From Ureibacillus sp. FSL W7-1570 (GTDB taxonomy: Bacteria; Bacillota; Bacilli; Bacillales_A; Planococcaceae): DNA of 64,000 nucleotides. The position numbers and the translations under genes are program-made. Location of the stretch: contig NZ_CP151979.1 of assembly GCF_038593265.1 (NCBI RefSeq), positions 2,184,001 to 2,248,000 on the forward strand, in the 5' to 3' direction. Below the pieces are notes generated by a model, which saw only the letters and a program-made list of their open reading frames with translations, was not told the origin of the DNA and searched no databases. This document shows positions 1 to 64,000 of this stretch, piece after piece. Each line of letters opens with the position of its first letter. The stretch's first letter is position 1.

Positions 1-403
1 GATCAGAAGCAACTTGTTGTCTTAACGCTTCCGTATCCCCTGTACCCCAACCTAATATGGCAACAGCCTTTTCCTTGTCACGCAATTCTTGATAAAGTTT
101 TTGCGCTTCCGGAATTTGATAAGCGTAGTCTTTACCGATTAGTTTTAAATTCAGCCCTTCCACTCCACCTTTCATTTCCAAATACTCGAAGTAAGCTTTT
201 TCCCCTTCCGCATAAGGGGTTCCTACATCTCCGGTACCTCCTGTAATATCATACAAACCGCCAACAACGACGGTTCTCTTTCCGTCGGATCCGGATGAAT
301 CGGAAGAAGTGCTTGGACTGGCCGAATCTTGGCCTCCGCATGCTGAAAGAATGAGCAACAACACCCCTAGTAAAAACCCCAATAAACTTTTGCGTTTCAA
401 CAT
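1..403 (-). CDS. livJ: Branched-chain-type ABC substrate-binding lipoprotein, N-terminal part (LivJ-like)
   Basis: Only the first 134 or so codons lie in the window; the rest runs off the left edge. The start ATG at 401-403 follows a GGGGG Shine-Dalgarno tract. The protein opens with a lipoprotein signal peptide (hydrophobic core, then lipobox LSAC), a Ser/Asp/Gly-rich linker, and the start of a periplasmic-binding fold (VVVGGLYDITGGTGDVG). This is typical of the Leu/Ile/Val-binding family, which also takes other hydrophobic or aromatic acids. It is the last visible gene of the livG-synthetase-livH-livM operon, so it is the extracellular receptor of that importer. The substrate is unknown; the linked acyl-CoA synthetase suggests a carboxylic acid rather than an amino acid. 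Confidence 0.85.
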   Translation of the reverse strand, partial: MLKRKSLLGFLLGVLLLILSACGGQDSASPSTSSDSSGSDGKRTVVVGGLYDITGGTGDVGTPYAEGEKAYFEYLEMKGGVEGLNLKLIGKDYAYQIPEAQKLYQELRDKEKAVAILGWGTGDTEALRQQVASD

Positions 404-445
404 CTGATCCCCCTTGTTTTTTATATAATTAATTTTTTATCAACC

Positions 446-1507
446 TTAGTAAGAGAATGGCCAGACTCTAAAATAGTTTTTAATGTTTTGCCAAATATGC
501 GCTAAACCGCCCGGCTCAAATATTAGGAAGAGAATAATCGCCAAACCGAAAACAAATTCTTTGAAGGCGGAGAATAATTGGTAAAGATCCGGCATGTAGG
601 CGGTTAACAGGTCAACGACAGAAGTGAGTCCAACCGGCAACAAAGTGATGAAAATCGCCCCTAAGATGGAACCCAGGATGCTTCCCAATCCGCCAATCAA
701 CACCATGGCGAGGTACTGAATGGAAACTTGAATATTGTAAAGTTCCGGGCTCACAATCATTGTGTAGTGGGCCAGCAATGCACCGGCGATTCCTACGAAA
801 AAGGAACTGATAATAAAGGCCAACACCTTATAGTAAAACAAGTTGATGCCCATGATTTGTGCCGCAATATCCCGGTCCCGAACCGCCAAAAACGCCCGCC
901 CGACCCTTGTTCTTAACAGGTTTACCGAATAAAGTACAGTCAACATTAAAATGATGATGGTTAAGTAATAGTAAGAAGCATTCGATGTGAGAACATAATT
1001 TCCAATGACCGGCCGGCTTAATACCATCCCTGCCGTCCCGCCCGTCACACTGTCCCATCGGCTGATGATGAATGTAATGATGACTTGGGCGGCGAGTGTA
1101 GCAATGGCCAAATATAATCCTTTCAGCCTTAGTGAAGGGATTCCAAACAAACCTCCCACCAACGCTGTGACAATCCCCGCCAAAGGAAGGGATATCCAGA
1201 AACTTAATCCATAAGTTGTTGTCAAAATGGCTGTTGTATATCCTCCAACCCCTAAAAAGGCGCCGACTCCGATTGAAATCTGGCCGGTAAATCCCGTCAA
1301 AATGTTCAATCCGATGGCGCCAATTGCAGAAATGGCGCATAGCGTCAACAGACCCACCCAATAGTTGGAGGCATATAGCGGCAATGTCAGCAGAATGATC
1401 AATAAAATGAGCCATTTTATGATTTCACTCTTTGTACCAAAGAGCTTCATATCCTTTTTATAGGAAGTTTTATAGTTTCCGCATTCTCTCACAAACAAAT
1501 TCCTCAT
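446..1507 (-). CDS. livM: Branched-chain-type ABC permease LivM
   Basis: About 353 residues when started at ATG 1505-1507, which has GAGGGT upstream and lies 5 bp after the livH stop. Longer readings would overlap livH and add a poor N-terminus. The protein has about ten hydrophobic segments and the family stretches NILTGFTGQISIGVGAF near the N-terminus and GGLGSILGSILGA near the C-terminus. LivM pairs with LivH to form the membrane channel of the importer, driven by LivG and a LivF ATPase not seen here. Family identity is firm; the substrate is not known. Confidence 0.9.
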   Translation of the reverse strand: MRNLFVRECGNYKTSYKKDMKLFGTKSEIIKWLILLIILLTLPLYASNYWVGLLTLCAISAIGAIGLNILTGFTGQISIGVGAFLGVGGYTTAILTTTYGLSFWISLPLAGIVTALVGGLFGIPSLRLKGLYLAIATLAAQVIITFIISRWDSVTGGTAGMVLSRPVIGNYVLTSNASYYYLTIIILMLTVLYSVNLLRTRVGRAFLAVRDRDIAAQIMGINLFYYKVLAFIISSFFVGIAGALLAHYTMIVSPELYNIQVSIQYLAMVLIGGLGSILGSILGAIFITLLPVGLTSVVDLLTAYMPDLYQLFSAFKEFVFGLAIILFLIFEPGGLAHIWQNIKNYFRVWPFSY

Positions 1508-1511
1508 TTGA

Positions 1512-2393
1512 TTACACCCTCTCAATACCACGGCTGCCAAATAAGCCATGTGGTTTTAGCATTAAAATTAAGAGAACGACAATGAATGGCACTACATCTT
1601 TTAAACCTCCCCCTACGAGAGGATCTAAATAGCCGCCTGCCAAGTTTTGAATGATGCCAATCAGAAATCCTCCAATAATCGCACCGATGACACTATCAAG
1701 ACCTCCAAGAATGACCACGGGCAAAACCGTCAAACCGATGGCAGACATCGTAGGATTGACTCCATTGATGTTTCCAAGCAAAATTCCACCGATGCCGGCA
1801 ACCATTGCGGCAATCATCCATGTCACCGCTAAAACAAACTTCACGCTCATCCCCATGGATAATGCAGCTTGCCGGTCGTCGGCTACGGCCCGCATGGCAA
1901 GTCCAATCTTGGAAAACTTGAAGAAAATCGAAAAAACAATCAACAAAATCACGACAATGATAAAGGACCATAAGTAGACGGGAGTGACGATGATGCCTCC
2001 CAAATTTAACGGTGTCTGAGGAAATACCGGTGGAAATGTTCTGGTTGAATGCCCCCAAATAATATGGACTGCACCCGCGAGTAAACTGGATAATCCAAGA
2101 GTTGCCATGATGACGGAAATGGTTGGGGCATTTTGCAATTGCCGAATGACCAGTCGCTCGACAACCAGCCCCAGGACCGCGCTAAAGATTAACGTACCTA
2201 TAAACGCTGCAAGGAAAGGCACGTTTAATGAGGTCATGATGACTAAGCAAATGTACGGACCAAATAGAACAAATTCGCCATTTGCAAGATTCAGCGCACC
2301 ACTTGCCCGATAAATCAATACAAATCCCAAGGCAACAAGACCATAAATGCTGCCGACGACAATCCCATTAATAAGCATTTGCAATAAGAACAT
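1512..2393 (-). CDS. livH: Branched-chain-type ABC permease LivH
   Basis: 293 residues, hydrophobic throughout, with the LivH family signatures GLVALGFVLIYRASGALN near the N-terminus, NLANGEF just after it, and GGLDSVIGAIIGG near the C-terminus. It forms the second half of the transmembrane pathway with LivM. Its start lies inside the end of the upstream acyl-CoA synthetase gene (26-bp overlap), so the two are probably translationally coupled. Length is normal for the family. Confidence 0.9.
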   Translation of the reverse strand: MFLLQMLINGIVVGSIYGLVALGFVLIYRASGALNLANGEFVLFGPYICLVIMTSLNVPFLAAFIGTLIFSAVLGLVVERLVIRQLQNAPTISVIMATLGLSSLLAGAVHIIWGHSTRTFPPVFPQTPLNLGGIIVTPVYLWSFIIVVILLIVFSIFFKFSKIGLAMRAVADDRQAALSMGMSVKFVLAVTWMIAAMVAGIGGILLGNINGVNPTMSAIGLTVLPVVILGGLDSVIGAIIGGFLIGIIQNLAGGYLDPLVGGGLKDVVPFIVVLLILMLKPHGLFGSRGIERV

Positions 2394-4275
2394 CCTCAGT
2401 CACCTCCAAATTCCGCTCCAATTGAATGATTTGCAATGGTATTTCCGCTTCCGATATGCGGACTTGAACCGTCCCATTGTTGGAATACATTGCATCAATA
2501 AGATCTTTATAAGTGTTTTCCACATGATTCCTTCTGATTTTTAATGTCCGTGTCAGTTCACCGGCATCTGCCGTGAACTGTTTGGGCAACAGGATGAGTT
2601 TTTTCACCCGTTCTTGCGGCGGCAATTCGTCCATCAGCCTTATCATTTCTTGCTCGATGAATTCAATCACATCTTTATTTACAGATAAATCAGAAAATTC
2701 TGTATATATTATCCGCCGTTTGTCCGCCCATCTTCCAACCGTAGTCATATCTATGTTAATGAGCGCCGTCAAAAATGGACGGTTTTTTCCCACTACAACG
2801 GCTTCTTGAATATAAGGGCTGGACTTTATGATATTTTCAATTTTATGAGGATAAATTTCTCCTTTCGGCATGACGATGACGTCTTCTTTCCGGTCTAAAA
2901 TAAATAAATGACCGTCTTTATCAATAAACCCTTTATCTCCGAGGGAAATCCATCCATCCACGATCCATCTTTGATGTTCCGGTTTTAAATATCTGGAGAA
3001 GATCGCATTATTTTTCAAATAGACAAGACCGTCGATCCCAATTTTCACTTCCGTATTCGGAAGCGCCACTCCGGAACTGCCTGCTTTGATGTCATCATCC
3101 CGTTGGACAATGGCAATTCCTGCAACTTCTGTCCCGCCATAGGTCTGTTTAATATTCACTCCGATGCCATGGTAAAAATAGAACGCTTCAGGATGCAAAG
3201 CCGCTCCTATCACATAGGCCCTTCTCGTTCTTGCAAATCCCAAGTGGTCACGTATCGCACTAAAGACAATGGCATCTCCAAGGAAGTACATGAATCGATC
3301 AAAAGCGGACAAGCGGATTTTTTCCAACTTTGCTTTTGCCCGTTTATCCCCGTATTTTTTGAACAATTGATACACTTTTCTATTCAACCAGCTGGCTCCC
3401 TCTAAACGCACCTGCACATTGGACATGATTGATTGGTACACTCTTGGTGAAGCCACCACCGTTTGGGGACCAATTTCTCTTAAATCGCCGATCACCGTAT
3501 CAGGCCGCTCCGGAAAATTCACTGTTAACCCTATTACAATAGGGATTACGATGCCCATAATCTGCTCATGAATCCATGCAAGCGGTAAAAAAGAAAAGTA
3601 GTCATCCGTTTTTTTCATTTCATCCAGTTGAATCAAGTTTTTTGCCGCTTCTATCAATTGATGATGGGTATACACAGCCGCTTTGGGATCTCCGCTGGTT
3701 GCCGCACTATAGGAAATGAGTGCTTCCTGATGACCGCTTAGCAAAGTGATTTGTTGTTCAAAGAAAGCAGGGTGTACTTTTAAATGTTCTTCTCCAATTT
3801 TTAATAACTCTTTCATGGAGATTAATTTGGGGTTTTGGTAATGACGCAACCCCCGAACATCATAGTGGACAATATGTTCAACAAACGGGATATCCTTCTC
3901 AATGGATAACAATTTATCGACTTGTTCCTGGTCTTCCACAATAACGATTCTCGGCTTCAGATCATTTAAATAATATCGGATTTGCTCTGGCAAAGATTCC
4001 TGATAGATTCCCGCCGAAATTCCGCCAATGGTTTGTGTTGCGAGCTGGGCATATAACCATTGGGGTTTATTTTCCCCGATGATTGCGAGGATTTCTCCCG
4101 CCTTGAAATCAAGATGCTTATGCAATGCAATCGAGAGTTTTTTGACATTTTCTAAATAATCGTTCCATGTGATTTCCTTCCATATCCCCAACTGTTTCTG
4201 CCTTAAAGCGACTCCAGAGGAATCCTGATTTGCCCGTTCTACTAATAGAAATGGCAACGTCACCTCTTTTACCAT
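2368..4275 (-). CDS. AMP-binding acyl-CoA synthetase (long-chain FadD/AMP-forming family)
   Basis: 635 residues of the ANL adenylating family, which activates a carboxylic acid with ATP and then forms the CoA thioester. Visible landmarks are an AMP-binding core, the motif QTYGGTE (usually YGxTE), the hinge region GWISLGDKGFIDKDGHLFILDRKED, and a C-terminal lysine segment near TRTLKIRRNH. The phosphate-binding loop, normally like TSGTTGxPKG, reads SAATSGDPKAA here, so one or more loop residues are unusual. The gene sits between livG and livH, overlapping both, an arrangement seen where a Liv-type importer brings in an acid that is activated to CoA on entry. The substrate cannot be named; aromatic or medium/long-chain acids are the usual ones. 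Confidence 0.85.
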   Translation of the reverse strand: MVKEVTLPFLLVERANQDSSGVALRQKQLGIWKEITWNDYLENVKKLSIALHKHLDFKAGEILAIIGENKPQWLYAQLATQTIGGISAGIYQESLPEQIRYYLNDLKPRIVIVEDQEQVDKLLSIEKDIPFVEHIVHYDVRGLRHYQNPKLISMKELLKIGEEHLKVHPAFFEQQITLLSGHQEALISYSAATSGDPKAAVYTHHQLIEAAKNLIQLDEMKKTDDYFSFLPLAWIHEQIMGIVIPIVIGLTVNFPERPDTVIGDLREIGPQTVVASPRVYQSIMSNVQVRLEGASWLNRKVYQLFKKYGDKRAKAKLEKIRLSAFDRFMYFLGDAIVFSAIRDHLGFARTRRAYVIGAALHPEAFYFYHGIGVNIKQTYGGTEVAGIAIVQRDDDIKAGSSGVALPNTEVKIGIDGLVYLKNNAIFSRYLKPEHQRWIVDGWISLGDKGFIDKDGHLFILDRKEDVIVMPKGEIYPHKIENIIKSSPYIQEAVVVGKNRPFLTALINIDMTTVGRWADKRRIIYTEFSDLSVNKDVIEFIEQEMIRLMDELPPQERVKKLILLPKQFTADAGELTRTLKIRRNHVENTYKDLIDAMYSNNGTVQVRISEAEIPLQIIQLERNLEVTEDVLIANAY

Positions 4276-5060
4276 GTTTTTCCCCCTTCAATAACGGTAT
4301 CCTCTCCAATATAAGCTTTAATAACATCTGGATTTTCTCTGACTTCTTTTGGCGTGCCAAACCCTATCCGTTTTCCAAAGTCCAGCACCGCAATGTGATG
4401 AGATAAACTCATGACCACTCCCAAATCATGTTCGATCAGAACCACAGTCGTTTTCATGACTTCGTGCATATCCAGGATAAATTGCGACATCCTTTCCTTT
4501 TCAGCGCCGTTCATGCCAGCCATCGGTTCATCCAACAAAATTAGCTCCGGATTCAACGCTAATGCCCGTCCAACTTCCACCCGTTTTTGAAGGCCATAAG
4601 GAAGGGTTCCCACCGGTTTGTGGCGAATGTCTTGCAGCTCCAAAAATTCAATCACTTCCTCCACTTTTTCGCGATGTTCAATTTCTTCCTTTGAAGCCTT
4701 TCCAACATAAATTCCGCCGCTGAACACGCCGGATTTCATCAAAGTATGTCTGCCCAATTTAATATTGTCCAACACCGACATATGAGCAAACAAAGCGATA
4801 TTTTGAAAGGCTCGGGCAATTCCCAAGGCAGTCCGTTCATAAGGCTTCATGTCCGTTATATCTTTTCCTTTATAGCGGATGGATCCACTCGTCGGTTGAT
4901 ACAATCCGCTAATACAATTCAGCATGCTTGTTTTTCCTGCCCCATTTGGACCAATAAGTGAGAATATTTCACCTTCATTGATAGAAAAAGAAACTTGATC
5001 TAAAGCTTTTACTCCTCCAAAATGCAATGAAACATTTTCTATCTCCAAAATCGGCCCCAA
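4269..5060 (-). CDS. livG: Branched-chain-type ABC ATPase LivG
   Basis: ATP-binding subunit with Walker A GPNGAGKTS, the LivG-specific AFQNIALF region, signature PYGLQKRVEVGRAL (where most ABC proteins have LSGGQ), Walker B LILLDEPMAGM and the H-loop VVLIEHDLGVVMSL. Length is about 263 residues from TTG 5058-5060, chosen because GAAGGGGG lies 7 nt upstream. An in-frame TTG at 5094-5096 gives 12 more residues but no ribosome site. Its stop overlaps the synthetase start by 7 bp. It is the first gene of the operon. Confidence 0.9.
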   Translation of the reverse strand: MGPILEIENVSLHFGGVKALDQVSFSINEGEIFSLIGPNGAGKTSMLNCISGLYQPTSGSIRYKGKDITDMKPYERTALGIARAFQNIALFAHMSVLDNIKLGRHTLMKSGVFSGGIYVGKASKEEIEHREKVEEVIEFLELQDIRHKPVGTLPYGLQKRVEVGRALALNPELILLDEPMAGMNGAEKERMSQFILDMHEVMKTTVVLIEHDLGVVMSLSHHIAVLDFGKRIGFGTPKEVRENPDVIKAYIGEDTVIEGGKTW

Positions 5061-5106
5061 CAAAGTTCCCCCTTCAAATTTATTATTCTTAATCAACTAT
5101 TGATGG

Positions 5107-5126
5107 ACAAAATGTTTTGTATTATA
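5107..5126 (-). promoter_or_regulatory. Candidate liv operon -10 box with adjoining palindromic operator
   Basis: On the minus strand a TATAAT box (5121-5126) is followed directly by the palindrome ACAAAACATTTTGT (5107-5120), which has 6-bp perfect arms. It lies about 50 bp upstream of the livG start. No good -35 box is present. A repressor bound here would block initiation; the regulator is not known. Confidence 0.45.
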
Positions 5127-5446
5127 TATTACCGATTTTTCTTTTTTATGATTAAAATTTTCTGCTTTTTCAACATTTTTTATCATTTACAATCTTCCTG
5201 ATCTCCAAATTACTGACGGAAAATACTAAGAAGTTATTTTAATATGATATTTTTTGAAGAAAAACATTTGATAGATGAATTATGTATGGGGAAAATTATT
5301 TTATTGTTAAATAAATGCTTTTTCTACTTTCATTCTTAGTTTTTTCAGGGGAAATGTTTATAAGGAACGAAAACTTTCGGAAGGATTCATCAAACAATGC
5401 AGAGGAAGGCATTTAGACATCTTGGGGTGAAAAAAGGCAATAAAAA
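5127..5446. other. AT-rich intergenic stretch with no gene
   Basis: About 320 bp between the liv promoter and tRNA-Asn. Both strands are full of stops and I see no conserved RNA or repeat. Confidence 0.6.
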
Positions 5447-5521
5447 TGGCTCCGAAGGTAGGATTCGAACCTACGACCAATCGGTTAACAGCCGATTGCT
5501 CTACCACTGAGCTACTTCGGA
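5447..5521 (-). tRNA. tRNA-Asn (anticodon GTT), CCA encoded
   Basis: The minus strand folds as a complete tRNA: acceptor TCCGAAG/CTTCGGA, D-arm AGCTCAGTGGTAGAGC, anticodon arm with loop CTGTTAA, T-arm with GGTTCGAATCC, and a genome-encoded CCA. It lies about 950 bp downstream of the 5S gene in the same orientation, so it could be read from the rRNA operon or from its own promoter. Confidence 0.97.
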
Positions 5522-5633
5522 ACGGTTTTAACAAAATTTTATTTTATTGAGTACAGATTACATTATAACCATATTTTCATTTTTTTCAAGTAGTAAATTT
5601 AAAAAGTTTTTCTTTTCCGTTTTTTCATAAAGA

Positions 5634-5914
5634 AGAACGAGGGAAGACTATGAAAAACTCTTTACAGCACTTCAAAATAACTATATGAAGATTCCATCAA
5701 AAGACAAAAACCATTTGGTGAAATTATTGGATTCTTGCATCTATTCGATTGACCATCAACAAAAATATCGTTGGATCCGTATGAAAGAGATGAAGAGGGG
5801 AATGAAATCACCGTTCATTCCCATGATGTAAAAGGCTCGATTATGGAAATCGCAGAAAGGCAAGGAAGACGGGATTTTCAACAAATCTTTTTATCGAAAT
5901 TGCGAAATAACTAA
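5634..5914 (+). pseudogene. Frameshifted remnant of an unrecognised small protein gene
   Basis: Two reading frames join into one plausible coding remnant. The first, from about 5634, encodes a segment containing YEKLFTALQNNYMKIPSKD and ends soon after 5780. The second encodes EITVHSHDVKGSIMEIAERQ and ends at TAA 5912-5914. A one-base shift near 5780-5800 separates them. There is no start codon with a ribosome site. I do not recognise the family. Confidence 0.45.
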
Positions 5915-5951
5915 TCGCATTGCTTTAAATCATAGATGCAGTAATCCAATC

Positions 5952-5979
5952 CCCCCCGTAACACTGATTTACGGGGGGT
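5952..5979 (+). terminator. Stem-loop terminator
   Basis: CCCCCCGTAA pairs with TTACGGGGGG around a short loop, followed by a T-rich stretch on the plus strand. It lies just after the remnant gene ending at 5914. Confidence 0.6.
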
Positions 5980-6170
5980 TTAGGATTCAACATCCTCATG
6001 CCTATATCCCTCATGGCATATCGATAAAATATTTCATTGAATTTATAGTATTCATCTTACATTATTTTCGAAAAAATCATCTTCAAAAAAACCTTTTTAA
6101 TTCAATTCTGCTTCATTATTAAGAATGAATAGACTGTCGGTCTTTATCAGTATGGATTTCACTTGAAAAA

Positions 6171-6225
6171 GAGTCCTGCTCTCGCAGGGGGCCCCCCAAC
6201 TCCCATCGGCGCTAACTCCGAAGCA
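6171..6225 (-). repeat. Degenerate partial copy of the 5S rRNA 3' half
   Basis: This segment matches the 3' half of the true 5S gene (6471-6586) around CTCTCGCAGGGGG and CCATCGGCGCTAA, with substitutions, then diverges. It lies about 250 bp beyond the 5S gene in the same orientation. A shorter inverted piece (TGGTAGTTGGGGGC, 6408-6421) is also present. The GC-rich 180 bp between them shows no gene. Confidence 0.65.
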
Positions 6226-6470
6226 CGTTGACCGGCTACTCTCGTCAGCTTCGGCGGTCCGGTGCTCACGTACCAAGTACGCTCCGCTCCGTGCCGCCTC
6301 GCTTCCTTGATCTTCTTGGTCCCCGTGCTTCTCGTCTGCTTCTAATTGGTTTGCTGTTTCGCTTTTTGGTTCCTGCTTCTATATCGCGCCGAGCTGACCT
6401 TCGGTCTTTGGTAGTTGGGGGCAATAAAAAAAGCCACTACCGACTTTCTGTCAGTAATGACTTTTTGAGC

Positions 6471-6586
6471 CTAGCGACGTCCTACTCTCGCAGGGGGAAG
6501 CCCCCAACTACCATCGGCGCTAAAGAGCTTAACTTCCGTGTTCGGTATGGGAACGGGTGTGACCTCTTTGCCATCATCACTAGACT
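6471..6586 (-). rRNA. rrf: 5S ribosomal RNA
   Basis: The minus strand carries the conserved 5S core (AGGTCACACCCGTTCCCAT, then CCGAACACGGAAGTTAAGC) and the 3' end AGAGTAGGACGTCGC. Length is about 116 nt. Ends are estimated by comparison with Bacillus 5S. Confidence 0.95.
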
Positions 6587-6652
6587 TGTTTTATGTATTG
6601 TAGAGAGGTTGTTCTCTCAAAACTGGATAACGGCATTGAAAGCATTTCTTTT

Positions 6653-11424
<4,772 letters not shown>

Positions 11425-11570
11425 AAAGAAAATTTGATTAGCTCAAACTTTTGTCCGTATCCAATCCGTCGACGAGAGTCAACGAATTGGAAAATTTATA
11501 TCATTAACGTTTCGGTGTTCAGTTTTCAAGGTTCATTTGACATGTTTCGTTGTCTTTCGACGACTTTTCC

Positions 11571-11600
11571 ATAATATCATCTGTCAATCATGAAAGTCAA
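11571..11600 (-). promoter_or_regulatory. rRNA operon promoter
   Basis: Minus strand: -35 TTGACT (11595-11600), 18-bp spacer, -10 TATTAT (11571-11576), about 150 bp upstream of 16S. This is a standard sigma-A arrangement for an rrn promoter. Confidence 0.75.
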
Positions 11601-11669
11601 CACTTTTTCATAAGTTTTTTTAGGAACGATTTTTCATTCAATAAAATCAGATAAAAAGGGGACAAACTG

Positions 11670-12317
11670 ATGTTTCGTAAATTGTTCATTGCACTATTTA
11701 TAATGGCAATTATCTTTTTGGTTTATCCACAGAAAAATTCATTGATTTCCGTTTTTCGAATGACCGATGAACCTCTTGTCATATCAAAAGGGAATTACGG
11801 ACAATCATTAATAATAGAGATTTCTTTTACCCATGATGGATTCCCTGAATGGTTGGAGTCTCTCAATGCGCCCTATCCAATCTTAATGCTGGATGCAAGT
11901 TGGATTGAGCGTTCCCCTAAGCTGGTGGAAGTGATACAAAAGAAAAACATTCCCGCTGGTTTGTTGGGGGGATTGGGCAAAGAAGAATATAGCATAGAAG
12001 CCTTCAAAAAGGAAGTGGAAGTTTACGAGAAATATTTTGGCAAGAAACCGCTATGGTTTATGACAAGGGATTATGAATTTCCCGAAAATCTGAAGCAGGC
12101 AGTTTTTAATGAAGAAATTAATTTATTATCACCATCCCACATATACGACGAAGGAAAAAAATACAACGACGTAAAAGGGGCCATCGTTAGTATTCAACTC
12201 CACGAACAAACGAAGCCCGATTTTAAAAAACTCTCTGAATTCATGAAAACCCATAAATTTATCTCTTTGGAAGAAAACATTTTCGGTTATTCCATCAAAT
12301 CCACAAAAATGCCATGA
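11670..12317 (+). CDS. PdaB-like (YbaN) polysaccharide-deacetylase-fold protein, probably inactive
   Basis: 215 residues with an N-terminal membrane anchor or signal segment. It starts at ATG 11670 behind AAAAGGGG. The position between the rRNA operon and kbaA is that of Bacillus subtilis pdaB (ybaN), a spore-cortex-related NodB-fold protein. The segment DASWIERSPKLVEVI aligns with the equivalent PdaB region. The catalytic motifs are missing: the usual TFD start of the NodB motif reads SFTHDGFPEW and the RPPxG motif is not recognisable. It is also shorter than PdaB (about 254 aa). I infer a diverged, probably non-catalytic homologue. Confidence 0.7.
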   Translation: MFRKLFIALFIMAIIFLVYPQKNSLISVFRMTDEPLVISKGNYGQSLIIEISFTHDGFPEWLESLNAPYPILMLDASWIERSPKLVEVIQKKNIPAGLLGGLGKEEYSIEAFKKEVEVYEKYFGKKPLWFMTRDYEFPENLKQAVFNEEINLLSPSHIYDEGKKYNDVKGAIVSIQLHEQTKPDFKKLSEFMKTHKFISLEENIFGYSIKSTKMP

Positions 12318-12415
12318 CAATGGATGCCATCCCCTTAGCTGTATTATTTACAACTAAAATAAATGTATCTGCCTGGTAATCAACGTTTATGAAAAAATTG
12401 TCCAAAAGGGTTAAA

Positions 12416-12446
12416 AAACTGCCCGGAACTTTTTCCGGACAGTTTT
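12416..12446. terminator. Bidirectional terminator between pdaB-like and kbaA
   Basis: A hairpin with stem AACTGCCCGGAA/TTCCGGACAGTT is flanked by A- and T-runs. It separates two convergent genes. Confidence 0.8.
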
Positions 12447-12487
12447 TCTATTGCTTCTTCAGACTTTTTTAAACAGCGGAAGCATCT

Positions 12488-13186
12488 TCATTTTGACTCG
12501 TTTGCAATATTTTTCATATTCAACTTTTTCTGTTGTCTCGCTTTTTTTCGTTCCTCTAATTTTTTACGGTCTTCATCTGATTTTTTATTGTATTTTGGCA
12601 AAGCTAATATTTGATAAGCGTTTACAGCCACCAAAGGGAACAACAACAAAGCAACATATGTATCAATATTGCCTTTGCGTCCCATCAAAGGAATAATCCA
12701 TTCTAATGATGTGATAACAATCATAAAGAACATTGCCGATATCAAAATATGCTTTTTGCCGGTCAATTGGACTTTTTTGATTGCTGTTGCAATTGCGCCG
12801 GAAATCAGGAGTATCAGCAAACCGATATAAAACAGCCAATCTTTCACATTTTCAGCGGCAGGGGCAAAGCGGAAAATAATCAAATCTCCTATAACGACAA
12901 TCATCAGCAAAACTTGTACCCAGTTCCATAACGTTAACGTTCTGAAAACGCCAACCCCAATTTGATGAATGGTCAAGTAAGCAAAGAAGCCTGCTTGAGC
13001 AATTACGCTCATGGTGAAACCCAAAAAAATCATCCAAAGAAAAGCAGCAAGGAATTCTCCGATTTCTCCTGCAGCCAAGTAATCATTAAAAAAATTCCAA
13101 CGAATGATGAGACCTGCCACGCCTGTGACGATACCGCCTATGAGCATACACATCAAGAAAAATTTAAACCAATTTCGTATTGTCAC
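12488..13186 (-). CDS. kbaA: KinB-signalling pathway activation protein KbaA
   Basis: 232 residues with six or so hydrophobic segments and a charged C-terminal tail (KKLEERKKARQQKK). In B. subtilis, KbaA is a membrane protein needed for the KinB branch of the sporulation phosphorelay. The assignment rests on the sequence pattern and on its conserved place between pdaB and gerD. It is convergent with the pdaB-like gene and divergent from gerD. Confidence 0.85.
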   Translation of the reverse strand: MTIRNWFKFFLMCMLIGGIVTGVAGLIIRWNFFNDYLAAGEIGEFLAAFLWMIFLGFTMSVIAQAGFFAYLTIHQIGVGVFRTLTLWNWVQVLLMIVVIGDLIIFRFAPAAENVKDWLFYIGLLILLISGAIATAIKKVQLTGKKHILISAMFFMIVITSLEWIIPLMGRKGNIDTYVALLLFPLVAVNAYQILALPKYNKKSDEDRKKLEERKKARQQKKLNMKNIANESK

Positions 13187-13338
13187 AATAATGCTCCCCT
13201 TATTTTTTTCACTTTAATCATTATTTTATCAATGGTTTTTTAAAAAAGCTATCCAAGTTCTAAACATGTACATATTTATTAAGAGAAATGTGAACAATAA
13301 TGAAAAATAGAGCCTTTATATAGAAAGGACTGAGAAAG

Positions 13339-13959
13339 GTGAATAATCCCCTGTTCAATCGATTGTTAACCCTGTTGTTGATATTGATTTTGCTTGCGAG
13401 TTGTTCTGAATCACCGAATGCGCAACCTTCTTATGAAGAAGTGAAAAAAATCGTTGTTGATGCGATTCAAACAGAAGAGGGCAAAAAGGCGATACGGCAA
13501 TTATTAGAAGATCCCAGCTTCAGGGAACTGGTGGTGCTTGAGCATGACGAAGTGGAAACAGCTATCAACAACTCATTGATGTCAGATCAGGCTTCCGATT
13601 TCTGGAAAAAGACCTTTGAAGATCCGAAGTTTAAGGAATCGATGGCGAAAAGCATGAAAGAACAGCAGACCGAAATCATGAAGCAATTGATGAAAGATGC
13701 GTCCTTTCAAGAAGACTTGATTTCTTTCTTTGGACAGCCTGAGATGAAGAAAGAATTGGAATCTATCCTAAAAAGCGCGGAATTGAGGAAAGAGATTGAA
13801 AAAGTGGTAATGGAAACAATTGAAAGTCCATTACTGCAAACAAAATGGCAAGAGTTGATTAAAAAGAGCGGTGAATCCGGTGGTTCTAAAGAAAAAGAAA
13901 AAGGAAAAGAAGAAAGTGGTGGACAAGAAGGGCAAGGACAAGATGGTGGAGGCAGCTAA
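13339..13959 (+). CDS. gerD: Spore germination lipoprotein GerD
   Basis: 206 residues starting at GTG 13339 behind an AGAAAGGA-type site. A lipoprotein signal with lipobox LASC is followed by a mostly helical, highly charged domain and a low-complexity Gly/Glu/Lys tail. GerD clusters nutrient germinant receptors in the spore inner membrane. The place between kbaA and salA is as in Bacillus. Confidence 0.9.
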   Translation: MNNPLFNRLLTLLLILILLASCSESPNAQPSYEEVKKIVVDAIQTEEGKKAIRQLLEDPSFRELVVLEHDEVETAINNSLMSDQASDFWKKTFEDPKFKESMAKSMKEQQTEIMKQLMKDASFQEDLISFFGQPEMKKELESILKSAELRKEIEKVVMETIESPLLQTKWQELIKKSGESGGSKEKEKGKEESGGQEGQGQDGGGS

Positions 13960-13983
13960 TACAGTTGATAAAACGATGTTTAA

Positions 13984-14026
13984 AAAGAGCGAATTGGAAA
14001 ACTCAGCGTTTTCACAATTCGCTCTT
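13984..14026. terminator. Bidirectional terminator between gerD and salA
   Basis: AAGAGCGAATTG pairs with CAATTCGCTCTT around an inner stem AAAAC/GTTTT. It sits between convergent genes; the salA stop is at 14032. Confidence 0.85.
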
Positions 14027-14031
14027 ATCTT

Positions 14032-15087
14032 TTATTGTTCCAATTTATCAATCACTTTTTGAGCAATATCCATATAAATTTTGCCCGTTGGATGGTCTGG
14101 TTCGTAAATGGAAGGTGCAAAATCTTCGTCATTCCAATCAGGTTGTCCTAACGGGATTTGTCCCAATAAATCCGTGCGCAATTCTTCCGCAAGTTTTTGT
14201 CCTCCGCCTTTGCCAAAGACATATTCCCGCTCGCCGGATTTTGACTCATACCAAGACATGTTTTCAATAACGCCAAGCACTTCATGATTCGTTTGAACCG
14301 CCATTGCTCCAGCACGTGCTGCGACAAATGCCGCTGTTGGATGTGGAGTTGTGACAATGATTTCTCTTGAAGCTGGCAATGCTTGGTGAACATCCAGCGC
14401 TACGTCACCAGTTCCCGGCGGCAAATCCAATAGAAGATAGTCGATATCTCCCCATTCAACATCGCGTAAGAATTGATCCAACACTTTTCCCAGCATTGGC
14501 CCGCGCCAAATGATCGGTGCGTTGTTTTCCACAAAGAATCCCATGGAAATGACCTTAACCCCTTTACGTTCCACAGGATAAATCCGATCATTTTTTACAG
14601 TTGGCATTTCTTCGATTCCCATCATATCAGGAACACTGAATCCATAAATATCCGCATCGACCAAGCCCACTTTTTTTCCTAAACGTGCTAAAGCAACCGC
14701 CAAATTGACGGATACGGTAGATTTTCCGACGCCGCCTTTCCCTGATGCAATGGCAATCACTTTTACTGTGGATAAAGGCGATAAAATATCATGCGTCTCT
14801 TCTTCTGTCGCTTTTCCGCGGAAACTTTCAATGACTTCAGCTGGCAGTTCTTCAAATCGAATTCCAACTGTGGAAGCGCCGGCTTCCTTTAACTTCTCAA
14901 CGATTTTCATCTGCAATTGCAATTGTTCCGGCGTATTTGTTTTGGCAATCGCCACTTTAACGCTTACATGATTTTTTTCTTCTTTTATTGATACATTGAC
15001 GATACCGTTTGTTTCTTTCAGCGTTCTATGTAAAAACGGGTCTTCCAGTTGTCCTACAATTTCGCGGACTTGTTGTTCATTAATCAC
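14032..15087 (-). CDS. salA: Mrp/NBP35-family P-loop ATPase (SalA)
   Basis: About 351 residues from GTG 15085-15087, which has AGGGGAG 8 nt upstream. An N-terminal DUF59/MIP18-like domain (INEQQVREIVGQLEDP) is followed by a deviant Walker A ASGKGGVGKSTVSVNLA, Walker B-type LLLDLPPGTGD and the Mrp signature ENMSWYES. Mrp proteins act as iron-sulfur carrier ATPases; in B. subtilis SalA also affects protease gene expression through scoC. Gene order gerD-salA-cwlD is conserved. Confidence 0.9.
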   Translation of the reverse strand: MINEQQVREIVGQLEDPFLHRTLKETNGIVNVSIKEEKNHVSVKVAIAKTNTPEQLQLQMKIVEKLKEAGASTVGIRFEELPAEVIESFRGKATEEETHDILSPLSTVKVIAIASGKGGVGKSTVSVNLAVALARLGKKVGLVDADIYGFSVPDMMGIEEMPTVKNDRIYPVERKGVKVISMGFFVENNAPIIWRGPMLGKVLDQFLRDVEWGDIDYLLLDLPPGTGDVALDVHQALPASREIIVTTPHPTAAFVAARAGAMAVQTNHEVLGVIENMSWYESKSGEREYVFGKGGGQKLAEELRTDLLGQIPLGQPDWNDEDFAPSIYEPDHPTGKIYMDIAQKVIDKLEQ

Positions 15088-15170
15088 GTTAAACACTCCC
15101 CTATATATGCTTCCGATGATAGTATAAGTATAACACACCGATTGACTATTAATAGCTATATTTACACCGC

Positions 15171-15884
15171 TTATTCAATCTCCAAATTTACATAGTTTTC
15201 AATTCCGTCCACAATTGCATCCGCCATTTTTTCTTGATATTTTCCATCTGATAATAAGGCTCTTTCTTCCGGATTGCTCAAAAATCCCGTTTCCACAAGA
15301 ACAGCTGGAACTTCCGCTTTTTTCAATAAGTAAATTTGTTTGATGGCTAAAGCTTCCCGATCGGTATTTTGCAGCTTTTCCTTAATGGAAGATTGGATGG
15401 CTTTCGCAAGCAGTTCGCTGTTTGGGTGACCTTCTTTATGGTAAAACACTTGTGCGCCTCTCCATTTTTCTTCCGGGATTGCATTTGCATGGATGGTGAT
15501 GAAAATATCAGGATCGTTTTCTTTTACAATCTGTTCCCGTAAAAAGATATCTTGTTTTTTCCTCTCCCGTAAAGTGGCAAATTCTTCGCTAGGTGCATGT
15601 TCCGAAAGCACGTCTCCATCCGTTGTTCTTGTCATGACCACTTCCGCACCCAAACGTTTTAATTTTCTTTCCACTTTTTTTGCAATTGCCAGTGTAACAT
15701 CTTTTTCAATTACATTTTCCGCCGATGCGCCTCCATCAATTCCTCCATGGCCTGCATCGATCACGATTCTCACCCCTCCAAGTGGCTCCGGAAGGAAAAA
15801 TCGATTATCTGACGCGCTTGTCTCATACATCACCACCAACAAACAGCAGAGCAAAATGACAATTAGTGCAATCCATCGTTTCAA
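15171..15884 (-). CDS. cwlD: N-acetylmuramoyl-L-alanine amidase CwlD
   Basis: About 237 residues from TTG 15882-15884, preceded by AAAGGCGG; this matches the B. subtilis CwlD length. An N-terminal membrane segment is followed by an Amidase_3 domain with VIDAGHGGIDGG, the zinc-ligand glutamate/histidine region DIFITIHANA and the C-terminal VLVETGFLSNPEE. CwlD starts muramic-delta-lactam formation in spore cortex peptidoglycan. Confidence 0.92.
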   Translation of the reverse strand: MKRWIALIVILLCCLLVVMYETSASDNRFFLPEPLGGVRIVIDAGHGGIDGGASAENVIEKDVTLAIAKKVERKLKRLGAEVVMTRTTDGDVLSEHAPSEEFATLRERKKQDIFLREQIVKENDPDIFITIHANAIPEEKWRGAQVFYHKEGHPNSELLAKAIQSSIKEKLQNTDREALAIKQIYLLKKAEVPAVLVETGFLSNPEERALLSDGKYQEKMADAIVDGIENYVNLEIE

Positions 15885-16083
15885 ATCTACTACACCGCCT
15901 TTTGCAACCTTTTGCACTACTATACGCTGGAAGGAGGGCTTGTATGAGTAAAGAATATTGATATCTTTTAATGTAAATCTTTCTAGATTCGACGATGGCA
16001 CGTTTCTCATCGTTAATATAAAAAAACGGTTGCAAATGAACCCGAACAAGTTGCAACAAGTATTTCTCCCTTCATTAAAAAAA

Positions 16084-16112
16084 GCCGCCCCAAAGATATA
16101 TAGGGGGCAGCC
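16084..16112 (-). terminator. Terminator of the yfiBC-type exporter operon
   Basis: The minus strand GGCTGCCCCC/GGGGCGGC hairpin is followed by a T-run and lies directly after the stop of the exporter gene. Confidence 0.8.
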
Positions 16113-16116
16113 ATTT

Positions 16117-17931
16117 TTAAAGGTCTTCTCCTTGAAGGGATTGTTTTTGCAATTGGGCATAAAATCCATTCAATTTCATTAAGGATTCATGGTTTCCTTG
16201 CTCAACAATTTCCCCATCTTTAATGACCAATATGCGGTCGGCACTTTCGATGGTTTTTAAACGATGGGCAATGACAAAGCTGGTACGGCCTTTCATCAAA
16301 TTATTTAATCCTTTCTGGATATGCACTTCGGTCATTGTGTCGATGCTGGAAGTCGCTTCATCCAAAATTAAAATGTCGGGGTCTTTTAAAATGGCCCGGG
16401 CAATGGCAATGAGTTGTCTTTGTCCCTGGCTCAAGTTTTTGCCGCCCGATTCGATGATGGTTTCATATTGTTCCGGCAAATATTTAATAAACGAATGGGC
16501 ATATGCGATTTTTGCCGCCCTTTCCACTTCTTCATCCGTCGCATCCAGTTTCCCGAACCGGATATTTTCTCTCACCGTTCCGGAAAATAAGTAGGTATCT
16601 TGCAGCACGACGCCAATGGAATCCCGCAAATGTTCCATGGAATAGGATTTTATATTCACACCATCAATCAAGATTTCCCCGCCTGTCACATCATAAAATC
16701 GGCTCAATAACTGGACAATCGTTGTTTTTCCTGAACCCGTCGGACCGACAAGGGCAACGATTTCACCGGCATTCACTTTAAAAGAAAGATTTTTTAATAC
16801 CGGCTTATCTTTTACATAATGAAAACTGACATTGCGGAATTCCACATTTCCTTCCAATGGACGTTTGGGAAGGGCATGTGGGGAATCCATCACTTCAACC
16901 GGTTCATCCAATATTTCAAATACCCTTTCTGCACCGGCGATGGCCGATTGAAAGGTGTTCAATAAGTTCGATAATTGATTGATTGGACGGAAAAATTGTC
17001 TTGCATAAGTTAAGAAAGAGGCAATCACCCCCACCGAAACAAGGGAGTTCACCGCCAAAACCGCACCTGCTCCAATGATTAATCCTTGCCCAAGGTTATT
17101 GATAAAGTTATTCGTCGGACCCAACAAACCGGATACAATTTCTGAGCGCATCGCGGAATGGCGCAGTTTTTCATTTGCTTGACCGAACTGTTGAATCGTC
17201 TGTTGTTCTTTCCCGAAAAGAGTCACAATTTCCGAATTGGAGATTGTTTCTTCAATATATCCATTCAGATTTCCCAAATCCCGTTGGCGATTCCGATAAT
17301 TCACGCTGCTCCGTTTGATAATTTGCTTTGTCGCGAAAACAATTAATGGAATCACAAGAAGAGTCACAATCGCCAGAATCCAATTTAAATACAACATCGC
17401 AATGGCTGTTCCAACAAGCGATAATATAGACGATATAATTTGAATAACGCTTTGGGAAAGGGCGAAATTCAAATTGTCGATATCGTTTGTCATACGGCTC
17501 ATCAAATCGCCTTGCTGTTTTTGGTCGAAAAACGGAATGGGCAATGACTGCAATTTTTCAAACAGCTCAAGCCTCAAATTTTGAATGGTTTTTAATGATG
17601 CCCGAATCATGATAAAGGTTTGCAACCAAGTTAAAAGGGAAGATGAAATGAAAATGGCGGCAAGCAATAGTCCCATTCGGACAGTCCCTTTTATATCGAG
17701 AGGCAAAATATAATGGTCGATAATGTATCCAATCATAAAAGGTCCTAAAATATTTAATATGGATGTAATCACAACAAGAAAAATGACGCTGATAATGCTT
17801 ATCCTTTGTTTCTTTAAATAACTCCAAATCCGTTTGAGGGTGGCCTTTTGATTTTTTGCCTTTGCAGCCGGCCCATGACCCCTGCCCGGACCACGGCCTC
17901 TGCCGGAAAGGGATTCCTGCAATCTATTCAT
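16117..17931 (-). CDS. yfiC: ABC exporter half-transporter, YfiC-like
   Basis: About 604 residues from ATG 17929-17931, with GGGAGGTG upstream. The N-terminal Arg/Gly-rich tail is followed by six transmembrane helices and an ATPase with Walker A GPTGSGKTT, signature LSQGQRQL, Walker B ILILDEATSSID and the H-loop IAHRL. The start overlaps the end of the partner gene by 8 bp. Together they form a heterodimeric exporter of the YfiB/YfiC type, often linked to drug or peptide efflux. The LSQGQ signature here and the degenerate H-loop in the partner fit a heterodimer with one degenerate ATP site. Confidence 0.85.
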   Translation of the reverse strand: MNRLQESLSGRGRGPGRGHGPAAKAKNQKATLKRIWSYLKKQRISIISVIFLVVITSILNILGPFMIGYIIDHYILPLDIKGTVRMGLLLAAIFISSSLLTWLQTFIMIRASLKTIQNLRLELFEKLQSLPIPFFDQKQQGDLMSRMTNDIDNLNFALSQSVIQIISSILSLVGTAIAMLYLNWILAIVTLLVIPLIVFATKQIIKRSSVNYRNRQRDLGNLNGYIEETISNSEIVTLFGKEQQTIQQFGQANEKLRHSAMRSEIVSGLLGPTNNFINNLGQGLIIGAGAVLAVNSLVSVGVIASFLTYARQFFRPINQLSNLLNTFQSAIAGAERVFEILDEPVEVMDSPHALPKRPLEGNVEFRNVSFHYVKDKPVLKNLSFKVNAGEIVALVGPTGSGKTTIVQLLSRFYDVTGGEILIDGVNIKSYSMEHLRDSIGVVLQDTYLFSGTVRENIRFGKLDATDEEVERAAKIAYAHSFIKYLPEQYETIIESGGKNLSQGQRQLIAIARAILKDPDILILDEATSSIDTMTEVHIQKGLNNLMKGRTSFVIAHRLKTIESADRILVIKDGEIVEQGNHESLMKLNGFYAQLQKQSLQGEDL

Positions 17932-19663
17932 AGAGCACACCTCCCTTTTCAACTTGAGTTGCAACAATTTCTCTATAATGTTCACTTGTTTTCAATAATT
18001 CTTCGTGGATTCCTTGTGCCACAATGCGTCCATCTTCCAAAACCAGGATGAGATCGGCATGTTTAATCGAAGAAATCTTAGATGAAACGATAAACTTCGT
18101 GCTTCCTTCAAGCGCTTCCTTCATATTTTTTCGGATCACTTTTTCCGTAATACTATCCACTGCTGAAGTTGTATCATCCAAAACCAGAATTTTCGGTTTC
18201 CGGATTAATGCACGGCTCATGGCCAACCGTTGTTTTTGACCCCCTGATAAATTGGTTGCCCCTTGGGTCAATTCATGTTGTGTTTTTTTATCCAGTTTTT
18301 CCACAAACTCATAAGCATTCGATGCGACCAGTGCCTCTTGAATTTCCTCTTCTGTTGCATCACTTTTTCCGTATTTCAAGTTTTCTTCAATTGTTGTGGA
18401 AAACAATGTTGCTTTTTGAGGTGCAAAAGCCAATGAGCCTCTCAATGTTTCAATGTCATATTGCCGGATCGGGATGTCATCGATGTAAATCGTTCCTTCA
18501 TCCACATCCATTAGACGGGCAAGCAATTTGATCAATGTGGATTTCCCGCTGCCGGTCATGCCGATGATTCCTACCGTGCTGCCCGCTTTCGCTTCAAAGG
18601 TAATATTTTTTAACACCGGTTCCACCTGTTTGTTATAAGAGAAACTTACATTCTCAAATCGCACATCTCCTCGGATTTCTTTTTTCACCGGATTTTCCGC
18701 GTTTATAATATCCCGCTGCTCCTCCAACACGACAACGACACGTTCCGCGCTCGGAATGGCCCGTGCGATTTGAATGAGTACGTTGCTGGAGCTCATTAGT
18801 CCGTTCATGATCATCATCAAATAGTTGATGAAGGCCACAATGACCCCGATTTCAATGGCGCCCGCTTCCACCTTTACTACTCCGAGCATAAGCGCCAAAA
18901 CAATCCCGATATTGACAACAAACTGCGTGATCGGCGTCAATGCGGCAATGACTTGATCGGCGGTCATATTGCGCTTCGCCAATTCTTCGTTGACACCTGC
19001 AAATTGCTTCACTTGATGGCGCATGCGGTTAAAGGCTTTAATGACACGGATGCCTGATAAATTTTCCTGTACACGGGTATTCACAACATCGATCGTTTCC
19101 TGGACTTTCCGGAATAATGAAATCGATAATTTAATAAACACATATAAACAGACGATCAGGACAGGGACAACAAAAAATAATACGGAAAATAAATCTCTTG
19201 CCGTAAAGAAGACGACCACGACAGCCCCGACAAACATGAAAGGGCCCCGGACAAATATTTTCAACAGCATGTTTAACGCCCTTTGCAGCATTTCCACATC
19301 ATTGGTCAAGTTCGTAATCAGTTTCCCCAACGTAAATTTGTCCTTATTGCTGTTAGAAAAATAGGTGATGGTTTCATATAAATCTGCCCGAATATCGGAT
19401 GCAAAGTTGACGGCCGCTTTCGAACTGAAATACGTGCAGCCCGCCCCTCCAAACCATCCTATAATTGCACATACCATCATTGCAGCAAACATCACCATGA
19501 TATGTGTTGGGTCCTTTGTCGCGATCCCTTCGTCGATTATTTTTTGCATAATGGTCGGCTGGATCAAATCCATTGCCACTTCCAATATCATGAGGATTGG
19601 CGCCAATATCGCAAAATGCTTATAGGGCTTCAAATATTTTGAAAGTTTTATCGCTGCATGCAT
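17924..19663 (-). CDS. yfiB: ABC exporter half-transporter, YfiB-like
   Basis: 579 residues from ATG 19661-19663 behind GGAGAAGGAG. Six transmembrane helices precede an ATPase with Walker A GMTGSGKST, signature LSGGQKQR, Walker B ILVLDDTTSAVD (Asp where the catalytic Glu is usual) and IVSSKISS in place of the H-loop histidine. These changes are the expected degenerate site of a heterodimeric exporter. It is the first gene of a two-gene operon. B. subtilis YfiB is 573 aa. Confidence 0.85.
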   Translation of the reverse strand: MHAAIKLSKYLKPYKHFAILAPILMILEVAMDLIQPTIMQKIIDEGIATKDPTHIMVMFAAMMVCAIIGWFGGAGCTYFSSKAAVNFASDIRADLYETITYFSNSNKDKFTLGKLITNLTNDVEMLQRALNMLLKIFVRGPFMFVGAVVVVFFTARDLFSVLFFVVPVLIVCLYVFIKLSISLFRKVQETIDVVNTRVQENLSGIRVIKAFNRMRHQVKQFAGVNEELAKRNMTADQVIAALTPITQFVVNIGIVLALMLGVVKVEAGAIEIGVIVAFINYLMMIMNGLMSSSNVLIQIARAIPSAERVVVVLEEQRDIINAENPVKKEIRGDVRFENVSFSYNKQVEPVLKNITFEAKAGSTVGIIGMTGSGKSTLIKLLARLMDVDEGTIYIDDIPIRQYDIETLRGSLAFAPQKATLFSTTIEENLKYGKSDATEEEIQEALVASNAYEFVEKLDKKTQHELTQGATNLSGGQKQRLAMSRALIRKPKILVLDDTTSAVDSITEKVIRKNMKEALEGSTKFIVSSKISSIKHADLILVLEDGRIVAQGIHEELLKTSEHYREIVATQVEKGGVLYE

Positions 19664-19875
19664 GTTCTAACTCCTTCTCCACCTTTGTATCAGCAACTAT
19701 GTATACATATGTTTACAGATGACCACCCAAATTGTATACAACTGTATAGATGATCGTCAAACCAATCAGCTTCTACCGATTCCAACGTTCAATTTACTTT
19801 TCATGCAAAAGATTTAAAATATCTTGACGAAACTTTATTTTCATCATACATTATTTAGAAAAAGAATATCCACGT

Positions 19876-20040
19876 AATTAGGTGCCCTTTATGGGAGAAT
19901 AGGGAATAAAGTGAGAATCTTTAGCGGACCCACCACTGTATGGGGGAGCAATATGGAATATGCCACTGGGAAACTGGGAAGGCCCATAGTTGCGATGAAC
20001 CTGAGCCAGGAGACCTGCCTGATTACTTGAAACATACAGT
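19876..20040 (+). ncRNA. Cobalamin (B12) riboswitch
   Basis: The conserved elements appear in order: AGGTGCCC, GGGAATAAAGTGAGAATC, TTTAGCGGACCCACCACTG, the B12-box-like segment TGCCACTGGGAAACTGGGAA, and GCGATGAACCTGAGCCAGGAG ending in GACCTGCCTG. It lies upstream of cobT and is followed by a terminator, so high cobalamin should stop transcription of cobT. Confidence 0.95.
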
Positions 20041-20050
20041 ACGATGGTAA

Positions 20051-20090
20051 AGTCTGTAGTTTATTTGGCATGCCAATAAACTGCAGACTT
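20051..20090 (+). terminator. Riboswitch-controlled terminator before cobT
   Basis: Near-perfect hairpin AGTCTGTAGTTTATT/AATAAACTGCAGACTT with a following T-run, placed between the cobalamin aptamer and the cobT ribosome site. Confidence 0.9.
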
Positions 20091-20130
20091 TTATTTATTA
20101 TTGAAAAAATTAATTGATGGGGGAATTGAA

Positions 20131-21201
20131 ATGGAACTATTGCAATCAACATTGCAAGCTATTCAACCAGTAAACAAAGAAATCATGAAACAGGCGAGGG
20201 AAAAAGTGGATGCCCTTTGCAAACCGCCAGGCAGTTTAGGAAAATTGGAACAAATCGCGGTACAACTTGCCGGGATTACGGAAAAACTGGAGCTGGATGT
20301 ATCCAATAAAGCGGTTATATCATTGGCTGCCGATCACGGTGTCTATGAAGAAAATGTATCCAATAACCCTCAAATTGTAACGGTGATGCAGTCCATTGGT
20401 TTCGCCAAAGGGTTTACCGGTGTGTGCGCCATTGCAAGAGCGGCAGGAGCCAAAGTGGTTTCTGTCGATGTCGGCATCAATGCCGATTTGCCGGAAACTT
20501 CTGGCGTGATTAATAAAAAAGTACGATACGGTACTGCGAATATGGCCAAAGAACCGGCTATGTCACGGGAAGAAGCCATCCGGGCCATTGAAGTGGGCAT
20601 CGAAGTGGCCAATGATCAAGTAAAACAAGGGGTCAACGTTTTAGCAACCGGGGAAATGGGCATTTGCAATACCACTGCAAGCAGTGCGGTTTTAGCGGCT
20701 CTTTTTGGCTATGACCCTGGTGAAGTAACCGGAATGGGGGCGGGTGTCGATAGCATTCAACATAAAATTGATGTAATTCGTCGTGCAATAGAAATCAATC
20801 AACCAAATCCTGATGATCCAATTGATGTTTTGGCGAAAGTGGGCGGATTGGAATTGGGCGGAATGGCCGGTGTCGTGCTAAGTGCCGCAGCCAACCGCAT
20901 TCCGGTAGTGATCGACGGCTTTATTTCCACTGTTTCCGCATTAATCGCTTATCAATTGGAACCAAAAGTGAAGGATTACATTATTCCATCCCACATGTCA
21001 GAAGAACCTGGGGCAAAAATCGCCAGCGAATTATTGGGATTGGAGCCGATGTTAAACATGAACATGCGGCTAGGCGAAGGTTCCGGTGCAGCCCTTGCTT
21101 TCCCTATCCTGGACGCGGCATGTTCAATGATGAATACAATGACGACTTTGGAAGAGTCCAATCAATACATGCAACAAATCATGGAGAATCAACGATCTTA
21201 A
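20131..21201 (+). CDS. cobT: Nicotinate-nucleotide--dimethylbenzimidazole phosphoribosyltransferase
   Basis: 356 residues from ATG 20131 behind GGGGGAATTGAA. CobT transfers phosphoribose from nicotinate mononucleotide to 5,6-dimethylbenzimidazole to make alpha-ribazole phosphate for the lower loop of cobalamin. Family motifs include KPPGSLGKLE near the N-terminus, ADHGVYEE, GEMGICNTTASS and the catalytic glutamate region RLGEGSGAALAF near the C-terminus. It is a single gene behind a B12 riboswitch. No other cobalamin synthesis gene is in the window, so it probably serves salvage or remodelling. Confidence 0.95.
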   Translation: MELLQSTLQAIQPVNKEIMKQAREKVDALCKPPGSLGKLEQIAVQLAGITEKLELDVSNKAVISLAADHGVYEENVSNNPQIVTVMQSIGFAKGFTGVCAIARAAGAKVVSVDVGINADLPETSGVINKKVRYGTANMAKEPAMSREEAIRAIEVGIEVANDQVKQGVNVLATGEMGICNTTASSAVLAALFGYDPGEVTGMGAGVDSIQHKIDVIRRAIEINQPNPDDPIDVLAKVGGLELGGMAGVVLSAAANRIPVVIDGFISTVSALIAYQLEPKVKDYIIPSHMSEEPGAKIASELLGLEPMLNMNMRLGEGSGAALAFPILDAACSMMNTMTTLEESNQYMQQIMENQRS

Positions 21202-21218
21202 GACGGACGGCAAAATGG

Positions 21219-21261
21219 AAGGCTGTTTAGAAAGCGGCGCGCTTTTTCAACAGCCTTTTTT
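21219..21261. terminator. Terminator between cobT and the sugar dehydrogenase gene
   Basis: AAGGCTGTT pairs with AACAGCCTT, followed by a T-run on the plus strand; an A-run on the other side suggests it can work both ways. Confidence 0.8.
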
Positions 21262-21263
21262 CA

Positions 21264-22343
21264 TTATGGCTTTAATTCTGATAAAGCCATTCGATAAAGT
21301 TTGTCATCATTTTCCCCCGGTTTTCCCCGGCCATCCGTATTATTGGTTACAAAGTATAAATTATCCCCTTCAATGAATACATCCCGAATCCGCCCCAAAC
21401 CGCTGATCACTTCTTTTGTTGTTCCTGCGTTTAAATCAAACTCCAACACCGCTTCCCCCCGTAATGCCGCAACATACAACTTCCCATCTGTATAGACCAT
21501 CCCCGAAGGCGCCCATGTTTTATTGGAACCGGATGTAAACAATGGAGAAACCATGCCTTCCTTTTCCTCTTTCCCTTCGATGACCGGCCAGCCGTAATTT
21601 TTCCCCGGCTCAATCCGGTTGATTTCATCATTGGCACTATTTCCATGTTCACTTGCATAAAGGGTTCCATCCGGTGCCCAAGCGAGCCCTTGGGGGTTGC
21701 GGTGGCCGAAACTGTAAACATAAGAGTTCGGAACAGGATTATCTGAAGGAATGGAACCATCCAAATTGAGCCTTAAGATTTTCCCTCCAAGGGCATTTAC
21801 ATCCTGTGCGATGGATGACTGCAATGCGTCTCCGGCTGTCGCATAAAGCTTGCCATCCGGGCCAATTTTCAGCCTTCCGCCATGATGAACCGGCCCGCTC
21901 GGTATGTGATCGAGCAACACTTCTTCCTCAACCCATGAATCATTTTCCAGCCTCAACCGGACGATGCGATTAATTTGCCCCTTGGAATCCGTATAAGTGT
22001 AGTATGCAAATGCCTTGTTGGACTCTTGGAAATCGGGGGCTAAGACAAATCCTAACAAACCGGCTTCTGATGCTGTGGAAAGGGGCTTTTCCAAATTGAC
22101 GGACTGCCTTTCCACCCGCCCATTTTCAATTTTCACCACATTTCCGACCCGCTCCGATAAATAAAAAGTGTTTCCTGACTTGTCAATGGACCATGGTATT
22201 TGAAGATTGCTCGCAATGACTTCCAGATTATTGCCCGAAGAGGTTTCCACGGCTTTCGGAGGTTGTTTGGGCGAACAAGCGGATAATATGAACACAAACC
22301 CGACGAATATGACAAACATTTTAATTCCCTTCATCGCTCTCAT
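21264..22343 (-). CDS. PQQ-dependent-type sugar dehydrogenase lipoprotein (Glucose/sorbosone dehydrogenase family)
   Basis: About 359 residues from ATG 22341-22343 behind AAGGAAGG; a second ATG at 22332-22334 is equally possible. A lipoprotein signal (lipobox LSAC) is followed by a beta-propeller with family segments IPWSIDKSGNTFYLSERVG, HHGGRLKIGPDGKLY, FGHRNPQGLAWAPDGTLYAS and DEINRIEPGKNYGWP. Members oxidise aldose sugars with PQQ at the cell surface. No PQQ synthesis genes are in view, so cofactor supply or even activity is uncertain. It is a single-gene unit. Confidence 0.8.
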   Translation of the reverse strand: MRAMKGIKMFVIFVGFVFILSACSPKQPPKAVETSSGNNLEVIASNLQIPWSIDKSGNTFYLSERVGNVVKIENGRVERQSVNLEKPLSTASEAGLLGFVLAPDFQESNKAFAYYTYTDSKGQINRIVRLRLENDSWVEEEVLLDHIPSGPVHHGGRLKIGPDGKLYATAGDALQSSIAQDVNALGGKILRLNLDGSIPSDNPVPNSYVYSFGHRNPQGLAWAPDGTLYASEHGNSANDEINRIEPGKNYGWPVIEGKEEKEGMVSPLFTSGSNKTWAPSGMVYTDGKLYVAALRGEAVLEFDLNAGTTKEVISGLGRIRDVFIEGDNLYFVTNNTDGRGKPGENDDKLYRMALSELKP

Positions 22344-22465
22344 TACCTTCCTTGTTTGAATGAATCTCCAAAGCTTATTTATTTGCGACTTACCCAAAAA
22401 ATTTGTTTTCAAAACCAATGGTAGCCAAAATCTTCCCATCTAATCCTACAAGACCAATAAAAAAA

Positions 22466-22486
22466 GGAACTGTTTCGGACAGTTCC
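22466..22486 (-). terminator. Terminator of the transporter/BtuF-like operon
   Basis: GGAACTGT/ACAGTTCC hairpin with a TTCGG-type loop and a long T-run on the minus strand. It lies downstream of the BtuF-like gene. Confidence 0.85.
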
Positions 22487-22532
22487 TTCTAAACGAGGAT
22501 ATATCCAATCCCCTTCCGTTCCCCAAAGTATA

Positions 22533-23369
22533 CTATAAAGAATTTTCTTTTTCTTCTTCACCAAGCAATGGATCCTTTCCATCATAAGGAGGAAAGATTT
22601 GCGGGTGCAAAAGGGCCGCCAACTTGCATAATCCTTGCAACAGTTTTGGAGAAGGACGGCAAAATAAGGCCTCTTCCAATATATAAAATTCGTTATTTTG
22701 AATGCTTTTCATTTCTTGAATTCCTGGGCGCTTCATTATCACTTTTGGATTCACTCTTTCTGTTTCAACACCTACCCATGCAATGCAAAACACATCCGGA
22801 TTTCTCTTTTTTACTTCTTCCCATTCTGTTTGAACATTGGCCTCTTGAAAATCTTCAAATATATTTTTTCCCCCAGCAAGTTCAGCCAATTCCGTCAACC
22901 AATTTGTCGCACCGGGCGTAAAAATCGGCTTGGCCCACCATTCAAAATAAACGGTTTTCCTGTGTTCAACTTGTTGAGATAATTTCCGGTACTTCTCCAG
23001 CATATCCATAAATTTTTGATAAATCCTCTTTGCCTCATCCTCTGTATTTGTCATTTCACCAACGCATAGTAAAGTTTCCCCGACTTCCGCAAGGGTTTTT
23101 GGATTCGGCACAATTTGATACGGAATCTTCCGTTTTTCCAGTTCTTCAATATTCCGTTCCATTCCAGGGACGGAAAGGGAAGCTAATACTAAATCCGGTT
23201 TCAGCTCTTCCACCTTTTCTATATCAATATTTAAATCTCCGCCTAATCGCGGCAATTGTTCAATTTCTTTCGGCCAATCAGAATAATCATCCACCCCGAC
23301 TAAAGAAGATGCCAAACCTAAATAGCCTACAAGTTCCGTATTGCTTGGACAAATGGAAACTAGACGCAT
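22533..23369 (-). CDS. BtuF-like cobalamin/metal-chelate-binding protein without signal peptide
   Basis: About 278 residues from ATG 23367-23369 behind AGGGGGGAG. It is a class III periplasmic-binding fold (BtuF/FhuD superfamily) with the start SICPSNTELVGYLGL, LVGVDDYSDWP and the long-helix domain. The translation begins directly with the mature fold: I see no signal peptide or lipobox, so it is predicted cytoplasmic unless an upstream start is used. An upstream in-frame extension exists but lacks a ribosome site. It follows a nitrate/sulfonate-type importer in the same direction. Its ligand is not known; corrinoids are the family's best-known one. Confidence 0.7.
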   Translation of the reverse strand: MRLVSICPSNTELVGYLGLASSLVGVDDYSDWPKEIEQLPRLGGDLNIDIEKVEELKPDLVLASLSVPGMERNIEELEKRKIPYQIVPNPKTLAEVGETLLCVGEMTNTEDEAKRIYQKFMDMLEKYRKLSQQVEHRKTVYFEWWAKPIFTPGATNWLTELAELAGGKNIFEDFQEANVQTEWEEVKKRNPDVFCIAWVGVETERVNPKVIMKRPGIQEMKSIQNNEFYILEEALFCRPSPKLLQGLCKLAALLHPQIFPPYDGKDPLLGEEEKENSL

Positions 23370-23506
23370 TTCTCTCCCCCCTCGTAAACTTTGTGAATGT
23401 ATTTTTCGATGCAGCAAGGGAAAATCCTCTCTTTTCAAAAAAAAAATGCCCAAATTCTTGCCTGCAGCGAAGAAATTGAGCTTTTTTTCTTAGAAATGGG
23501 GAAACT

Positions 23507-24271
23507 TTATGCACTTTGTCTTCCCCAAATACGGTTGATCCAGCTTTCAAACAAGCCAACTGCCCGGTCCAAAATGAAACCTGCCACCCCAATAAACACA
23601 ATACCCGCCATCACCAAATCCAATCTCATGGAATTTCGCGCATCGACAATCAAATAGCCAAGGCCTGATTGGGAGCCAACCATTTCACCGGATACTAAGA
23701 AGATCCAGGCCGTTCCTACCGCGATATGGAGGCCATTGGCAATATACGGAAAAACAGCCGGGAAAATAATTTTTCTCAAAATTTCGAACTTCTTAATTTC
23801 AAAGTTTTGGGCCACTTTCAAATAAGTAGGTTCCACCTTTCTTACCGCTGCAACAGTGGACAATAATACCGGGAAAAAAGCGGCAATAAAGATGATGACA
23901 ATGGCCGGAATATTCCCAATCCCAAACCAAAGCACGATAAACGGCGACCAGGCAATCGGAGAAACAGGACGCAACACTTGAACGATTGGGTCAATCACGC
24001 CCCATAATAAAGGAATTCTTCCAAGAACCAGTCCCAATAAAATGGCTACAACCACCGCTGATAGATAACCGGAAATGAAACGCAATAAACTTACTTGCAA
24101 ATGAACCAATAATGTTCCGTCAGTAATTAAAGATACAATTCCTTCCCACACTAAAGAAGGCGGTGGAAACAAAGCGGCTTCGTAATCGCCCGCTACAACA
24201 ATAAACTGCCAAACCCCAATTAAAATGGCAAATCCTATAATGGCGTTAATGAAAAATTTATAGTTCTTCAT
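23507..24271 (-). CDS. Nitrate/sulfonate-type ABC permease (SsuC/TauC family)
   Basis: 254 residues with six hydrophobic segments and the permease-ATPase coupling segment (EAA loop) around RKVEPTYLKVAQNFEIKKFE. The N-terminus KNYKFFINAIIGFAILIGVW is a typical first helix. Its start lies 5 bp after the stop of the binding-protein gene, so the two are co-transcribed. The substrate class in this family includes nitrate, sulfonates, taurine and thiamine precursors; sequence alone does not decide. Confidence 0.85.
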   Translation of the reverse strand: MKNYKFFINAIIGFAILIGVWQFIVVAGDYEAALFPPPSLVWEGIVSLITDGTLLVHLQVSLLRFISGYLSAVVVAILLGLVLGRIPLLWGVIDPIVQVLRPVSPIAWSPFIVLWFGIGNIPAIVIIFIAAFFPVLLSTVAAVRKVEPTYLKVAQNFEIKKFEILRKIIFPAVFPYIANGLHIAVGTAWIFLVSGEMVGSQSGLGYLIVDARNSMRLDLVMAGIVFIGVAGFILDRAVGLFESWINRIWGRQSA

Positions 24272-24275
24272 TCTC

Positions 24276-25244
24276 TCACTTCGCTTTTTCTATAAAAGAA
24301 TTATTAACAAAGTCTTCATATGCCGGAGGATTATCGAAGAGTCCCATTTCCACCAGATGATTAGACAATTCTTCATAATCTTCCTGATTGATTTTTAAAT
24401 CATCGTAAGAAATCCATTCTAAAGACAAATCAAGCACATTTTGTTCCACATTCAAATAATTGGATAACATGTCCTTCACATGCGCATCTTTTTGTTCAGC
24501 AGCATGGCCCGCCGCAATATAGTAATTCACAAATTCCTGTGCGAGTTCGCTTTCCTGTTCAATAAACTCTTTGCGCAATACTAATGAACAGTCAATGGAG
24601 TTTTTCCAAATTTCATTATCTTGATAAAGCACCTTTCCTTTATCGAGGGAGACGGATACGGCGCCAAATGGTTCTGCCACCACATAGCCGGATATTCTCC
24701 CTTCAGAAAGAGCGGCCGGCATTTCCGCAGGCGGCAATTCCACAACATTTACATCTTCATATTTCAAACCGTTTTGTTTCAACAATTGATAAAGTAATAT
24801 ATTTTGAGTCGAGAATTTATGCGGAATGGCAAAACTTTTTCCTTTTAAATCTGCAACTTGATTAATATCTTTGGAGACAACCACCACGTTGCCATCACGA
24901 TGTCCTAATGCCACAGCATTCAAATCAATGCCTTGTTCCTTTGCTTTCATGGCAAGAGTAATTAGCATGGATGCCCCATCAATGCGGCCTGTATTCAAAG
25001 TATCGGAAAGCTCAGTCCAAGAACCAAATTTAATGAGCTCCAAATTAAAGTTTTGATATTCTTCCAGTTCTTTTTCCACAAATAATGGCACCGCATGTGT
25101 TATTGGCAAATAACCGATTTTGATCGTTTTCTTTCCATTTCCGCTTGTTGCAGATGAATTCTCTCCTTCAGAATTGCAAGCATATAAACTTAATAGAAGA
25201 ATCGTTGCAAGAACAAACAATAACCCTTTTTTAATTCGTTTCAT
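24276..25244 (-). CDS. Nitrate/sulfonate-type ABC substrate-binding lipoprotein
   Basis: 322 residues. It has a lipoprotein signal ending in lipobox LYAC, then the fold start KIGYLPITHAVPLFVEKEL and RIDGASMLITLAMKA, both typical of the SsuA/NrtA superfamily (NMT1-like). It belongs with the permease and ATPase genes on either side. The nearby flavoprotein with a matching promoter makes an organosulfur substrate attractive, but this is inference. Confidence 0.85.
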   Translation of the reverse strand: MKRIKKGLLFVLATILLLSLYACNSEGENSSATSGNGKKTIKIGYLPITHAVPLFVEKELEEYQNFNLELIKFGSWTELSDTLNTGRIDGASMLITLAMKAKEQGIDLNAVALGHRDGNVVVVSKDINQVADLKGKSFAIPHKFSTQNILLYQLLKQNGLKYEDVNVVELPPAEMPAALSEGRISGYVVAEPFGAVSVSLDKGKVLYQDNEIWKNSIDCSLVLRKEFIEQESELAQEFVNYYIAAGHAAEQKDAHVKDMLSNYLNVEQNVLDLSLEWISYDDLKINQEDYEELSNHLVEMGLFDNPPAYEDFVNNSFIEKAK

Positions 25245-25280
25245 GACTACCCATCCAATCTATTTTTTCATTTGCAAAAA

Positions 25281-26072
25281 TTAAATATTGAACTCAATTA
25301 AAGTTTCAGGTCTGCTGAAGTGGAATTCTTTAAACACAATGTTTCGATAATACTGAAAATCTCCGTTGCTCCGGTCCCGGGGTTTCGTCAGATGGATCTT
25401 GATTTCTTTATGGATTCTTCCGGGATTCGGATGCATAATAAAAATTCTGTCGGATAAATAAATGGCTTCATCAATGTCATGGGTGACAAGAATCATCGTA
25501 GTTTTTTCCTGCTCCTGGATACGAAGCAATTCATTTTGCAAATAATAGCGATTAAATGTATCCAAAGCAGCAAAAGGTTCGTCCATCAATATCAATTCCG
25601 GTTGCAGGGCCAAGGCTCTTGCAATTCCCACTCTTTGTTGCATACCGCCGGATAATTCATGTGGAAACATATTTTCTTTCCCTTGCAACCCAACTAATTG
25701 AATATAGTGCAACGCTTTCTCTTTTCTTTCTTTTTTATCTTTAATTGATTTTTCAAGCCCCAGCTCCACATTTTTTAACACGGTCCGCCAAGGGAGCAAA
25801 CCGTAATTTTGGAACAGCATAATGCATTTTCTACTCGGCCCATTGACTTTTATGCCATCTAACAATACTTCCCCGCCAGACGCTTGTTCAAATCCGCCGA
25901 TGATATTCAACAAGGTGCTTTTTCCGCAGCCGCTTTCCCCCAAAATGGAGATGATTTCCCCTTTTTGAACAGTAAAAGATATATTGTCTAATACTTGTAC
26001 ATCTTGTTTGTTCTTTTTGAAGCTTTTACTCACTTGATGAATTTGAATCATTGGTTGCCGATCCAGAACCAT
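25281..26072 (-). CDS. Nitrate/sulfonate-type ABC ATPase (SsuB/TauB family)
   Basis: About 263 residues from ATG 26070-26072 behind GGGAGGTG. Walker A is GESGCGKST, the signature is LSGGMQQRVGIARAL, Walker B is LILMDEPFAALD and the H-loop is LVTHDIDEA. The LSGGMQQR form is typical of this importer class. It is the first gene of a four-gene minus-strand operon (ATPase, binding protein, permease, BtuF-like). Confidence 0.9.
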   Translation of the reverse strand: MVLDRQPMIQIHQVSKSFKKNKQDVQVLDNISFTVQKGEIISILGESGCGKSTLLNIIGGFEQASGGEVLLDGIKVNGPSRKCIMLFQNYGLLPWRTVLKNVELGLEKSIKDKKERKEKALHYIQLVGLQGKENMFPHELSGGMQQRVGIARALALQPELILMDEPFAALDTFNRYYLQNELLRIQEQEKTTMILVTHDIDEAIYLSDRIFIMHPNPGRIHKEIKIHLTKPRDRSNGDFQYYRNIVFKEFHFSRPETLIEFNI

Positions 26073-26139
26073 CCCATCCACCTCCCACCTTCAAAATCAT
26101 AAATGTATATAAGATTACTTAGTTTTGTAATTTTAAGTT

Positions 26140-26168
26140 ATTTTATTATACTTTGTAATATTTTTCAA
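26140..26168 (-). promoter_or_regulatory. Promoter of the nitrate/sulfonate-type transporter operon
   Basis: Minus strand: -35 TTGAAA (26163-26168), 17-bp spacer ending ACAAAGTATAA, -10 TAAAAT (26140-26145). Two other promoters at 26772-26800 and 27448-27476 share this design. Confidence 0.6.
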
Positions 26169-26210
26169 CTACCTTTAAGAATTTTTTGAAAACATCCCTT
26201 TTCATAAAAA

Positions 26211-26260
26211 AACTGGCAATAGTGATAGGGTTTGTGAACCCCATCCACCTATTGTCAGCT
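26211..26260 (-). terminator. Terminator of the HxlR-type regulator gene
   Basis: Interrupted stem: AACTGGCAATAG opposite CTATTGTCAGCT, with an inner GGG/CCC pairing; followed by a T-run on the minus strand. Confidence 0.7.
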
Positions 26261-26266
26261 TTTGGC

Positions 26267-26716
26267 TTATTCATTTTCAGCAGGATCGCTGACCGGAACG
26301 ACAGCAATTTTATTTACCCGCTCTCCGGTTCTTTTTGAATAATATCCAATTTCTATCTCATCGCCTGTTTCTTCATCAACAATTTTTTTATAGCATTTTT
26401 TTAAATGTTTGCTTCCCCATATAATGAAGGCATTAAAAACATCCTCCAAATCTTTTCCGCTGTCCGTCAATTTATAGCAATAGCGGGGTGGGTGCTCCGA
26501 ATATAATTCGGTTTCCACTATTCCTTGTTGTTCCAAATATTTCAGCCTCTCAGATAAAAGATTGGAAGAAATCCCCTTTAGACCTTTTTTGATCTCGTTG
26601 AATAACGTATGTCCTGATAAAATTTCGTGAATAATCAGCAGCGTCCATCTGTCGCCGATGATATTCAGCGATTGTGCAATATTGCAAGGGATATCGTATC
26701 GAGTTTTTGTTTCCAT
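26267..26716 (-). CDS. HxlR-family winged-helix transcriptional regulator
   Basis: About 149 residues from ATG 26714-26716 behind GGAGGT. The N-terminal RYDIPCNIAQSLNIIGDRWT carries the conserved cysteine and the GDRW motif of HxlR proteins, followed by the winged helix (LKGISSNLLSERLKYLEQQG). HxlR members bind as dimers and sense redox or electrophile stress or small ligands. The gene lies between the transporter operon and the divergent DUF4242 gene, so it may control both and the flavoprotein gene, which share promoter features. Confidence 0.85.
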   Translation of the reverse strand: METKTRYDIPCNIAQSLNIIGDRWTLLIIHEILSGHTLFNEIKKGLKGISSNLLSERLKYLEQQGIVETELYSEHPPRYCYKLTDSGKDLEDVFNAFIIWGSKHLKKCYKKIVDEETGDEIEIGYYSKRTGERVNKIAVVPVSDPAENE

Positions 26717-26771
26717 ATTCAGTCTACCTCCGTTTTCCCAGTTTAACATAAAAATAATTTTATATACAAAG

Positions 26772-26800
26772 TTGATTTTTTTAACTAAGTATAATATTAT
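26772..26800 (+). promoter_or_regulatory. Promoter of the DUF4242 gene
   Basis: -35 TTGATT (26772-26777), 17-bp spacer ending ACTAAGTATAA, -10 TATTAT (26795-26800). The spacer octamer AACTAAGT also occurs, inverted, at 26117-26124 in the transporter promoter region. Confidence 0.6.
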
Positions 26801-26847
26801 AACCTTACCGGAAAACTAAAAATTAAATTTAAGCGAGGGGTTTATTT

Positions 26848-27381
26848 ATGGGATTATATTTAGTTGAATCTTCCTTAAAAGGAATTGTATCTACAAAAGA
26901 TGAATTGAATCAGACTACAAAGTCACTGCAGGAAAAATTGGCAGTAAACAATGCCTCTTTAATTGAATTGCAAGTATCAAAAGATTTCACTCGTGCATTT
27001 TTTATCTTTGAAGGCGAAAAACGCACCAATTTTACTGATGTGTTAAGAGAATTTTCCATCCCGGTTCAACTTGTCAAACAAGTCCGCCTGGTTGGTAAAG
27101 ACTTGGAAGAAGTAAAGAAAAGCAATGAAGTTGTCAACTACTTAGTTGAATGGAATATCCCGGAAGATATTACGATGGATCAATACCTTGCCAGAAAACA
27201 GAAAAACTCTGTACATTATCAAGAAGTGCCGGAAGTGAAATTCTCAAGAACTTATGTATGCGAAGATATGACAAAATGCTTATGCTTCTACGATGCGCCG
27301 GATGAAGAAGCTGTAAAACGCGCCCGTAAAGCCGTTCAAACACCGATCGATTCCATTACAGAAATTTTGCCTAACGAGTAA
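26848..27381 (+). CDS. DUF4242-family protein, probably two tandem domains
   Basis: 177 residues from ATG 26848 behind GCGAGGGG. The C-terminal half (YLVEWNIPEDITMDQYLARK to PIDSITEIL) fits the DUF4242 ferredoxin-like fold, whose studied members include a nickel-binding protein from Streptomyces. The N-terminal half (LYLVESSLKGIVSTKDELNQ) looks like a diverged second copy. Cysteines in VCEDMTKCLCFYDAP could bind a metal or react. It is monocistronic, divergent from the regulator gene. Confidence 0.65.
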   Translation: MGLYLVESSLKGIVSTKDELNQTTKSLQEKLAVNNASLIELQVSKDFTRAFFIFEGEKRTNFTDVLREFSIPVQLVKQVRLVGKDLEEVKKSNEVVNYLVEWNIPEDITMDQYLARKQKNSVHYQEVPEVKFSRTYVCEDMTKCLCFYDAPDEEAVKRARKAVQTPIDSITEILPNE

Positions 27382-27401
27382 ATGTTTTGCCCATCCTTTC
27401 C

Positions 27402-27439
27402 AAGTAGCAAACCAATCAATGGTTTTGCTACTTTTTTTA
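27402..27439 (+). terminator. Terminator of the DUF4242 gene
   Basis: AGTAGCAAACCA pairs with TGGTTTTGCTACT around a 5-nt loop, followed by seven Ts. Confidence 0.85.
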
Positions 27440-27447
27440 ATTTTCAG

Positions 27448-27476
27448 TTGTTTTTTTATACAAGGTATAATAAAAT
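27448..27476 (+). promoter_or_regulatory. Promoter of the acyl-CoA-dehydrogenase-like gene
   Basis: -35 TTGTTT (27448-27453), 17-bp spacer ending ACAAGGTATAA, -10 TAAAAT (27471-27476). Downstream bases also resemble the transporter promoter region on the other strand. Confidence 0.6.
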
Positions 27477-27565
27477 AACCTTAAACTTACTAAACTAGTC
27501 TGAATTATTTGTTTTATTATAATTTATTTTACCTTCAATGGAAAGGGTTGTAGAGGTGAAAGCCA

Positions 27566-28621
27566 TTGACGAAAAGCTTAGTGGAAAAACCGTTGCTGGA
27601 AAGCATCATCGAACAAAAGTTGAAACCATTTGTAAAGAAAATTGATACGGAAGCCTATTACGCGAGGGATTATTTGCTGGAGCTCGGAAAAGAAGGATTT
27701 TTCCGGTCGGAAGGCAAAACGGAAACAGAATACCTTCTAAAAGAAATGAAGTTGGTGGAAGAAACGGCGAAAGTTTGTATGACTACGGCATTTTGCCTTT
27801 GGTGTCACCTTGCCGGATTGACGTATATACGGAATACAAACAATTCGACCATCAAAAACCGTTTACTGCCTTTATTTGAAAATGGGGAACTTTTGGCTGC
27901 CACAGGCTTATCCAATCCAATGAAATATTATGCCGGGCTCGAAAAATTGCATTTATGTGCTGAGGAAACGGACGGAGGCTACATTCTTTCCGGCGTTCTT
28001 CCGGCTGTTTCAAATTTGGAGGAGAGCCATTGGTTTGGCACCATCGCGAGCGTCAGTGAAAGTAAACGGGTGATGTTTCTTGTTCCATGCAATGCCAAAG
28101 GGCTAAAACTCAAAGAAAAGGCCGGTTTTTTAGGCGTAAATGGCAGCGCCACATATGCTTGTCAATTCGATCAAGTATTTATTCCAAATGAGTATGTGCT
28201 TGCGGAAAATGCCGACGAGTTTGTCGAGCTGATTCGTCCGAAATTCATTCTATACCAAATCCCATTGGGCATCGGTATCATGAAAGCTTCTACTGATTCC
28301 ATTCATAAAGTGAAATCAAGACAAAATGGGTGCAATCAATTCTTGCCGACACAAGCAAGTGATATTGAAGAAACCATCCATCAAATTGAAGAGAAACTCG
28401 AGCAATTACTGAAAAAAGAGTCTTTTCACTGGAAAGAAATCGCAAAAATTCGCTTGGAAACGGCCTATTCAACATTGGAAGCCACACAAGCAAGCATGCT
28501 TCATAACGGAAGCGCCGGGTATTTGCAAGGTTGCGACCCTTCCCGCCGATTGCGCGAAGCCTATTTCTTTGCAAATTTGACACCAACCATCAAACACCTG
28601 GAAAAAGTTCTTTCCAACTAA
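27566..28621 (+). CDS. Acyl-CoA-dehydrogenase-fold flavoprotein
   Basis: 351 residues from TTG 27566 behind AGAGGTGA. The N-terminal helical domain, the mid beta-domain (ATGLSNPMKYYAG, then GVLPAVSNLEESHWFG) and the C-terminal helical bundle (AGYLQGCDPSRRLREAYF) fit the acyl-CoA dehydrogenase fold. It is shorter than fatty-acid dehydrogenases (about 380 aa) and lacks an obvious catalytic glutamate. That suits the monooxygenase/desulfurisation branch (SfnB/DszC-like), which works with FMNH2. The shared promoter design with a sulfonate-type transporter supports a sulfur role; this is inference. Confidence 0.65.
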   Translation: MTKSLVEKPLLESIIEQKLKPFVKKIDTEAYYARDYLLELGKEGFFRSEGKTETEYLLKEMKLVEETAKVCMTTAFCLWCHLAGLTYIRNTNNSTIKNRLLPLFENGELLAATGLSNPMKYYAGLEKLHLCAEETDGGYILSGVLPAVSNLEESHWFGTIASVSESKRVMFLVPCNAKGLKLKEKAGFLGVNGSATYACQFDQVFIPNEYVLAENADEFVELIRPKFILYQIPLGIGIMKASTDSIHKVKSRQNGCNQFLPTQASDIEETIHQIEEKLEQLLKKESFHWKEIAKIRLETAYSTLEATQASMLHNGSAGYLQGCDPSRRLREAYFFANLTPTIKHLEKVLSN

Positions 28622-28632
28622 TACTAAATTGT

Positions 28633-28668
28633 AAAAGCTGTCCGAAACATTTACATCGGACAGCTTTT
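28633..28668. terminator. Bidirectional terminator between the flavoprotein gene and the nickel-type importer
   Basis: AAAAGCTGTCCGA pairs with TCGGACAGCTTTT. It sits between convergent genes and overlaps the stop of the last importer gene. It marks the end of the hydrogenase/importer gene set. Confidence 0.85.
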
Positions 28669-29265
28669 TAATTGATTAAAATCAATGATGCGATCGCTAA
28701 TTCGTTCCAGCAGGGAAATGTGATGGCTGATGGCCAATACTCCGATATTCCGCTCTTTTACAAGCCGAATGAGGGCATGCCATATTTGCGCCTGTGTAAT
28801 GGCGTCGAACATGCTGGTAATTTCATCGGCAATAATATACCGGGTATCGGGATGAAAGGCGCGGGCAATGCAAAACCTTTGCAGCTCGCCGCCGGAGAGT
28901 TCATGGGGCCTGCGATTGAACCACTCTCTTTTTATACCAAGGATATCAATGATTTCTTTATCCAGCTCCTCCACTTCCTCGATTGTTTCCGACAGCTTCC
29001 ATTTTGGGTTGATGGCTTGTTCAGGATGCTGCCAAATCAACTGCACCGGATAAACTTTTGGAAAAACGCTCTTTTCTCCGTCAATAATGACTTCCCCTTC
29101 AGCAGGGGAAAGGTAGTTCGCCATGATTTTCGCAAGGGTCGTCTTTCCAGAACCGCTTTTGCCGAACATGCCGACGATTTCGCCCCGTTCCAACGCAAAA
29201 TTAACGTTTCGAAACAGCCATGTTGAACGATTGTACTGGAAACTGATATTTTTGCACTTAAGCAT
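28651..29265 (-). CDS. nikE: Nickel/peptide-type ABC importer ATPase (NikE-like)
   Basis: 204 residues, short for the family. Walker A is GKSGSGKTT, the signature is LSGGELQRFCIARAF, the Walker B region is YIIADEITSMFD and the H-loop is LAISHHISLL. The C-terminal oligopeptide-transporter extension is missing, as in NikE-type subunits. The start overlaps the nikD-like stop by 8 bp. It is the last gene of the long minus-strand set and ends in a strong terminator. Confidence 0.8.
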   Translation of the reverse strand: MLKCKNISFQYNRSTWLFRNVNFALERGEIVGMFGKSGSGKTTLAKIMANYLSPAEGEVIIDGEKSVFPKVYPVQLIWQHPEQAINPKWKLSETIEEVEELDKEIIDILGIKREWFNRRPHELSGGELQRFCIARAFHPDTRYIIADEITSMFDAITQAQIWHALIRLVKERNIGVLAISHHISLLERISDRIIDFNQLKSCPM

Positions 29266-30238
29266 AAAAGCACCTTACCATCTCGTATTTTCCGATCTTT
29301 TGTAATTCAGGCTTTTCCGCCCTGCATCTTCTCGTCGCGATTGGACAACAATCTGCAAAGGAACAGCCTGCCAGCTCTTCTGCAGGGGAAGGCTGTGAAC
29401 CTTCAATAGGAATAAACCCGTTTTGCGGCAATGCATTCCAAAGCGCCCTTGAATAAGGATGACGGAATTTCCCGCCCTTCTTCAAATATTTTCTGTCCAC
29501 AATTTCAACCGTTTCCCCCGCATAGAACACCGCAATTTTATCTGCGATTTTCATTGCCGCTTCCAAATCGTGGGTAATCATGACCACACCCCGATGATCC
29601 CTTGCCAACATTTTTAATTGGAATAACAATTCGTCAAGCGCTTCCGCATCTAATCCATTGGTTGGTTCATCCGCAATAATCAGCTTCGCTTCACTTGCCA
29701 ATGCCATGGCGATAAAAATTCTGCGAATCATCCCGCCTGAACATGCGGAAGGAATTTGGTGATATATCTCCGGATCCAATCCCACCTTCCGGAATATTTC
29801 TTCCACCGTTTTTTGCTTATTTTTCTGTTTCACCAATGCTTTTACTTGCTTTCCAATTTTCATCAACGGATCCAAAGCATTGGTCATTTGCGGAATAAGC
29901 ATGATGTCATTGCCGCGCAGCCGTTTTTTCCTTTTCTCGGTCAGCGGTTGATTTTCGTAATTCACCGAACCTTCAATCACAGAATTTTTTGGCTGAATCC
30001 CCAAAATGGCATCCGCCAACAAACTTTTGCCTGACCCGCTCGCCCCAACAACGGCCACCACTTCTCCATGTTGAATCTGTAAATGAAAATCCCTTATGGC
30101 ATACAAACGTTCACGGGCAAACCCTTTATTAAACCGTTCAATCGTTAAAGACATGTTTTTTATTTCCAGCAAAAAATGGGTTTGCACTTTCTCTATCTCT
30201 TCATTTGTTTCATGTTTCAGTTCATAAACTATGTTCAT
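29258..30238 (-). CDS. nikD: Nickel/peptide-type ABC importer ATPase (NikD-like)
   Basis: 326 residues from ATG 30236-30238 behind AGGAAAGGA. Walker A is GASGSGKSL, the signature region is CSGGMIRRIFIAMAL, Walker B is LIIADEPTNGLD and the H-loop is MITHDLEAAMK. The C-terminus carries the cysteine-rich oligopeptide-family tail (CSFADCCPIATRRCRAEKP), which may hold an iron-sulfur cluster. It partners the shorter ATPase downstream. Nickel as substrate is inferred from the linked hydrogenase operon. Confidence 0.8.
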   Translation of the reverse strand: MNIVYELKHETNEEIEKVQTHFLLEIKNMSLTIERFNKGFARERLYAIRDFHLQIQHGEVVAVVGASGSGKSLLADAILGIQPKNSVIEGSVNYENQPLTEKRKKRLRGNDIMLIPQMTNALDPLMKIGKQVKALVKQKNKQKTVEEIFRKVGLDPEIYHQIPSACSGGMIRRIFIAMALASEAKLIIADEPTNGLDAEALDELLFQLKMLARDHRGVVMITHDLEAAMKIADKIAVFYAGETVEIVDRKYLKKGGKFRHPYSRALWNALPQNGFIPIEGSQPSPAEELAGCSFADCCPIATRRCRAEKPELQKIGKYEMVRCFYA

Positions 30239-30254
30239 TGATTAAATCCTTTCC

Positions 30255-31091
30255 TCAATTCGGATTCAATAATTTTCGCAGGTTATTTCCCAACACATCA
30301 AACATGACAACCATTGAAATCAATGATAATCCGGGAAACAGCACAAGCCACCACATGCCGGTCGTCAAATATTTCATTGATTCCGATAAAATAATGCCAA
30401 TGGCCGGCTGTTCAGGCGATAAGCCAAATCCTAAAAAGGTGACGGCCGATTCATGCAATATGGCATGTGGAAACAATAATATAAATCCTACAAATAATTG
30501 GGGGATCAATTGCGGTAAGAAATGCCGCCTGATGATCCACATACGGGATTTTCCTAATTTCTTAGATATTTGTACATATTCGGCCGATTTGATTTGCATC
30601 AGTTCCGCACGCAACACCCGTGTCAGCGAAGGCCAATGGGTAAGAGCGATGCCAACCACAACGCCTTTTACTCCTCCACCTAATACAAAGGCAATTAAAA
30701 TCAAAGCCACAAGGTGGGGGATGCTTAAAAACAAATCGATAAGACCTGTTACAATTGCATCGAAAAATTTGTTTATAGAAGATAACAAACTGAAGATAAG
30801 GGCTATTAATGTACTGATCGTTGCCGCCAGCAAGCCGACTTGCAAACTTAAATGAAGACCCAAAAATGTGCGGTAAAACATATCCCTTCCTAACCAATCC
30901 GTTCCAAAAAGGTGTTCGACGGAAGGGCTGAGATTTTTTTCACTCATATTCGCCTCGATCTGCTCATCACCGATCAAAAAACCGCTAAAAGCAATGATCA
31001 GAAATAACAATGCGGTTACGGTTAATTTCATCAACACCCGTTTGCGGTGGACCGTATTTCCAAGTCCAATTGTAATGGAATGATTTTTCAT
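30255..31091 (-). CDS. nikC: Nickel/peptide-type ABC importer permease (NikC-like)
   Basis: 278 residues with a first helix near residues 25-45, the soluble segment SPSVEHLFGTDWLGRDMFYR typical of DppC/NikC proteins, and five more helices. The coupling loop is near TRVLRAELMQIKSAEYVQ. Its start overlaps the nikB-like stop by 4 bp (ATGA-type junction). Confidence 0.85.
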   Translation of the reverse strand: MKNHSITIGLGNTVHRKRVLMKLTVTALLFLIIAFSGFLIGDEQIEANMSEKNLSPSVEHLFGTDWLGRDMFYRTFLGLHLSLQVGLLAATISTLIALIFSLLSSINKFFDAIVTGLIDLFLSIPHLVALILIAFVLGGGVKGVVVGIALTHWPSLTRVLRAELMQIKSAEYVQISKKLGKSRMWIIRRHFLPQLIPQLFVGFILLFPHAILHESAVTFLGFGLSPEQPAIGIILSESMKYLTTGMWWLVLFPGLSLISMVVMFDVLGNNLRKLLNPN

Positions 31092-32080
31092 ATCGTTTCA
31101 CCATTTTTCATCCGTACATCGATGAGGTAATACAACAAATCGGCCAATAAATTGCCGATAAACACAAACAACGTACTAAATACAACGATTCCCAGCAACA
31201 GGGGAACATCACTATTCATTCCTGCTTGGACGATGGCTTGTCCCAAACCCGGATAAGAAAATACTTGTTCAGCTAAAATGGCCCCTCCAAACAATTCTCC
31301 AAATGAGGCAAAGTGCACAGAAATGGCAGGGAATAACGTATTTCGCAAACCATGTCTGGCAAAAAGCCGGAAACCTTCTTCCCCCTTTGCCCGTGCGAAT
31401 CGTATAAATTCGGTGTTAAAAACGTCCATCACTTTTTGCCTTGTATGAAGGGTGATATTGGAAACGCCAATGATACTTAATGTCAAAGCAGGGAGCACCA
31501 TATGCTTTATTTGATCCAGCCAGGTCACTTCATCTGATAGCATCCCAATCGGGGTCCCCAAACCAATCGGAAACAAGCCGAGCCACATGGAAAAGACAAT
31601 CAGCAATAATATCCCTATCCAAAAGGCCGGGGTGGAAGCGAGGATGAAACAATAAGATTTGATTGCCCGGTCCATCCAAGATCCTTCGTTCATCCCCGCA
31701 ATCACACCTAATGCGTAGCCAAAAATGCCGGAGATAATCCAGGAAATGGCCATCAGCATAAAGGAGGCGAGAAACCTTTCTTGAATGATGGACAACACCT
31801 CTTGCCGGTACAATAGGGAAGTGCCTAAATCCCCATGCAAAAACATATTCAACCAATTAAGAAATTGCTGTGTTTTTGATTCATCGACACCAAAATATTC
31901 AGCAAGTTGTTCCTTTTGCTCTTCGCTGACCACCATCATCTCCGCCCCGAGATAGGATTGGATGGGATCGACAGGCGAGAAGCTGACGAGTATGAAAGAG
32001 AACAAGACAACGGCAAATAGCAATATGGCAAATTTCAATGTGCGCAATAGAATAAATTTTCCTATATTCAAGAGTTGCAA
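31088..32080 (-). CDS. nikB: Nickel/peptide-type ABC importer permease (NikB-like)
   Basis: 330 residues, six helices, with the DppB/NikB hallmarks: an N-terminal helix followed by SPVDPIQSYLGAEM, LNMFLHGDLGTSLLYRQEV, and the coupling segment DVFNTEFIRFARAKGEEG. It forms the translocation pore with the NikC-like subunit. Confidence 0.85.
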   Translation of the reverse strand: MQLLNIGKFILLRTLKFAILLFAVVLFSFILVSFSPVDPIQSYLGAEMMVVSEEQKEQLAEYFGVDESKTQQFLNWLNMFLHGDLGTSLLYRQEVLSIIQERFLASFMLMAISWIISGIFGYALGVIAGMNEGSWMDRAIKSYCFILASTPAFWIGILLLIVFSMWLGLFPIGLGTPIGMLSDEVTWLDQIKHMVLPALTLSIIGVSNITLHTRQKVMDVFNTEFIRFARAKGEEGFRLFARHGLRNTLFPAISVHFASFGELFGGAILAEQVFSYPGLGQAIVQAGMNSDVPLLLGIVVFSTLFVFIGNLLADLLYYLIDVRMKNGETI

Positions 32081-32103
32081 TGCCCTCTACCTTCTTTCCA
32101 TAC

Positions 32104-33702
32104 TCACTCTTCCCATGTCCAATCTGCAATAAATTCCGTTATCGGCCATCCGTGTCCATGGGGTTGTATCTTCTGTTCGCCTATATTCAAATGTTCATTC
32201 ACAACATATAAGTGCTGAAGATTCACCAACCAAACCCATGGAGCATCGCCCAAAGCAGAAAAGCCCGTTTCTCCATCCCATTGGGCTTTTTTCCAATATT
32301 CATTAGCTTCCTCCGGCGTTATAGCATGAATAGCCTGGTCCATATATTGGTCGACTTTTTTGTTCGAATAATAGTTAGCATTGGAATAGCCTTGGCCACG
32401 GTATTTGCTATGGTACAGGTGGTAAATTTCAATCGGGTCATGGCTTCCCCATCCCATAACGACTGGCGTTGAATGCATAACTTCCTCGATTTCGCTCCAG
32501 CTTTTGCCTTCCGTGTTGACCTCAATGCCGATTTCTTTGGCCATTTGTTTAAATGCAATGGCCAACGATTGGCGCGTTTGGTCACTGGCGGGATATACCA
32601 ATGTAAAACTTGCCTTCTCTCCGTCTTTTTCAAAAATTCCATCCGCGTTTTTCCGCCATCCGGCATCCATTAAAATTTGTTCTGCCGCTTCTGTATCCCC
32701 ATCTTCAAAAACGGTCTCTTCATTCCACCATGGCAGTTTATCCGCTACCGAAAAAGCAGGAGTGCCAAATCCTTCAAGAACATCTTCCACTAGCTTGTCC
32801 CTGTCAATGCCGATATTCAGCGCTTTTCGAATGGCCAGATCCGATGTAACCTCATGCCCAATTTCAATTCCTTTTTCAGCATCGTATCCCGGTTTTACGA
32901 AAGGCAGCATAATCCCCCGGTTATCTACACTATCCAGGGCGATTAACTTCATTCCAGAAATGGATTCTTTCGCTAAGTTTGGCGGAACGGATACAATATC
33001 CACCTGTCCCGCTTTTGCCGCTAAAAATGCGGCATCCTGGGATAAAAAGAGGAATGTTAATTTTTTAAAAGGAGATTTTTTTCCGTAATAATAAGGATTC
33101 TCCTCGACAATTAGCTGCTGCCCTTTATCCCATTGCACTAACTTATATGGTCCAGAGCCAATTGGATTTTCCCGATAGTTTTCAGAATAGGCATGTTTCG
33201 GCACAATTCCTAGCATTGTTAATGTGTATAAAAAGGTCGATTGGGGTCTTTCTAAAACAAATTTCACTGTTTGGGCATCAAGTTTTTCAATCTTTTTTAA
33301 GTTTTGTAAGTCCACCACTGATTGGCTGTTTTTGGCCGTTTCAAAGGTAAATATCACATCCTCGATTGTCAGCGGCTCACCGTCGGAAAACTTCACATCA
33401 TCGCGAATTTTTACAGTCCACTCCAATCCATCTTCACTCACGCTATAGTCCACGGCCAAATCCGGCTGCACATTGAAATTTCGGTCCAGTGTAAGCAAGG
33501 TGCTTTGAAACAATGGGGAACCGTACCTGCCCCAACCTGTCGTCGGATCGAATCCATCGGTCGGTTCTGAGCCGATTGCCAATACTAAACTATCTTTTTT
33601 CTTGCCAGTTTCTGAGTCAGAAGCTTGGGATGTGCATGCAACCAGCAGGAAACATGCAAAAATCAGCACTGACATAAGTAGGAATCGATTATTAACCTTC
33701 AT
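32104..33702 (-). CDS. nikA: Nickel/peptide-type substrate-binding lipoprotein (NikA-like)
   Basis: About 532 residues from ATG 33700-33702, with AAAGGTGAG upstream. The lipoprotein signal ends in LLVACTS. The mature part is a family-5 extracellular solute-binding protein (LAIGSEPTDGFDPTTGWGR, then the domain FSDGEPLTIEDVIFTFET). The start is 11 bp from the hypF stop, so the importer is read from the hydrogenase operon. That context, not sequence, is why I call the ligand nickel or a nickel chelate; peptides are the alternative. Confidence 0.8.
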   Translation of the reverse strand: MKVNNRFLLMSVLIFACFLLVACTSQASDSETGKKKDSLVLAIGSEPTDGFDPTTGWGRYGSPLFQSTLLTLDRNFNVQPDLAVDYSVSEDGLEWTVKIRDDVKFSDGEPLTIEDVIFTFETAKNSQSVVDLQNLKKIEKLDAQTVKFVLERPQSTFLYTLTMLGIVPKHAYSENYRENPIGSGPYKLVQWDKGQQLIVEENPYYYGKKSPFKKLTFLFLSQDAAFLAAKAGQVDIVSVPPNLAKESISGMKLIALDSVDNRGIMLPFVKPGYDAEKGIEIGHEVTSDLAIRKALNIGIDRDKLVEDVLEGFGTPAFSVADKLPWWNEETVFEDGDTEAAEQILMDAGWRKNADGIFEKDGEKASFTLVYPASDQTRQSLAIAFKQMAKEIGIEVNTEGKSWSEIEEVMHSTPVVMGWGSHDPIEIYHLYHSKYRGQGYSNANYYSNKKVDQYMDQAIHAITPEEANEYWKKAQWDGETGFSALGDAPWVWLVNLQHLYVVNEHLNIGEQKIQPHGHGWPITEFIADWTWEE

Positions 33703-33713
33703 AGCGCTCACCT

Positions 33714-35702
33714 TTATTCAATGATTGTTGCTGAAAGAATGGCTGCTTGCCCTAAGCTGATGCAATTGTCGCCCAATGGAACTTCATCATCATATAAAAT
33801 TTCAATCTTTGAACCTTCCAATAAATCGAAAATGTCGGAAACCAGCAGACTATTATGGAACACCCCGCCGGACAATACGGCGTAATTCGTATCATACTCT
33901 TCACAAAGGGACTGAATCACATCCACAACCGCCTGGGCCAAACTGCGATGGAATCCCCTTGCAATCACTGATGGCGATTGGCCTTTCAGCTTTGATTGAA
34001 TCATTTCTTCAAATAATGGGCGATAATCCAACTCTTCCCCTGTCCATGGGAATGTGTACACTTCTTCCACTTGTGATTGGCTCGCCAAGTATTCCAAACC
34101 TATAGCCGCTTCCCCTTCAAAGGAGTTGTCCAGGTGGAAACCTAATAACGCGGCCACCGCATCATACAATCTTCCCACGGATGTTGTCGGGAATGTGCGA
34201 ATATTTTTTTCCTTGATTTTCAATGCCTTATGGAATGAATCCGGAAGCTGCAAACGATCCAGCAGCTCTTTGTCAAAGTCACCTATAAAACCTGCCAAAG
34301 CTTGAAGCGGAAACGTTGCTGCCGCATCTCCGCCAATCAAAGACGCTTTTCTTAAATGGCCGCGCCGCGTAAATCCTTCCTGTACACTTCCTACAAAAAT
34401 TTCGCCGCCCCAAATTTCGCCGTCCTCACCGTATCCGGCACCGTCAAAAACAATGCCGACAACCCGTTCCGACAGTTTATTTTTCACCGCCAATATGGAG
34501 GCAAGATGGGCTTTATGATGTTGCACAGCGACATGTTGACAGCCTTCCAATGTTTGGGCGAATTTCGTTGTAAAGTATTCCGGATGCAAATCATAACCGA
34601 TAATGGTTTCGCTCAAGTCCACCCCATGGATGGCCAAATAATCCTTCACTGTCCGTTCAAACTTCAACTGTGTGCCATATTTCGTCATGTCGCCAAGATG
34701 GTGGCTCATAACGACTTTCTGGTCTTTTACCAGTGTAATGGTGCTCTTTAAATCTGCGCCGACCGTTAAAATCGGGCGGGAAGAAGGCAACGCGATATCC
34801 AGCAAGTTGTTATAGCCCCTGGATCTTCTGAAAGGCACCGCTCCGAGTTTCGTCACTTTCAATACCGTGTCGTCAACGCTCCGCTCGATTTCACGTTCAC
34901 CGATCAAAGCCGCACATTGGAAATCTTCCATCAATCCCGTTAATTGGTCATCTTTATGAATCGTCGGTTCTCCGGGATAGTTGGCGCTCGTCATCACGAT
35001 GTAACGCGGCGCGCCAAAGTGGAACAAAAGATGCTGCAATCCTGTATAAGGCACCATGAGGCCGATGTCTGTATTGTTCGGCGCAACGATGGAGCTCAAT
35101 TCTTCATTCTTTGATTTGGCAAGCAAAATTGGACGTCTTTTCGATAGTAAAATCTCTTCTTCCTTTTCAGATAAATGAACAATTTCTTTTGCTGCCTCCA
35201 AATCTTTTACCATGATGGCAAAGGCTTTTCGTGGGCGGCCCAATTTATTTCTCATGACTTGAACCGCTTTGCCATTAAAGGCATCACATACTAAATGGTA
35301 GCCGCCATTGTTTTTCACAAGAAGGGTTTCCCCGGCATTCAACAGTTCGGCTACCCGCCGGAACATCTCTTCACCTTCAACACGTTGTCCATTTTCAAAC
35401 AGATAATAGTTTGGACCGCATTGCGGACAGCAGTTTAATTCCGCATGATATCGGCGGTTCTGCGGATTTTCATATTCCTCTTTGCAGGATGGGCACATTT
35501 CCCAATCCGCCATGGTTGTATTTTGGCGTTCAAATGGGACATTTTTCATTAACGCATATCTTGGTCCGCAATTAGGGCAGCCGATATATGGATATAAATA
35601 ACGTTTACTTTCCGGGTCAAACAATTCTTTTAAACAATCATCGCAGATGGCCGTATCAGGTAAAAAAGTATAGGTCGTCATCGTACGATAAGGCGTTGTC
35701 AT
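33714..35702 (-). CDS. hypF: Hydrogenase maturation carbamoyltransferase HypF lacking the acylphosphatase domain
   Basis: 662 residues. HypF makes the cyanide ligand precursor: it converts carbamoyl phosphate to a carbamoyl-adenylate and passes the carbamoyl group to HypE. Zinc-finger pairs (CDDC, CPNC, CPSC, CPQC) open the protein almost at residue 20. The YrdC-like domain and then the Kae1-like domain with HHKAHLAS follow. The usual N-terminal acylphosphatase domain of about 90 residues is absent. Only 34 bp separate this gene from hypE, so the missing part is not encoded upstream. Confidence 0.92.
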   Translation of the reverse strand: MTTPYRTMTTYTFLPDTAICDDCLKELFDPESKRYLYPYIGCPNCGPRYALMKNVPFERQNTTMADWEMCPSCKEEYENPQNRRYHAELNCCPQCGPNYYLFENGQRVEGEEMFRRVAELLNAGETLLVKNNGGYHLVCDAFNGKAVQVMRNKLGRPRKAFAIMVKDLEAAKEIVHLSEKEEEILLSKRRPILLAKSKNEELSSIVAPNNTDIGLMVPYTGLQHLLFHFGAPRYIVMTSANYPGEPTIHKDDQLTGLMEDFQCAALIGEREIERSVDDTVLKVTKLGAVPFRRSRGYNNLLDIALPSSRPILTVGADLKSTITLVKDQKVVMSHHLGDMTKYGTQLKFERTVKDYLAIHGVDLSETIIGYDLHPEYFTTKFAQTLEGCQHVAVQHHKAHLASILAVKNKLSERVVGIVFDGAGYGEDGEIWGGEIFVGSVQEGFTRRGHLRKASLIGGDAAATFPLQALAGFIGDFDKELLDRLQLPDSFHKALKIKEKNIRTFPTTSVGRLYDAVAALLGFHLDNSFEGEAAIGLEYLASQSQVEEVYTFPWTGEELDYRPLFEEMIQSKLKGQSPSVIARGFHRSLAQAVVDVIQSLCEEYDTNYAVLSGGVFHNSLLVSDIFDLLEGSKIEILYDDEVPLGDNCISLGQAAILSATIIE

Positions 35703-35736
35703 TCAATCACTCTCTTTCCATATAATTTACAGATGA

Positions 35737-36762
35737 TCAACAAATCCGTGGAAGGGGATCACCGACCAACATATCAATCGCCCTCGTTCCACCATAAGAA
35801 GAGCGGGAAAGGACAATATGGCGATCGCTTTCAAACACTTCCCCAATAATGGCCGCCTGTTCTCCTCCAGGGACTTGCTGTATGGCTTTTAATGCATCTT
35901 GCGCATATTCCTCTGAAACAACCGCGATAAATTGCCCTTCATTCGCGATATGCATCGGATCAAGCCCCAATATTTCACAAGCGCCGCGTACTTCCGGATG
36001 CACTTTGATGGCTTCTTCTTCAAGCATGATCGCCACTTGGGCATCCCTTGCCAATTCGTTTAATGCGGTTGCCATTCCACCACGGGTTGGATCGCGCATC
36101 CATTTTAGCCCCGGTGCTGCCGCATTAATCAGTTTGGAAACAAACGGCCAAACTGAGCGTGTGTCGGATTTGATATCCGCTTCCAGATCGAGATCTCCCC
36201 GGGCGAAAAGGATGGTGATGCCATGGTCACCAATGGGTCCGGAAAGGATGATTTTATCTCCCTTTTTGACTCTGCTTGCTGATAAATTGACTCTTGGGTC
36301 CACAAGCCCGATGCCTGCTGTCGTAATAAACAGCTTGTCCGCCTTTTGATGTTCGACCACTTTTGTATCGCCGCCGACAATGGCCACATTCGCTTTTTCC
36401 GCCGCTTCATGCATGGCTTTTATTTCCGATTCCAATATTTCCGTTTCAAGGCCTGCTTCTATGATCAAAGTTGTAACTATGGCCAGCGGTTTCGCACCGC
36501 CCATGGCAATGTCATTGACCGTTCCGTTGATTGCCAATTCCCCGATGGATCCCCCAGGGAATCTCAAAGGATTTACGACAAAGCTGTCCGCTGTAAAGGC
36601 GATTTTTGTTTGATCCGCTTGTACATAGGCCGCATCGTTCAATTCTTTTACATTTAAATACGGCACCAGAAGCCCCTCAATTAATCTCCGGCTTGCCTTC
36701 CCGCCGGCTCCATGGGCAAGTTGAATGGTTGGTTCTCTAAAAGCGACCTTCTCTTTCAGCAT
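35737..36762 (-). CDS. hypE: Hydrogenase maturation protein HypE
   Basis: 341 residues of the AIR-synthase-like fold. The N-terminal IQLAHGAGGKASRRLI is the HypE opening and the C-terminus ends in PRIC, whose last cysteine accepts the carbamoyl group from HypF and becomes the thiocyanate donated to iron. Order hypC-D-E-F is canonical. Confidence 0.95.
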   Translation of the reverse strand: MLKEKVAFREPTIQLAHGAGGKASRRLIEGLLVPYLNVKELNDAAYVQADQTKIAFTADSFVVNPLRFPGGSIGELAINGTVNDIAMGGAKPLAIVTTLIIEAGLETEILESEIKAMHEAAEKANVAIVGGDTKVVEHQKADKLFITTAGIGLVDPRVNLSASRVKKGDKIILSGPIGDHGITILFARGDLDLEADIKSDTRSVWPFVSKLINAAAPGLKWMRDPTRGGMATALNELARDAQVAIMLEEEAIKVHPEVRGACEILGLDPMHIANEGQFIAVVSEEYAQDALKAIQQVPGGEQAAIIGEVFESDRHIVLSRSSYGGTRAIDMLVGDPLPRIC

Positions 36763-36800
36763 GGCAACTACTCCTTCTCGACATTTTTCAAATATTGTTT

Positions 36801-37916
36801 TTAAGAACTCATTGTAGAATACAGGTGGTTATAATAAGTTGCACACGCCCCTTCAGAAGAAACCATGAGAGCGCCGACAGGATTGTCAGGAGTGCACACT
36901 TTTCCGAACAATTTGCATTGATTCGGCTTCAGCATTCCCTTCAATATTTCCCCGCATTGGGCATCTTTGTTTTCTTCAATGTGGATTTTTTCGACATTGA
37001 AATGAACTTCCGCATCCCATTTGGCGAATTCCGGTTTCAGCTTCAATGCGGAATTTTGGATTGCCCCTAATCCGCGCCATTCAAATGCAGGGCGATCTTC
37101 AAACACTTGATTGATGATTTCTAATGCGGAAACATTTCCCTCTTCCATTACAACCCGTTTATACTGGATTTCCACTTTGGATTCTCCGCTTTTCAGCTGT
37201 TTGATCAGCATCAAAATGGACTGCAAAATGTCCAATGGTTCAAAACCTGAAATCACGACCGGCTTTTTATATTCCTTGGCAATGATTTCATAAGGATGGG
37301 CACCGATGATAACCGATGCATGCCCCGGCCCGATGAATCCGTCAATTCTCATATTCGGCTGGTCCAAAATGGATTTTAAAACCGGTATGATTTTTACATG
37401 ATTGGAATAGACGAAAAAGTTGTCGATATCCAATTCTTTCGCTTTTAGAACCGTGATGGCTGTGGAAGGGGCCGTCGTTTCAAAACCGATGGCAAATAAT
37501 ATCACTTTTTTATCCGGATTTTTGATCGCAATGTTTAATGCATCCAAGGGTGAATAAATCATCCGTACATCCGTCCCCATCGCTTTATGGTTTAATGGGG
37601 AACCTTTTTTTCCTGGAACGCGCATCACATCCCCAAACGCTGTAAAAATCACTTCGGAATTTTTGGATGCAATCTCCAATCCTTCATCGACACGCCCTGG
37701 GGGAAGAACACATACGGGACATCCTGGCCCGTGAATAAATTCAATATTTTTTGGCAACAGTTCTTGAAGGCCGAAATGGAAAATCGAATACGTATGCCCT
37801 CCGCATGCCTCCATTATTCGAAAATGGTCATCCGGCTCAACGATACGCTCAATTTCTTCCAAAGTTTTCTTAATCAAATCAGGATTACGAAATTCATCAA
37901 TATAACGCATCTTCAT
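36801..37916 (-). CDS. hypD: Hydrogenase maturation protein HypD
   Basis: 371 residues. HypD is an iron-sulfur protein that, with HypC, forms the scaffold where the Fe(CN)2CO unit is assembled. The family motifs are MEACGGHTYSIFHFGL, GPGCPVCVLPPGRVDEG and GFEPLDILQ, and there are conserved cysteines near the C-terminus. Length is normal. Confidence 0.95.
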   Translation of the reverse strand: MKMRYIDEFRNPDLIKKTLEEIERIVEPDDHFRIMEACGGHTYSIFHFGLQELLPKNIEFIHGPGCPVCVLPPGRVDEGLEIASKNSEVIFTAFGDVMRVPGKKGSPLNHKAMGTDVRMIYSPLDALNIAIKNPDKKVILFAIGFETTAPSTAITVLKAKELDIDNFFVYSNHVKIIPVLKSILDQPNMRIDGFIGPGHASVIIGAHPYEIIAKEYKKPVVISGFEPLDILQSILMLIKQLKSGESKVEIQYKRVVMEEGNVSALEIINQVFEDRPAFEWRGLGAIQNSALKLKPEFAKWDAEVHFNVEKIHIEENKDAQCGEILKGMLKPNQCKLFGKVCTPDNPVGALMVSSEGACATYYNHLYSTMSS

Positions 37917-37956
37917 TTAAATCCCCCCAAAAAATATCAGAAAAATTTAGTACCAC

Positions 37957-38226
37957 TTATTCAAACTGATACCCTCTCACTTCCTCCATCGCTTCCTTGT
38001 CTTCTCCTATTTCCTGCAATAGTTGTAATTGCTCTTTCGCCTGCTCTTCGCTGATTTTATTCATTGCGAATCCGACGTGAATCAACACCCAATCGTTTTC
38101 ATTCACATTTTCATGTTTGATCAAACTGATGTTCACTTTGCGTTTCACACCGGAAACATCAATCATCGCATATTGATTTTGATCATCCAGCAACTCGACA
38201 ATTTTTCCTGGAATCGCCAAGCACAT
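37957..38226 (-). CDS. hypC: Hydrogenase maturation chaperone HypC
   Basis: 89 residues beginning MCLAIPGKIVEL, where Cys2 is the conserved ligand that binds HypD and the iron unit. The rest has the usual small beta-barrel (DWVLIHVGFAMNKISEEQAKE). It is next to hypD in the same operon. Confidence 0.95.
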   Translation of the reverse strand: MCLAIPGKIVELLDDQNQYAMIDVSGVKRKVNISLIKHENVNENDWVLIHVGFAMNKISEEQAKEQLQLLQEIGEDKEAMEEVRGYQFE

Positions 38227-38247
38227 TTTTATCCCCCCAACATTTCG

Positions 38248-39111
38248 TTAATTCCCGGTCCTGATCCACACTTGCTTATTTTCAATTCGCACAGGAAACG
38301 GCTCCAATTGGATATGCGGGACAGTAACGCATTCCCCATTTGTCAAATCAAAGCGAAGTGTATTGTCATGTCCGATTAAAACCATATGATCTTCCTGTTC
38401 CACCGTCTCCTGTGTAAATGGTATTCCCCGATGTGGACAGCGGTTCCGATAGGCCATGATCTTGTTGTCTATGATGATTAACAGCACGTCCACTTCATCG
38501 ATGGTGAGGTAGTATGGCTTGTTTTCTTCCAATTCGTCGACATTCGGGCCTTCTCTCCACCCCGAATTCATTAAATCCTCTTCATCGACGTTCCGTTTGT
38601 AAGGCATATACCCTGGAGATAAATCGTTGACCATCTCGACTCTTTCGACTTCCGGAACCCGTGCTTTGATGGCTTCTTCAACGCCGTTTTTCAATGTCAC
38701 CGCCGATAAGGAGCAGCCTGAACAAGCCCCTTGCATCCGCACATAGACCACATTGCCATCGATTTTTTCCAATTCAATATCCCCGCCATGGGAATTTAAA
38801 TAAGGCCGAATCTCTTCCATGACCGCAGCGACTTTTGTATACAGGTTTTGCTTTATGATTCCATGCAATAAAAGCATCGCATAGACAGAAGGATCCTCTA
38901 TGGCCTCCAACATCAACTGTTTTCCTTCATCCGTTGAGCGGACAATTTTTACAAGCTTTCTAAGGGCATCTTCATGAAACGCTTCAATGGCTTTCTTTAA
39001 CTCCATGATTTTTTTCAATTGGTAGTCAGTAAAATCCATTTCCCGTATCTCTCTTAACACTTGATCAATCCGCTCTGTCAATTGTTCCACACTTTTTGAT
39101 TGTGTGCCCAA
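38248..39111 (-). CDS. NifU-domain/Rieske-like fusion protein of the hydrogenase operon
   Basis: 287 residues from TTG 39109-39111 behind GGGGGGTG. Residues about 1-80 are helical, about 90-165 are a NifU C-terminal domain with C130-SG-C133, and about 190-287 are a Rieske-type beta domain. The first Rieske ligand pair is present (C225-P-H227), but in the second the cysteine is leucine (L245-I-G-H248), so a normal [2Fe-2S] Rieske cluster would lack one ligand. Rieske-type proteins accompany group 2a hydrogenases and are proposed electron carriers or assembly factors. Here an iron-sulfur assembly or transfer role is inference. Confidence 0.8.
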   Translation of the reverse strand: MGTQSKSVEQLTERIDQVLREIREMDFTDYQLKKIMELKKAIEAFHEDALRKLVKIVRSTDEGKQLMLEAIEDPSVYAMLLLHGIIKQNLYTKVAAVMEEIRPYLNSHGGDIELEKIDGNVVYVRMQGACSGCSLSAVTLKNGVEEAIKARVPEVERVEMVNDLSPGYMPYKRNVDEEDLMNSGWREGPNVDELEENKPYYLTIDEVDVLLIIIDNKIMAYRNRCPHRGIPFTQETVEQEDHMVLIGHDNTLRFDLTNGECVTVPHIQLEPFPVRIENKQVWIRTGN

Positions 39112-39117
39112 TCGGCT

Positions 39118-39492
39118 TCACCCCCCAAAAGCTGCATGCTGTTCAAGCACTTCTTCAGCTTTTTGTTTTAACAGCTCTTCAAATACTCCCTTTGCCATTT
39201 TTTCTACAATCGCTTCCACCGTTACTTCTTGTTGCAGAACTTGTTCCGGATCATAACGCCGTTTTGAGAGCGCTTGTAGAATAAAACATGAACCTGCAGG
39301 ATTATCGAGCAAAAATTCTTCAAAAAAAGCATCAACGAATTTATCCAGCCATACCCCATTGCCATAAGGATCCGTGCGCAAAAGGTGTAACGCATTTTCC
39401 ACCCCTTCCGAACGTTGGACGGCCCGCTCTACAAACCGCTCTGTGGCAATTTGCAACAGCGTATTGAAATATTGCTTTTCGTAATCGTTCAC
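39118..39492 (-). CDS. Unknown 124-residue protein of the hydrogenase operon
   Basis: Starts at GTG 39490-39492 behind GGAGGGAAA. It is acidic and mainly helical (RFVERAVQRSEGVENALHLL; FVDAFFEEFLL; EKMAKGVFEELLKQK) with one cysteine and no signal peptide or membrane segment. The stop is 6 bp before the NifU-Rieske gene. I do not recognise the family. Its position between a TPR protein and a NifU-Rieske fusion suggests a hydrogenase-specific assembly partner. Confidence 0.75.
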   Translation of the reverse strand: MNDYEKQYFNTLLQIATERFVERAVQRSEGVENALHLLRTDPYGNGVWLDKFVDAFFEEFLLDNPAGSCFILQALSKRRYDPEQVLQQEVTVEAIVEKMAKGVFEELLKQKAEEVLEQHAAFGG

Positions 39493-39505
39493 CGGTTTCC
39501 CTCCA

Positions 39506-40720
39506 CTACTTTTTGGAAAGTTCTTCTTGTTTCAACTTGATTTCCTGTAACAAGTCCTCTACCACTTTTGCCGATTCACGATCGCCCAGTTCTTCAAAGA
39601 TTTGTTTCGCTTCAGTCAATTTTGGCACCGCACTGGAGAATGCGCCTAGATGAGAGAGGGCTGTACCTTGATTCGCAACGAGCCGCGCATAGCCATGAGG
39701 ATCTGTTTCCTTTTTACGCACCTTCAGTACATCTTCATAAAGGGCGACAGCTTCCCACAAGTTGTCTTCAATATGGGAAGACTTTGCATATTGCAGGGCA
39801 TTGGCCAAATTGATCGTTGCACTGCACCATAAGTCGGTATGGTTTTCTTTATCCAAATAACGCAATGCTTCCCTGAGCGATTGAATGGCCATCGCATTTT
39901 TCAAGTGGTAGTTATGGGCATTGGGCGGCATGGCTATATAAGACAACGCCAAATTCATATGGATCATGGCATAGTTTTCAGGATACGTTTCTTTCCGATA
40001 TGTTTTCAAAGCCGTGTTGTAACATTTGATGGCCTCTAAATAATAGGTTTTATTGCCTCTGTCCGCTATTTCCTGGTAGGCTGTCCCCATCTGGAAGGTC
40101 AGCTCTGCCCGCATAACGTCAAAGGGTGAACGTTCGATCAGCGATAAAGCGGTTTTATATAATTCAACCAATTGATTGTCGACCATTCCCAATGATTGTT
40201 TCGTTGCGGCGACTTCACTTAAGAGCCGCGCCGAAAAGATGGGCGAAATTTCATTGACAATTTGAGCGGCTTCTTCCAGCAATTGAATCCCTTTCGTCCA
40301 GCTGTTATTCTGAAACGCTTCATAAGCATGTGTAGCCATAATGAATGCCCGGATCTCGTCAGCCGTATCTTCGTCATATCGGGGAGGTTCCTGCTTCATA
40401 TTCAAACGCCAGGCTACCGCATCCAAAAGCAGTCTCAAGTCTCCGCCCAACATGGATTTCGCTTTTTCGTAATGGGATTTTTCAGGATATAAAATGAATC
40501 GATTAAAGTGGCCTTCTTTGGTGTCAGGCAACAACTCATCAACCCGCTCCACAGGTTCCCCCTGAATGGCGGCTAAAAAAAATTGCCATTCTTTTGGACA
40601 AGGTTCAGGAATAAAACCTTGCAATAAAGAAGGCATGATGGTGTCCGCATTTTTGATCGGCGGCAATAAAAAGAATCCGGCTGTACCTGGAAATACTCCA
40701 ATTGGCTGACGTTTCAACAT
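39506..40720 (-). CDS. TPR-repeat protein of the hydrogenase operon
   Basis: About 404 residues from ATG 40718-40720, with GGGGGGAG at good spacing; an ATG two codons upstream is the alternative. A proline-rich N-terminal domain (residues 1-110) is followed by about six helical repeats, e.g. AELTFQMGTAYQEIADRG, MIHMNLALSYIAM and ATINLANALQYAKSS. TPR proteins are regularly linked to group 2a hydrogenases. Its role is probably holding subunits or maturases together; this is inference. Confidence 0.8.
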   Translation of the reverse strand: MLKRQPIGVFPGTAGFFLLPPIKNADTIMPSLLQGFIPEPCPKEWQFFLAAIQGEPVERVDELLPDTKEGHFNRFILYPEKSHYEKAKSMLGGDLRLLLDAVAWRLNMKQEPPRYDEDTADEIRAFIMATHAYEAFQNNSWTKGIQLLEEAAQIVNEISPIFSARLLSEVAATKQSLGMVDNQLVELYKTALSLIERSPFDVMRAELTFQMGTAYQEIADRGNKTYYLEAIKCYNTALKTYRKETYPENYAMIHMNLALSYIAMPPNAHNYHLKNAMAIQSLREALRYLDKENHTDLWCSATINLANALQYAKSSHIEDNLWEAVALYEDVLKVRKKETDPHGYARLVANQGTALSHLGAFSSAVPKLTEAKQIFEELGDRESAKVVEDLLQEIKLKQEELSKK

Positions 40721-40771
40721 GTTCATCTCCCCCCTAAAATCAATTACCCTCTGAAACGGCTACAAAACTTC

Positions 40772-41071
40772 TCATTGGTTTAAATATAGTGGAATCCGAA
40801 GTGCCAATGCCTCTTCATCCCATTGGACATCTCTTGGTCCAAAGTCCACATCATCCGGCAAAAATTCAGATATGAAAACAGAACGATCCCCTCTGGCATT
40901 GCGGTATTTTAAAATCAATCCTCCGGCTCCTACATAATTCACCGGCATGATGAGCAAATCTTGTCCTTGCAGAATGGCAATGATCGCGCCAGTAGGGAAA
41001 TAGTGTTGAGCGATTTCCGCGGGAATTTGCAAATAGCCTGTTTCAGTTATTTGACACTTCAATTTCTTCAC
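40772..41071 (-). CDS. Unknown 99-residue beta-rich protein of the hydrogenase operon
   Basis: Starts at GTG 41069-41071 inside the end of the protease gene (29-bp overlap). The N-terminus KCQITETGYLQIPAEIAQHY resembles AbrB-type swapped-hairpin folds, and the rest is beta-rich with the segment GGLILKYRNARGDRS. No membrane segment. Translational coupling to the protease suggests it acts with it or on the same subunit. I do not recognise a named family. Confidence 0.7.
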   Translation of the reverse strand: MKKLKCQITETGYLQIPAEIAQHYFPTGAIIAILQGQDLLIMPVNYVGAGGLILKYRNARGDRSVFISEFLPDDVDFGPRDVQWDEEALALRIPLYLNQ

Positions 41072-41519
41072 CTGATACTTTTTTGATTATTTTTTTCGCC
41101 AACTTCATCACGCTTTCTTCCACTTCCGGTGTAAGCCCCGTACCGTATGATAAATCTTGGGCTTCAACCAAATAGACCGTTACTTTTTTTGGAAACTCAT
41201 TTTTCAATAACCATCGCCCCATGGCAATGGCGTGATCCCAACGGAAATCATGCATATTGATGTTTTCTAACGGAATGGCTTCCACTTCTTCCCCCGGGAT
41301 TTCAAAGACCGTCCCCGGTTCCGCTCCCGTCGTGCAAGCATCAATAATGATCAATTCTTCAGCTTTTCCGATTTGAAATACGACATCCATTCCTGCCGTT
41401 CCGCCATCCGCCAAACGCACATTTGAAGGAACGCCTAAATCCCATAACTTTCGTATCAAAATAGGGCCGGCACCATCATCTTTCCGGATCAAATTCCCAC
41501 AGCCAATAATTGTGATCAT
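41043..41519 (-). CDS. hupD: Hydrogenase maturation endopeptidase (HupD/HyaD family)
   Basis: About 158 residues from ATG 41517-41519 with GGAGG upstream. IGCGNLIRKDDGAGPIL carries the conserved nickel-sensing glutamate/aspartate position, and MHDFRWDHAIAMGRWLL provides the conserved histidine region. The enzyme removes the C-terminal peptide of the large subunit after nickel insertion. The large subunit just upstream has an 18-residue tail after its final histidine. Confidence 0.9.
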   Translation of the reverse strand: MITIIGCGNLIRKDDGAGPILIRKLWDLGVPSNVRLADGGTAGMDVVFQIGKAEELIIIDACTTGAEPGTVFEIPGEEVEAIPLENINMHDFRWDHAIAMGRWLLKNEFPKKVTVYLVEAQDLSYGTGLTPEVEESVMKLAKKIIKKVSGEEIEVSNN

Positions 41520-41550
41520 GTTGTCCTCCATCTATAAAACTTTTATGAAT

Positions 41551-41590
41551 AAATTAGAGGGCTTTATGATAAAATTGCCCTCTAATTATT
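41551..41590 (-). promoter_or_regulatory. Intercistronic hairpin between large subunit and protease genes
   Basis: AATTAGAGGGC pairs with GCCCTCTAATT around a 14-nt loop, with only a weak T-run after it. It lies between the structural genes and the accessory genes and may be a partial terminator or an mRNA 3'-end stabiliser. Confidence 0.65.
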
Positions 41591-41640
41591 TTTCTTCTAA
41601 TAGATTTTAAGTTTCTTTGAAATTGTCCATTTCTGTGTAA

Positions 41641-43242
41641 TCAGAAGTTTGTCACCCGATATTTGGCCAATTGCTTGTTTGTTTTGCCGTCATATGCATG
41701 AACTGTACATACGAGACAGGAGTCGTAACTTTGCGCAATATGTGCCAATTCCACCGGATCTTCCGGATTTTTGATTGGCGTACCGATCAGTGCTGTTTCA
41801 ATCGGACCTCTTTGGCCAAAACGGTCACGTGGTCCAATATTCCATGCAGTTGGTGTAATGATTTGGTACTTTTCAATTTTTCCGTCTTTCACTTGGATCC
41901 AATCCGCCAAGAATCCCCGGGCTGCTTCCGTAGCTCCGAAACCGCGTCCTTCAATCAATTCGCCAGGATTCACATAGAATTTTTCATTCAAGTCAATTTG
42001 TTTTAACCAATTTTGCACATAACGGATATATTTTGGCGCTTCATGGAATCGTGCCAACACGCGAACCATAGCGCTCGGTCCAATTTCTTTTACAATGTTG
42101 GAAATCAACGGATCATAATCTTGCCAATCTTCCGCACCTTCTCGTCCTGCAATCATTTGGCGGGCAAGCGGTCCGACCTCCAGCGGTGTTTCGCCGCTAT
42201 CCAATAAATAGCGCGGAGCTTTTGCGAATGTATATTTTCCTTGTTTTACCCCTTCTTCAGGATCAAGCGGATTTGTAAATCCTTCAAACGGATGATATGA
42301 ACCTGTTCCTTCATAGAAGGAATGCGTATGGTCTTCCCGGATACGGGCTTGGTCAAAATCATGGTAGTTCTCGCCGTCATATACGCCTGAACGGGCGATC
42401 AACGCACCGTTTCTCGAGTCGATTGTAGGGTGAGTATATTTCTCAGGATTTGGGAAACTTCCTGCAGCCAAGTACTTGCCAGGACCAGCCCCATATTTGT
42501 CCAATCCAATATCCATACTGTATCGGATAAATAATCCCAAATCCGATTCATAGTGCTCTTCTTTTTCTTCCAACCATTCAAGCACATCGGACCATGTTTT
42601 GTTCTCGAGCCATCTTTCCATTGAACAGCCGAGTAAAATATCCTCCAGCCAGTTTTTCCGGAAATGTTCCATAATGGATATCGAACGGGTAACGTCCGAG
42701 AGGGTTGGCGCACACATGACGCCGCCTGGAATCATGAAACTTGAGTGCGGCCATTGTCCGCCAAAAATCGCATAGATTTCCACCGGTTTGGCGGAAAGCG
42801 TTACGCCTTTTTCATAGTTCACACCGACAAATGGCGCCCATCTTCTATTCACTTCTTCATATAAAGGCGATGATTGATAGTTTTTATGTGTCAGCCCTAT
42901 GGCAAATAGCGCATAGAACCAACGAGGGATACTTTGAATCGTTTCCACCGCTTGCGCGATATTTCTCACCAAAGTGGCATTTGGCGGCACTTCAGTGTGA
43001 AACGCGGTATCGAGTGCATAGGCGGACTTTGTTAAGTGGCTGCCACCACAAATACCGCAGATCCTTGGGGTCATGATGAGACCCGCTTGCGGATCTTTGC
43101 CAACCAATATTTTTTCAAATCCCCGGAACATCGTCGCTTCCGTCCAGGCATCAACTACTACACCATTTTCAATCGTAACTTTGACATCTAAATCCCCTTC
43201 TACACGTCCTAAAGAAGGGACTTTAATCGTTTGCTGTGCCAA
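41641..43242 (-). CDS. hucL: [NiFe] hydrogenase large subunit, group 2a type
   Basis: 533 residues from TTG 43240-43242 behind GGAGGGGAG. The active-site cysteine pairs are RICGICGGSH (C62, C65) near the N-terminus and DSCLVCTVH (C509, C512, H515) near the C-terminus; an 18-residue tail follows H515 for removal by the protease. It binds the Ni-Fe(CN)2CO site that splits H2. DSC in place of the common DPC motif, the cytoplasmic small subunit and the Rieske/TPR linkage fit group 2a (HucL/HupL). The symbol hucL is used by analogy. Confidence 0.9.
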   Translation of the reverse strand: MAQQTIKVPSLGRVEGDLDVKVTIENGVVVDAWTEATMFRGFEKILVGKDPQAGLIMTPRICGICGGSHLTKSAYALDTAFHTEVPPNATLVRNIAQAVETIQSIPRWFYALFAIGLTHKNYQSSPLYEEVNRRWAPFVGVNYEKGVTLSAKPVEIYAIFGGQWPHSSFMIPGGVMCAPTLSDVTRSISIMEHFRKNWLEDILLGCSMERWLENKTWSDVLEWLEEKEEHYESDLGLFIRYSMDIGLDKYGAGPGKYLAAGSFPNPEKYTHPTIDSRNGALIARSGVYDGENYHDFDQARIREDHTHSFYEGTGSYHPFEGFTNPLDPEEGVKQGKYTFAKAPRYLLDSGETPLEVGPLARQMIAGREGAEDWQDYDPLISNIVKEIGPSAMVRVLARFHEAPKYIRYVQNWLKQIDLNEKFYVNPGELIEGRGFGATEAARGFLADWIQVKDGKIEKYQIITPTAWNIGPRDRFGQRGPIETALIGTPIKNPEDPVELAHIAQSYDSCLVCTVHAYDGKTNKQLAKYRVTNF

Positions 43243-43280
43243 ATTCTCCCCTCCTTAATTCTTTCAAAAATTTCCAATTA

Positions 43281-44252
43281 TCATGGTACAAACAGATCTT
43301 CTTTTGCCCATTTAGGAGCCACTGTACGAGCTACGGCAGCATGTGCTGAGTAGCTTAATGAATCCATGCCTGTTGGCACTTCTTTCGGAATAGTTCCCAA
43401 GATTTTTTGCGTTTTGAATACTGTTCCTGGTGCCAAGTCAAAGAATGGGAATTGTGGTTCTGTACATCCGATACATGGCATACCTGCTCTTGTTTTGGAA
43501 GATTGACGGTTCCATAAAATACGGTTGCAGGATGAACGGGTCATCGGTCCGCGGCAGCCTTGCTCATAGAATAGGCAGCCTTTTCTCGTTCCTTGTCCAA
43601 ACTCTTCCACCGGTTCTTTATATTCATAATATTGAACGCGTGTACAACCTGTTTGAGTGAATGTTTTAAAGAACGTTTCAGGGCGGTGATATTCATCCAA
43701 TGTAATATCTGAAGTTCTGCCTGTCGCAATGGCTACAAGGATTTGCGTCACCCAGTCCGGATGGGCAGGGCACCCTGGAATGTTGATCACCGGTAAACCG
43801 GCTTGTGAGCGGAATTCCGTTGATAAAAATCCGCCAGGTTTATCCTTGAAGAATTGCAATCCTGTTGATTCGGATGGATTCGGACTTGTTGCAGGAATTC
43901 CACCCCAACATGCACAATCCCCGATAGCCACAACAAATTTTGCTTTATGGGCCAAATCATAAATCCAATCTTTTTTAGGACGTTCAAACAATGTATCGAA
44001 GCGCCCCGTTCCATTCGGGCCTTGAATGACTGTTCCTTCGACAACCAAGATGTCCAATTCGGTACGGTCTTCAAGGATGTCGTCCAAAATCCCTTTCACT
44101 TGATAGCCGAATTCCATGGAGACCGAATGGTGGTAAAGAATATTAATTCCAAAATCCGTCACTAAATCAATCACGGTAGGTTCATCTGCATTCAGAAACG
44201 ATTGAGTATTTCCATTGCAGGCTCCACCATGAATCCAAAACACATTTACCAT
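43281..44252 (-). CDS. hucS: [NiFe] hydrogenase small subunit, group 2a type
   Basis: 323 residues, ATG 44250-44252 behind GGAGGTG. There is no Tat signal: the protein starts directly with VNVFWIHGGACNGNTQS. The first cluster motif, CxxC in most hydrogenases, is C12-N-G-N15, leaving three cysteine ligands for the proximal site, as with the [3Fe-4S] clusters reported for Mycobacterium Huc. Other ligands are in GDCACWGG, GCPAHPDW, KGCLFYEQGCRGP and MPCIGCTEP. There is no C-terminal membrane helix and no cytochrome b gene nearby. It carries electrons from the active site to an acceptor. Confidence 0.9.
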   Translation of the reverse strand: MVNVFWIHGGACNGNTQSFLNADEPTVIDLVTDFGINILYHHSVSMEFGYQVKGILDDILEDRTELDILVVEGTVIQGPNGTGRFDTLFERPKKDWIYDLAHKAKFVVAIGDCACWGGIPATSPNPSESTGLQFFKDKPGGFLSTEFRSQAGLPVINIPGCPAHPDWVTQILVAIATGRTSDITLDEYHRPETFFKTFTQTGCTRVQYYEYKEPVEEFGQGTRKGCLFYEQGCRGPMTRSSCNRILWNRQSSKTRAGMPCIGCTEPQFPFFDLAPGTVFKTQKILGTIPKEVPTGMDSLSYSAHAAVARTVAPKWAKEDLFVP

Positions 44253-44303
44253 TTACCTCTCACACCTCCAAAATCGCGTATAATTTTATTACTAACAAAC
44301 CCA

Positions 44304-44981
44304 TTAAAACGCTTTCATTTTTTCTTCTATTAAGAAATCAATCCATTCATCAATCCCCATATCTTTTTTTGCTGATACTTCAAAAACTTTCATATTAGGT
44401 CTTGAATGATAGATTGCTTGGTAAAACATCTCTTTGTCAAAATCCACCGCTTCCGCCAAATCCATTTTTGTAATGATGGCTACATCTGCGCTGTTGACGA
44501 TGGTCGGATATTTTTCCGGTTTATCTTCCCCTTCCGTTGTTGAAAATAAGACAACCCGCATATTTTCGCCCAGATCATAGCTGGAAGGGCAAACTAAATT
44601 ACCGACATTTTCGATGAATAAAAAATCCAGCTCATTTAAATTCCAATGTCGGAGCGAATCTTCTATCATTTGGGCTTCAAGATGACAAACCGTCCCAGTT
44701 GTGATTTGTTTCACCATTGCTCCGCTCTGTTCCAGCCGGTGTGCATCGTTTTCTGTTGCCAAATCGCCTACCAGTGCCGCTACGCTATATTTTTGGCTGA
44801 GGCGCCTCAGCACTTCCGTAAGCAATGTTGTTTTTCCGGAGCCGGGGCTGGAAACAATGTTCACCACGTATACTTCGTGGTCATGAAAACGCTTTCTTAA
44901 ATCTCTGGCCAGGATGTCATTTTTCTTCAAAACATTCTCTCTTATTTTGACGATACGTGGCTGTTCAATTGCTTGGCTCAA
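44304..44981 (-). CDS. hypB: Hydrogenase nickel-insertion GTPase HypB
   Basis: 225 residues from TTG 44979-44981 behind GGGGGTTAA. Walker A is SSPGSGKTTLL and the switch regions follow (GDLATENDAHRLEQSG; ENVGNLVCPSSYDLG). The N-terminal CxxCGC nickel site and His-rich stretch of some HypB proteins are absent; the metal site at the GTPase dimer interface should remain (TGTVCHLE). It works with HypA to insert nickel into the large subunit. Confidence 0.93.
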   Translation of the reverse strand: MSQAIEQPRIVKIRENVLKKNDILARDLRKRFHDHEVYVVNIVSSPGSGKTTLLTEVLRRLSQKYSVAALVGDLATENDAHRLEQSGAMVKQITTGTVCHLEAQMIEDSLRHWNLNELDFLFIENVGNLVCPSSYDLGENMRVVLFSTTEGEDKPEKYPTIVNSADVAIITKMDLAEAVDFDKEMFYQAIYHSRPNMKVFEVSAKKDMGIDEWIDFLIEEKMKAF

Positions 44982-44983
44982 TA

Positions 44984-45331
44984 TTAACCCCCACCTATTA
45001 GTTCATATAATTCAATTTCTTTCCCTTCTAAAATCTGATCAGTGCCTGAGTTGCATTCCGGGCATTTGATTGGAACCGGATTTTGCAACACATACTCTTT
45101 TTCACATTGCGGGCAAAAAATTTTTAACGGAATTTCTTCGATTATCAAACGTGCTCCTTCGAGCATTGTTCCTTCTGTTGCAATGTCAAAGGAAAATTCC
45201 AATGCTTCCTTTACAACACCAGAAAATACTCCCAACCTTAATCTAAGTGCATCCACCTTGTTCAAATTATTTTGTTCCGCAGTTTCTGCCGCCAATTGGA
45301 CCAGGCTGAATGCAATAGACAGTTCATGCAT
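44984..45331 (-). CDS. hypA: Hydrogenase nickel metallochaperone HypA
   Basis: 115 residues starting MHELSIAFSL, with His2 the nickel ligand. The zinc site is CPQC...CPEC near the C-terminus. Its start overlaps the DUF1641 stop by 8 bp and the gene ends 2 bp before hypB. Confidence 0.95.
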   Translation of the reverse strand: MHELSIAFSLVQLAAETAEQNNLNKVDALRLRLGVFSGVVKEALEFSFDIATEGTMLEGARLIIEEIPLKIFCPQCEKEYVLQNPVPIKCPECNSGTDQILEGKEIELYELIGGG

Positions 45332-45842
45332 TTTTAAGCTCCTTTGAAAGTACTTTTGCGAAATTCAAAACAAATTGAATGGCAGGCTGAATTTCCGGGT
45401 TTGTCAGTTCTTTCATCAATCCAAAAATGCCGGAGCTGCCTGAACCTTTGTAATCCTTTTGCGAAGCTGCTTCTGACGCAGAGTCGCATAAATTGCTTAA
45501 AAACTTGAGTGTTCTTTCATTCAAGAATGTTTCTTCAATTTTCTTGAATTCTTCGGAGTTGATTAAATTTTGGAAACGCGTTAATGTTTCGATGCTTTTT
45601 TGCATATTGCTGATGAAGTTGTTCCTTGGCAATTCTTCCCGCAAAGCCACAACCATTCTGTTGACGGAATCCGCCATTTCTGGACTGCGTGAAATAAACT
45701 GCTCAATGGCTGCAAACAGTACGTTGAATTTCTCCAAATTATCAAGCAAGGTGATCAATTGGGAAATTGTTCCCGGCTCTGTCAACTTGTTCATTAAGAC
45801 TGCTTCACTATTAATGCTAACCACATTGTTTTGGCTGCTCAA
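45324..45842 (-). CDS. DUF1641-family protein, first gene of the hydrogenase operon
   Basis: 172 residues from TTG 45840-45842 with a perfect AAAGGAGGTG. Mostly helical; the central stretch (RFQNLINSEEFKKIEETFLN) and C-terminal GIFGLMKELTNPEIQPAIQF fit DUF1641. Proteins of this family partner menaquinone-linked formate dehydrogenases in Bacillus (YrhD). As leader of an operon for a soluble hydrogenase with no membrane subunit, it is a candidate for the scaffold or quinone-access protein (the role of HucM in Mycobacterium). That role is inference. Confidence 0.8.
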   Translation of the reverse strand: MSSQNNVVSINSEAVLMNKLTEPGTISQLITLLDNLEKFNVLFAAIEQFISRSPEMADSVNRMVVALREELPRNNFISNMQKSIETLTRFQNLINSEEFKKIEETFLNERTLKFLSNLCDSASEAASQKDYKGSGSSGIFGLMKELTNPEIQPAIQFVLNFAKVLSKELKNA

Positions 45843-45886
45843 TTTTACACCTCCTTTTGCCGGAATTGTGAATCTATGAAAATAAT

Positions 45887-45892
45887 ATTATA
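45887..45892 (-). promoter_or_regulatory. Candidate -10 box of the hydrogenase operon
   Basis: A TATAAT hexamer on the minus strand lies about 45 bp upstream of the first start codon. No matching -35 is visible at 16-18 bp, so the promoter would need an activator or another sigma factor. Confidence 0.35.
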
Positions 45893-45899
45893 GTGAAAA

Positions 45900-46449
45900 C
45901 ATAAATTACCCTGAAATAATATAAGATTTGCGTATTGAAAGGGAAGTAAACATTATATTAGAATAAATAATTATCCGAATCTTCTGATAATTAAATGTAA
46001 CTAATTAATATCATAATTTTCACAGTTTTGTCAAACACATTTTCCATAACATTTCCTGAGTTCTTTATTGATCCGTCGCCGAAACCACCTGATTTCTTAC
46101 ACTTACAATATATAAAGGAAGCCTTTTTTTCATGAATACAAATCGTTCCTTTTATCAGGCATTTTTTCCGTCTTCGCCAATTTTTTTATCATTTTTTGGG
46201 AAATAGAATATTTTTGACGAAAAATTATTAATCAGTAAGATAAAATGACTACCCTATAAATGCTTTGCATTTTAACGAAACAGGAAAAAAGACTTTCAAT
46301 CAACGAGAGCATGATTTGTTACGAATGGAATGGATGTAATGGGAATGAATTCTCTTGTCCCGTTTTCAGTGCAGACCAATCGGCCACATAACAAATGAAA
46401 ATTTTTCCTACCTATAGAATTTGCATTGATTGATCCATTCCAAAAAAAT
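45900..46449. other. Upstream region of the hydrogenase operon with no gene
   Basis: About 550 bp, AT-rich in the first 350 bp. I see no gene, and no repeat shared with the rest of the window. Regulatory sites for the operon should lie at its left end. Confidence 0.6.
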
Positions 46450-46485
46450 AATCCCCTGCCGCTTAATGTATGCGCGGCAGGGGAT
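46450..46485. terminator. Strong GC-rich terminator hairpin
   Basis: AATCCCCTGCCGC pairs with GCGGCAGGGGATT, with T-rich flanks. It lies at the chromosomal side of the rpsI 3'-end copy. Confidence 0.75.
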
Positions 46486-46534
46486 TTTATTTAATTTCAC
46501 AGATTCTGGTGAGCAAGTAATCGAAAGCATAAAA

Positions 46535-46566
46535 ATGGCCCTCTTCTTGATAAAAGAAGGGGCCAT
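46535..46566 (-). terminator. Terminator after the distal rpsI 3'-end copy
   Basis: ATGGCCCTCTTCTT opposite AAAGAAGGGGCCAT, followed by a short T-run on the minus strand. It stands where the rpsI terminator stands behind the real gene (62048-62078) but has a different sequence. Confidence 0.75.
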
Positions 46567-46582
46567 AAACGTATCGATAAAA

Positions 46583-46645
46583 TTAACGTTTTGTAAATTG
46601 TGGAGCACGACGAGCACCTTTAAGACCGTATTTTTTACGTTCTTT
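46583..46645 (-). repeat. Partial rpsI 3'-end copy, distal attachment site
   Basis: The minus strand encodes [20 protein letters not shown] and a stop, the C-terminus of ribosomal protein S9 with S to T near the end. It differs from the true rpsI end at about 5 of 60 bases. Similarity extends weakly upstream (ENPKI for DPRM). There is no start codon or upstream rpsI. It is probably the original host rpsI end displaced by an integrated element. Confidence 0.85.
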
Positions 46646-46747
46646 AATTTTTGGGTTTTCACGGCACATCATTTAATGGAAAACTCCATATGTATCAATA
46701 TATTTAGTAAGTTTCAATTTCACAAGATTTCATTGAATTGCGCCAAG

Positions 46748-46767
46748 GGGTATTCAAAGGGTATTCA
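46748..46767 (+). repeat. Paired 9-bp repeat GGGTATTCA, candidate integrase arm sites
   Basis: GGGTATTCA occurs at 46748-46756 and 46759-46767, 11 bp apart (one helical turn), about 100 bp inside the element from the rpsI-type site. The same pair recurs at 49374-49393 beside the next site. Confidence 0.65.
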
Positions 46768-46912
46768 AAATTTAAATGCTGGCGGGACCATATGTATAAA
46801 GACTCTATTACTTCTCAATCGCTTTATGCAGAAATCGAAAACAAGTAATCAGGAACAATGTCAGAAGAAATACAAAAAAGAAATATAAAGTTGAGTATCA
46901 AAAATTAAAAAT

Positions 46913-46942
46913 GGTCAATCAGAGAATAAATTCTGATTGACC
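46913..46942 (-). terminator. Terminator of the SpoIIM-family gene
   Basis: GGTCAATCAGA pairs with TCTGATTGACC, with T-rich sequence after it on the minus strand, about 35 bp past the stop. Confidence 0.75.
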
Positions 46943-46976
46943 TTATAATACGATCGCGCCCGATTGCTGAAAACTA

Positions 46977-47594
46977 CTACTCAAATAAGCTAAATATAAT
47001 ATCAGCTATGTAGGTTTCCAGAAATGCAGCCATAATAATGATTGGTAAAATTAAAACAGCGTAAATCTTTACTGTCCCCAATACATTTTTAATTAGAGAC
47101 GTTCCTGCTTTGTCTTTCTTAAATACACTTCTTACTTTATCTCGAACGACTTGATTTAACTTGAACAGAACTGCTGCAAATAAACAAAAAGCAAAAACCT
47201 CAAAGATATAATGAGGAATAGCAGAAATGATTATGCCAAGACCCTTTTTAAAATTTGCCTGTAAAGCAATACCGAAAAGAATTCCAGTAAGAGCAACAGT
47301 TGAAATTATATTCAATAGATATAGAAATTGTATTGGAATTAAAGCCAAGAAAAACATTTGTAAAGGCACTATAAATCCATTATTAACGATAAATGACCAG
47401 ACCTTTTTTATCCCTTTTGATTCTTTCACTTGATCAGGTAGATTATTTCCTACTTCTTTGGTTAGTTCCTCCAAACTTGGATTGATTATGTAGGTTATTA
47501 CCGTTGCAACGATTGTTATTGCTACGGCAAATATCAAAAAATTAATCGATCTTTTAAATACGCTTTTGTTAACTACATTCTGTATTTTAACCAC
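46977..47594 (-). CDS. SpoIIM/DUF95-family membrane protein
   Basis: 205 residues from GTG 47592-47594. Five or six hydrophobic segments are present, with GILFGIALQANFKKGLG and IPHYIFEVFAFCLFAA, the pattern of stage II sporulation protein M relatives. True SpoIIM works in the engulfment DMP complex. This copy lies inside an integrated element, next to an integrase remnant, so it is a cargo gene and probably not the housekeeping spoIIM. Confidence 0.75.
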   Translation of the reverse strand: MVKIQNVVNKSVFKRSINFLIFAVAITIVATVITYIINPSLEELTKEVGNNLPDQVKESKGIKKVWSFIVNNGFIVPLQMFFLALIPIQFLYLLNIISTVALTGILFGIALQANFKKGLGIIISAIPHYIFEVFAFCLFAAVLFKLNQVVRDKVRSVFKKDKAGTSLIKNVLGTVKIYAVLILPIIIMAAFLETYIADIIFSLFE

Positions 47595-47756
47595 CTCACT
47601 CTGGCAACTTACTCAACTATATGGTCCCATTCGTATTGCGGAGGAGTCGCAATCGGTTTTAGTATAGAACTTTACTCAAAGCAAACAACTTTATTAGCAC
47701 AGAACATGATATATCGACTATTATTGGTGGCAAACCAAATTCTTTAAATAACACCG
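47595..47756 (+). other. Degenerate stretch before the integrase remnant
   Basis: About 160 bp with stops in all frames. It may be the decayed body of the integrase gene; I cannot align it. Confidence 0.4.
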
Positions 47757-47864
47757 ATGCAAATGAGCCAAGATATACAAACCACGATGAATATCTATAC
47801 GCACGTTTCGGATGTTATGAAAGAAAGTGCAGCAGATACCATTAATGATTTTCTCGATTTTTAA
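47757..47864 (+). pseudogene. Tyrosine recombinase (integrase) C-terminal remnant
   Basis: About 35 codons: SQDIQTTMNIYTHVSDVMKE and on to NDFLDF, then TAA. This is the last conserved block of tyrosine recombinases, including the catalytic tyrosine in NIYTHV. The rest of the gene, with the R-H-R residues, is gone. The stop is followed at once by an ISL3 insertion and then by the paired repeats and an rpsI-type attachment site, the usual int-arm sites-att order. Confidence 0.8.
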
Positions 47865-47865
47865 C

Positions 47866-49361
47866 GGTTCTTTGTCAAATGGTGTTGGTGAATAAATTCT
47901 AGTGACATTATTTGGTAATATGTAATCGGATGGCTTAGGGGAAATTCGAGGTTCCCCTAAGCTGTTTTTATTTTCGCTAAGTTTTGGGTAATGAATATTC
48001 GGTTTCTAAAGTGATAGAAGGATCGATAACCGAAAGAAATGCGTTTAATCACTTTGATTTTGTTATTAATCCCCTCTAAAATGCCGTTGTTATAATCATA
48101 TTTCAACGTATTCTCCACGTAATTGATGTATTTGTTGATTGTCTTGATGGCGGTTTTCATATAGCTGGAAACGATATTTTGTTTATTCTCTAATGTTTTC
48201 TTTAGGAGCTCAAAGTCTTTGATTTTTATGCAATGTTGCACGTATTGATATAACTCATAGGACGCTTTTAATTCAGAATCTAAATCAATGAGATAGTGGA
48301 GAATCTCCACCTCACACATATGCTTTTTAAAGCAACGATGATATTTATAGTTCTTATAATCAAGTTTTGTTTGATCTTTCAGAAGGAGCTTCCAGTATTT
48401 TTTTAATTTATTGTAATTCTTTTTATCCCGATTCATGACGTTGATGCGCGTTTTGTTTAAAGCTCTGCTAAATAGTTGGAGGATATGGAATTTGTCGAGT
48501 ACGATTTCCGCTTTAGGGAAAACTTCGTGGATTAAGGAAATATAAGGGCTGTACATATCGATGACAATCGTTTTTACCGCATCTCTCGCCTTCTTGGAAT
48601 ACCGTAAGAAATACTCTTTGAGGACATGTAATCTCCGGTCCTCCACGATATCCACAATCTCCCCCGTTTCAGAGTCGCAGAAAATAAAGGACATCGCTCC
48701 AGCTGCGGATTTCACTGATTTAAACTCATCAAAACACAAATGCTTTGGAAGGTAGTGAACATTTGGTTGATAATAGCTATAAAAGCTGTCAATGACACGA
48801 CTGACAGTGGCATGAGAAACATGATGTTTCATCGCAATATCTTTTTCGGATATTTTATCTTTGGCGTTTAAAGCAATCGATACTTTGGTATTGTTGGAAA
48901 TGCAACAGTTTTTAGCCACGACGCTCGTTTTTCAAGTAAACGTGGAATGACAATGTTTACAGAAATACAGCTGTTTCCGCAATTTTAAGTAGGTATGAAA
49001 ACCTGAAATGCTAGGCATTTTAATAAGAGACGTTTTAAAACCGTGTTTAATGATTTGATCATCAAAGACATGGCCACAAGCATAACAAGCTTTTGGTTGA
49101 TAAGTTAATTGGCCATAAAAGACTTTTGATTGGACCCCTTTAATGAGTTCTTCTGCACAAAAATTTTCATCAAATGTGATATTTTTGTCTTTTATATTGA
49201 GTAGGTTTCGTATAGAATGATGGTGAGACATGTGACACAACTCCTTTGGAAAATGTGTTTTGGCGATTACATTTTACCAGAGTTTTGTCACTGTCTCATT
49301 TTTTTTTGTTCAAAAAAATTGGTGCTGGTTTATACTCACCAACACCAAATATTATAGAGCC
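47866..49361 (-). mobile_element. ISL3-family insertion sequence
   Basis: 1496 bp bounded by inverted repeats that begin GGTTCTTTG at the left and GGCTCTATA at the right, both leading into TTGGTGTTGGTGA or TGGTGTTGGTGA. An 8-bp target duplication TTTTTAAC lies at 47858-47865 and 49362-49369. The left end contains a terminator-like hairpin (47933-47963). Confidence 0.9.
47957..49240 (-). pseudogene. ISL3 transposase interrupted by an in-frame TGA
   Basis: The N-terminal 102 codons (CYACGH and CKHCHS zinc-finger cysteines) end in TGA at 48932-48934. The same frame continues after it as KTSVVAKNCC and on through the ISL3 DDE domain (IVIDMYSPYIS, IVLDKFHILQLF, GILEGINNKIKVIKR). Relatives have a sense codon (likely Leu) there, so one base change disrupts an approximately 427-aa transposase. 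Initiation at GTG 48917-48919 could give the DDE part alone. Confidence 0.85.
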
Positions 49362-49373
49362 TTTTTAACCAAA

Positions 49374-49393
49374 GGGTATTCAAGGGGTATTCA
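49374..49393 (+). repeat. Paired 9-bp repeat GGGTATTCA, candidate integrase arm sites
   Basis: GGGTATTCA occurs at 49374-49382 and 49385-49393, again 11 bp apart, about 75 bp from the second rpsI 3'-end copy and directly after the integrase stop if the ISL3 is removed. Confidence 0.65.
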
Positions 49394-49417
49394 GCTCTAT
49401 TTTTTAAATGAAAAACC

Positions 49418-49438
49418 CTTCCCGTTTCTCACGGGAAG
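49418..49438 (-). terminator. Terminator after the middle rpsI 3'-end copy
   Basis: CTTCCCGT/ACGGGAAG hairpin followed by TTTTTCA and more Ts on the minus strand. Confidence 0.7.
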
Positions 49439-49467
49439 AGGCTGTAAACGTTGATATAATAACGATA

Positions 49468-49530
49468 TTAACGTTTTGAGAATTGTGGTGCGCGACGAGC
49501 GCCTTTGAGACCGTATTTTTTACGTTCTTT
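49468..49530 (-). repeat. Partial rpsI 3'-end copy, middle attachment site
   Basis: Encodes [20 protein letters not shown] then stop on the minus strand; it differs from the real rpsI end at only 1 of about 60 bases, and some identity continues past the stop (GTAAACGTTGAT). It breaks off abruptly at the 5' side. Confidence 0.88.
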
Positions 49531-49595
49531 TATTCGCAAATTTTACTACTTTATATAAACTTACACAGGACCTTGATATATCAATTTTTTATAGT

Positions 49596-51070
49596 TGAGA
49601 GTTTTGCAAAATTAGATTTTTATTAAAAAGAGTTTTAAAAGAAACCCAAATAAATTGGGGTATTTTGTATCTTTGGTTTACAAATATTCTGTTTGTCCTT
49701 TTTTGGGCGTACTTGCAGAATTTTTCGCTTTAAAAATTTTTTAAGCGGTTTGTTGCTTTTTACTCTCTTTTGCCATTGCGAGAGCTGAAACCAGTAATAC
49801 GATGGCGTTCAAGTAAATATGAGTTTTTACTTTATCGATTCCCCACACATGCAGGGAGTTCGCTGTAAGATAACTTTTCATTCTTGAATTGCACCGTTCT
49901 ACACTGGTTCGCTCATTGTAAAGTTCTTTCCAACGTTTGGAATCGCGGTGTGGATTAGAGTACCGGCGAAGATCCTTATTCACGTTAATTTTTACTACCA
50001 TTCCATAGTTGGAGGATGAACAGGCTGCCATTCCTAATGGGCAATCCACTTTTCCGGTTGCGTGTGGACATCTGAATTTGAGCTGATCCTTATTGGCGCC
50101 CCAATAAGTCATTTCGTACCCCATCGAACAGCGTGGGGTTCCATTGGAGGCAATTCCTTCGGGAGGCTCCTTTTCATTACGCAAATTGAGTGGAATAATA
50201 GCTTGAGCCCCGATGTTCTTGGCGGATTCGTAGTTTTTTAGCTGGTCGTACCCACCATCCATTATCAGGAAATCAATTTTAGAGTTTGTACAACTCTTTA
50301 CTTGTTCAATTAATTGTGGTGCGACATCCCCATCGTTGATATGAGCAGGGGTTACTTCAATCGCCATTGGTAATTCACTTTTGGTGTCAACGGAAAGATG
50401 CATCTTATAGCCAAACCAAGTAATTTTATTACCGAAGGAATCAAACTTTGCCCCCCAATTGGCGTTGCCTGTTTGTTCACTTCGCTTCTTAGGCTGCTTC
50501 TTTTCATAAGCATCAATGGCGGCACTGTCGATAGCCTGATGTTTTCCATCAATTACTCCTTCCTCTTGAGCTAACTGGACGAGATCTTGAAAGATTCTTT
50601 TCACAAGTCCAGTTTTGGTTAGTGAAGAAAATACTCGGCTAAGAGTAGAGATGGATGGTGCAGGCCTGCTAATATCTAAACCACATTGGTAACGAAAACG
50701 CAGGTCATTTTTTAATCGATTGTGAAGAGAAGTAAAAGTATCAATACCTTCTAATGGGGCAGCGATAAGAGCCCTTAATATCCCTTCTTTGGAATGTCCT
50801 TCAGCCCCTTGGGGTGAAGAACTTTTCAATTGTTTAGCATAAGGACGCAAATCTAGAGCACTAAAAAAGATCGGTAATTTCTCTTTTGACTCTAAAATTT
50901 GCAATTCTTCAAAGGAAAATAGACTTTCTTGTAGAATATACAAAGTGACTTCCTCCTTATGGATTTTTGTGGTTTGGTCACTTCAAAATTCTACAAATAA
51001 GGGGTGAAGTCCTTTTTTATGCTTTAGAAAACCTTATGACTCTTGGGTTGAAAAATGTGCAAAATGCTCA
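49596..51070 (-). mobile_element. IS4-like insertion sequence
   Basis: About 1.48 kb. Imperfect inverted ends TGAGAGTTTTGCAAAATT (left) and TGAGCATTTTGCACATTT (right, other strand) enclose one transposase gene. I could not find a clear target duplication. Confidence 0.7.
49741..50943 (-). CDS. DDE transposase of the IS4-like element
   Basis: 400 residues, full length. DDE landmarks: IDSAAIDAYEKK with the first Asp, FLIMDGGYDQLKNYESA with the second, and a Y-x2-R-x3-E-x6-K signature in YNERTSVERCNSRMK carrying the Glu. An N-terminal helical domain and an inserted cysteine-rich segment (CPHATGKVDCPLGMAAC) are present. It appears intact. Confidence 0.85.
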   Translation of the reverse strand: MYILQESLFSFEELQILESKEKLPIFFSALDLRPYAKQLKSSSPQGAEGHSKEGILRALIAAPLEGIDTFTSLHNRLKNDLRFRYQCGLDISRPAPSISTLSRVFSSLTKTGLVKRIFQDLVQLAQEEGVIDGKHQAIDSAAIDAYEKKQPKKRSEQTGNANWGAKFDSFGNKITWFGYKMHLSVDTKSELPMAIEVTPAHINDGDVAPQLIEQVKSCTNSKIDFLIMDGGYDQLKNYESAKNIGAQAIIPLNLRNEKEPPEGIASNGTPRCSMGYEMTYWGANKDQLKFRCPHATGKVDCPLGMAACSSSNYGMVVKINVNKDLRRYSNPHRDSKRWKELYNERTSVERCNSRMKSYLTANSLHVWGIDKVKTHIYLNAIVLLVSALAMAKESKKQQTA

Positions 51071-51353
51071 GTTTTGTAGAATAAATCATAATTTTTATAT
51101 TTTAATATAAAAATTACAGTCAATTTACATTCAATTTATAGTCCCCTACATTCATTCTTTTTATTCACATAAAGACATTTTAATATATCCACAAATATAT
51201 ATACGTATATTAAATTGTAAACGCTAAACTAGAATCAACAGTTTTCCACAAATAGAACTCAACAGAATTCCCCAAATAAGATTAAACAGTTTCCCCACCA
51301 TCAATCACTTTCAAATATACTGTTACTAGTCTATTGAAAGTGAGGAATTAGGA

Positions 51354-52898
51354 GTGAACAGATTTATGCTTTACATCGAGATTCATCGTTTATACAAAGA
51401 GGGATTCTCCAAGAGTGCTATTGCAAGAAAACTAAATATTTCAAGAAATAGAGTGATAGATTATTTGAATATGAGTACTGATGAGTTTGAAGAATTTTTA
51501 AGTACATTACGTACAAGAGAAAAGAAACTAGACCCTTATCATGATCAAATTCTAGGGTGGTTGAAGGAACATCCTGATTTAACTGCTGCACAAGTTTATG
51601 ATTGGTTGGAAGAAAAGTTAGGTTTCAGGGAAGTCGCTGAGAACACTGTACGAAATTATTTAAACGAAATGAGGGATTACTATCGGATTCCAAAGGTAAA
51701 GGTTCAGAGGACATATAGTGTAGTTCCAGAATTACCAATGGGAAAACAGGCTCAAGTGGATTTTGGACAAACTACCGTCAAAAACAGACAAGGTGAGAAT
51801 AAAAAGTTGTATTTTATCGCATTTGTTTTATCACATTCAAGATATAAATATGTAGAATGGCTCGATCGACCTTTTCGTACTTCCGATATGATTCGAATGC
51901 ATGAAAATGCATTTGAATACTTTGGAGGAATGCCAGAAGAAATGGTCTATGACCAAGATGCGTTATTAGCAGTTAGTGAAAATGCAGGTGATTTAATTCT
52001 TACAGCTGAATTTACTAAATATCATCATACCCGTAAATTTAATGTTTATTTATGTAGAAAGAGTGATCCGGAATCAAAAGGTAAAATTGAACAGGTTGTG
52101 AAATTTGTAAAAAATAATTTTAGCAAAAATCGAGTATTCGATCATCTTTCAGATTGGAATCAATCGTGCCACGCTTGGTTGAAAAGAACAGGAAACTATA
52201 AAGTTCATCATAATACGAAAAAGAGACCTTCTGAAGTGCACGCCCTGGAAAAGCAACACTTAAAGAAAGTCTCTGGTACTTACATTTTCGCAAATGTTTC
52301 AACTCCAAGTATAACAAGAAATATCCATAAGGACAATGTTATTCGTTATGAAGGAAATCGATATAGCGTTCCTAAAGGAACATATAGAGCAGATGCCCCA
52401 AATCTTGCTTATTTACAAGAAGAGGATGGTTGGTTAATTATTCGACTGAAAGAAACTGGGATGGAGTTAGCAAAGCACCGAATATCCGAAGGAAAAGGAT
52501 TGATTATTACAGATCCCTCCCATCGGGAACATAGCACAAGTAAACGAGATCTTTTAATTCATCAAATTCAAGAAACATTCATAGATAAAGAGAATATTCA
52601 ATGGTTAATACACAAATTGAAAGAACGATATCCACGTCATTTAGTGGATCAACTCAAAGTACTACAACAAGCCATCAGAATTTACCCAAATCATTGTGAG
52701 GAAGCTTTATCTGAAATGAAGAAACTTGGAATGACCAGTGCAAATGATTTTCGGGATATTGCACATGCATTATCTGTACAATATCAAAAAAGTTCACCTA
52801 AAATCGTTGAATTGAATGAGAAGTATAAAGATTTATCAGCACCAGAACGATCCGAAGACATTTATTTAAAAGTCTTATCTGGAGGTGAAAATGAATGA
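51354..52898 (+). CDS. istA: IS21 transposase IstA (copy 1)
   Basis: 514 residues starting GTG 51354 behind GAGGAATTAGGAG. N-terminal HTH (YKEGFSKSAIARKLNISRNR), DDE integrase core (QAQVDFGQTTVKN; VYDQDALLAVSE; ESKGKIEQVVKFVKNNF) and the C-terminal beta domain (YEGNRYSVPKGTY). Intact. Its last bases overlap the istB start (ATGA). Confidence 0.9.
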   Translation: MNRFMLYIEIHRLYKEGFSKSAIARKLNISRNRVIDYLNMSTDEFEEFLSTLRTREKKLDPYHDQILGWLKEHPDLTAAQVYDWLEEKLGFREVAENTVRNYLNEMRDYYRIPKVKVQRTYSVVPELPMGKQAQVDFGQTTVKNRQGENKKLYFIAFVLSHSRYKYVEWLDRPFRTSDMIRMHENAFEYFGGMPEEMVYDQDALLAVSENAGDLILTAEFTKYHHTRKFNVYLCRKSDPESKGKIEQVVKFVKNNFSKNRVFDHLSDWNQSCHAWLKRTGNYKVHHNTKKRPSEVHALEKQHLKKVSGTYIFANVSTPSITRNIHKDNVIRYEGNRYSVPKGTYRADAPNLAYLQEEDGWLIIRLKETGMELAKHRISEGKGLIITDPSHREHSTSKRDLLIHQIQETFIDKENIQWLIHKLKERYPRHLVDQLKVLQQAIRIYPNHCEEALSEMKKLGMTSANDFRDIAHALSVQYQKSSPKIVELNEKYKDLSAPERSEDIYLKVLSGGENE

Positions 52899-53650
52899 AT
52901 CATCATCCCTATGAAATTTTACAAGATAAATGTCGTACCTTGCGCCTCGCTGAGACGGCTAAAGAATTACCGAATTTACTCCGTGAAGCTGAAGCAAAGA
53001 ATTGGACATATCATGAACTGGTTTATGAAATCTTAAGCTATGAGATGCGATGTAGAGAGCAGAAAAATAATGAGAGATTAATGAAATGGGCAGAGTTCCC
53101 AGAAATATTGACGTTTGATACCTATGATTTGAAGGAACAAACAGCTCTTGGTGAAAAACAACTAAATGTATTAAAAGAACTGAATTGGATTGAAGAATTT
53201 TTTACTTTAATTTTGATGGGACCAACAGGAGCAGGAAAAACACATTTATCCGTTGCATTAGGAATACACGCTGTGGAGAGAGGATACAAAGTATCCTTTG
53301 TCTCCATGAATCAGCTTATGTATATTTTAAAAACAAAAGAATATATCAATAAATCTAAAATACGCTACAAACGTATTATAGCTTCGGATTTAATTATTAT
53401 TGATGATGTCATGTACATGACTTACGAGACTCAGGAAGCCAATCTATTTTTCCAGTTTATCTATGATTTATATGATAAAGCAGCATTCATTCTAACCTCT
53501 AATAAAGGGCCAAATGAATGGGGAAAATTTCTTGGTGATCCTACTTTAACAACAGCTATACTTGACCGTTTATTACATAGGAGTGAAATTATCACTTTCG
53601 ATAACGAAACGGATAGCATTCGTATGAAATACAGAAAGGTATTATTTTAA
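52895..53650 (+). CDS. istB: IS21 helper ATPase IstB (copy 1)
   Basis: 251 residues. AAA+ ATPase of the DnaC/IstB group with Walker A GPTGAGKTH, Walker B LIIIDDVMYM, sensor TSNKGPNEW and the C-terminal arginine region AILDRLLHRSEIITF. It guides IstA to target DNA. Confidence 0.9.
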   Translation: MNHHPYEILQDKCRTLRLAETAKELPNLLREAEAKNWTYHELVYEILSYEMRCREQKNNERLMKWAEFPEILTFDTYDLKEQTALGEKQLNVLKELNWIEEFFTLILMGPTGAGKTHLSVALGIHAVERGYKVSFVSMNQLMYILKTKEYINKSKIRYKRIIASDLIIIDDVMYMTYETQEANLFFQFIYDLYDKAAFILTSNKGPNEWGKFLGDPTLTTAILDRLLHRSEIITFDNETDSIRMKYRKVLF

Positions 53651-53831
53651 TTTAGCAAACTGTTGAATCTTAATTGTAGAAAACTGTTTAAAATTATTTG
53701 TGGAAAATTGTTTAATTCTACTTGACGTGTTTATGGCAAACTAAAAATGTAACGTTTGGCAATTAATTTATGCAGGTCCTATAAAACAAAAAACCACTTG
53801 CCAACATTCCCCAAATACACTACCCTCCTAG

Positions 53832-55385
53832 TTGGACAAAACAGTTCAACGGGAGGTATTCAAGGAGATGTTAGCAGTGGCTGAAATTCATTATATCAGA
53901 TATGAAGCAAACCAAAAAGGATGTTCCTATTCCGATATTGCCAAAAGAATGAATCGTGATCCAAGAACAGTGAAGAAGTATGCGGAAATGGAAGACTTCA
54001 ATCCCTCAAAAGTTAAACAAACGAGAAAAGCGAAAGTGATGGATCCAGTGAAACCGATATTGGATCAATGGATTAAAGAGGACTTGACAAAGAAGAAAAA
54101 ATATCGAAGAACTGCGAAACGAATGTATGAAATCTTAAAAGAAGAATATGGATTTACAGGTTCAGATCGTTCTGTTCGGCTCTATGTATCAAAAAGAAAA
54201 CAAGAACTGCTCGAACAAAGTGAACCAGCTGCGTTACCTTTAGAATCGAAACCTGCAACGGCTCAAGTTGATTTTGGAGAAGCTCCTTTTCTCTATCAGG
54301 GGAAATACGTCGATTTTCCTTACCTGGTCGTTTCATTCCCTTACAGTAATGCGGCCTATGTGCAAGTCATGCCAGCTCAAAATCAAGAATGTTTCTTGGA
54401 AGGATTAAAACGAATCTTTCACTATATGGGAAGGGTTCCAAGGGTCATTCGTTTTGATAATCTCTCCCCTGCAGTAAAAACGATCTTGCCAAACGGAGAA
54501 AGAGAATTGACAGAGACATTTCAACGATTCGTTTTACATTATGGCTTTGAATGCGAGTTCTGCAACCCAGCCAGCGGAAATGAAAAAGGGAATGTCGAAT
54601 CAAAGGTGAAATATATTCGAAACAATTTCTTTTTACCTGAACAAACAATCTATCAACTAGAAAGTTTTAATGAATCTTTATGGGAGAAATGTGAGAAGGA
54701 CTGGAATCGTCCGCATTATGAGAAGGAGCGACTCATCGCTGAATTATTTGAAGAAGAACAAGCGTTATTTCTTCAATTACCAGCCAAAGAATTTGAATGT
54801 GTCCGATATGAGCAGGTCACGGCTGATAAGTACGGTTTCATCCATTTAGAAAACAATTTATATTCCACGTCTCCCCGTTTTGCCAAACAAAAGGTTTTGG
54901 CAAAGATCTCTTATCATGAGATTGCCATTTTAACAGAAGAGCATGAGCTGATTATCAAGCACGAGCGTTTATATGGCACAAAACAAAAATCAATGAAATG
55001 GCAACCATATCTTACGTTAATGGCCAAAAGGCCAAATGCATTAAAATATACGGATTTCTATGAAAAGATGCCGGAAGAATGGAAAAATTATTTTTCCAAT
55101 TGTACCGTTCAAGAAAAGAAGGAAGCATTACAACTACTAGCTGTTTTACTAAAAGAACATGATTTCGAAGTTTCGACACAGGCTTTGAGGATTGCCTCCC
55201 AGTATGGTCATCCGAAAGTAGAATCGATTAAACAGGTATTTTATCAATTAATCAATGGAAGAGGTATACGAGAGCCAATTCAACCGAAAAAACACGTTCC
55301 AGATATGCCGGAAGCCATCCGAGGAGTAAGGCATTATGACCGCCTATTCGAATCCCAAGGAGATGTGGCATCATGGAACAAATGA
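53832..55385 (+). CDS. istA: IS21 transposase IstA (copy 2)
   Basis: Up to 517 residues from TTG 53832; ATG 53868 behind AAGGAG is the likelier start. HTH (YSDIAKRMNRDPRTVKKYAE), DDE core (TAQVDFGEAPFLYQ; VIRFDNLSPAVK; NEKGNVESKVKYIRNNF). Intact and different in sequence from copy 1. Confidence 0.9.
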   Translation: MDKTVQREVFKEMLAVAEIHYIRYEANQKGCSYSDIAKRMNRDPRTVKKYAEMEDFNPSKVKQTRKAKVMDPVKPILDQWIKEDLTKKKKYRRTAKRMYEILKEEYGFTGSDRSVRLYVSKRKQELLEQSEPAALPLESKPATAQVDFGEAPFLYQGKYVDFPYLVVSFPYSNAAYVQVMPAQNQECFLEGLKRIFHYMGRVPRVIRFDNLSPAVKTILPNGERELTETFQRFVLHYGFECEFCNPASGNEKGNVESKVKYIRNNFFLPEQTIYQLESFNESLWEKCEKDWNRPHYEKERLIAELFEEEQALFLQLPAKEFECVRYEQVTADKYGFIHLENNLYSTSPRFAKQKVLAKISYHEIAILTEEHELIIKHERLYGTKQKSMKWQPYLTLMAKRPNALKYTDFYEKMPEEWKNYFSNCTVQEKKEALQLLAVLLKEHDFEVSTQALRIASQYGHPKVESIKQVFYQLINGRGIREPIQPKKHVPDMPEAIRGVRHYDRLFESQGDVASWNK

Positions 55386-56092
55386 TTAAGGAATATGCCA
55401 AAAGACTAAAATTAAGCTGGATTCCAGCCAATTACCATACCATCCATGCGGAAACAAATGAGGAATTTTTACTGAAGCTGTTTGAACGAGAAGTGCAGCA
55501 TCGAGATGAGAGAAGGATAAATTTACTACTAAAACAGGCGACATTGCCGAAAATTCCAAATAAACCTTATGATTGGCGGGAGATTCAACTAGCCCCAGGC
55601 ATCACAAAAGATTATATTTTAGAAGGTGAGTTTACGAAAAATCAGGAAAACCTTATCTTCTATGGCGGAGTGGGAACCGGTAAAACATTCCTTTCCACTC
55701 TCATCGCCCTCAATTTGATGAAAAAACAAGGAAAAAGAGTGAAGTTCTATACGGCCGCCTCCATTGTCAATGCTTTATTGGAGGCCAATGAAAAAGGTGA
55801 CCTTGGTAAATTTCTCAATCAAATCGAAAAGTTGGATCTCTTGATTCTTGATGAATTGGGCTATATTCCATTGCATAAACAGGGGGCAGAGTTATTATTT
55901 CAAGTTATTTCCATGTGTTATGAAACCAAAAGCATCATTGTGACAACCAATTTACCGTTTAGCCAATGGAATAATGTCTTTGGCGATCCCATTTTAACAG
56001 AGGCCGTCATTGATCGGCTGATTCATCATTCTCATTTAATCATCTTCAATGGTGAAAGTCACCGATACAAAGACTCAATCTCTCAACGTTAA
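55373..56092 (+). CDS. istB: IS21 helper ATPase IstB (copy 2)
   Basis: 239 residues from ATG 55373, overlapping the istA end by 13 bp. Walker A GGVGTGKTF, Walker B LLILDELGYIPLHK, sensor VTTNLPFSQW, and VIDRLIHHSHLIIF near the end. Confidence 0.9.
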   Translation: MEQMIKEYAKRLKLSWIPANYHTIHAETNEEFLLKLFEREVQHRDERRINLLLKQATLPKIPNKPYDWREIQLAPGITKDYILEGEFTKNQENLIFYGGVGTGKTFLSTLIALNLMKKQGKRVKFYTAASIVNALLEANEKGDLGKFLNQIEKLDLLILDELGYIPLHKQGAELLFQVISMCYETKSIIVTTNLPFSQWNNVFGDPILTEAVIDRLIHHSHLIIFNGESHRYKDSISQR

Positions 56093-56175
56093 CCATGGAA
56101 TTTGGCAAGTGTATGTATGCATTTTTAATTGCCATTTCATACATTTTCTACTTGCCAAAAACAACTTGACGGTTA

Positions 56176-56340
56176 CATAAATTCACCTGTATATTCATAC
56201 ATTTATATATCCTATACCTGTATATTTACATATCTATATATGATATATTTGTAGACTTGTTTATTTATATACCCATATATTGATATATCCGTATACATGG
56301 TTATTTTAGCGTCTCATTGTAGAATGATAACGCAAAATTC
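56176..56340. other. AT-rich tract of TATATA-type short repeats
   Basis: Runs such as ATATATCC, TATACCTGTATATTTAC and ATATATTGATATATCC fill this stretch; similar sequence lies at 51180-51215 on the far side of the two IS21 copies. The IS pair probably inserted within one AT-rich tract. No gene. Confidence 0.5.
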
Positions 56341-56362
56341 ATTAGACCCAATACCCTCAACA

Positions 56363-56399
56363 TTTTGAGTTATTCTCCTCTATGTAGAATAACTCAAAA
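56363..56399. terminator. 14-bp perfect inverted repeat, terminator-like
   Basis: TTTTGAGTTATTCT (56363-56376) and AGAATAACTCAAAA (56386-56399) are perfect complements around a 9-nt loop. A- and T-runs flank both sides. No gene ends beside it now. Confidence 0.6.
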
Positions 56400-56561
56400 A
56401 CAACTCAAACTAACGTTCTATTCTGGTGCTTATTGGTGCAATTTTTAGGCAAAAAATATCAGTAAGCATGTTTATAGGAATGGGTGAGTTTTTTAACTAA
56501 GGATAAAAAACACCTAAAAAGTGTAGCTATTTTTGCATACGAATTAACTTTCATGAATGTA

Positions 56562-56583
56562 TGGAAACGGCGGGAGTCGAACC
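56562..56583 (-). repeat. tmRNA/tRNA 3'-end-like fragment, candidate attachment remnant
   Basis: The minus strand reads GGTTCGACTCCCGCCGTTTCC, the T-arm and acceptor end of a tmRNA (ssrA) or tRNA, without the rest of the molecule. Such 3' ends are common integration sites. Two copies of AAATGCCAT follow about 70 bp away. Confidence 0.55.
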
Positions 56584-56651
56584 ACTTTTACACAAAATAA
56601 CTACAGATCAATAAATAATTAGAAGTATTTTTGCACAAATCAAAATACATC

Positions 56652-56675
56652 AAATGCCATTCTAAATGCCATCTA
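56652..56675 (+). repeat. AAATGCCAT repeat pair; second copy recurs at 58058-58069
   Basis: AAATGCCAT lies at 56652-56660 and 56664-56672. The longer form AAATGCCATCTA (56664-56675) recurs exactly at 58058-58069, so 12-bp direct repeats flank the toxin-like/immunity-like pair. Confidence 0.6.
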
Positions 56676-56954
56676 CAAAATGTTGTTGGGGGCAAGTTTA
56701 AAATTTATAATAATTTCTACACATAAGTAAACTTTAAATGTTGGATCACTTATTTTAACCGTCACACTTGAAAGAATAGAAACTCTTTCAATTACTATAA
56801 AACTATAAAAATGTTGTTATTACTAATATTTTCCTTATTTAGAAAATGATTTACACTTTATTACATAATCTATATTTTACAAAATTGGTAATTATATACT
56901 ATTCCTTGTATTAACTGGTTGATTTTATAATATAAATAAGTATCAAACATTCCA

Positions 56955-57413
56955 ATGGTTAATGCTCAGGAAAATAATAACTTAGAAAAGGAATCTTTCA
57001 TAGTAAACGAAAAAGAGTTCTTAGTTGAAACGGATAACTCAGTACAGCCTGCTGCTTTACCATTACTTGTAGTACCAGCAATTGCTATCTCTGATTATGT
57101 TTGGGCAGCAGCAGGATTAACTGTAGCAGCTGGAGTTTATCAATTATGGTTGAAAGAACCAACTTTAGTTGAAAATATTAATATAGCATACAAAGCAATT
57201 CCAAAAAAACTATTAAATAATGATGGTTATGTAGATTTGGGTAAATTTACCGATAAAGTAAATGGGAAAACTGCCTATAAAGATCCAAAAACGGGATGGC
57301 AAATAGATAAAGATACAGCAGGACATGGAGGTAGAAAATGGAAACTAAAAGATAATAAAGGAAATACTGTTGCTTCATTAGATGAAAAAGGAAAAATATT
57401 GAATAGATATTAA
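56955..57413 (+). CDS. Toxin-like protein with polymorphic-toxin-type C-terminal domain, 5' end possibly lost
   Basis: 152 residues. Residues 1-65 include VNAQE, which looks like a signal-peptidase site without the preceding signal peptide, then a hydrophobic segment (LPLLVVPAIAISDYVWAAAG). Residues about 85-152 (GKTAYKDPKTGWQIDKDTAG, then HGGRKWKLKDNKGNTVASLD) resemble toxin tips of bacterial polymorphic toxins; the subgroup Ntox21-like is from memory. ATG 56955 has no ribosome site and a stop lies five codons upstream, so the gene may be truncated. A probable immunity gene follows. Confidence 0.6.
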   Translation: MVNAQENNNLEKESFIVNEKEFLVETDNSVQPAALPLLVVPAIAISDYVWAAAGLTVAAGVYQLWLKEPTLVENINIAYKAIPKKLLNNDGYVDLGKFTDKVNGKTAYKDPKTGWQIDKDTAGHGGRKWKLKDNKGNTVASLDEKGKILNRY

Positions 57414-57439
57414 GATAGAAAAGTGGTGTTTATTATAAA

Positions 57440-58030
57440 TTGAAAGAGAACTATAATAATATGACATATAAAGAAATAATTGCTTCATTTAATCTTTCAA
57501 TTCCATTTGATAGTGATGGATTTATTAATGAAGAAGAGCTTTTCAATTTATATCCAGAAAATTTTGTATTGATAGATCGTTTTCCAATGATAATTAATAA
57601 AACTATGGAATGGTTTTCTCCACTAGATGTTTTTTTTACTCGAAAAGAGCAAACAGTAAATGAATATTTTGAAGTTGAAAGAAAATATATCAATACTTTA
57701 ACAATATTGTCCTGCTATAGTCCGTTATGGGTACAAAGCTCTTTTTACTTCTCAAAAAGATTACCAGATTACCTCTCTGAGGAAGAAAGAAATTACCTTA
57801 TAAAAATTAAGGATTATCTATTCATTCAAGTTAATACCCCCATAGAATTAGCATGTCTCTTAAAACTGAGCCTTAGAGGGTATGAACAAACTATAATCTA
57901 TTTACCAGAATTAAAGGTGATTGCTTGGGTAAATGAATTAATAGTTTCTCTATATTATCAAGATGAAAAATCTAGAAAGCTTATTGAGATGATTACTACA
58001 ACTGAAGGATTATATTTAAGAAAAAAATAA
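57440..58030 (+). CDS. Putative immunity protein of the toxin-like gene
   Basis: 196 residues from TTG 57440, or shorter from ATG 57461. Acidic and helical, with no signal peptide or membrane segment and no family that I recognise (DGFINEEELFNLYPENFVLI; LSEEERNYLIKIKDYLFIQ). It lies 26 bp after the toxin-like gene in the same direction and has the same low GC, the usual arrangement for an immunity partner. Function is inferred from context only. Confidence 0.55.
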   Translation: MKENYNNMTYKEIIASFNLSIPFDSDGFINEEELFNLYPENFVLIDRFPMIINKTMEWFSPLDVFFTRKEQTVNEYFEVERKYINTLTILSCYSPLWVQSSFYFSKRLPDYLSEEERNYLIKIKDYLFIQVNTPIELACLLKLSLRGYEQTIIYLPELKVIAWVNELIVSLYYQDEKSRKLIEMITTTEGLYLRKK

Positions 58031-58182
58031 GTATTATTTATTATTTGAACTATTTTTTAAATGCCATCTAACCTATTTTCATATATAATTGCAGAGGCAG
58101 CTGCCCAGAAAGTGAAATGGTCCCTATTAAATAAATAGATAAAAAATCATCTCTCATTAATAGATGGCTTTTTATTATGACT

Positions 58183-58238
58183 CTTCAATATGTGGTGTTG
58201 GTGAGAAAAACCAGCACCAATTTTTTGTAAAAAGGAAG
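58183..58238 (+). repeat. Solo ISL3 end fragment
   Basis: GACTCTTCAATATGTGGTG and the following TTGGTGAG...CCAGCACCAATTTTTT match the right-hand end of the ISL3 element (49361 inward) over about 55 bp. No transposase is attached. A hairpin of CTGTCCAGAAAGT/ACTTTCTGAACAG follows at 58242-58276. Confidence 0.7.
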
Positions 58239-58452
58239 GGACTGTCCAGAAAGTCAATCACTTTCTGAACAGCCTCAATTTTTATATTAATATTCTCTTA
58301 AAAAACTTTTCTCTTGTTATGGTAACATCAAAATATCATCATCCTTATCACAAGGAAGGAGTGGAATGTCAACATTAAATTGAACAATATTTATAAGGGT
58401 TGGCCTAGTTTAAGAATTCTTGCTCTCCTTAAAAATTTCTTATGTTCCAAGT

Positions 58453-58562
58453 GGCTTGACATGGAGCCTCTACGGGCATGACTCTCGAGCCAAGGAACCA
58501 GCTTTATAATATGGCTGGCTCTGCCAATCAAGGCAGTCATGCCCACCTCTCCATGTAAAGCC
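58453..58562. other. 110-nt strongly structured palindromic element
   Basis: Nested pairing: GGCTTGACATGGAG (58453-58466) with CTCCATGTAAAGCC (58549-58562), one mismatch; GGGCATGACT (58474-58483) with AGTCATGCCC (58535-58544), perfect; inside, GAGCCA (58487-58492) with TGGCTC (58516-58521) and a small GCC/GGC hairpin (58523-58534). This gives a two-part stem with a branched tip. It is not an rRNA, tRNA or known riboswitch to me. Confidence 0.65.
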
Positions 58563-58583
58563 TTTCTTCAATTAGATGTTTTC

Positions 58584-59505
58584 TTATCCCTTGCTTTGCC
58601 CATATTTTTGCTTATACTCTACTGGTGTTAAATAACCTAATGTTTCATGAATTTGTATGTGATTGCACTAGTTAACATGATCCCACATTTCGATGGTGAG
58701 TTGTTCAAGTGTTTGGAAGGTTTTCTGATACACAAATTCAATTTTGAAACTTTTAAATGTTGCTTCTGCTACGGCATTGTCATATGGACATCCTTTGGTA
58801 CTTAAAGATCGCTGGATACAAAATGTTTCAATTGCTTCAACGATTAATTGATTGTTAAATTCTGAACCACGATCTGTATGGAATAATTGGACATTCATTA
58901 AATTCCCTTGAATGCTACTTAACGCCTTATAGACTAAGTTGGTATCTTTGTTTAGTCCTACACTTGTACCTACAATTTCCCTATTGAACAGGTCGACAAA
59001 TAAACATACATAGTTCCACCTTTTTCCGACACGTACGTATGTTAAATCACTGACCAGTACAGAGAGTTTCTTTTCTTGTTGAAATGCTCGGTTTAAAATA
59101 TTGGTGATTTTGGCTTCATTACTTTGTTTTTTCGGTGGTTTGTAATAGGCAACCGTATAGTTTGACACCAAATTTAACTGCTTCATGATTCGACCAATTC
59201 GGCGACTTGAAACAATCTTTTCTTTCTTTTCTAATTCTTTTTTGATTTTACGAGTACCATAGTTATTGCGACTTTGCTTAAAAATCTTGTAAATAAGCTT
59301 CTTCAGCCTGTCTTTCATCATCTTCACGTTTCTTTATGTGATGATAATAGGTACTTCTTGGAATTAGTAGGACGTCACACATTGTGACTGTCGCTTCGCT
59401 TTCGTCACATAAAACATTTGCTGATACCGAATGTATTTGATAATTTAATTTTGAGCCATTTTTAAGGCTTTCGATTACATATAAAATGAGCCACCCTATT
59501 TCCAA
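58584..59505 (-). pseudogene. IS3-family (IS150-like) OrfB transposase, broken
   Basis: The 5' part (MCDVLLIPRSTYYHHIKK) ends early in YLQDF-stop; the next frame resumes with IFKQSRNNYGTRKIKKELEK, so about two bases were lost near 59285. The DDE core is present (VLVSDLTYVRVGKRWNYVC; LFHTDRGSEFNNQ; CPYDNAVAEATFKSFK). A second defect, TAG at 58668-58670 where relatives have Trp, cuts off NHIQIHETLGYLTPVEYKQK. OrfA and the upstream end are missing. Confidence 0.85.
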
Positions 59506-59569
59506 TTTTTATCTTCCCTCTTAAGATTGAGTAATTCCGAATACTCAATCGAAGGAGAGATAAAAAAGG

Positions 59570-61096
59570 ATGATTAAGATGGCTCAATTTCATATTATCA
59601 AATATCTATATGAGGTAGAAGGTTTATCTCAACGAAAAATAGCTAATAAACTTGGCATCTCAAGAAATACTGTAAGTAAATATTTGAAATCGAATCAGCC
59701 ACCAACCATTATTCAACGTGAAAAGTCCTATGGAAAGAAGGAATTCTCAAGTGAAACGAAACGAATATTGCCTATTATCGATCAATGGCTTGAAGAAGAT
59801 TTCAAACGATGGGGAAAACAGAGACATACAGCTGCGAATATTCATCGAAGGCTCGTTCGTGAATATGGTTTTAAGGAGTCTGAATCCAACATTAGAAAAA
59901 TTGTGAGAGAACGCAAGAAAGTACTACAAGAAGTCTTCATTCCACTTGAATTCCAACTCGGCCACCAATTCCCATTCGACTGGGGAGAGGCGGATATTAT
60001 TCTTCAGGGTAAAAAACGACGCGTTTTCCTCTTTTACGCTCAACTTTCGGCAAGTCGTGTACGTTTTGTCAGAGCGTATCTCCACGAAAAACAAGAGGCT
60101 TTCTTAGATGGCTTTGTTCATGCGTTTGAATTTTTTGGAGGTATCCCTACAGAAGGACTCTTTGATAATTTAAAAACATCTGTGCAGAAAATTCTTCAAG
60201 GAAGAAATCACTTAGAGCAGGAATCATTTCTGGCTTTACAAACCCATTATCTCTTTAAAGCAGAATTCTGTAATCCTAGCTCAGGTAATGAAAAAGGACG
60301 AGTTGAAGGTTCCGTTGGTTATGTACGAAGAAATGCTTTGGTGCCTGAACCTGAAGTTCAATCGATTGAAGAATTAAATGAATACTTATTCCATTGGTGT
60401 TTGGAAGATGCTAAGGAAAGAAAAGTTCCTCATTCCAACGAATTAGTTGTTGAAATGTGGGAAAAAGAAAAAGAATACCTTCATCCTCTCCCAGAACAAC
60501 GATTTGAAGCCTGTAGGCTTGTTTCTCCCATTAATAAAACATTAGAAACCTATGATTTTAGCTTAATGCCCAGTTTAAACAAAAATCGATTGATGAAACT
60601 TGCAAAAGGTGAGTTTGTGGAAAGGAAAGAGAATATTATTTTCTTAGGCAATAGTGGTACTGGTAAAACTCACCTCGCAATCGCTCTTGGGATGGAAATG
60701 ATTCTGAACGGCTACAAAGTAAAATTTACAACTGCCTACGAATTAGTGGAACAATTACTCATCTCCAACGACGAACATAAGCTAGGTGCATTTGAAAACA
60801 AGTGGCTCAAATATGATGTAATCATCGTGGATGAATTAGGGTATGTTCCGTTTTCTAAGATTGGAGTCGAATTACTGTTTCAGTTCTTTTCCAATCGTTA
60901 TGAACGTGGCAGTGTAATGATTACAACTAATCTAGAATTCTCTGAATGGACAAATCTGTTTGGTAATGAAAAAATTACGACTGCATTACTAGATCGCTTA
61001 ACTCATAAAGCACATATCCTTTTGCTTAATGGTGAACCCTATCGTCTGGAGCTTGATACTTTGATTTTTCAGATTTTGAGCCATAAAGCCGTTTAG
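59570..61096 (+). CDS. Fused IstA-IstB protein from a deleted IS21 element
   Basis: 508 residues in one frame. Residues 1-325 are IstA: HTH (LSQRKIANKLGISRNTVSKY) and the DDE core (FDWGEADIIL; GLFDNLKTSVQK; NEKGRVEGSVGYVRRN). From about residue 326 (KTLETYDFSLMPSLNKNRL) the protein is IstB with Walker A GNSGTGKTH, Walker B VIIVDELGYVPF and ALLDRLTHKAHILL. The IstA C-terminal domain and IstB N-terminal domain are deleted. The last 22 residues come from antisense IS66 sequence. It is probably an inert deletion product, but the frame is intact. Confidence 0.85.
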   Translation: MIKMAQFHIIKYLYEVEGLSQRKIANKLGISRNTVSKYLKSNQPPTIIQREKSYGKKEFSSETKRILPIIDQWLEEDFKRWGKQRHTAANIHRRLVREYGFKESESNIRKIVRERKKVLQEVFIPLEFQLGHQFPFDWGEADIILQGKKRRVFLFYAQLSASRVRFVRAYLHEKQEAFLDGFVHAFEFFGGIPTEGLFDNLKTSVQKILQGRNHLEQESFLALQTHYLFKAEFCNPSSGNEKGRVEGSVGYVRRNALVPEPEVQSIEELNEYLFHWCLEDAKERKVPHSNELVVEMWEKEKEYLHPLPEQRFEACRLVSPINKTLETYDFSLMPSLNKNRLMKLAKGEFVERKENIIFLGNSGTGKTHLAIALGMEMILNGYKVKFTTAYELVEQLLISNDEHKLGAFENKWLKYDVIIVDELGYVPFSKIGVELLFQFFSNRYERGSVMITTNLEFSEWTNLFGNEKITTALLDRLTHKAHILLLNGEPYRLELDTLIFQILSHKAV

Positions 61097-61232
61097 TTAA
61101 ATAACGAACTTGTTGTGACAATAATTCAATTTGTTTCAACAGTTCATCATTTTTTTGATTGGCATGAGCTAGTTGCTCTTCTAATAACTGAATTAACTTT
61201 TCGTTTGAATCATTGTTCACAACATCCACCAC
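61043..61232 (-). pseudogene. IS66 transposase TnpC, N-terminal fragment
   Basis: Encodes LIQLLEEQLAHANQKNDELL and LTKRLYGSKSEKSKYQAPDD, the coiled-coil start of IS66 TnpC, then runs into the IS21 remnant at about 61043. The DDE domain is missing. Confidence 0.8.
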
Positions 61233-61280
61233 TTTTCCGTACTGATTCTATATAGAGTTGATTATATCATGAATCGGTAT

Positions 61281-61618
61281 TTAGAAGGCACCTTTTTTCG
61301 ATTTTTGGATGGCTTTAGGTTGTTGAATCGAGAGCCCTTCGAGCAACCATCGAAGCTCCTGTTGAGTCAAATTTCGAACCTCATTTTCATTTCTGGGCCA
61401 TTGGAGTTTGCCGTTATCGATTCGTTTGTATAACATGGCGAAGCCATCTCCATCAAAATACAAACATTTATAGCGGTCTTTCTTCCGTCCACAAAATAAG
61501 AAAATGGCGTTGCTATATGGATCCAGTTCGAAAGAATCCTGAATTAAGGTGGCAAGACCATCAATTCCTTTTCTCATATCCGTACGACCACAAATGATAT
61601 AGATATTTTTTCACTTAG
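61281..61618 (-). pseudogene. IS66 accessory protein TnpB, frameshifted near its start
   Basis: The frame from 61577 encodes MRKGIDGLATLIQDSF to the end, a standard IS66 TnpB. The upstream codons NIYIICGRTD belong to the same protein, but the likely start (ATG ATT TTA, 61618) is one base out of frame at a run of six As. TnpB may still start internally at ATG 61575-61577. Confidence 0.7.
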
Positions 61619-61623
61619 TAAAA

Positions 61624-61821
61624 TCATGAATCACTGCTATTCAACTCCTTGATGACCGTTTGAATGATGTGAGGTTTTACACCGGGGTAAAAGGAGATTT
61701 TAAAATTTGTTGCTTGAATAACGCATACAGGTTTGAGAGGACCACGACTCGTTGAGGGTGGAGTTGAATCAGAATCGGATTCCAAATTGACAGGGACGAT
61801 ATTTAGTTTTTCAACTGCCAA
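61624..61821 (-). pseudogene. IS66 accessory protein TnpA, C-terminal portion
   Basis: 65 codons ending FKISFYPGVKPHIIQTVIKE, typical of IS66 TnpA C-termini. The usual N-terminal DNA-binding helices are absent, so the gene is likely a 5'-deleted or short form. Confidence 0.6.
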
Positions 61822-61904
61822 ACAAAAACACCTCCTCTGTAATCGATAACTCTATCTTACAGGGAGGTACGATCGATTGATATGCGTCGTTTGAATTCGG
61901 GCTT

Positions 61905-62027
61905 ACGACACAACTCCTTTGGGAAATGTGGTTTGGCGATTACATTTTACCAGAGTTTGTCACATGTTTCATTTTTTTGTGTAAAAAAATTGGTGCTGGT
62001 TGTATCCACCAACACCAAATATTATAG
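61905..62027 (-). repeat. ISL3 right-end fragment next to rpsI
   Basis: About 123 bp closely match the 5' end of the ISL3 copy at 49230-49361, including the leader CGACACAACTCCTTTG and the terminal repeat CACCAACACCAAAT. No transposase follows. This and the complete ISL3 give two near-identical blocks close to two rpsI 3' ends. Confidence 0.85.
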
Positions 62028-62047
62028 AGCCCTTTTTATTAAATATA

Positions 62048-62078
62048 CAGCCCATTCTAAAAAATCCAGAATGGGCTG
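62048..62078 (-). terminator. Terminator of the rplM-rpsI operon
   Basis: CAGCCCATTCT pairs with AGAATGGGCTG, 15 bp past the rpsI stop. Confidence 0.85.
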
Positions 62079-62092
62079 TAAACGTTGATAAA

Positions 62093-62485
62093 TTAACGTT
62101 TTGAGAATTGTGGTGCGCGACGAGCGCCTTTAAGACCGTATTTTTTACGTTCTTTCATACGTGGGTCACGTGTTAGTAAACCAGCTTGTTTTAAAGTTGG
62201 ACGGAAATCTGGGTCAACTTGAAGTAACGCACGAGCGATACCATGACGGATAGCGCCAGCTTGACCAGTAAAACCGCCACCTTGAACGTTTACTAATACA
62301 TCGTAGCTACCTAAAGTTTGAGTTAATTTTAATGGTTGTTTAATCACTTCACGTAATGTTTCAAATGGAATATATTCTTCTACATCACGTTTGTTAATGA
62401 TGATTTTGCCTTCGCCAGGTACTAAACGTACACGAGCTACTGCGCTTTTACGACGACCTGTGCCAGTATATTGAACTTGTGCCAA
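62093..62485 (-). CDS. rpsI: 30S ribosomal protein S9
   Basis: 130 residues from TTG 62483-62485 behind AGAGGAGG. The C-terminus [20 protein letters not shown] contacts the P-site tRNA. Its last 60 bp are repeated at 49468-49530 and 46583-46645, so the present 3' end was probably supplied by an integrated element. Confidence 0.97.
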
Positions 62486-62507
62486 GTGAATATCCTCCTC
62501 TAATTAA

Positions 62508-62945
62508 TTATCCGCGAAGCTCATAGCTTTCTGGTTTTTGTGCAGCATGTGGATGTTCTGGACCTGCATAAACATGAAGCTTTTTGAACATTTTGCGTCC
62601 TAAAGAGTTTTTAGGAAGCATACCTTTTACTGCAAGTTCGATCATTCTTGTTGGATCTTTTTCAAGCATTTCGCCTGCTGTACGTTTCTTTAAACCGCCA
62701 GGATGAAGTGAGTGACGGTAGTAGATTTTGTCAGTTAATTTTTTACCTGTTAATTGAATTTTTTCAGCGTTGATTACGATGACATGATCACCAGTGTCAA
62801 CGTGTGGTGTATAGATTGGTTTATGTTTACCGCGTAAAATAGCCGCAACTTCAGAAGCTAAACGCCCTAACGTTTTGCCTTCTGCGTCAACCACTAACCA
62901 TTTACGCTCTACTTCATGACCTTTCGCCATAAATGTTGTACGCAT
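62508..62945 (-). CDS. rplM: 50S ribosomal protein L13
   Basis: 145 residues, [20 protein letters not shown] at the start as in Bacillus, behind TAGGAGGA. Motifs [16 protein letters not shown] and [19 protein letters not shown] are complete. It is co-transcribed with rpsI, 22 bp apart. Confidence 0.97.
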
Positions 62946-63105
62946 GTATATATCCTCCTAATCGATTTCATGAACCGTTAATTTTCCATTTTTCACACTA
63001 ATAAGTTTCGGGGCTTATAAGTGGAATGAAAATACCATATGTTATAATATTATAGATTAAAACATTAGTCAAGAAAAATGTCATACACAAGGGTAAGTTG
63101 TTTTC

Positions 63106-63849
63106 TTATTCATAAAACACTTTTTCCAAATACAATCCGTGGGGTGGAGCGGTTGTGCCGGCCATTTCACGGTTTTTGGCTTCAAGGGCTTCCTTTACGG
63201 ATTCCGGCTCCCTTTTTCCGATCCCCACTTCCCACAAAGTGCCTGCGATAATGCGGACCATATTATATAAAAAGCCGCTTCCTTCAATGACCATATGAAG
63301 CTCCTGGTTGTGCCATTCAAAATCAAGGGAATGGATGGTACGCACTTTATCCTCCACGGGGGTGCTGGCGGCACAAAAACTTGTGAAGTCATGGGTGCCG
63401 ATGAGATACCCCGCGCCCTCCTTCATTTTGCCGACGTCCGGTTTTCTCCCTTTTGTTTCAACGGTATAGTGCCTTTTAAATGGACTTTGCACTTCCTCGC
63501 AATTCCACTTATATCGATACCGTTTTCCCTTCGCGCTGAAACGGGCATGGAAATCCGGCGATACCTCTTCCATTTCCAATATGCGCACGTCACCAGGAAG
63601 CTGCGCGTTCAATGCAATTTTATAATTTTCGCTTGGGATGAAAAGCCTAGTATCAAAATGAATCACTTGTCCAGTGGCATGCACCCGCGCATCTGTACGC
63701 CCGCTGGCATAAATGCGCACCTTTTCACCTTTATGCATTTCCGTCAATACGTTTTCAATTTCCGATTGCACGGTCCGTTTTCCCGGTTGTGCCTGATAGC
63801 CGGAAAAATTTGTTCCGTCATAAGCAATGACCGCTTTCATTCGTCGCAA
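63106..63849 (-). CDS. truA: tRNA pseudouridine(38-40) synthase TruA
   Basis: About 247 residues from TTG 63847-63849, the Bacillus length; a GTG three codons earlier is possible. The catalytic aspartate is in GRTDARVHATGQV. Other motifs: FSGYQAQPGKRTVQ and GSGFLYNMVRIIAGTL. It follows ecfT by 15 bp. Confidence 0.95.
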   Translation of the reverse strand: MRRMKAVIAYDGTNFSGYQAQPGKRTVQSEIENVLTEMHKGEKVRIYASGRTDARVHATGQVIHFDTRLFIPSENYKIALNAQLPGDVRILEMEEVSPDFHARFSAKGKRYRYKWNCEEVQSPFKRHYTVETKGRKPDVGKMKEGAGYLIGTHDFTSFCAASTPVEDKVRTIHSLDFEWHNQELHMVIEGSGFLYNMVRIIAGTLWEVGIGKREPESVKEALEAKNREMAGTTAPPHGLYLEKVFYE

Positions 63850-63864
63850 TTCGATCACCCTTTT

Positions 63865-64000
63865 CTAACTGCGGAAAAAGATTAAAAGGGCCGTTATGAA
63901 TACTAGTGCAAAAATGCAGATTGTATCTTTCGCATCCCATTTTAATTTCCGATAACGTGTGCGGCCTTCTCCTCCGCGGTATCCCCGCACCTCCATCGCA
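63865..64000 (-). CDS. ecfT: Energy-coupling factor transporter permease EcfT, C-terminal end
   Basis: About 44 codons of the 3' end. AMEVRGYRGGEGRTRYRKLK is the conserved second coupling region of EcfT, followed by a last hydrophobic helix and stop at 63865-63867. The gene continues beyond the right edge. ecfT-truA-rplM-rpsI is the usual Bacillales order. Confidence 0.9.
   Translation of the reverse strand, partial: AMEVRGYRGGEGRTRYRKLKWDAKDTICIFALVFITALLIFFRS

Follow-up and report, generated by a model that had tools for sequence, protein, structure and literature searches.

A complete Huc-type [NiFe] hydrogenase operon in Ureibacillus with a HucM homologue and altered HypF and HucE proteins

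In Ureibacillus sp. FSL W7-1570, a spore former from a thermophilic genus, 19 genes located on one strand (45842-28651, minus strand, of the analysed 64-kb stretch of DNA, hereafter the window) form a complete Huc-type (group 2a) [NiFe] hydrogenase system. The locus as a whole is very probably best explained as a complete Huc operon, in which electrons from H2 would pass through HucSL to menaquinone via a HucM homologue. Systems of this kind are already known, and the same gene order occurs in Parageobacillus thermoglucosidasius; the results that go beyond the first-pass annotation are the HucM identity of the DUF1641 protein, the loss of Rieske ligands in HucE and the loss of the acylphosphatase domain in HypF.

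Results and Discussion

Organization of the huc locus

Adjacent genes of the locus overlap or are separated by at most 109 nt, and all reading frames are intact (Table 1). The parts that the first-pass annotation had listed on one strand between 28651 and 45842, namely the hydrogenase subunits, a hypABCDEF set, a protease, and TPR and Rieske-type genes, are all present, and its description of the host as a spore former agrees with the occurrence of Spo0A in the genome. It had left unmentioned the DUF1641 gene, the terminal five-gene transporter, the NifU fusion with its Rieske ligand loss, and the domain loss in HypF. Among 80 hydrogenase loci, blastp matches were found for the maturation endopeptidase in 79, for the TPR protein in 72 and for the 124-aa accessory protein in 39. 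The TTGACA box of a candidate promoter and the bases following it look conserved by eye in loci L055 and L008; the promoter scan overall returned 35 sites against 39.1 expected from shuffled sequences, and this lack of excess makes it no evidence by itself.

Table 1. Genes and the candidate promoter of the Ureibacillus huc locus (positions in the window)
Feature	Position	Strand	Basis
hucM homologue (DUF1641), predicted membrane/menaquinone adaptor	45324..45842	-	Pfam DUF1641 29.8 bits, cut-off 21
hypA, nickel insertion	44984..45331	-	PF01155 110 bits
hypB, nickel insertion GTPase	44304..44981	-	PF02492 82 bits
hucS, small subunit	43281..44252	-	phmmer 7uur_D E 4e-158; K212, Y229, Y301 kept
hucL, large subunit	41641..43242	-	phmmer 7uus_A E 1e-235; PF00374
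HycI/HyaD-type maturation endopeptidase	41043..41531	-	PF01750; TIGR00072 above cut-off
99-aa conserved accessory protein	40772..41071	-	no Pfam/NCBIfam match; blastp match in 62/80 loci
TPR protein, putative HucS assembly factor	39506..40726	-	PF13424
124-aa conserved accessory protein	39118..39492	-	Pfam match only below cut-off; no NCBIfam match
hucE-like NifU-Rieske fusion	38248..39111	-	PF01106, PF00355; ligand alignment
hypC	37957..38226	-	PF01455
hypD	36801..37916	-	PF01924 493 bits
hypE, C-terminal cysteine (PRIC)	35737..36762	-	PF00586/PF02769; translation
hypF without N-terminal acylphosphatase domain	33714..35702	-	TIGR00143; alignment
nickel/peptide-type ABC transporter, substrate-binding protein	32104..33711	-	PF00496
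ABC transporter permease genes (2)	31088-32080, 30255-31091	-	PF00528
ABC transporter ATPase genes (2)	29258-30238, 28651-29265	-	PF00005
candidate promoter TTGACA, 16 nt, GATATT	46007..46034	-	promoter scan; ~165 nt upstream of first gene

Assignment of HucL and HucS to group 2a

Searches of PDB sequences placed both subunits nearest to the Huc enzyme of Mycobacterium smegmatis, with E-values of ~1e-235 for HucL (5e-63 for the next hydrogenase) and 4e-158 for HucS (2e-36 for the next hydrogenase). A HucL tree was obtained by a quick search from 59 of the 95 collected rows; the program warned of long branches in the outgroup, and the Streptantibioticus record (L098), for which no frame had been chosen, was excluded. 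In this tree, the Ureibacillus protein falls within the clade containing mycobacterial Huc. E. coli HyaB and HybC, C. necator HoxG and HoxC and an Acaryochloris alpha subunit, outgroups which we take to represent groups 1, 2b and 3, fall apart from it. These sequence comparisons support a Huc-type enzyme of group 2a, as the first-pass annotation had proposed while naming a large-subunit placement in group 1 or 3 as the contrary outcome.

The L1 and L2 cysteines reported earlier are located in the HucL motifs RICGICGG (C62, C65) and SCLVCTVH (C509, C512), and the protein carries an 18-residue tail beyond H515, the histidine at which M. smegmatis chain 7uus_A stops. All nine Huc residues checked, which cover the gas channel, the D-His site and the menaquinone contacts, are kept, namely E15, I64, S104, L112, H166 and R442 (R443 in Huc) of HucL and the three menaquinone-site residues of HucS given in Table 1. 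The cysteines of HucS align with those of Huc, whose small subunit carries three [3Fe-4S] clusters, and the GGAC site has a single cysteine in both. As noted before, HucS begins without a Tat signal (N-terminus MVNVFWIHGGACNGN, judged by eye), and Pfam profiles of the Ni-hydrogenase cytochrome b family have no match in the 64-kb window; the single genomic match to PF01292 is below the cut-off and away from the locus. Finally, PF00374 (E 0.001) identified no second [NiFe] large subunit in the one-contig 3.28-Mb genome, both of its matches being pieces of the single hucL gene.

The DUF1641 protein as a HucM homologue

By profile and synteny, the first gene of the array encodes a homologue of the Huc membrane/menaquinone adaptor HucM. 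The link depends on these two sources, since the protein used as a single-sequence query retrieves HucM only at E 1.1. A profile of 12 Bacillota DUF1641 members (the window and 11 of the 80 loci) matched HucM (7uus_Q) and YjlC at 3e-7 each and ForE1 at 0.014, the latter being marginal, since the list also contains the unrelated FliS at 0.037, and its hhalign comparison with a mycobacterial HucM profile gave 98.7% over 170 columns. The ORF preceding hucS in a Mycolicibacterium locus matches HucM at 4e-50. In 68 of the 80 loci, a HucM-family ORF occurs no more than 3.5 kb from hucS, a count likewise obtained with the Bacillota-only profile; among the remaining loci, the ORF is 3.6-3.8 kb away in three, has no upstream room in eight and is missing in one. 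Within the genus (25 genomes surveyed), DUF1641-type hucM occurs in four genomes, all of them among the five that possess hucL. In a mycobacterial HucM, the amphipathic character of the C-terminus stands out less (shuffle p 0.055).

By profile, the DUF1641 family unites the HucM homologue, the NDH-2 partner YjlC and, more weakly, the formate dehydrogenase partner ForE. The second DUF1641 gene of the genome matches YjlC (4e-54) and directly precedes an NDH-2 gene (YjlD, 1e-175), and PDB entries 9snk and 9pxk contain both YjlC and YjlD/NDH-2 partners. Huc reduces menaquinone directly, with HucM forming the oligomer and the stalk (PMC10017518), and reduction of the menaquinone analogue menadione by formate dehydrogenase requires ForE (PMC8808070). 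The HucM homologue probably passes electrons to the quinone pool, and its role as membrane/menaquinone adaptor would explain the missing cytochrome b. Labelling the gene accordingly points to the exit of electrons from the enzyme, and suggests that a single adaptor family joins hydrogenase, NDH-2 and formate dehydrogenase.

Proposed mechanism and physiological role

In the proposed mechanism, HypA-F and the protease would build the NiFe(CN)2CO site in HucL, the TPR, 124-aa and NifU-type proteins would probably help in loading the iron-sulphur clusters of HucS, and nickel would probably be taken up by the downstream ABC transporter. Mature HucSL would oxidise H2 in the cytoplasm, with electrons travelling over the three HucS clusters to menaquinone at the K212/Y229/Y301 binding site. 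The HucM homologue would hold the complex together, contact the membrane by its C-terminal amphipathic helix and let menaquinone enter and leave, which would make a cytochrome b unnecessary.

Homology makes atmospheric H2 oxidation likely, and we infer that the enzyme supplements the energy supply of slowly growing cells; neither RuBisCO nor a MoCoBD-type CO dehydrogenase has a match in the genome. The P. thermoglucosidasius operon, whose hucL rises >900-fold at near-zero growth (PMC12976888), makes the earlier suggestion of life on trace H2 during starvation or ahead of sporulation plausible; the available text of that paper holds no sub-atmospheric H2 measurement and no occurrence of "gas chromatography". 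A survey infers expression and activity of group 2a enzymes mainly in exponential growth (PMC7784904).

Alternatively, the enzyme may have a low affinity and take up H2 produced in its surroundings (e.g., in compost) rather than atmospheric H2, which we consider rather unlikely. The close loci include that of Hydrogenibacillus schlegelii, a knallgas bacterium, and H2 affinity is not readable from sequence. Kyrpidia tusciae, a hydrogenotroph with HucL (PMC7784904), points in the same direction, whereas the checked gas-channel and cluster-side residues of Huc are kept and sub-atmospheric H2 consumption has been inferred for the group 2a enzymes of three bacteria (PMC7784904). Oxidation of atmospheric H2 by such hosts would be of broader relevance, as Huc-type enzymes are part of the soil sink for this gas and thermophilic spore-formers are little-studied H2 users.

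Lineage-specific losses in HucE and HypF

The Rieske-type gene of the first-pass annotation is present but encodes a HucE-like fusion of a Rieske domain to a NifU domain with its CxxC. The alignment reveals that the second Rieske Cys/His pair is absent in all four sequences of the Ureibacillus-like lineage; of the other 62 HucE rows, 60 retain the second Cys and 60 the second His. With this ligand pair gone, HucE of the lineage is probably no electron relay, its Rieske domain probably holding no normal [2Fe-2S] cluster and a role in the electron path being unlikely. The window yielded no associated Rieske protein with intact ligands, an accompanying rather than defining trait of group 2a. It is quite improbable that HucE is the physiological electron acceptor: Rieske-type genes do go with group 2a operons (PMC7784904), the ligands are well conserved elsewhere, and a His one position past the lost Cys (IGHD, 4/4 sequences) possibly reflects a changed ligand set, but the pair was lost throughout the lineage with HucL and HucS still conserved, the domain is fused to NifU and Huc itself reduces menaquinone (PMC10017518).

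HypF scores 605 bits with TIGR00143 (cut-off 466), covering only positions 91-739 of the 741 in the profile. The Zn-finger, YrdC-like and Kae1-like domains are all present, and the alignment lacks the N-terminal acylphosphatase domain in four out of four lineage sequences; the acylphosphatase motif is found in all 33 other HypFs of hydrogenase loci. A search of the genome for a detached acylphosphatase domain, which used the N-terminal part of the L012 HypF as query and was conducted without a positive control, gave no match. The sole PF00708 match in the genome, a 98-aa protein in which the GVVQGxGF loop is not conserved, was rejected. C. necator HypF1 was likewise set aside as a parallel for the truncated protein, because at 394 aa it is far shorter.

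Near-invariant columns are changed at 2 of 217 positions in HucL and 1 of 148 in HucS, and in HypF the lineage differs at 13 of 113 such columns, one of them at the cut N-terminus. The dN/dS values of huc genes, where usable, range within 0.02-0.18 (HypF, 0.04-0.07; HucL, 0.02-0.03; dS partly saturated), and strong purifying selection persists on the core subunits. Decay of the locus, with the two losses, real and common to the four loci, marking an enzyme that no longer matures, would accommodate the changes in HypF, but is made very improbable by the intact reading frames, the few changes in HucL and HucS and the low dN/dS.

Since HypF and HucE are altered, the preferred reading of a functional Huc operon assumes efficient maturation. 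We see an even chance that Huc of the Ureibacillus-like lineage matures and works with an acylphosphatase-free HypF and a HucE without a Rieske cluster, HucE then being an assembly factor and no electron carrier, and DUF1641 a general menaquinone plug. If so, either HypF makes carbamoyl-adenylate from carbamoyl phosphate like O-carbamoyltransferases or another enzyme helps, and the DUF1641 plug gives hydrogenase, NDH-2 and formate dehydrogenase access to the menaquinone pool. The lineage-wide loss of both elements provides a convenient case for testing which maturation parts are essential.

The terminal ABC transporter

The last five genes (28651-33711) encode a peptide/nickel-type ABC transporter. 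The best NCBIfam match of the substrate-binding protein is nikA (143 bits vs. cut-off 393), and the ATPases reach 113 vs. 333 bits for nikE and 151 vs. 319 for nikD; the NikABCDE label was rejected because these equivalog cut-offs are missed. The transporter is linked to huc in three of the 80 loci, all from the Ureibacillus-like lineage, and urease has no match in the genome. Its position and the absent urease match suggest that it probably brings in nickel, a likeness in function only.

Comparison with known systems

In Nostoc PCC 7120, the extended hyp operon (asr0689-alr0693) likewise includes TPR and NifU-like genes, which separate hupSL from the hyp genes and were proposed to act in small-subunit assembly (PMC2408588); it differs in that the Nostoc gene encodes an NHL/TPR-repeat protein and that the available text of this source mentions no DUF1641 gene. 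The same gene order was published in 2026 for P. thermoglucosidasius 23.6, where DUF1641-hypA-hypB-hucS-hucL-protease-hypothetical is followed by TPR-hypothetical-NifU and more hyp genes (PMC12976888; the name HucM does not occur in its available text). Strain 23.6 also possesses group 1d and 4a hydrogenases (PMC12976888), whereas Ureibacillus has one [NiFe] enzyme (PF00374) and its array is closed by the nickel/peptide-type transporter. Bacillus YjlC and ForE belong by profile to one family with the HucM homologue (ForE1 marginally), although their partner enzymes, NDH-2 and formate dehydrogenase, are unrelated to hydrogenase. M. smegmatis Huc (7utd/7uus) shares with the Ureibacillus system the HucS, HucL and HucM homologues, the catalytic, gas-channel and menaquinone residues, and the lack of both a Tat signal and a cytochrome b. 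In contrast to M. smegmatis, hypA and hypB stand between hucM and hucS in Ureibacillus, the HucM homologue is diverged and shorter (172 vs. 188 aa), and HypF and HucE are altered.

Hydrogenase class and operon content

Nineteen genes on the minus strand, overlapping or separated by at most 109 nt, form a real and complete Huc operon in a genome assembled as one contig of 3.28 Mb, as the first-pass annotation of a complete hydrogenase locus had proposed. The window spans C1:2184001-2248000 of that contig. Gene products were named by Pfam (see table); the 124-aa protein had no Pfam match above the cut-off. A PF00374 search of the genome gave two matches, both fragments of the single hucL gene, and no further [NiFe] large subunit.

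Features of the Huc operon and its surroundings (positions within the window)
Feature	Position	Strand	Content
Huc operon	45842 to 28651	-	19 genes
Genes 1-5		-	DUF1641 (45324..45842), HypA, HypB/CobW, small subunit, large subunit
Genes 6-9		-	HycI protease, unnamed 99-aa protein, TPR, 124-aa protein
Genes 10-14		-	NifU+Rieske (HucE, 38248..39111), HypC, HypD, HypE, HypF (33714..35702)
Genes 15-19	28651-33711	-	Peptide/nickel-type ABC transporter: binding protein, 2 permeases, 2 ATPases
Recombination tract	about 31980-34080		
Leader	45843-46060		Long leader 5' of hucM
SpoIIM-family gene	46977-47594		Upstream of the operon
Transposase-rich region	47957-55385		Adjoins the operon; ISL3-type, DDE_Tnp_1 and Mu-transpos_C_2 genes; rve-type gene marginally below Pfam cut-off
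Cobalamin riboswitch region	19863-21201		Riboswitch 5' of DBI_PRT (CobT-like) phosphoribosyltransferase gene

The assignment to group 2a (Huc type) also held. In a PDB sequence search the large subunit, HucL, matched M. smegmatis Huc at E about 1e-235 (next match, 5e-63) and the small subunit, HucS, at 4e-158 (next match, 2e-36). In a quick tree of 59 rows, with long outgroup branches flagged by the tool, HucL clusters with Bacillota sequences and a copy from a Thermus plasmid within the clade containing mycobacterial Huc, outside which fall E. coli HyaB/HybC, C. necator HoxG/HoxC, Ideonella, Sulfurovum and Acaryochloris. All nine residues checked from the Huc structure paper (PMC10017518) are retained: E15, I64, S104, L112, H166 and R442 (443 in Huc) in HucL, and K212, Y229 and Y301 in HucS.

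The nearest named loci for HucL belong to a Lysinibacillus MAG (95%), Ureibacillus thermosphaericus (93%) and U. terrenus (92%). At E 1e-80, HucL was found in 5 of 261 genomes of the order, every one within the window's genus; three of the four besides the window's own genome, G248, G252 and G254, have HucL identical to that of the Lysinibacillus MAG, U. terrenus and U. thermosphaericus. A 2020 survey had counted 19 Firmicutes genomes with HucL (PMC7784904).

The DUF1641 gene as a probable hucM

Profile matches, synteny, co-occurrence and parallels with YjlC and ForE, the partners of NDH-2 and formate dehydrogenase, lead us to read the first operon gene as hucM, which in M. smegmatis encodes the membrane/menaquinone adaptor of Huc. 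Its product lies above the Pfam DUF1641 cut-off (29.8 vs 21 bits) and, as a single query, reached HucM at E 1.1 at best. A Bacillota DUF1641 profile of 12 members (the window and 11 loci) matched HucM at 3e-7, YjlC at 3e-7, the NDH-2 membrane coupling protein at 9e-7 and ForE1 at 0.014, the last link being marginal because the unrelated FliS comes next at 0.037. Compared with a mycobacterial HucM profile, the Bacillota family gave 98.7% probability over 170 columns at 16% identity. The ORF preceding hucS in one Mycolicibacterium locus is HucM (4e-50).

The comparison covered 80 loci, the best among 420 relatives; in 58 of them an ORF was matched when the window protein was used as a plain blastp query. 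Profiles placed a HucM-family member within 3.5 kb of hucS in 68 loci and at 3.6-3.8 kb in three; upstream room is absent in eight, and L067 alone is without a member. The 32-row and Bacillota-only profiles, both partly derived from the loci searched, matched 72 and 71 of 9173 ORFs. Within the genus, DUF1641-hucM occurs in 4 of 25 genomes, all among the five with hucL; the fifth of these, G248, which had no match, is a 640-contig assembly. In 14 loci, mostly of Chloroflexota (L022, L023, L026, L027, L034, L036, L040, L045, L049, L050, L053, L071, L081 and L083), the homologue has 268-359 aa and two segments that align to the window protein, as if partly duplicated.

The window protein lacks any strongly hydrophobic stretch, its mean hydropathy peaking at 1.02, and carries an amphipathic C-terminal end of 26 residues (shuffle p 0.004; 0.055 for the C-terminus of one mycobacterial HucM). 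The second DUF1641 gene of the genome is YjlC (4e-54), directly 5' of a YjlD/NDH-2 gene (1e-175), and both partners are contained in PDB entries 9snk and 9pxk. Formate dehydrogenase of B. subtilis is described as requiring ForE for menadione reduction (PMC8808070).

Losses in HypF and HucE

HypF of the Ureibacillus-like lineage (the window, L008, L010 and the U. thermosphaericus locus L055) begins at the zinc finger in the alignment, the acylphosphatase domain being absent. The acylphosphatase motif is present in all 33 other hydrogenase-locus HypFs with >500 residues aligned. Of 29 further Bacillota HypF loci, the best of the matches in 165 of 398 Bacillota genomes, 28 also have it; the lone exception, L113, is a short locus, possibly truncated at a contig end. 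Besides the window's, three frames below 752 aa occur among the matches listed (705 in L113, 679 and 638 aa). Lineage-specific changes affect 13 of 113 near-invariant columns in HypF (one at the cut N-terminus), 2 of 217 in HucL and 1 of 148 in HucS; one HypF example is KGLGGYHLACDA to KNNGGYHLVCDA. At C1:730980 lies the sole acylphosphatase-family match in the genome, a protein whose loop is non-canonical.

According to one review (PMC6022934), HypF has four domains, of which acylphosphatase and zinc finger are additions to the YrdC-/Kae1-like domains of O-carbamoyltransferases. Since the zinc-finger, YrdC and Kae1 parts are kept, our guess by analogy is that the lineage HypF might use carbamoyl phosphate directly.

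All four lineage members have altered both residues of the second Rieske ligand pair in HucE (Cys and His), each of which is retained in 60 of 62 rows outside the lineage; the first ligand pair and the NifU CxxC are kept. An altered ligand set is conceivable, because a His lies one position past the lost Cys. With dS partly saturated, dN/dS is 0.04-0.07 for HypF and 0.05-0.08 for HucE.

Transporter and upstream region

Starting 3 nt past hypF, the binding-protein gene accompanies huc in 3 of the 80 loci, L008, L010 and L055, all of the lineage. Its top NCBIfam name is nikA, at a score far below the cut-off. A search of the genome gave no urease match, so its nickel demand may rest on the hydrogenase. 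One segment across the hypF/binding-protein junction shows 93-100% identity to L055 in 300-base steps (73-90% in the remaining locus), with a dS of 0.04 for the binding-protein gene vs 0.6-1.3 in other genes, and is evidently a recombination tract.

In the leader, a TTGACA and the AT-rich stretch after it (TTAGTTAAATTTAATT in L055) appear by eye to be conserved in L055 and L008, and this stretch is a possible operator.

Physiology and comparison with known systems

The host was annotated as a spore-former, in agreement with the Spo0A found in its genome. RuBisCO and MoCoBD searches of the genome gave no match, which suggests that H2 would supplement heterotrophy. In P. thermoglucosidasius, which has the same operon, hucL is reported to rise >900-fold at near-zero growth, although the same table shows hardly any reads for hypB and the TPR gene; benzyl viologen served for the whole-cell activity assays, the strain used carries two additional [NiFe] hydrogenases, and one passage names Ureibacillus as a related genus (PMC12976888). 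For group 2a enzymes, expression and activity have been inferred chiefly in exponential phase (PMC7784904). Operons of the Huc kind are already known, Bacillales included; what the present analysis adds is the identification of HucM and the two losses specific to the lineage.
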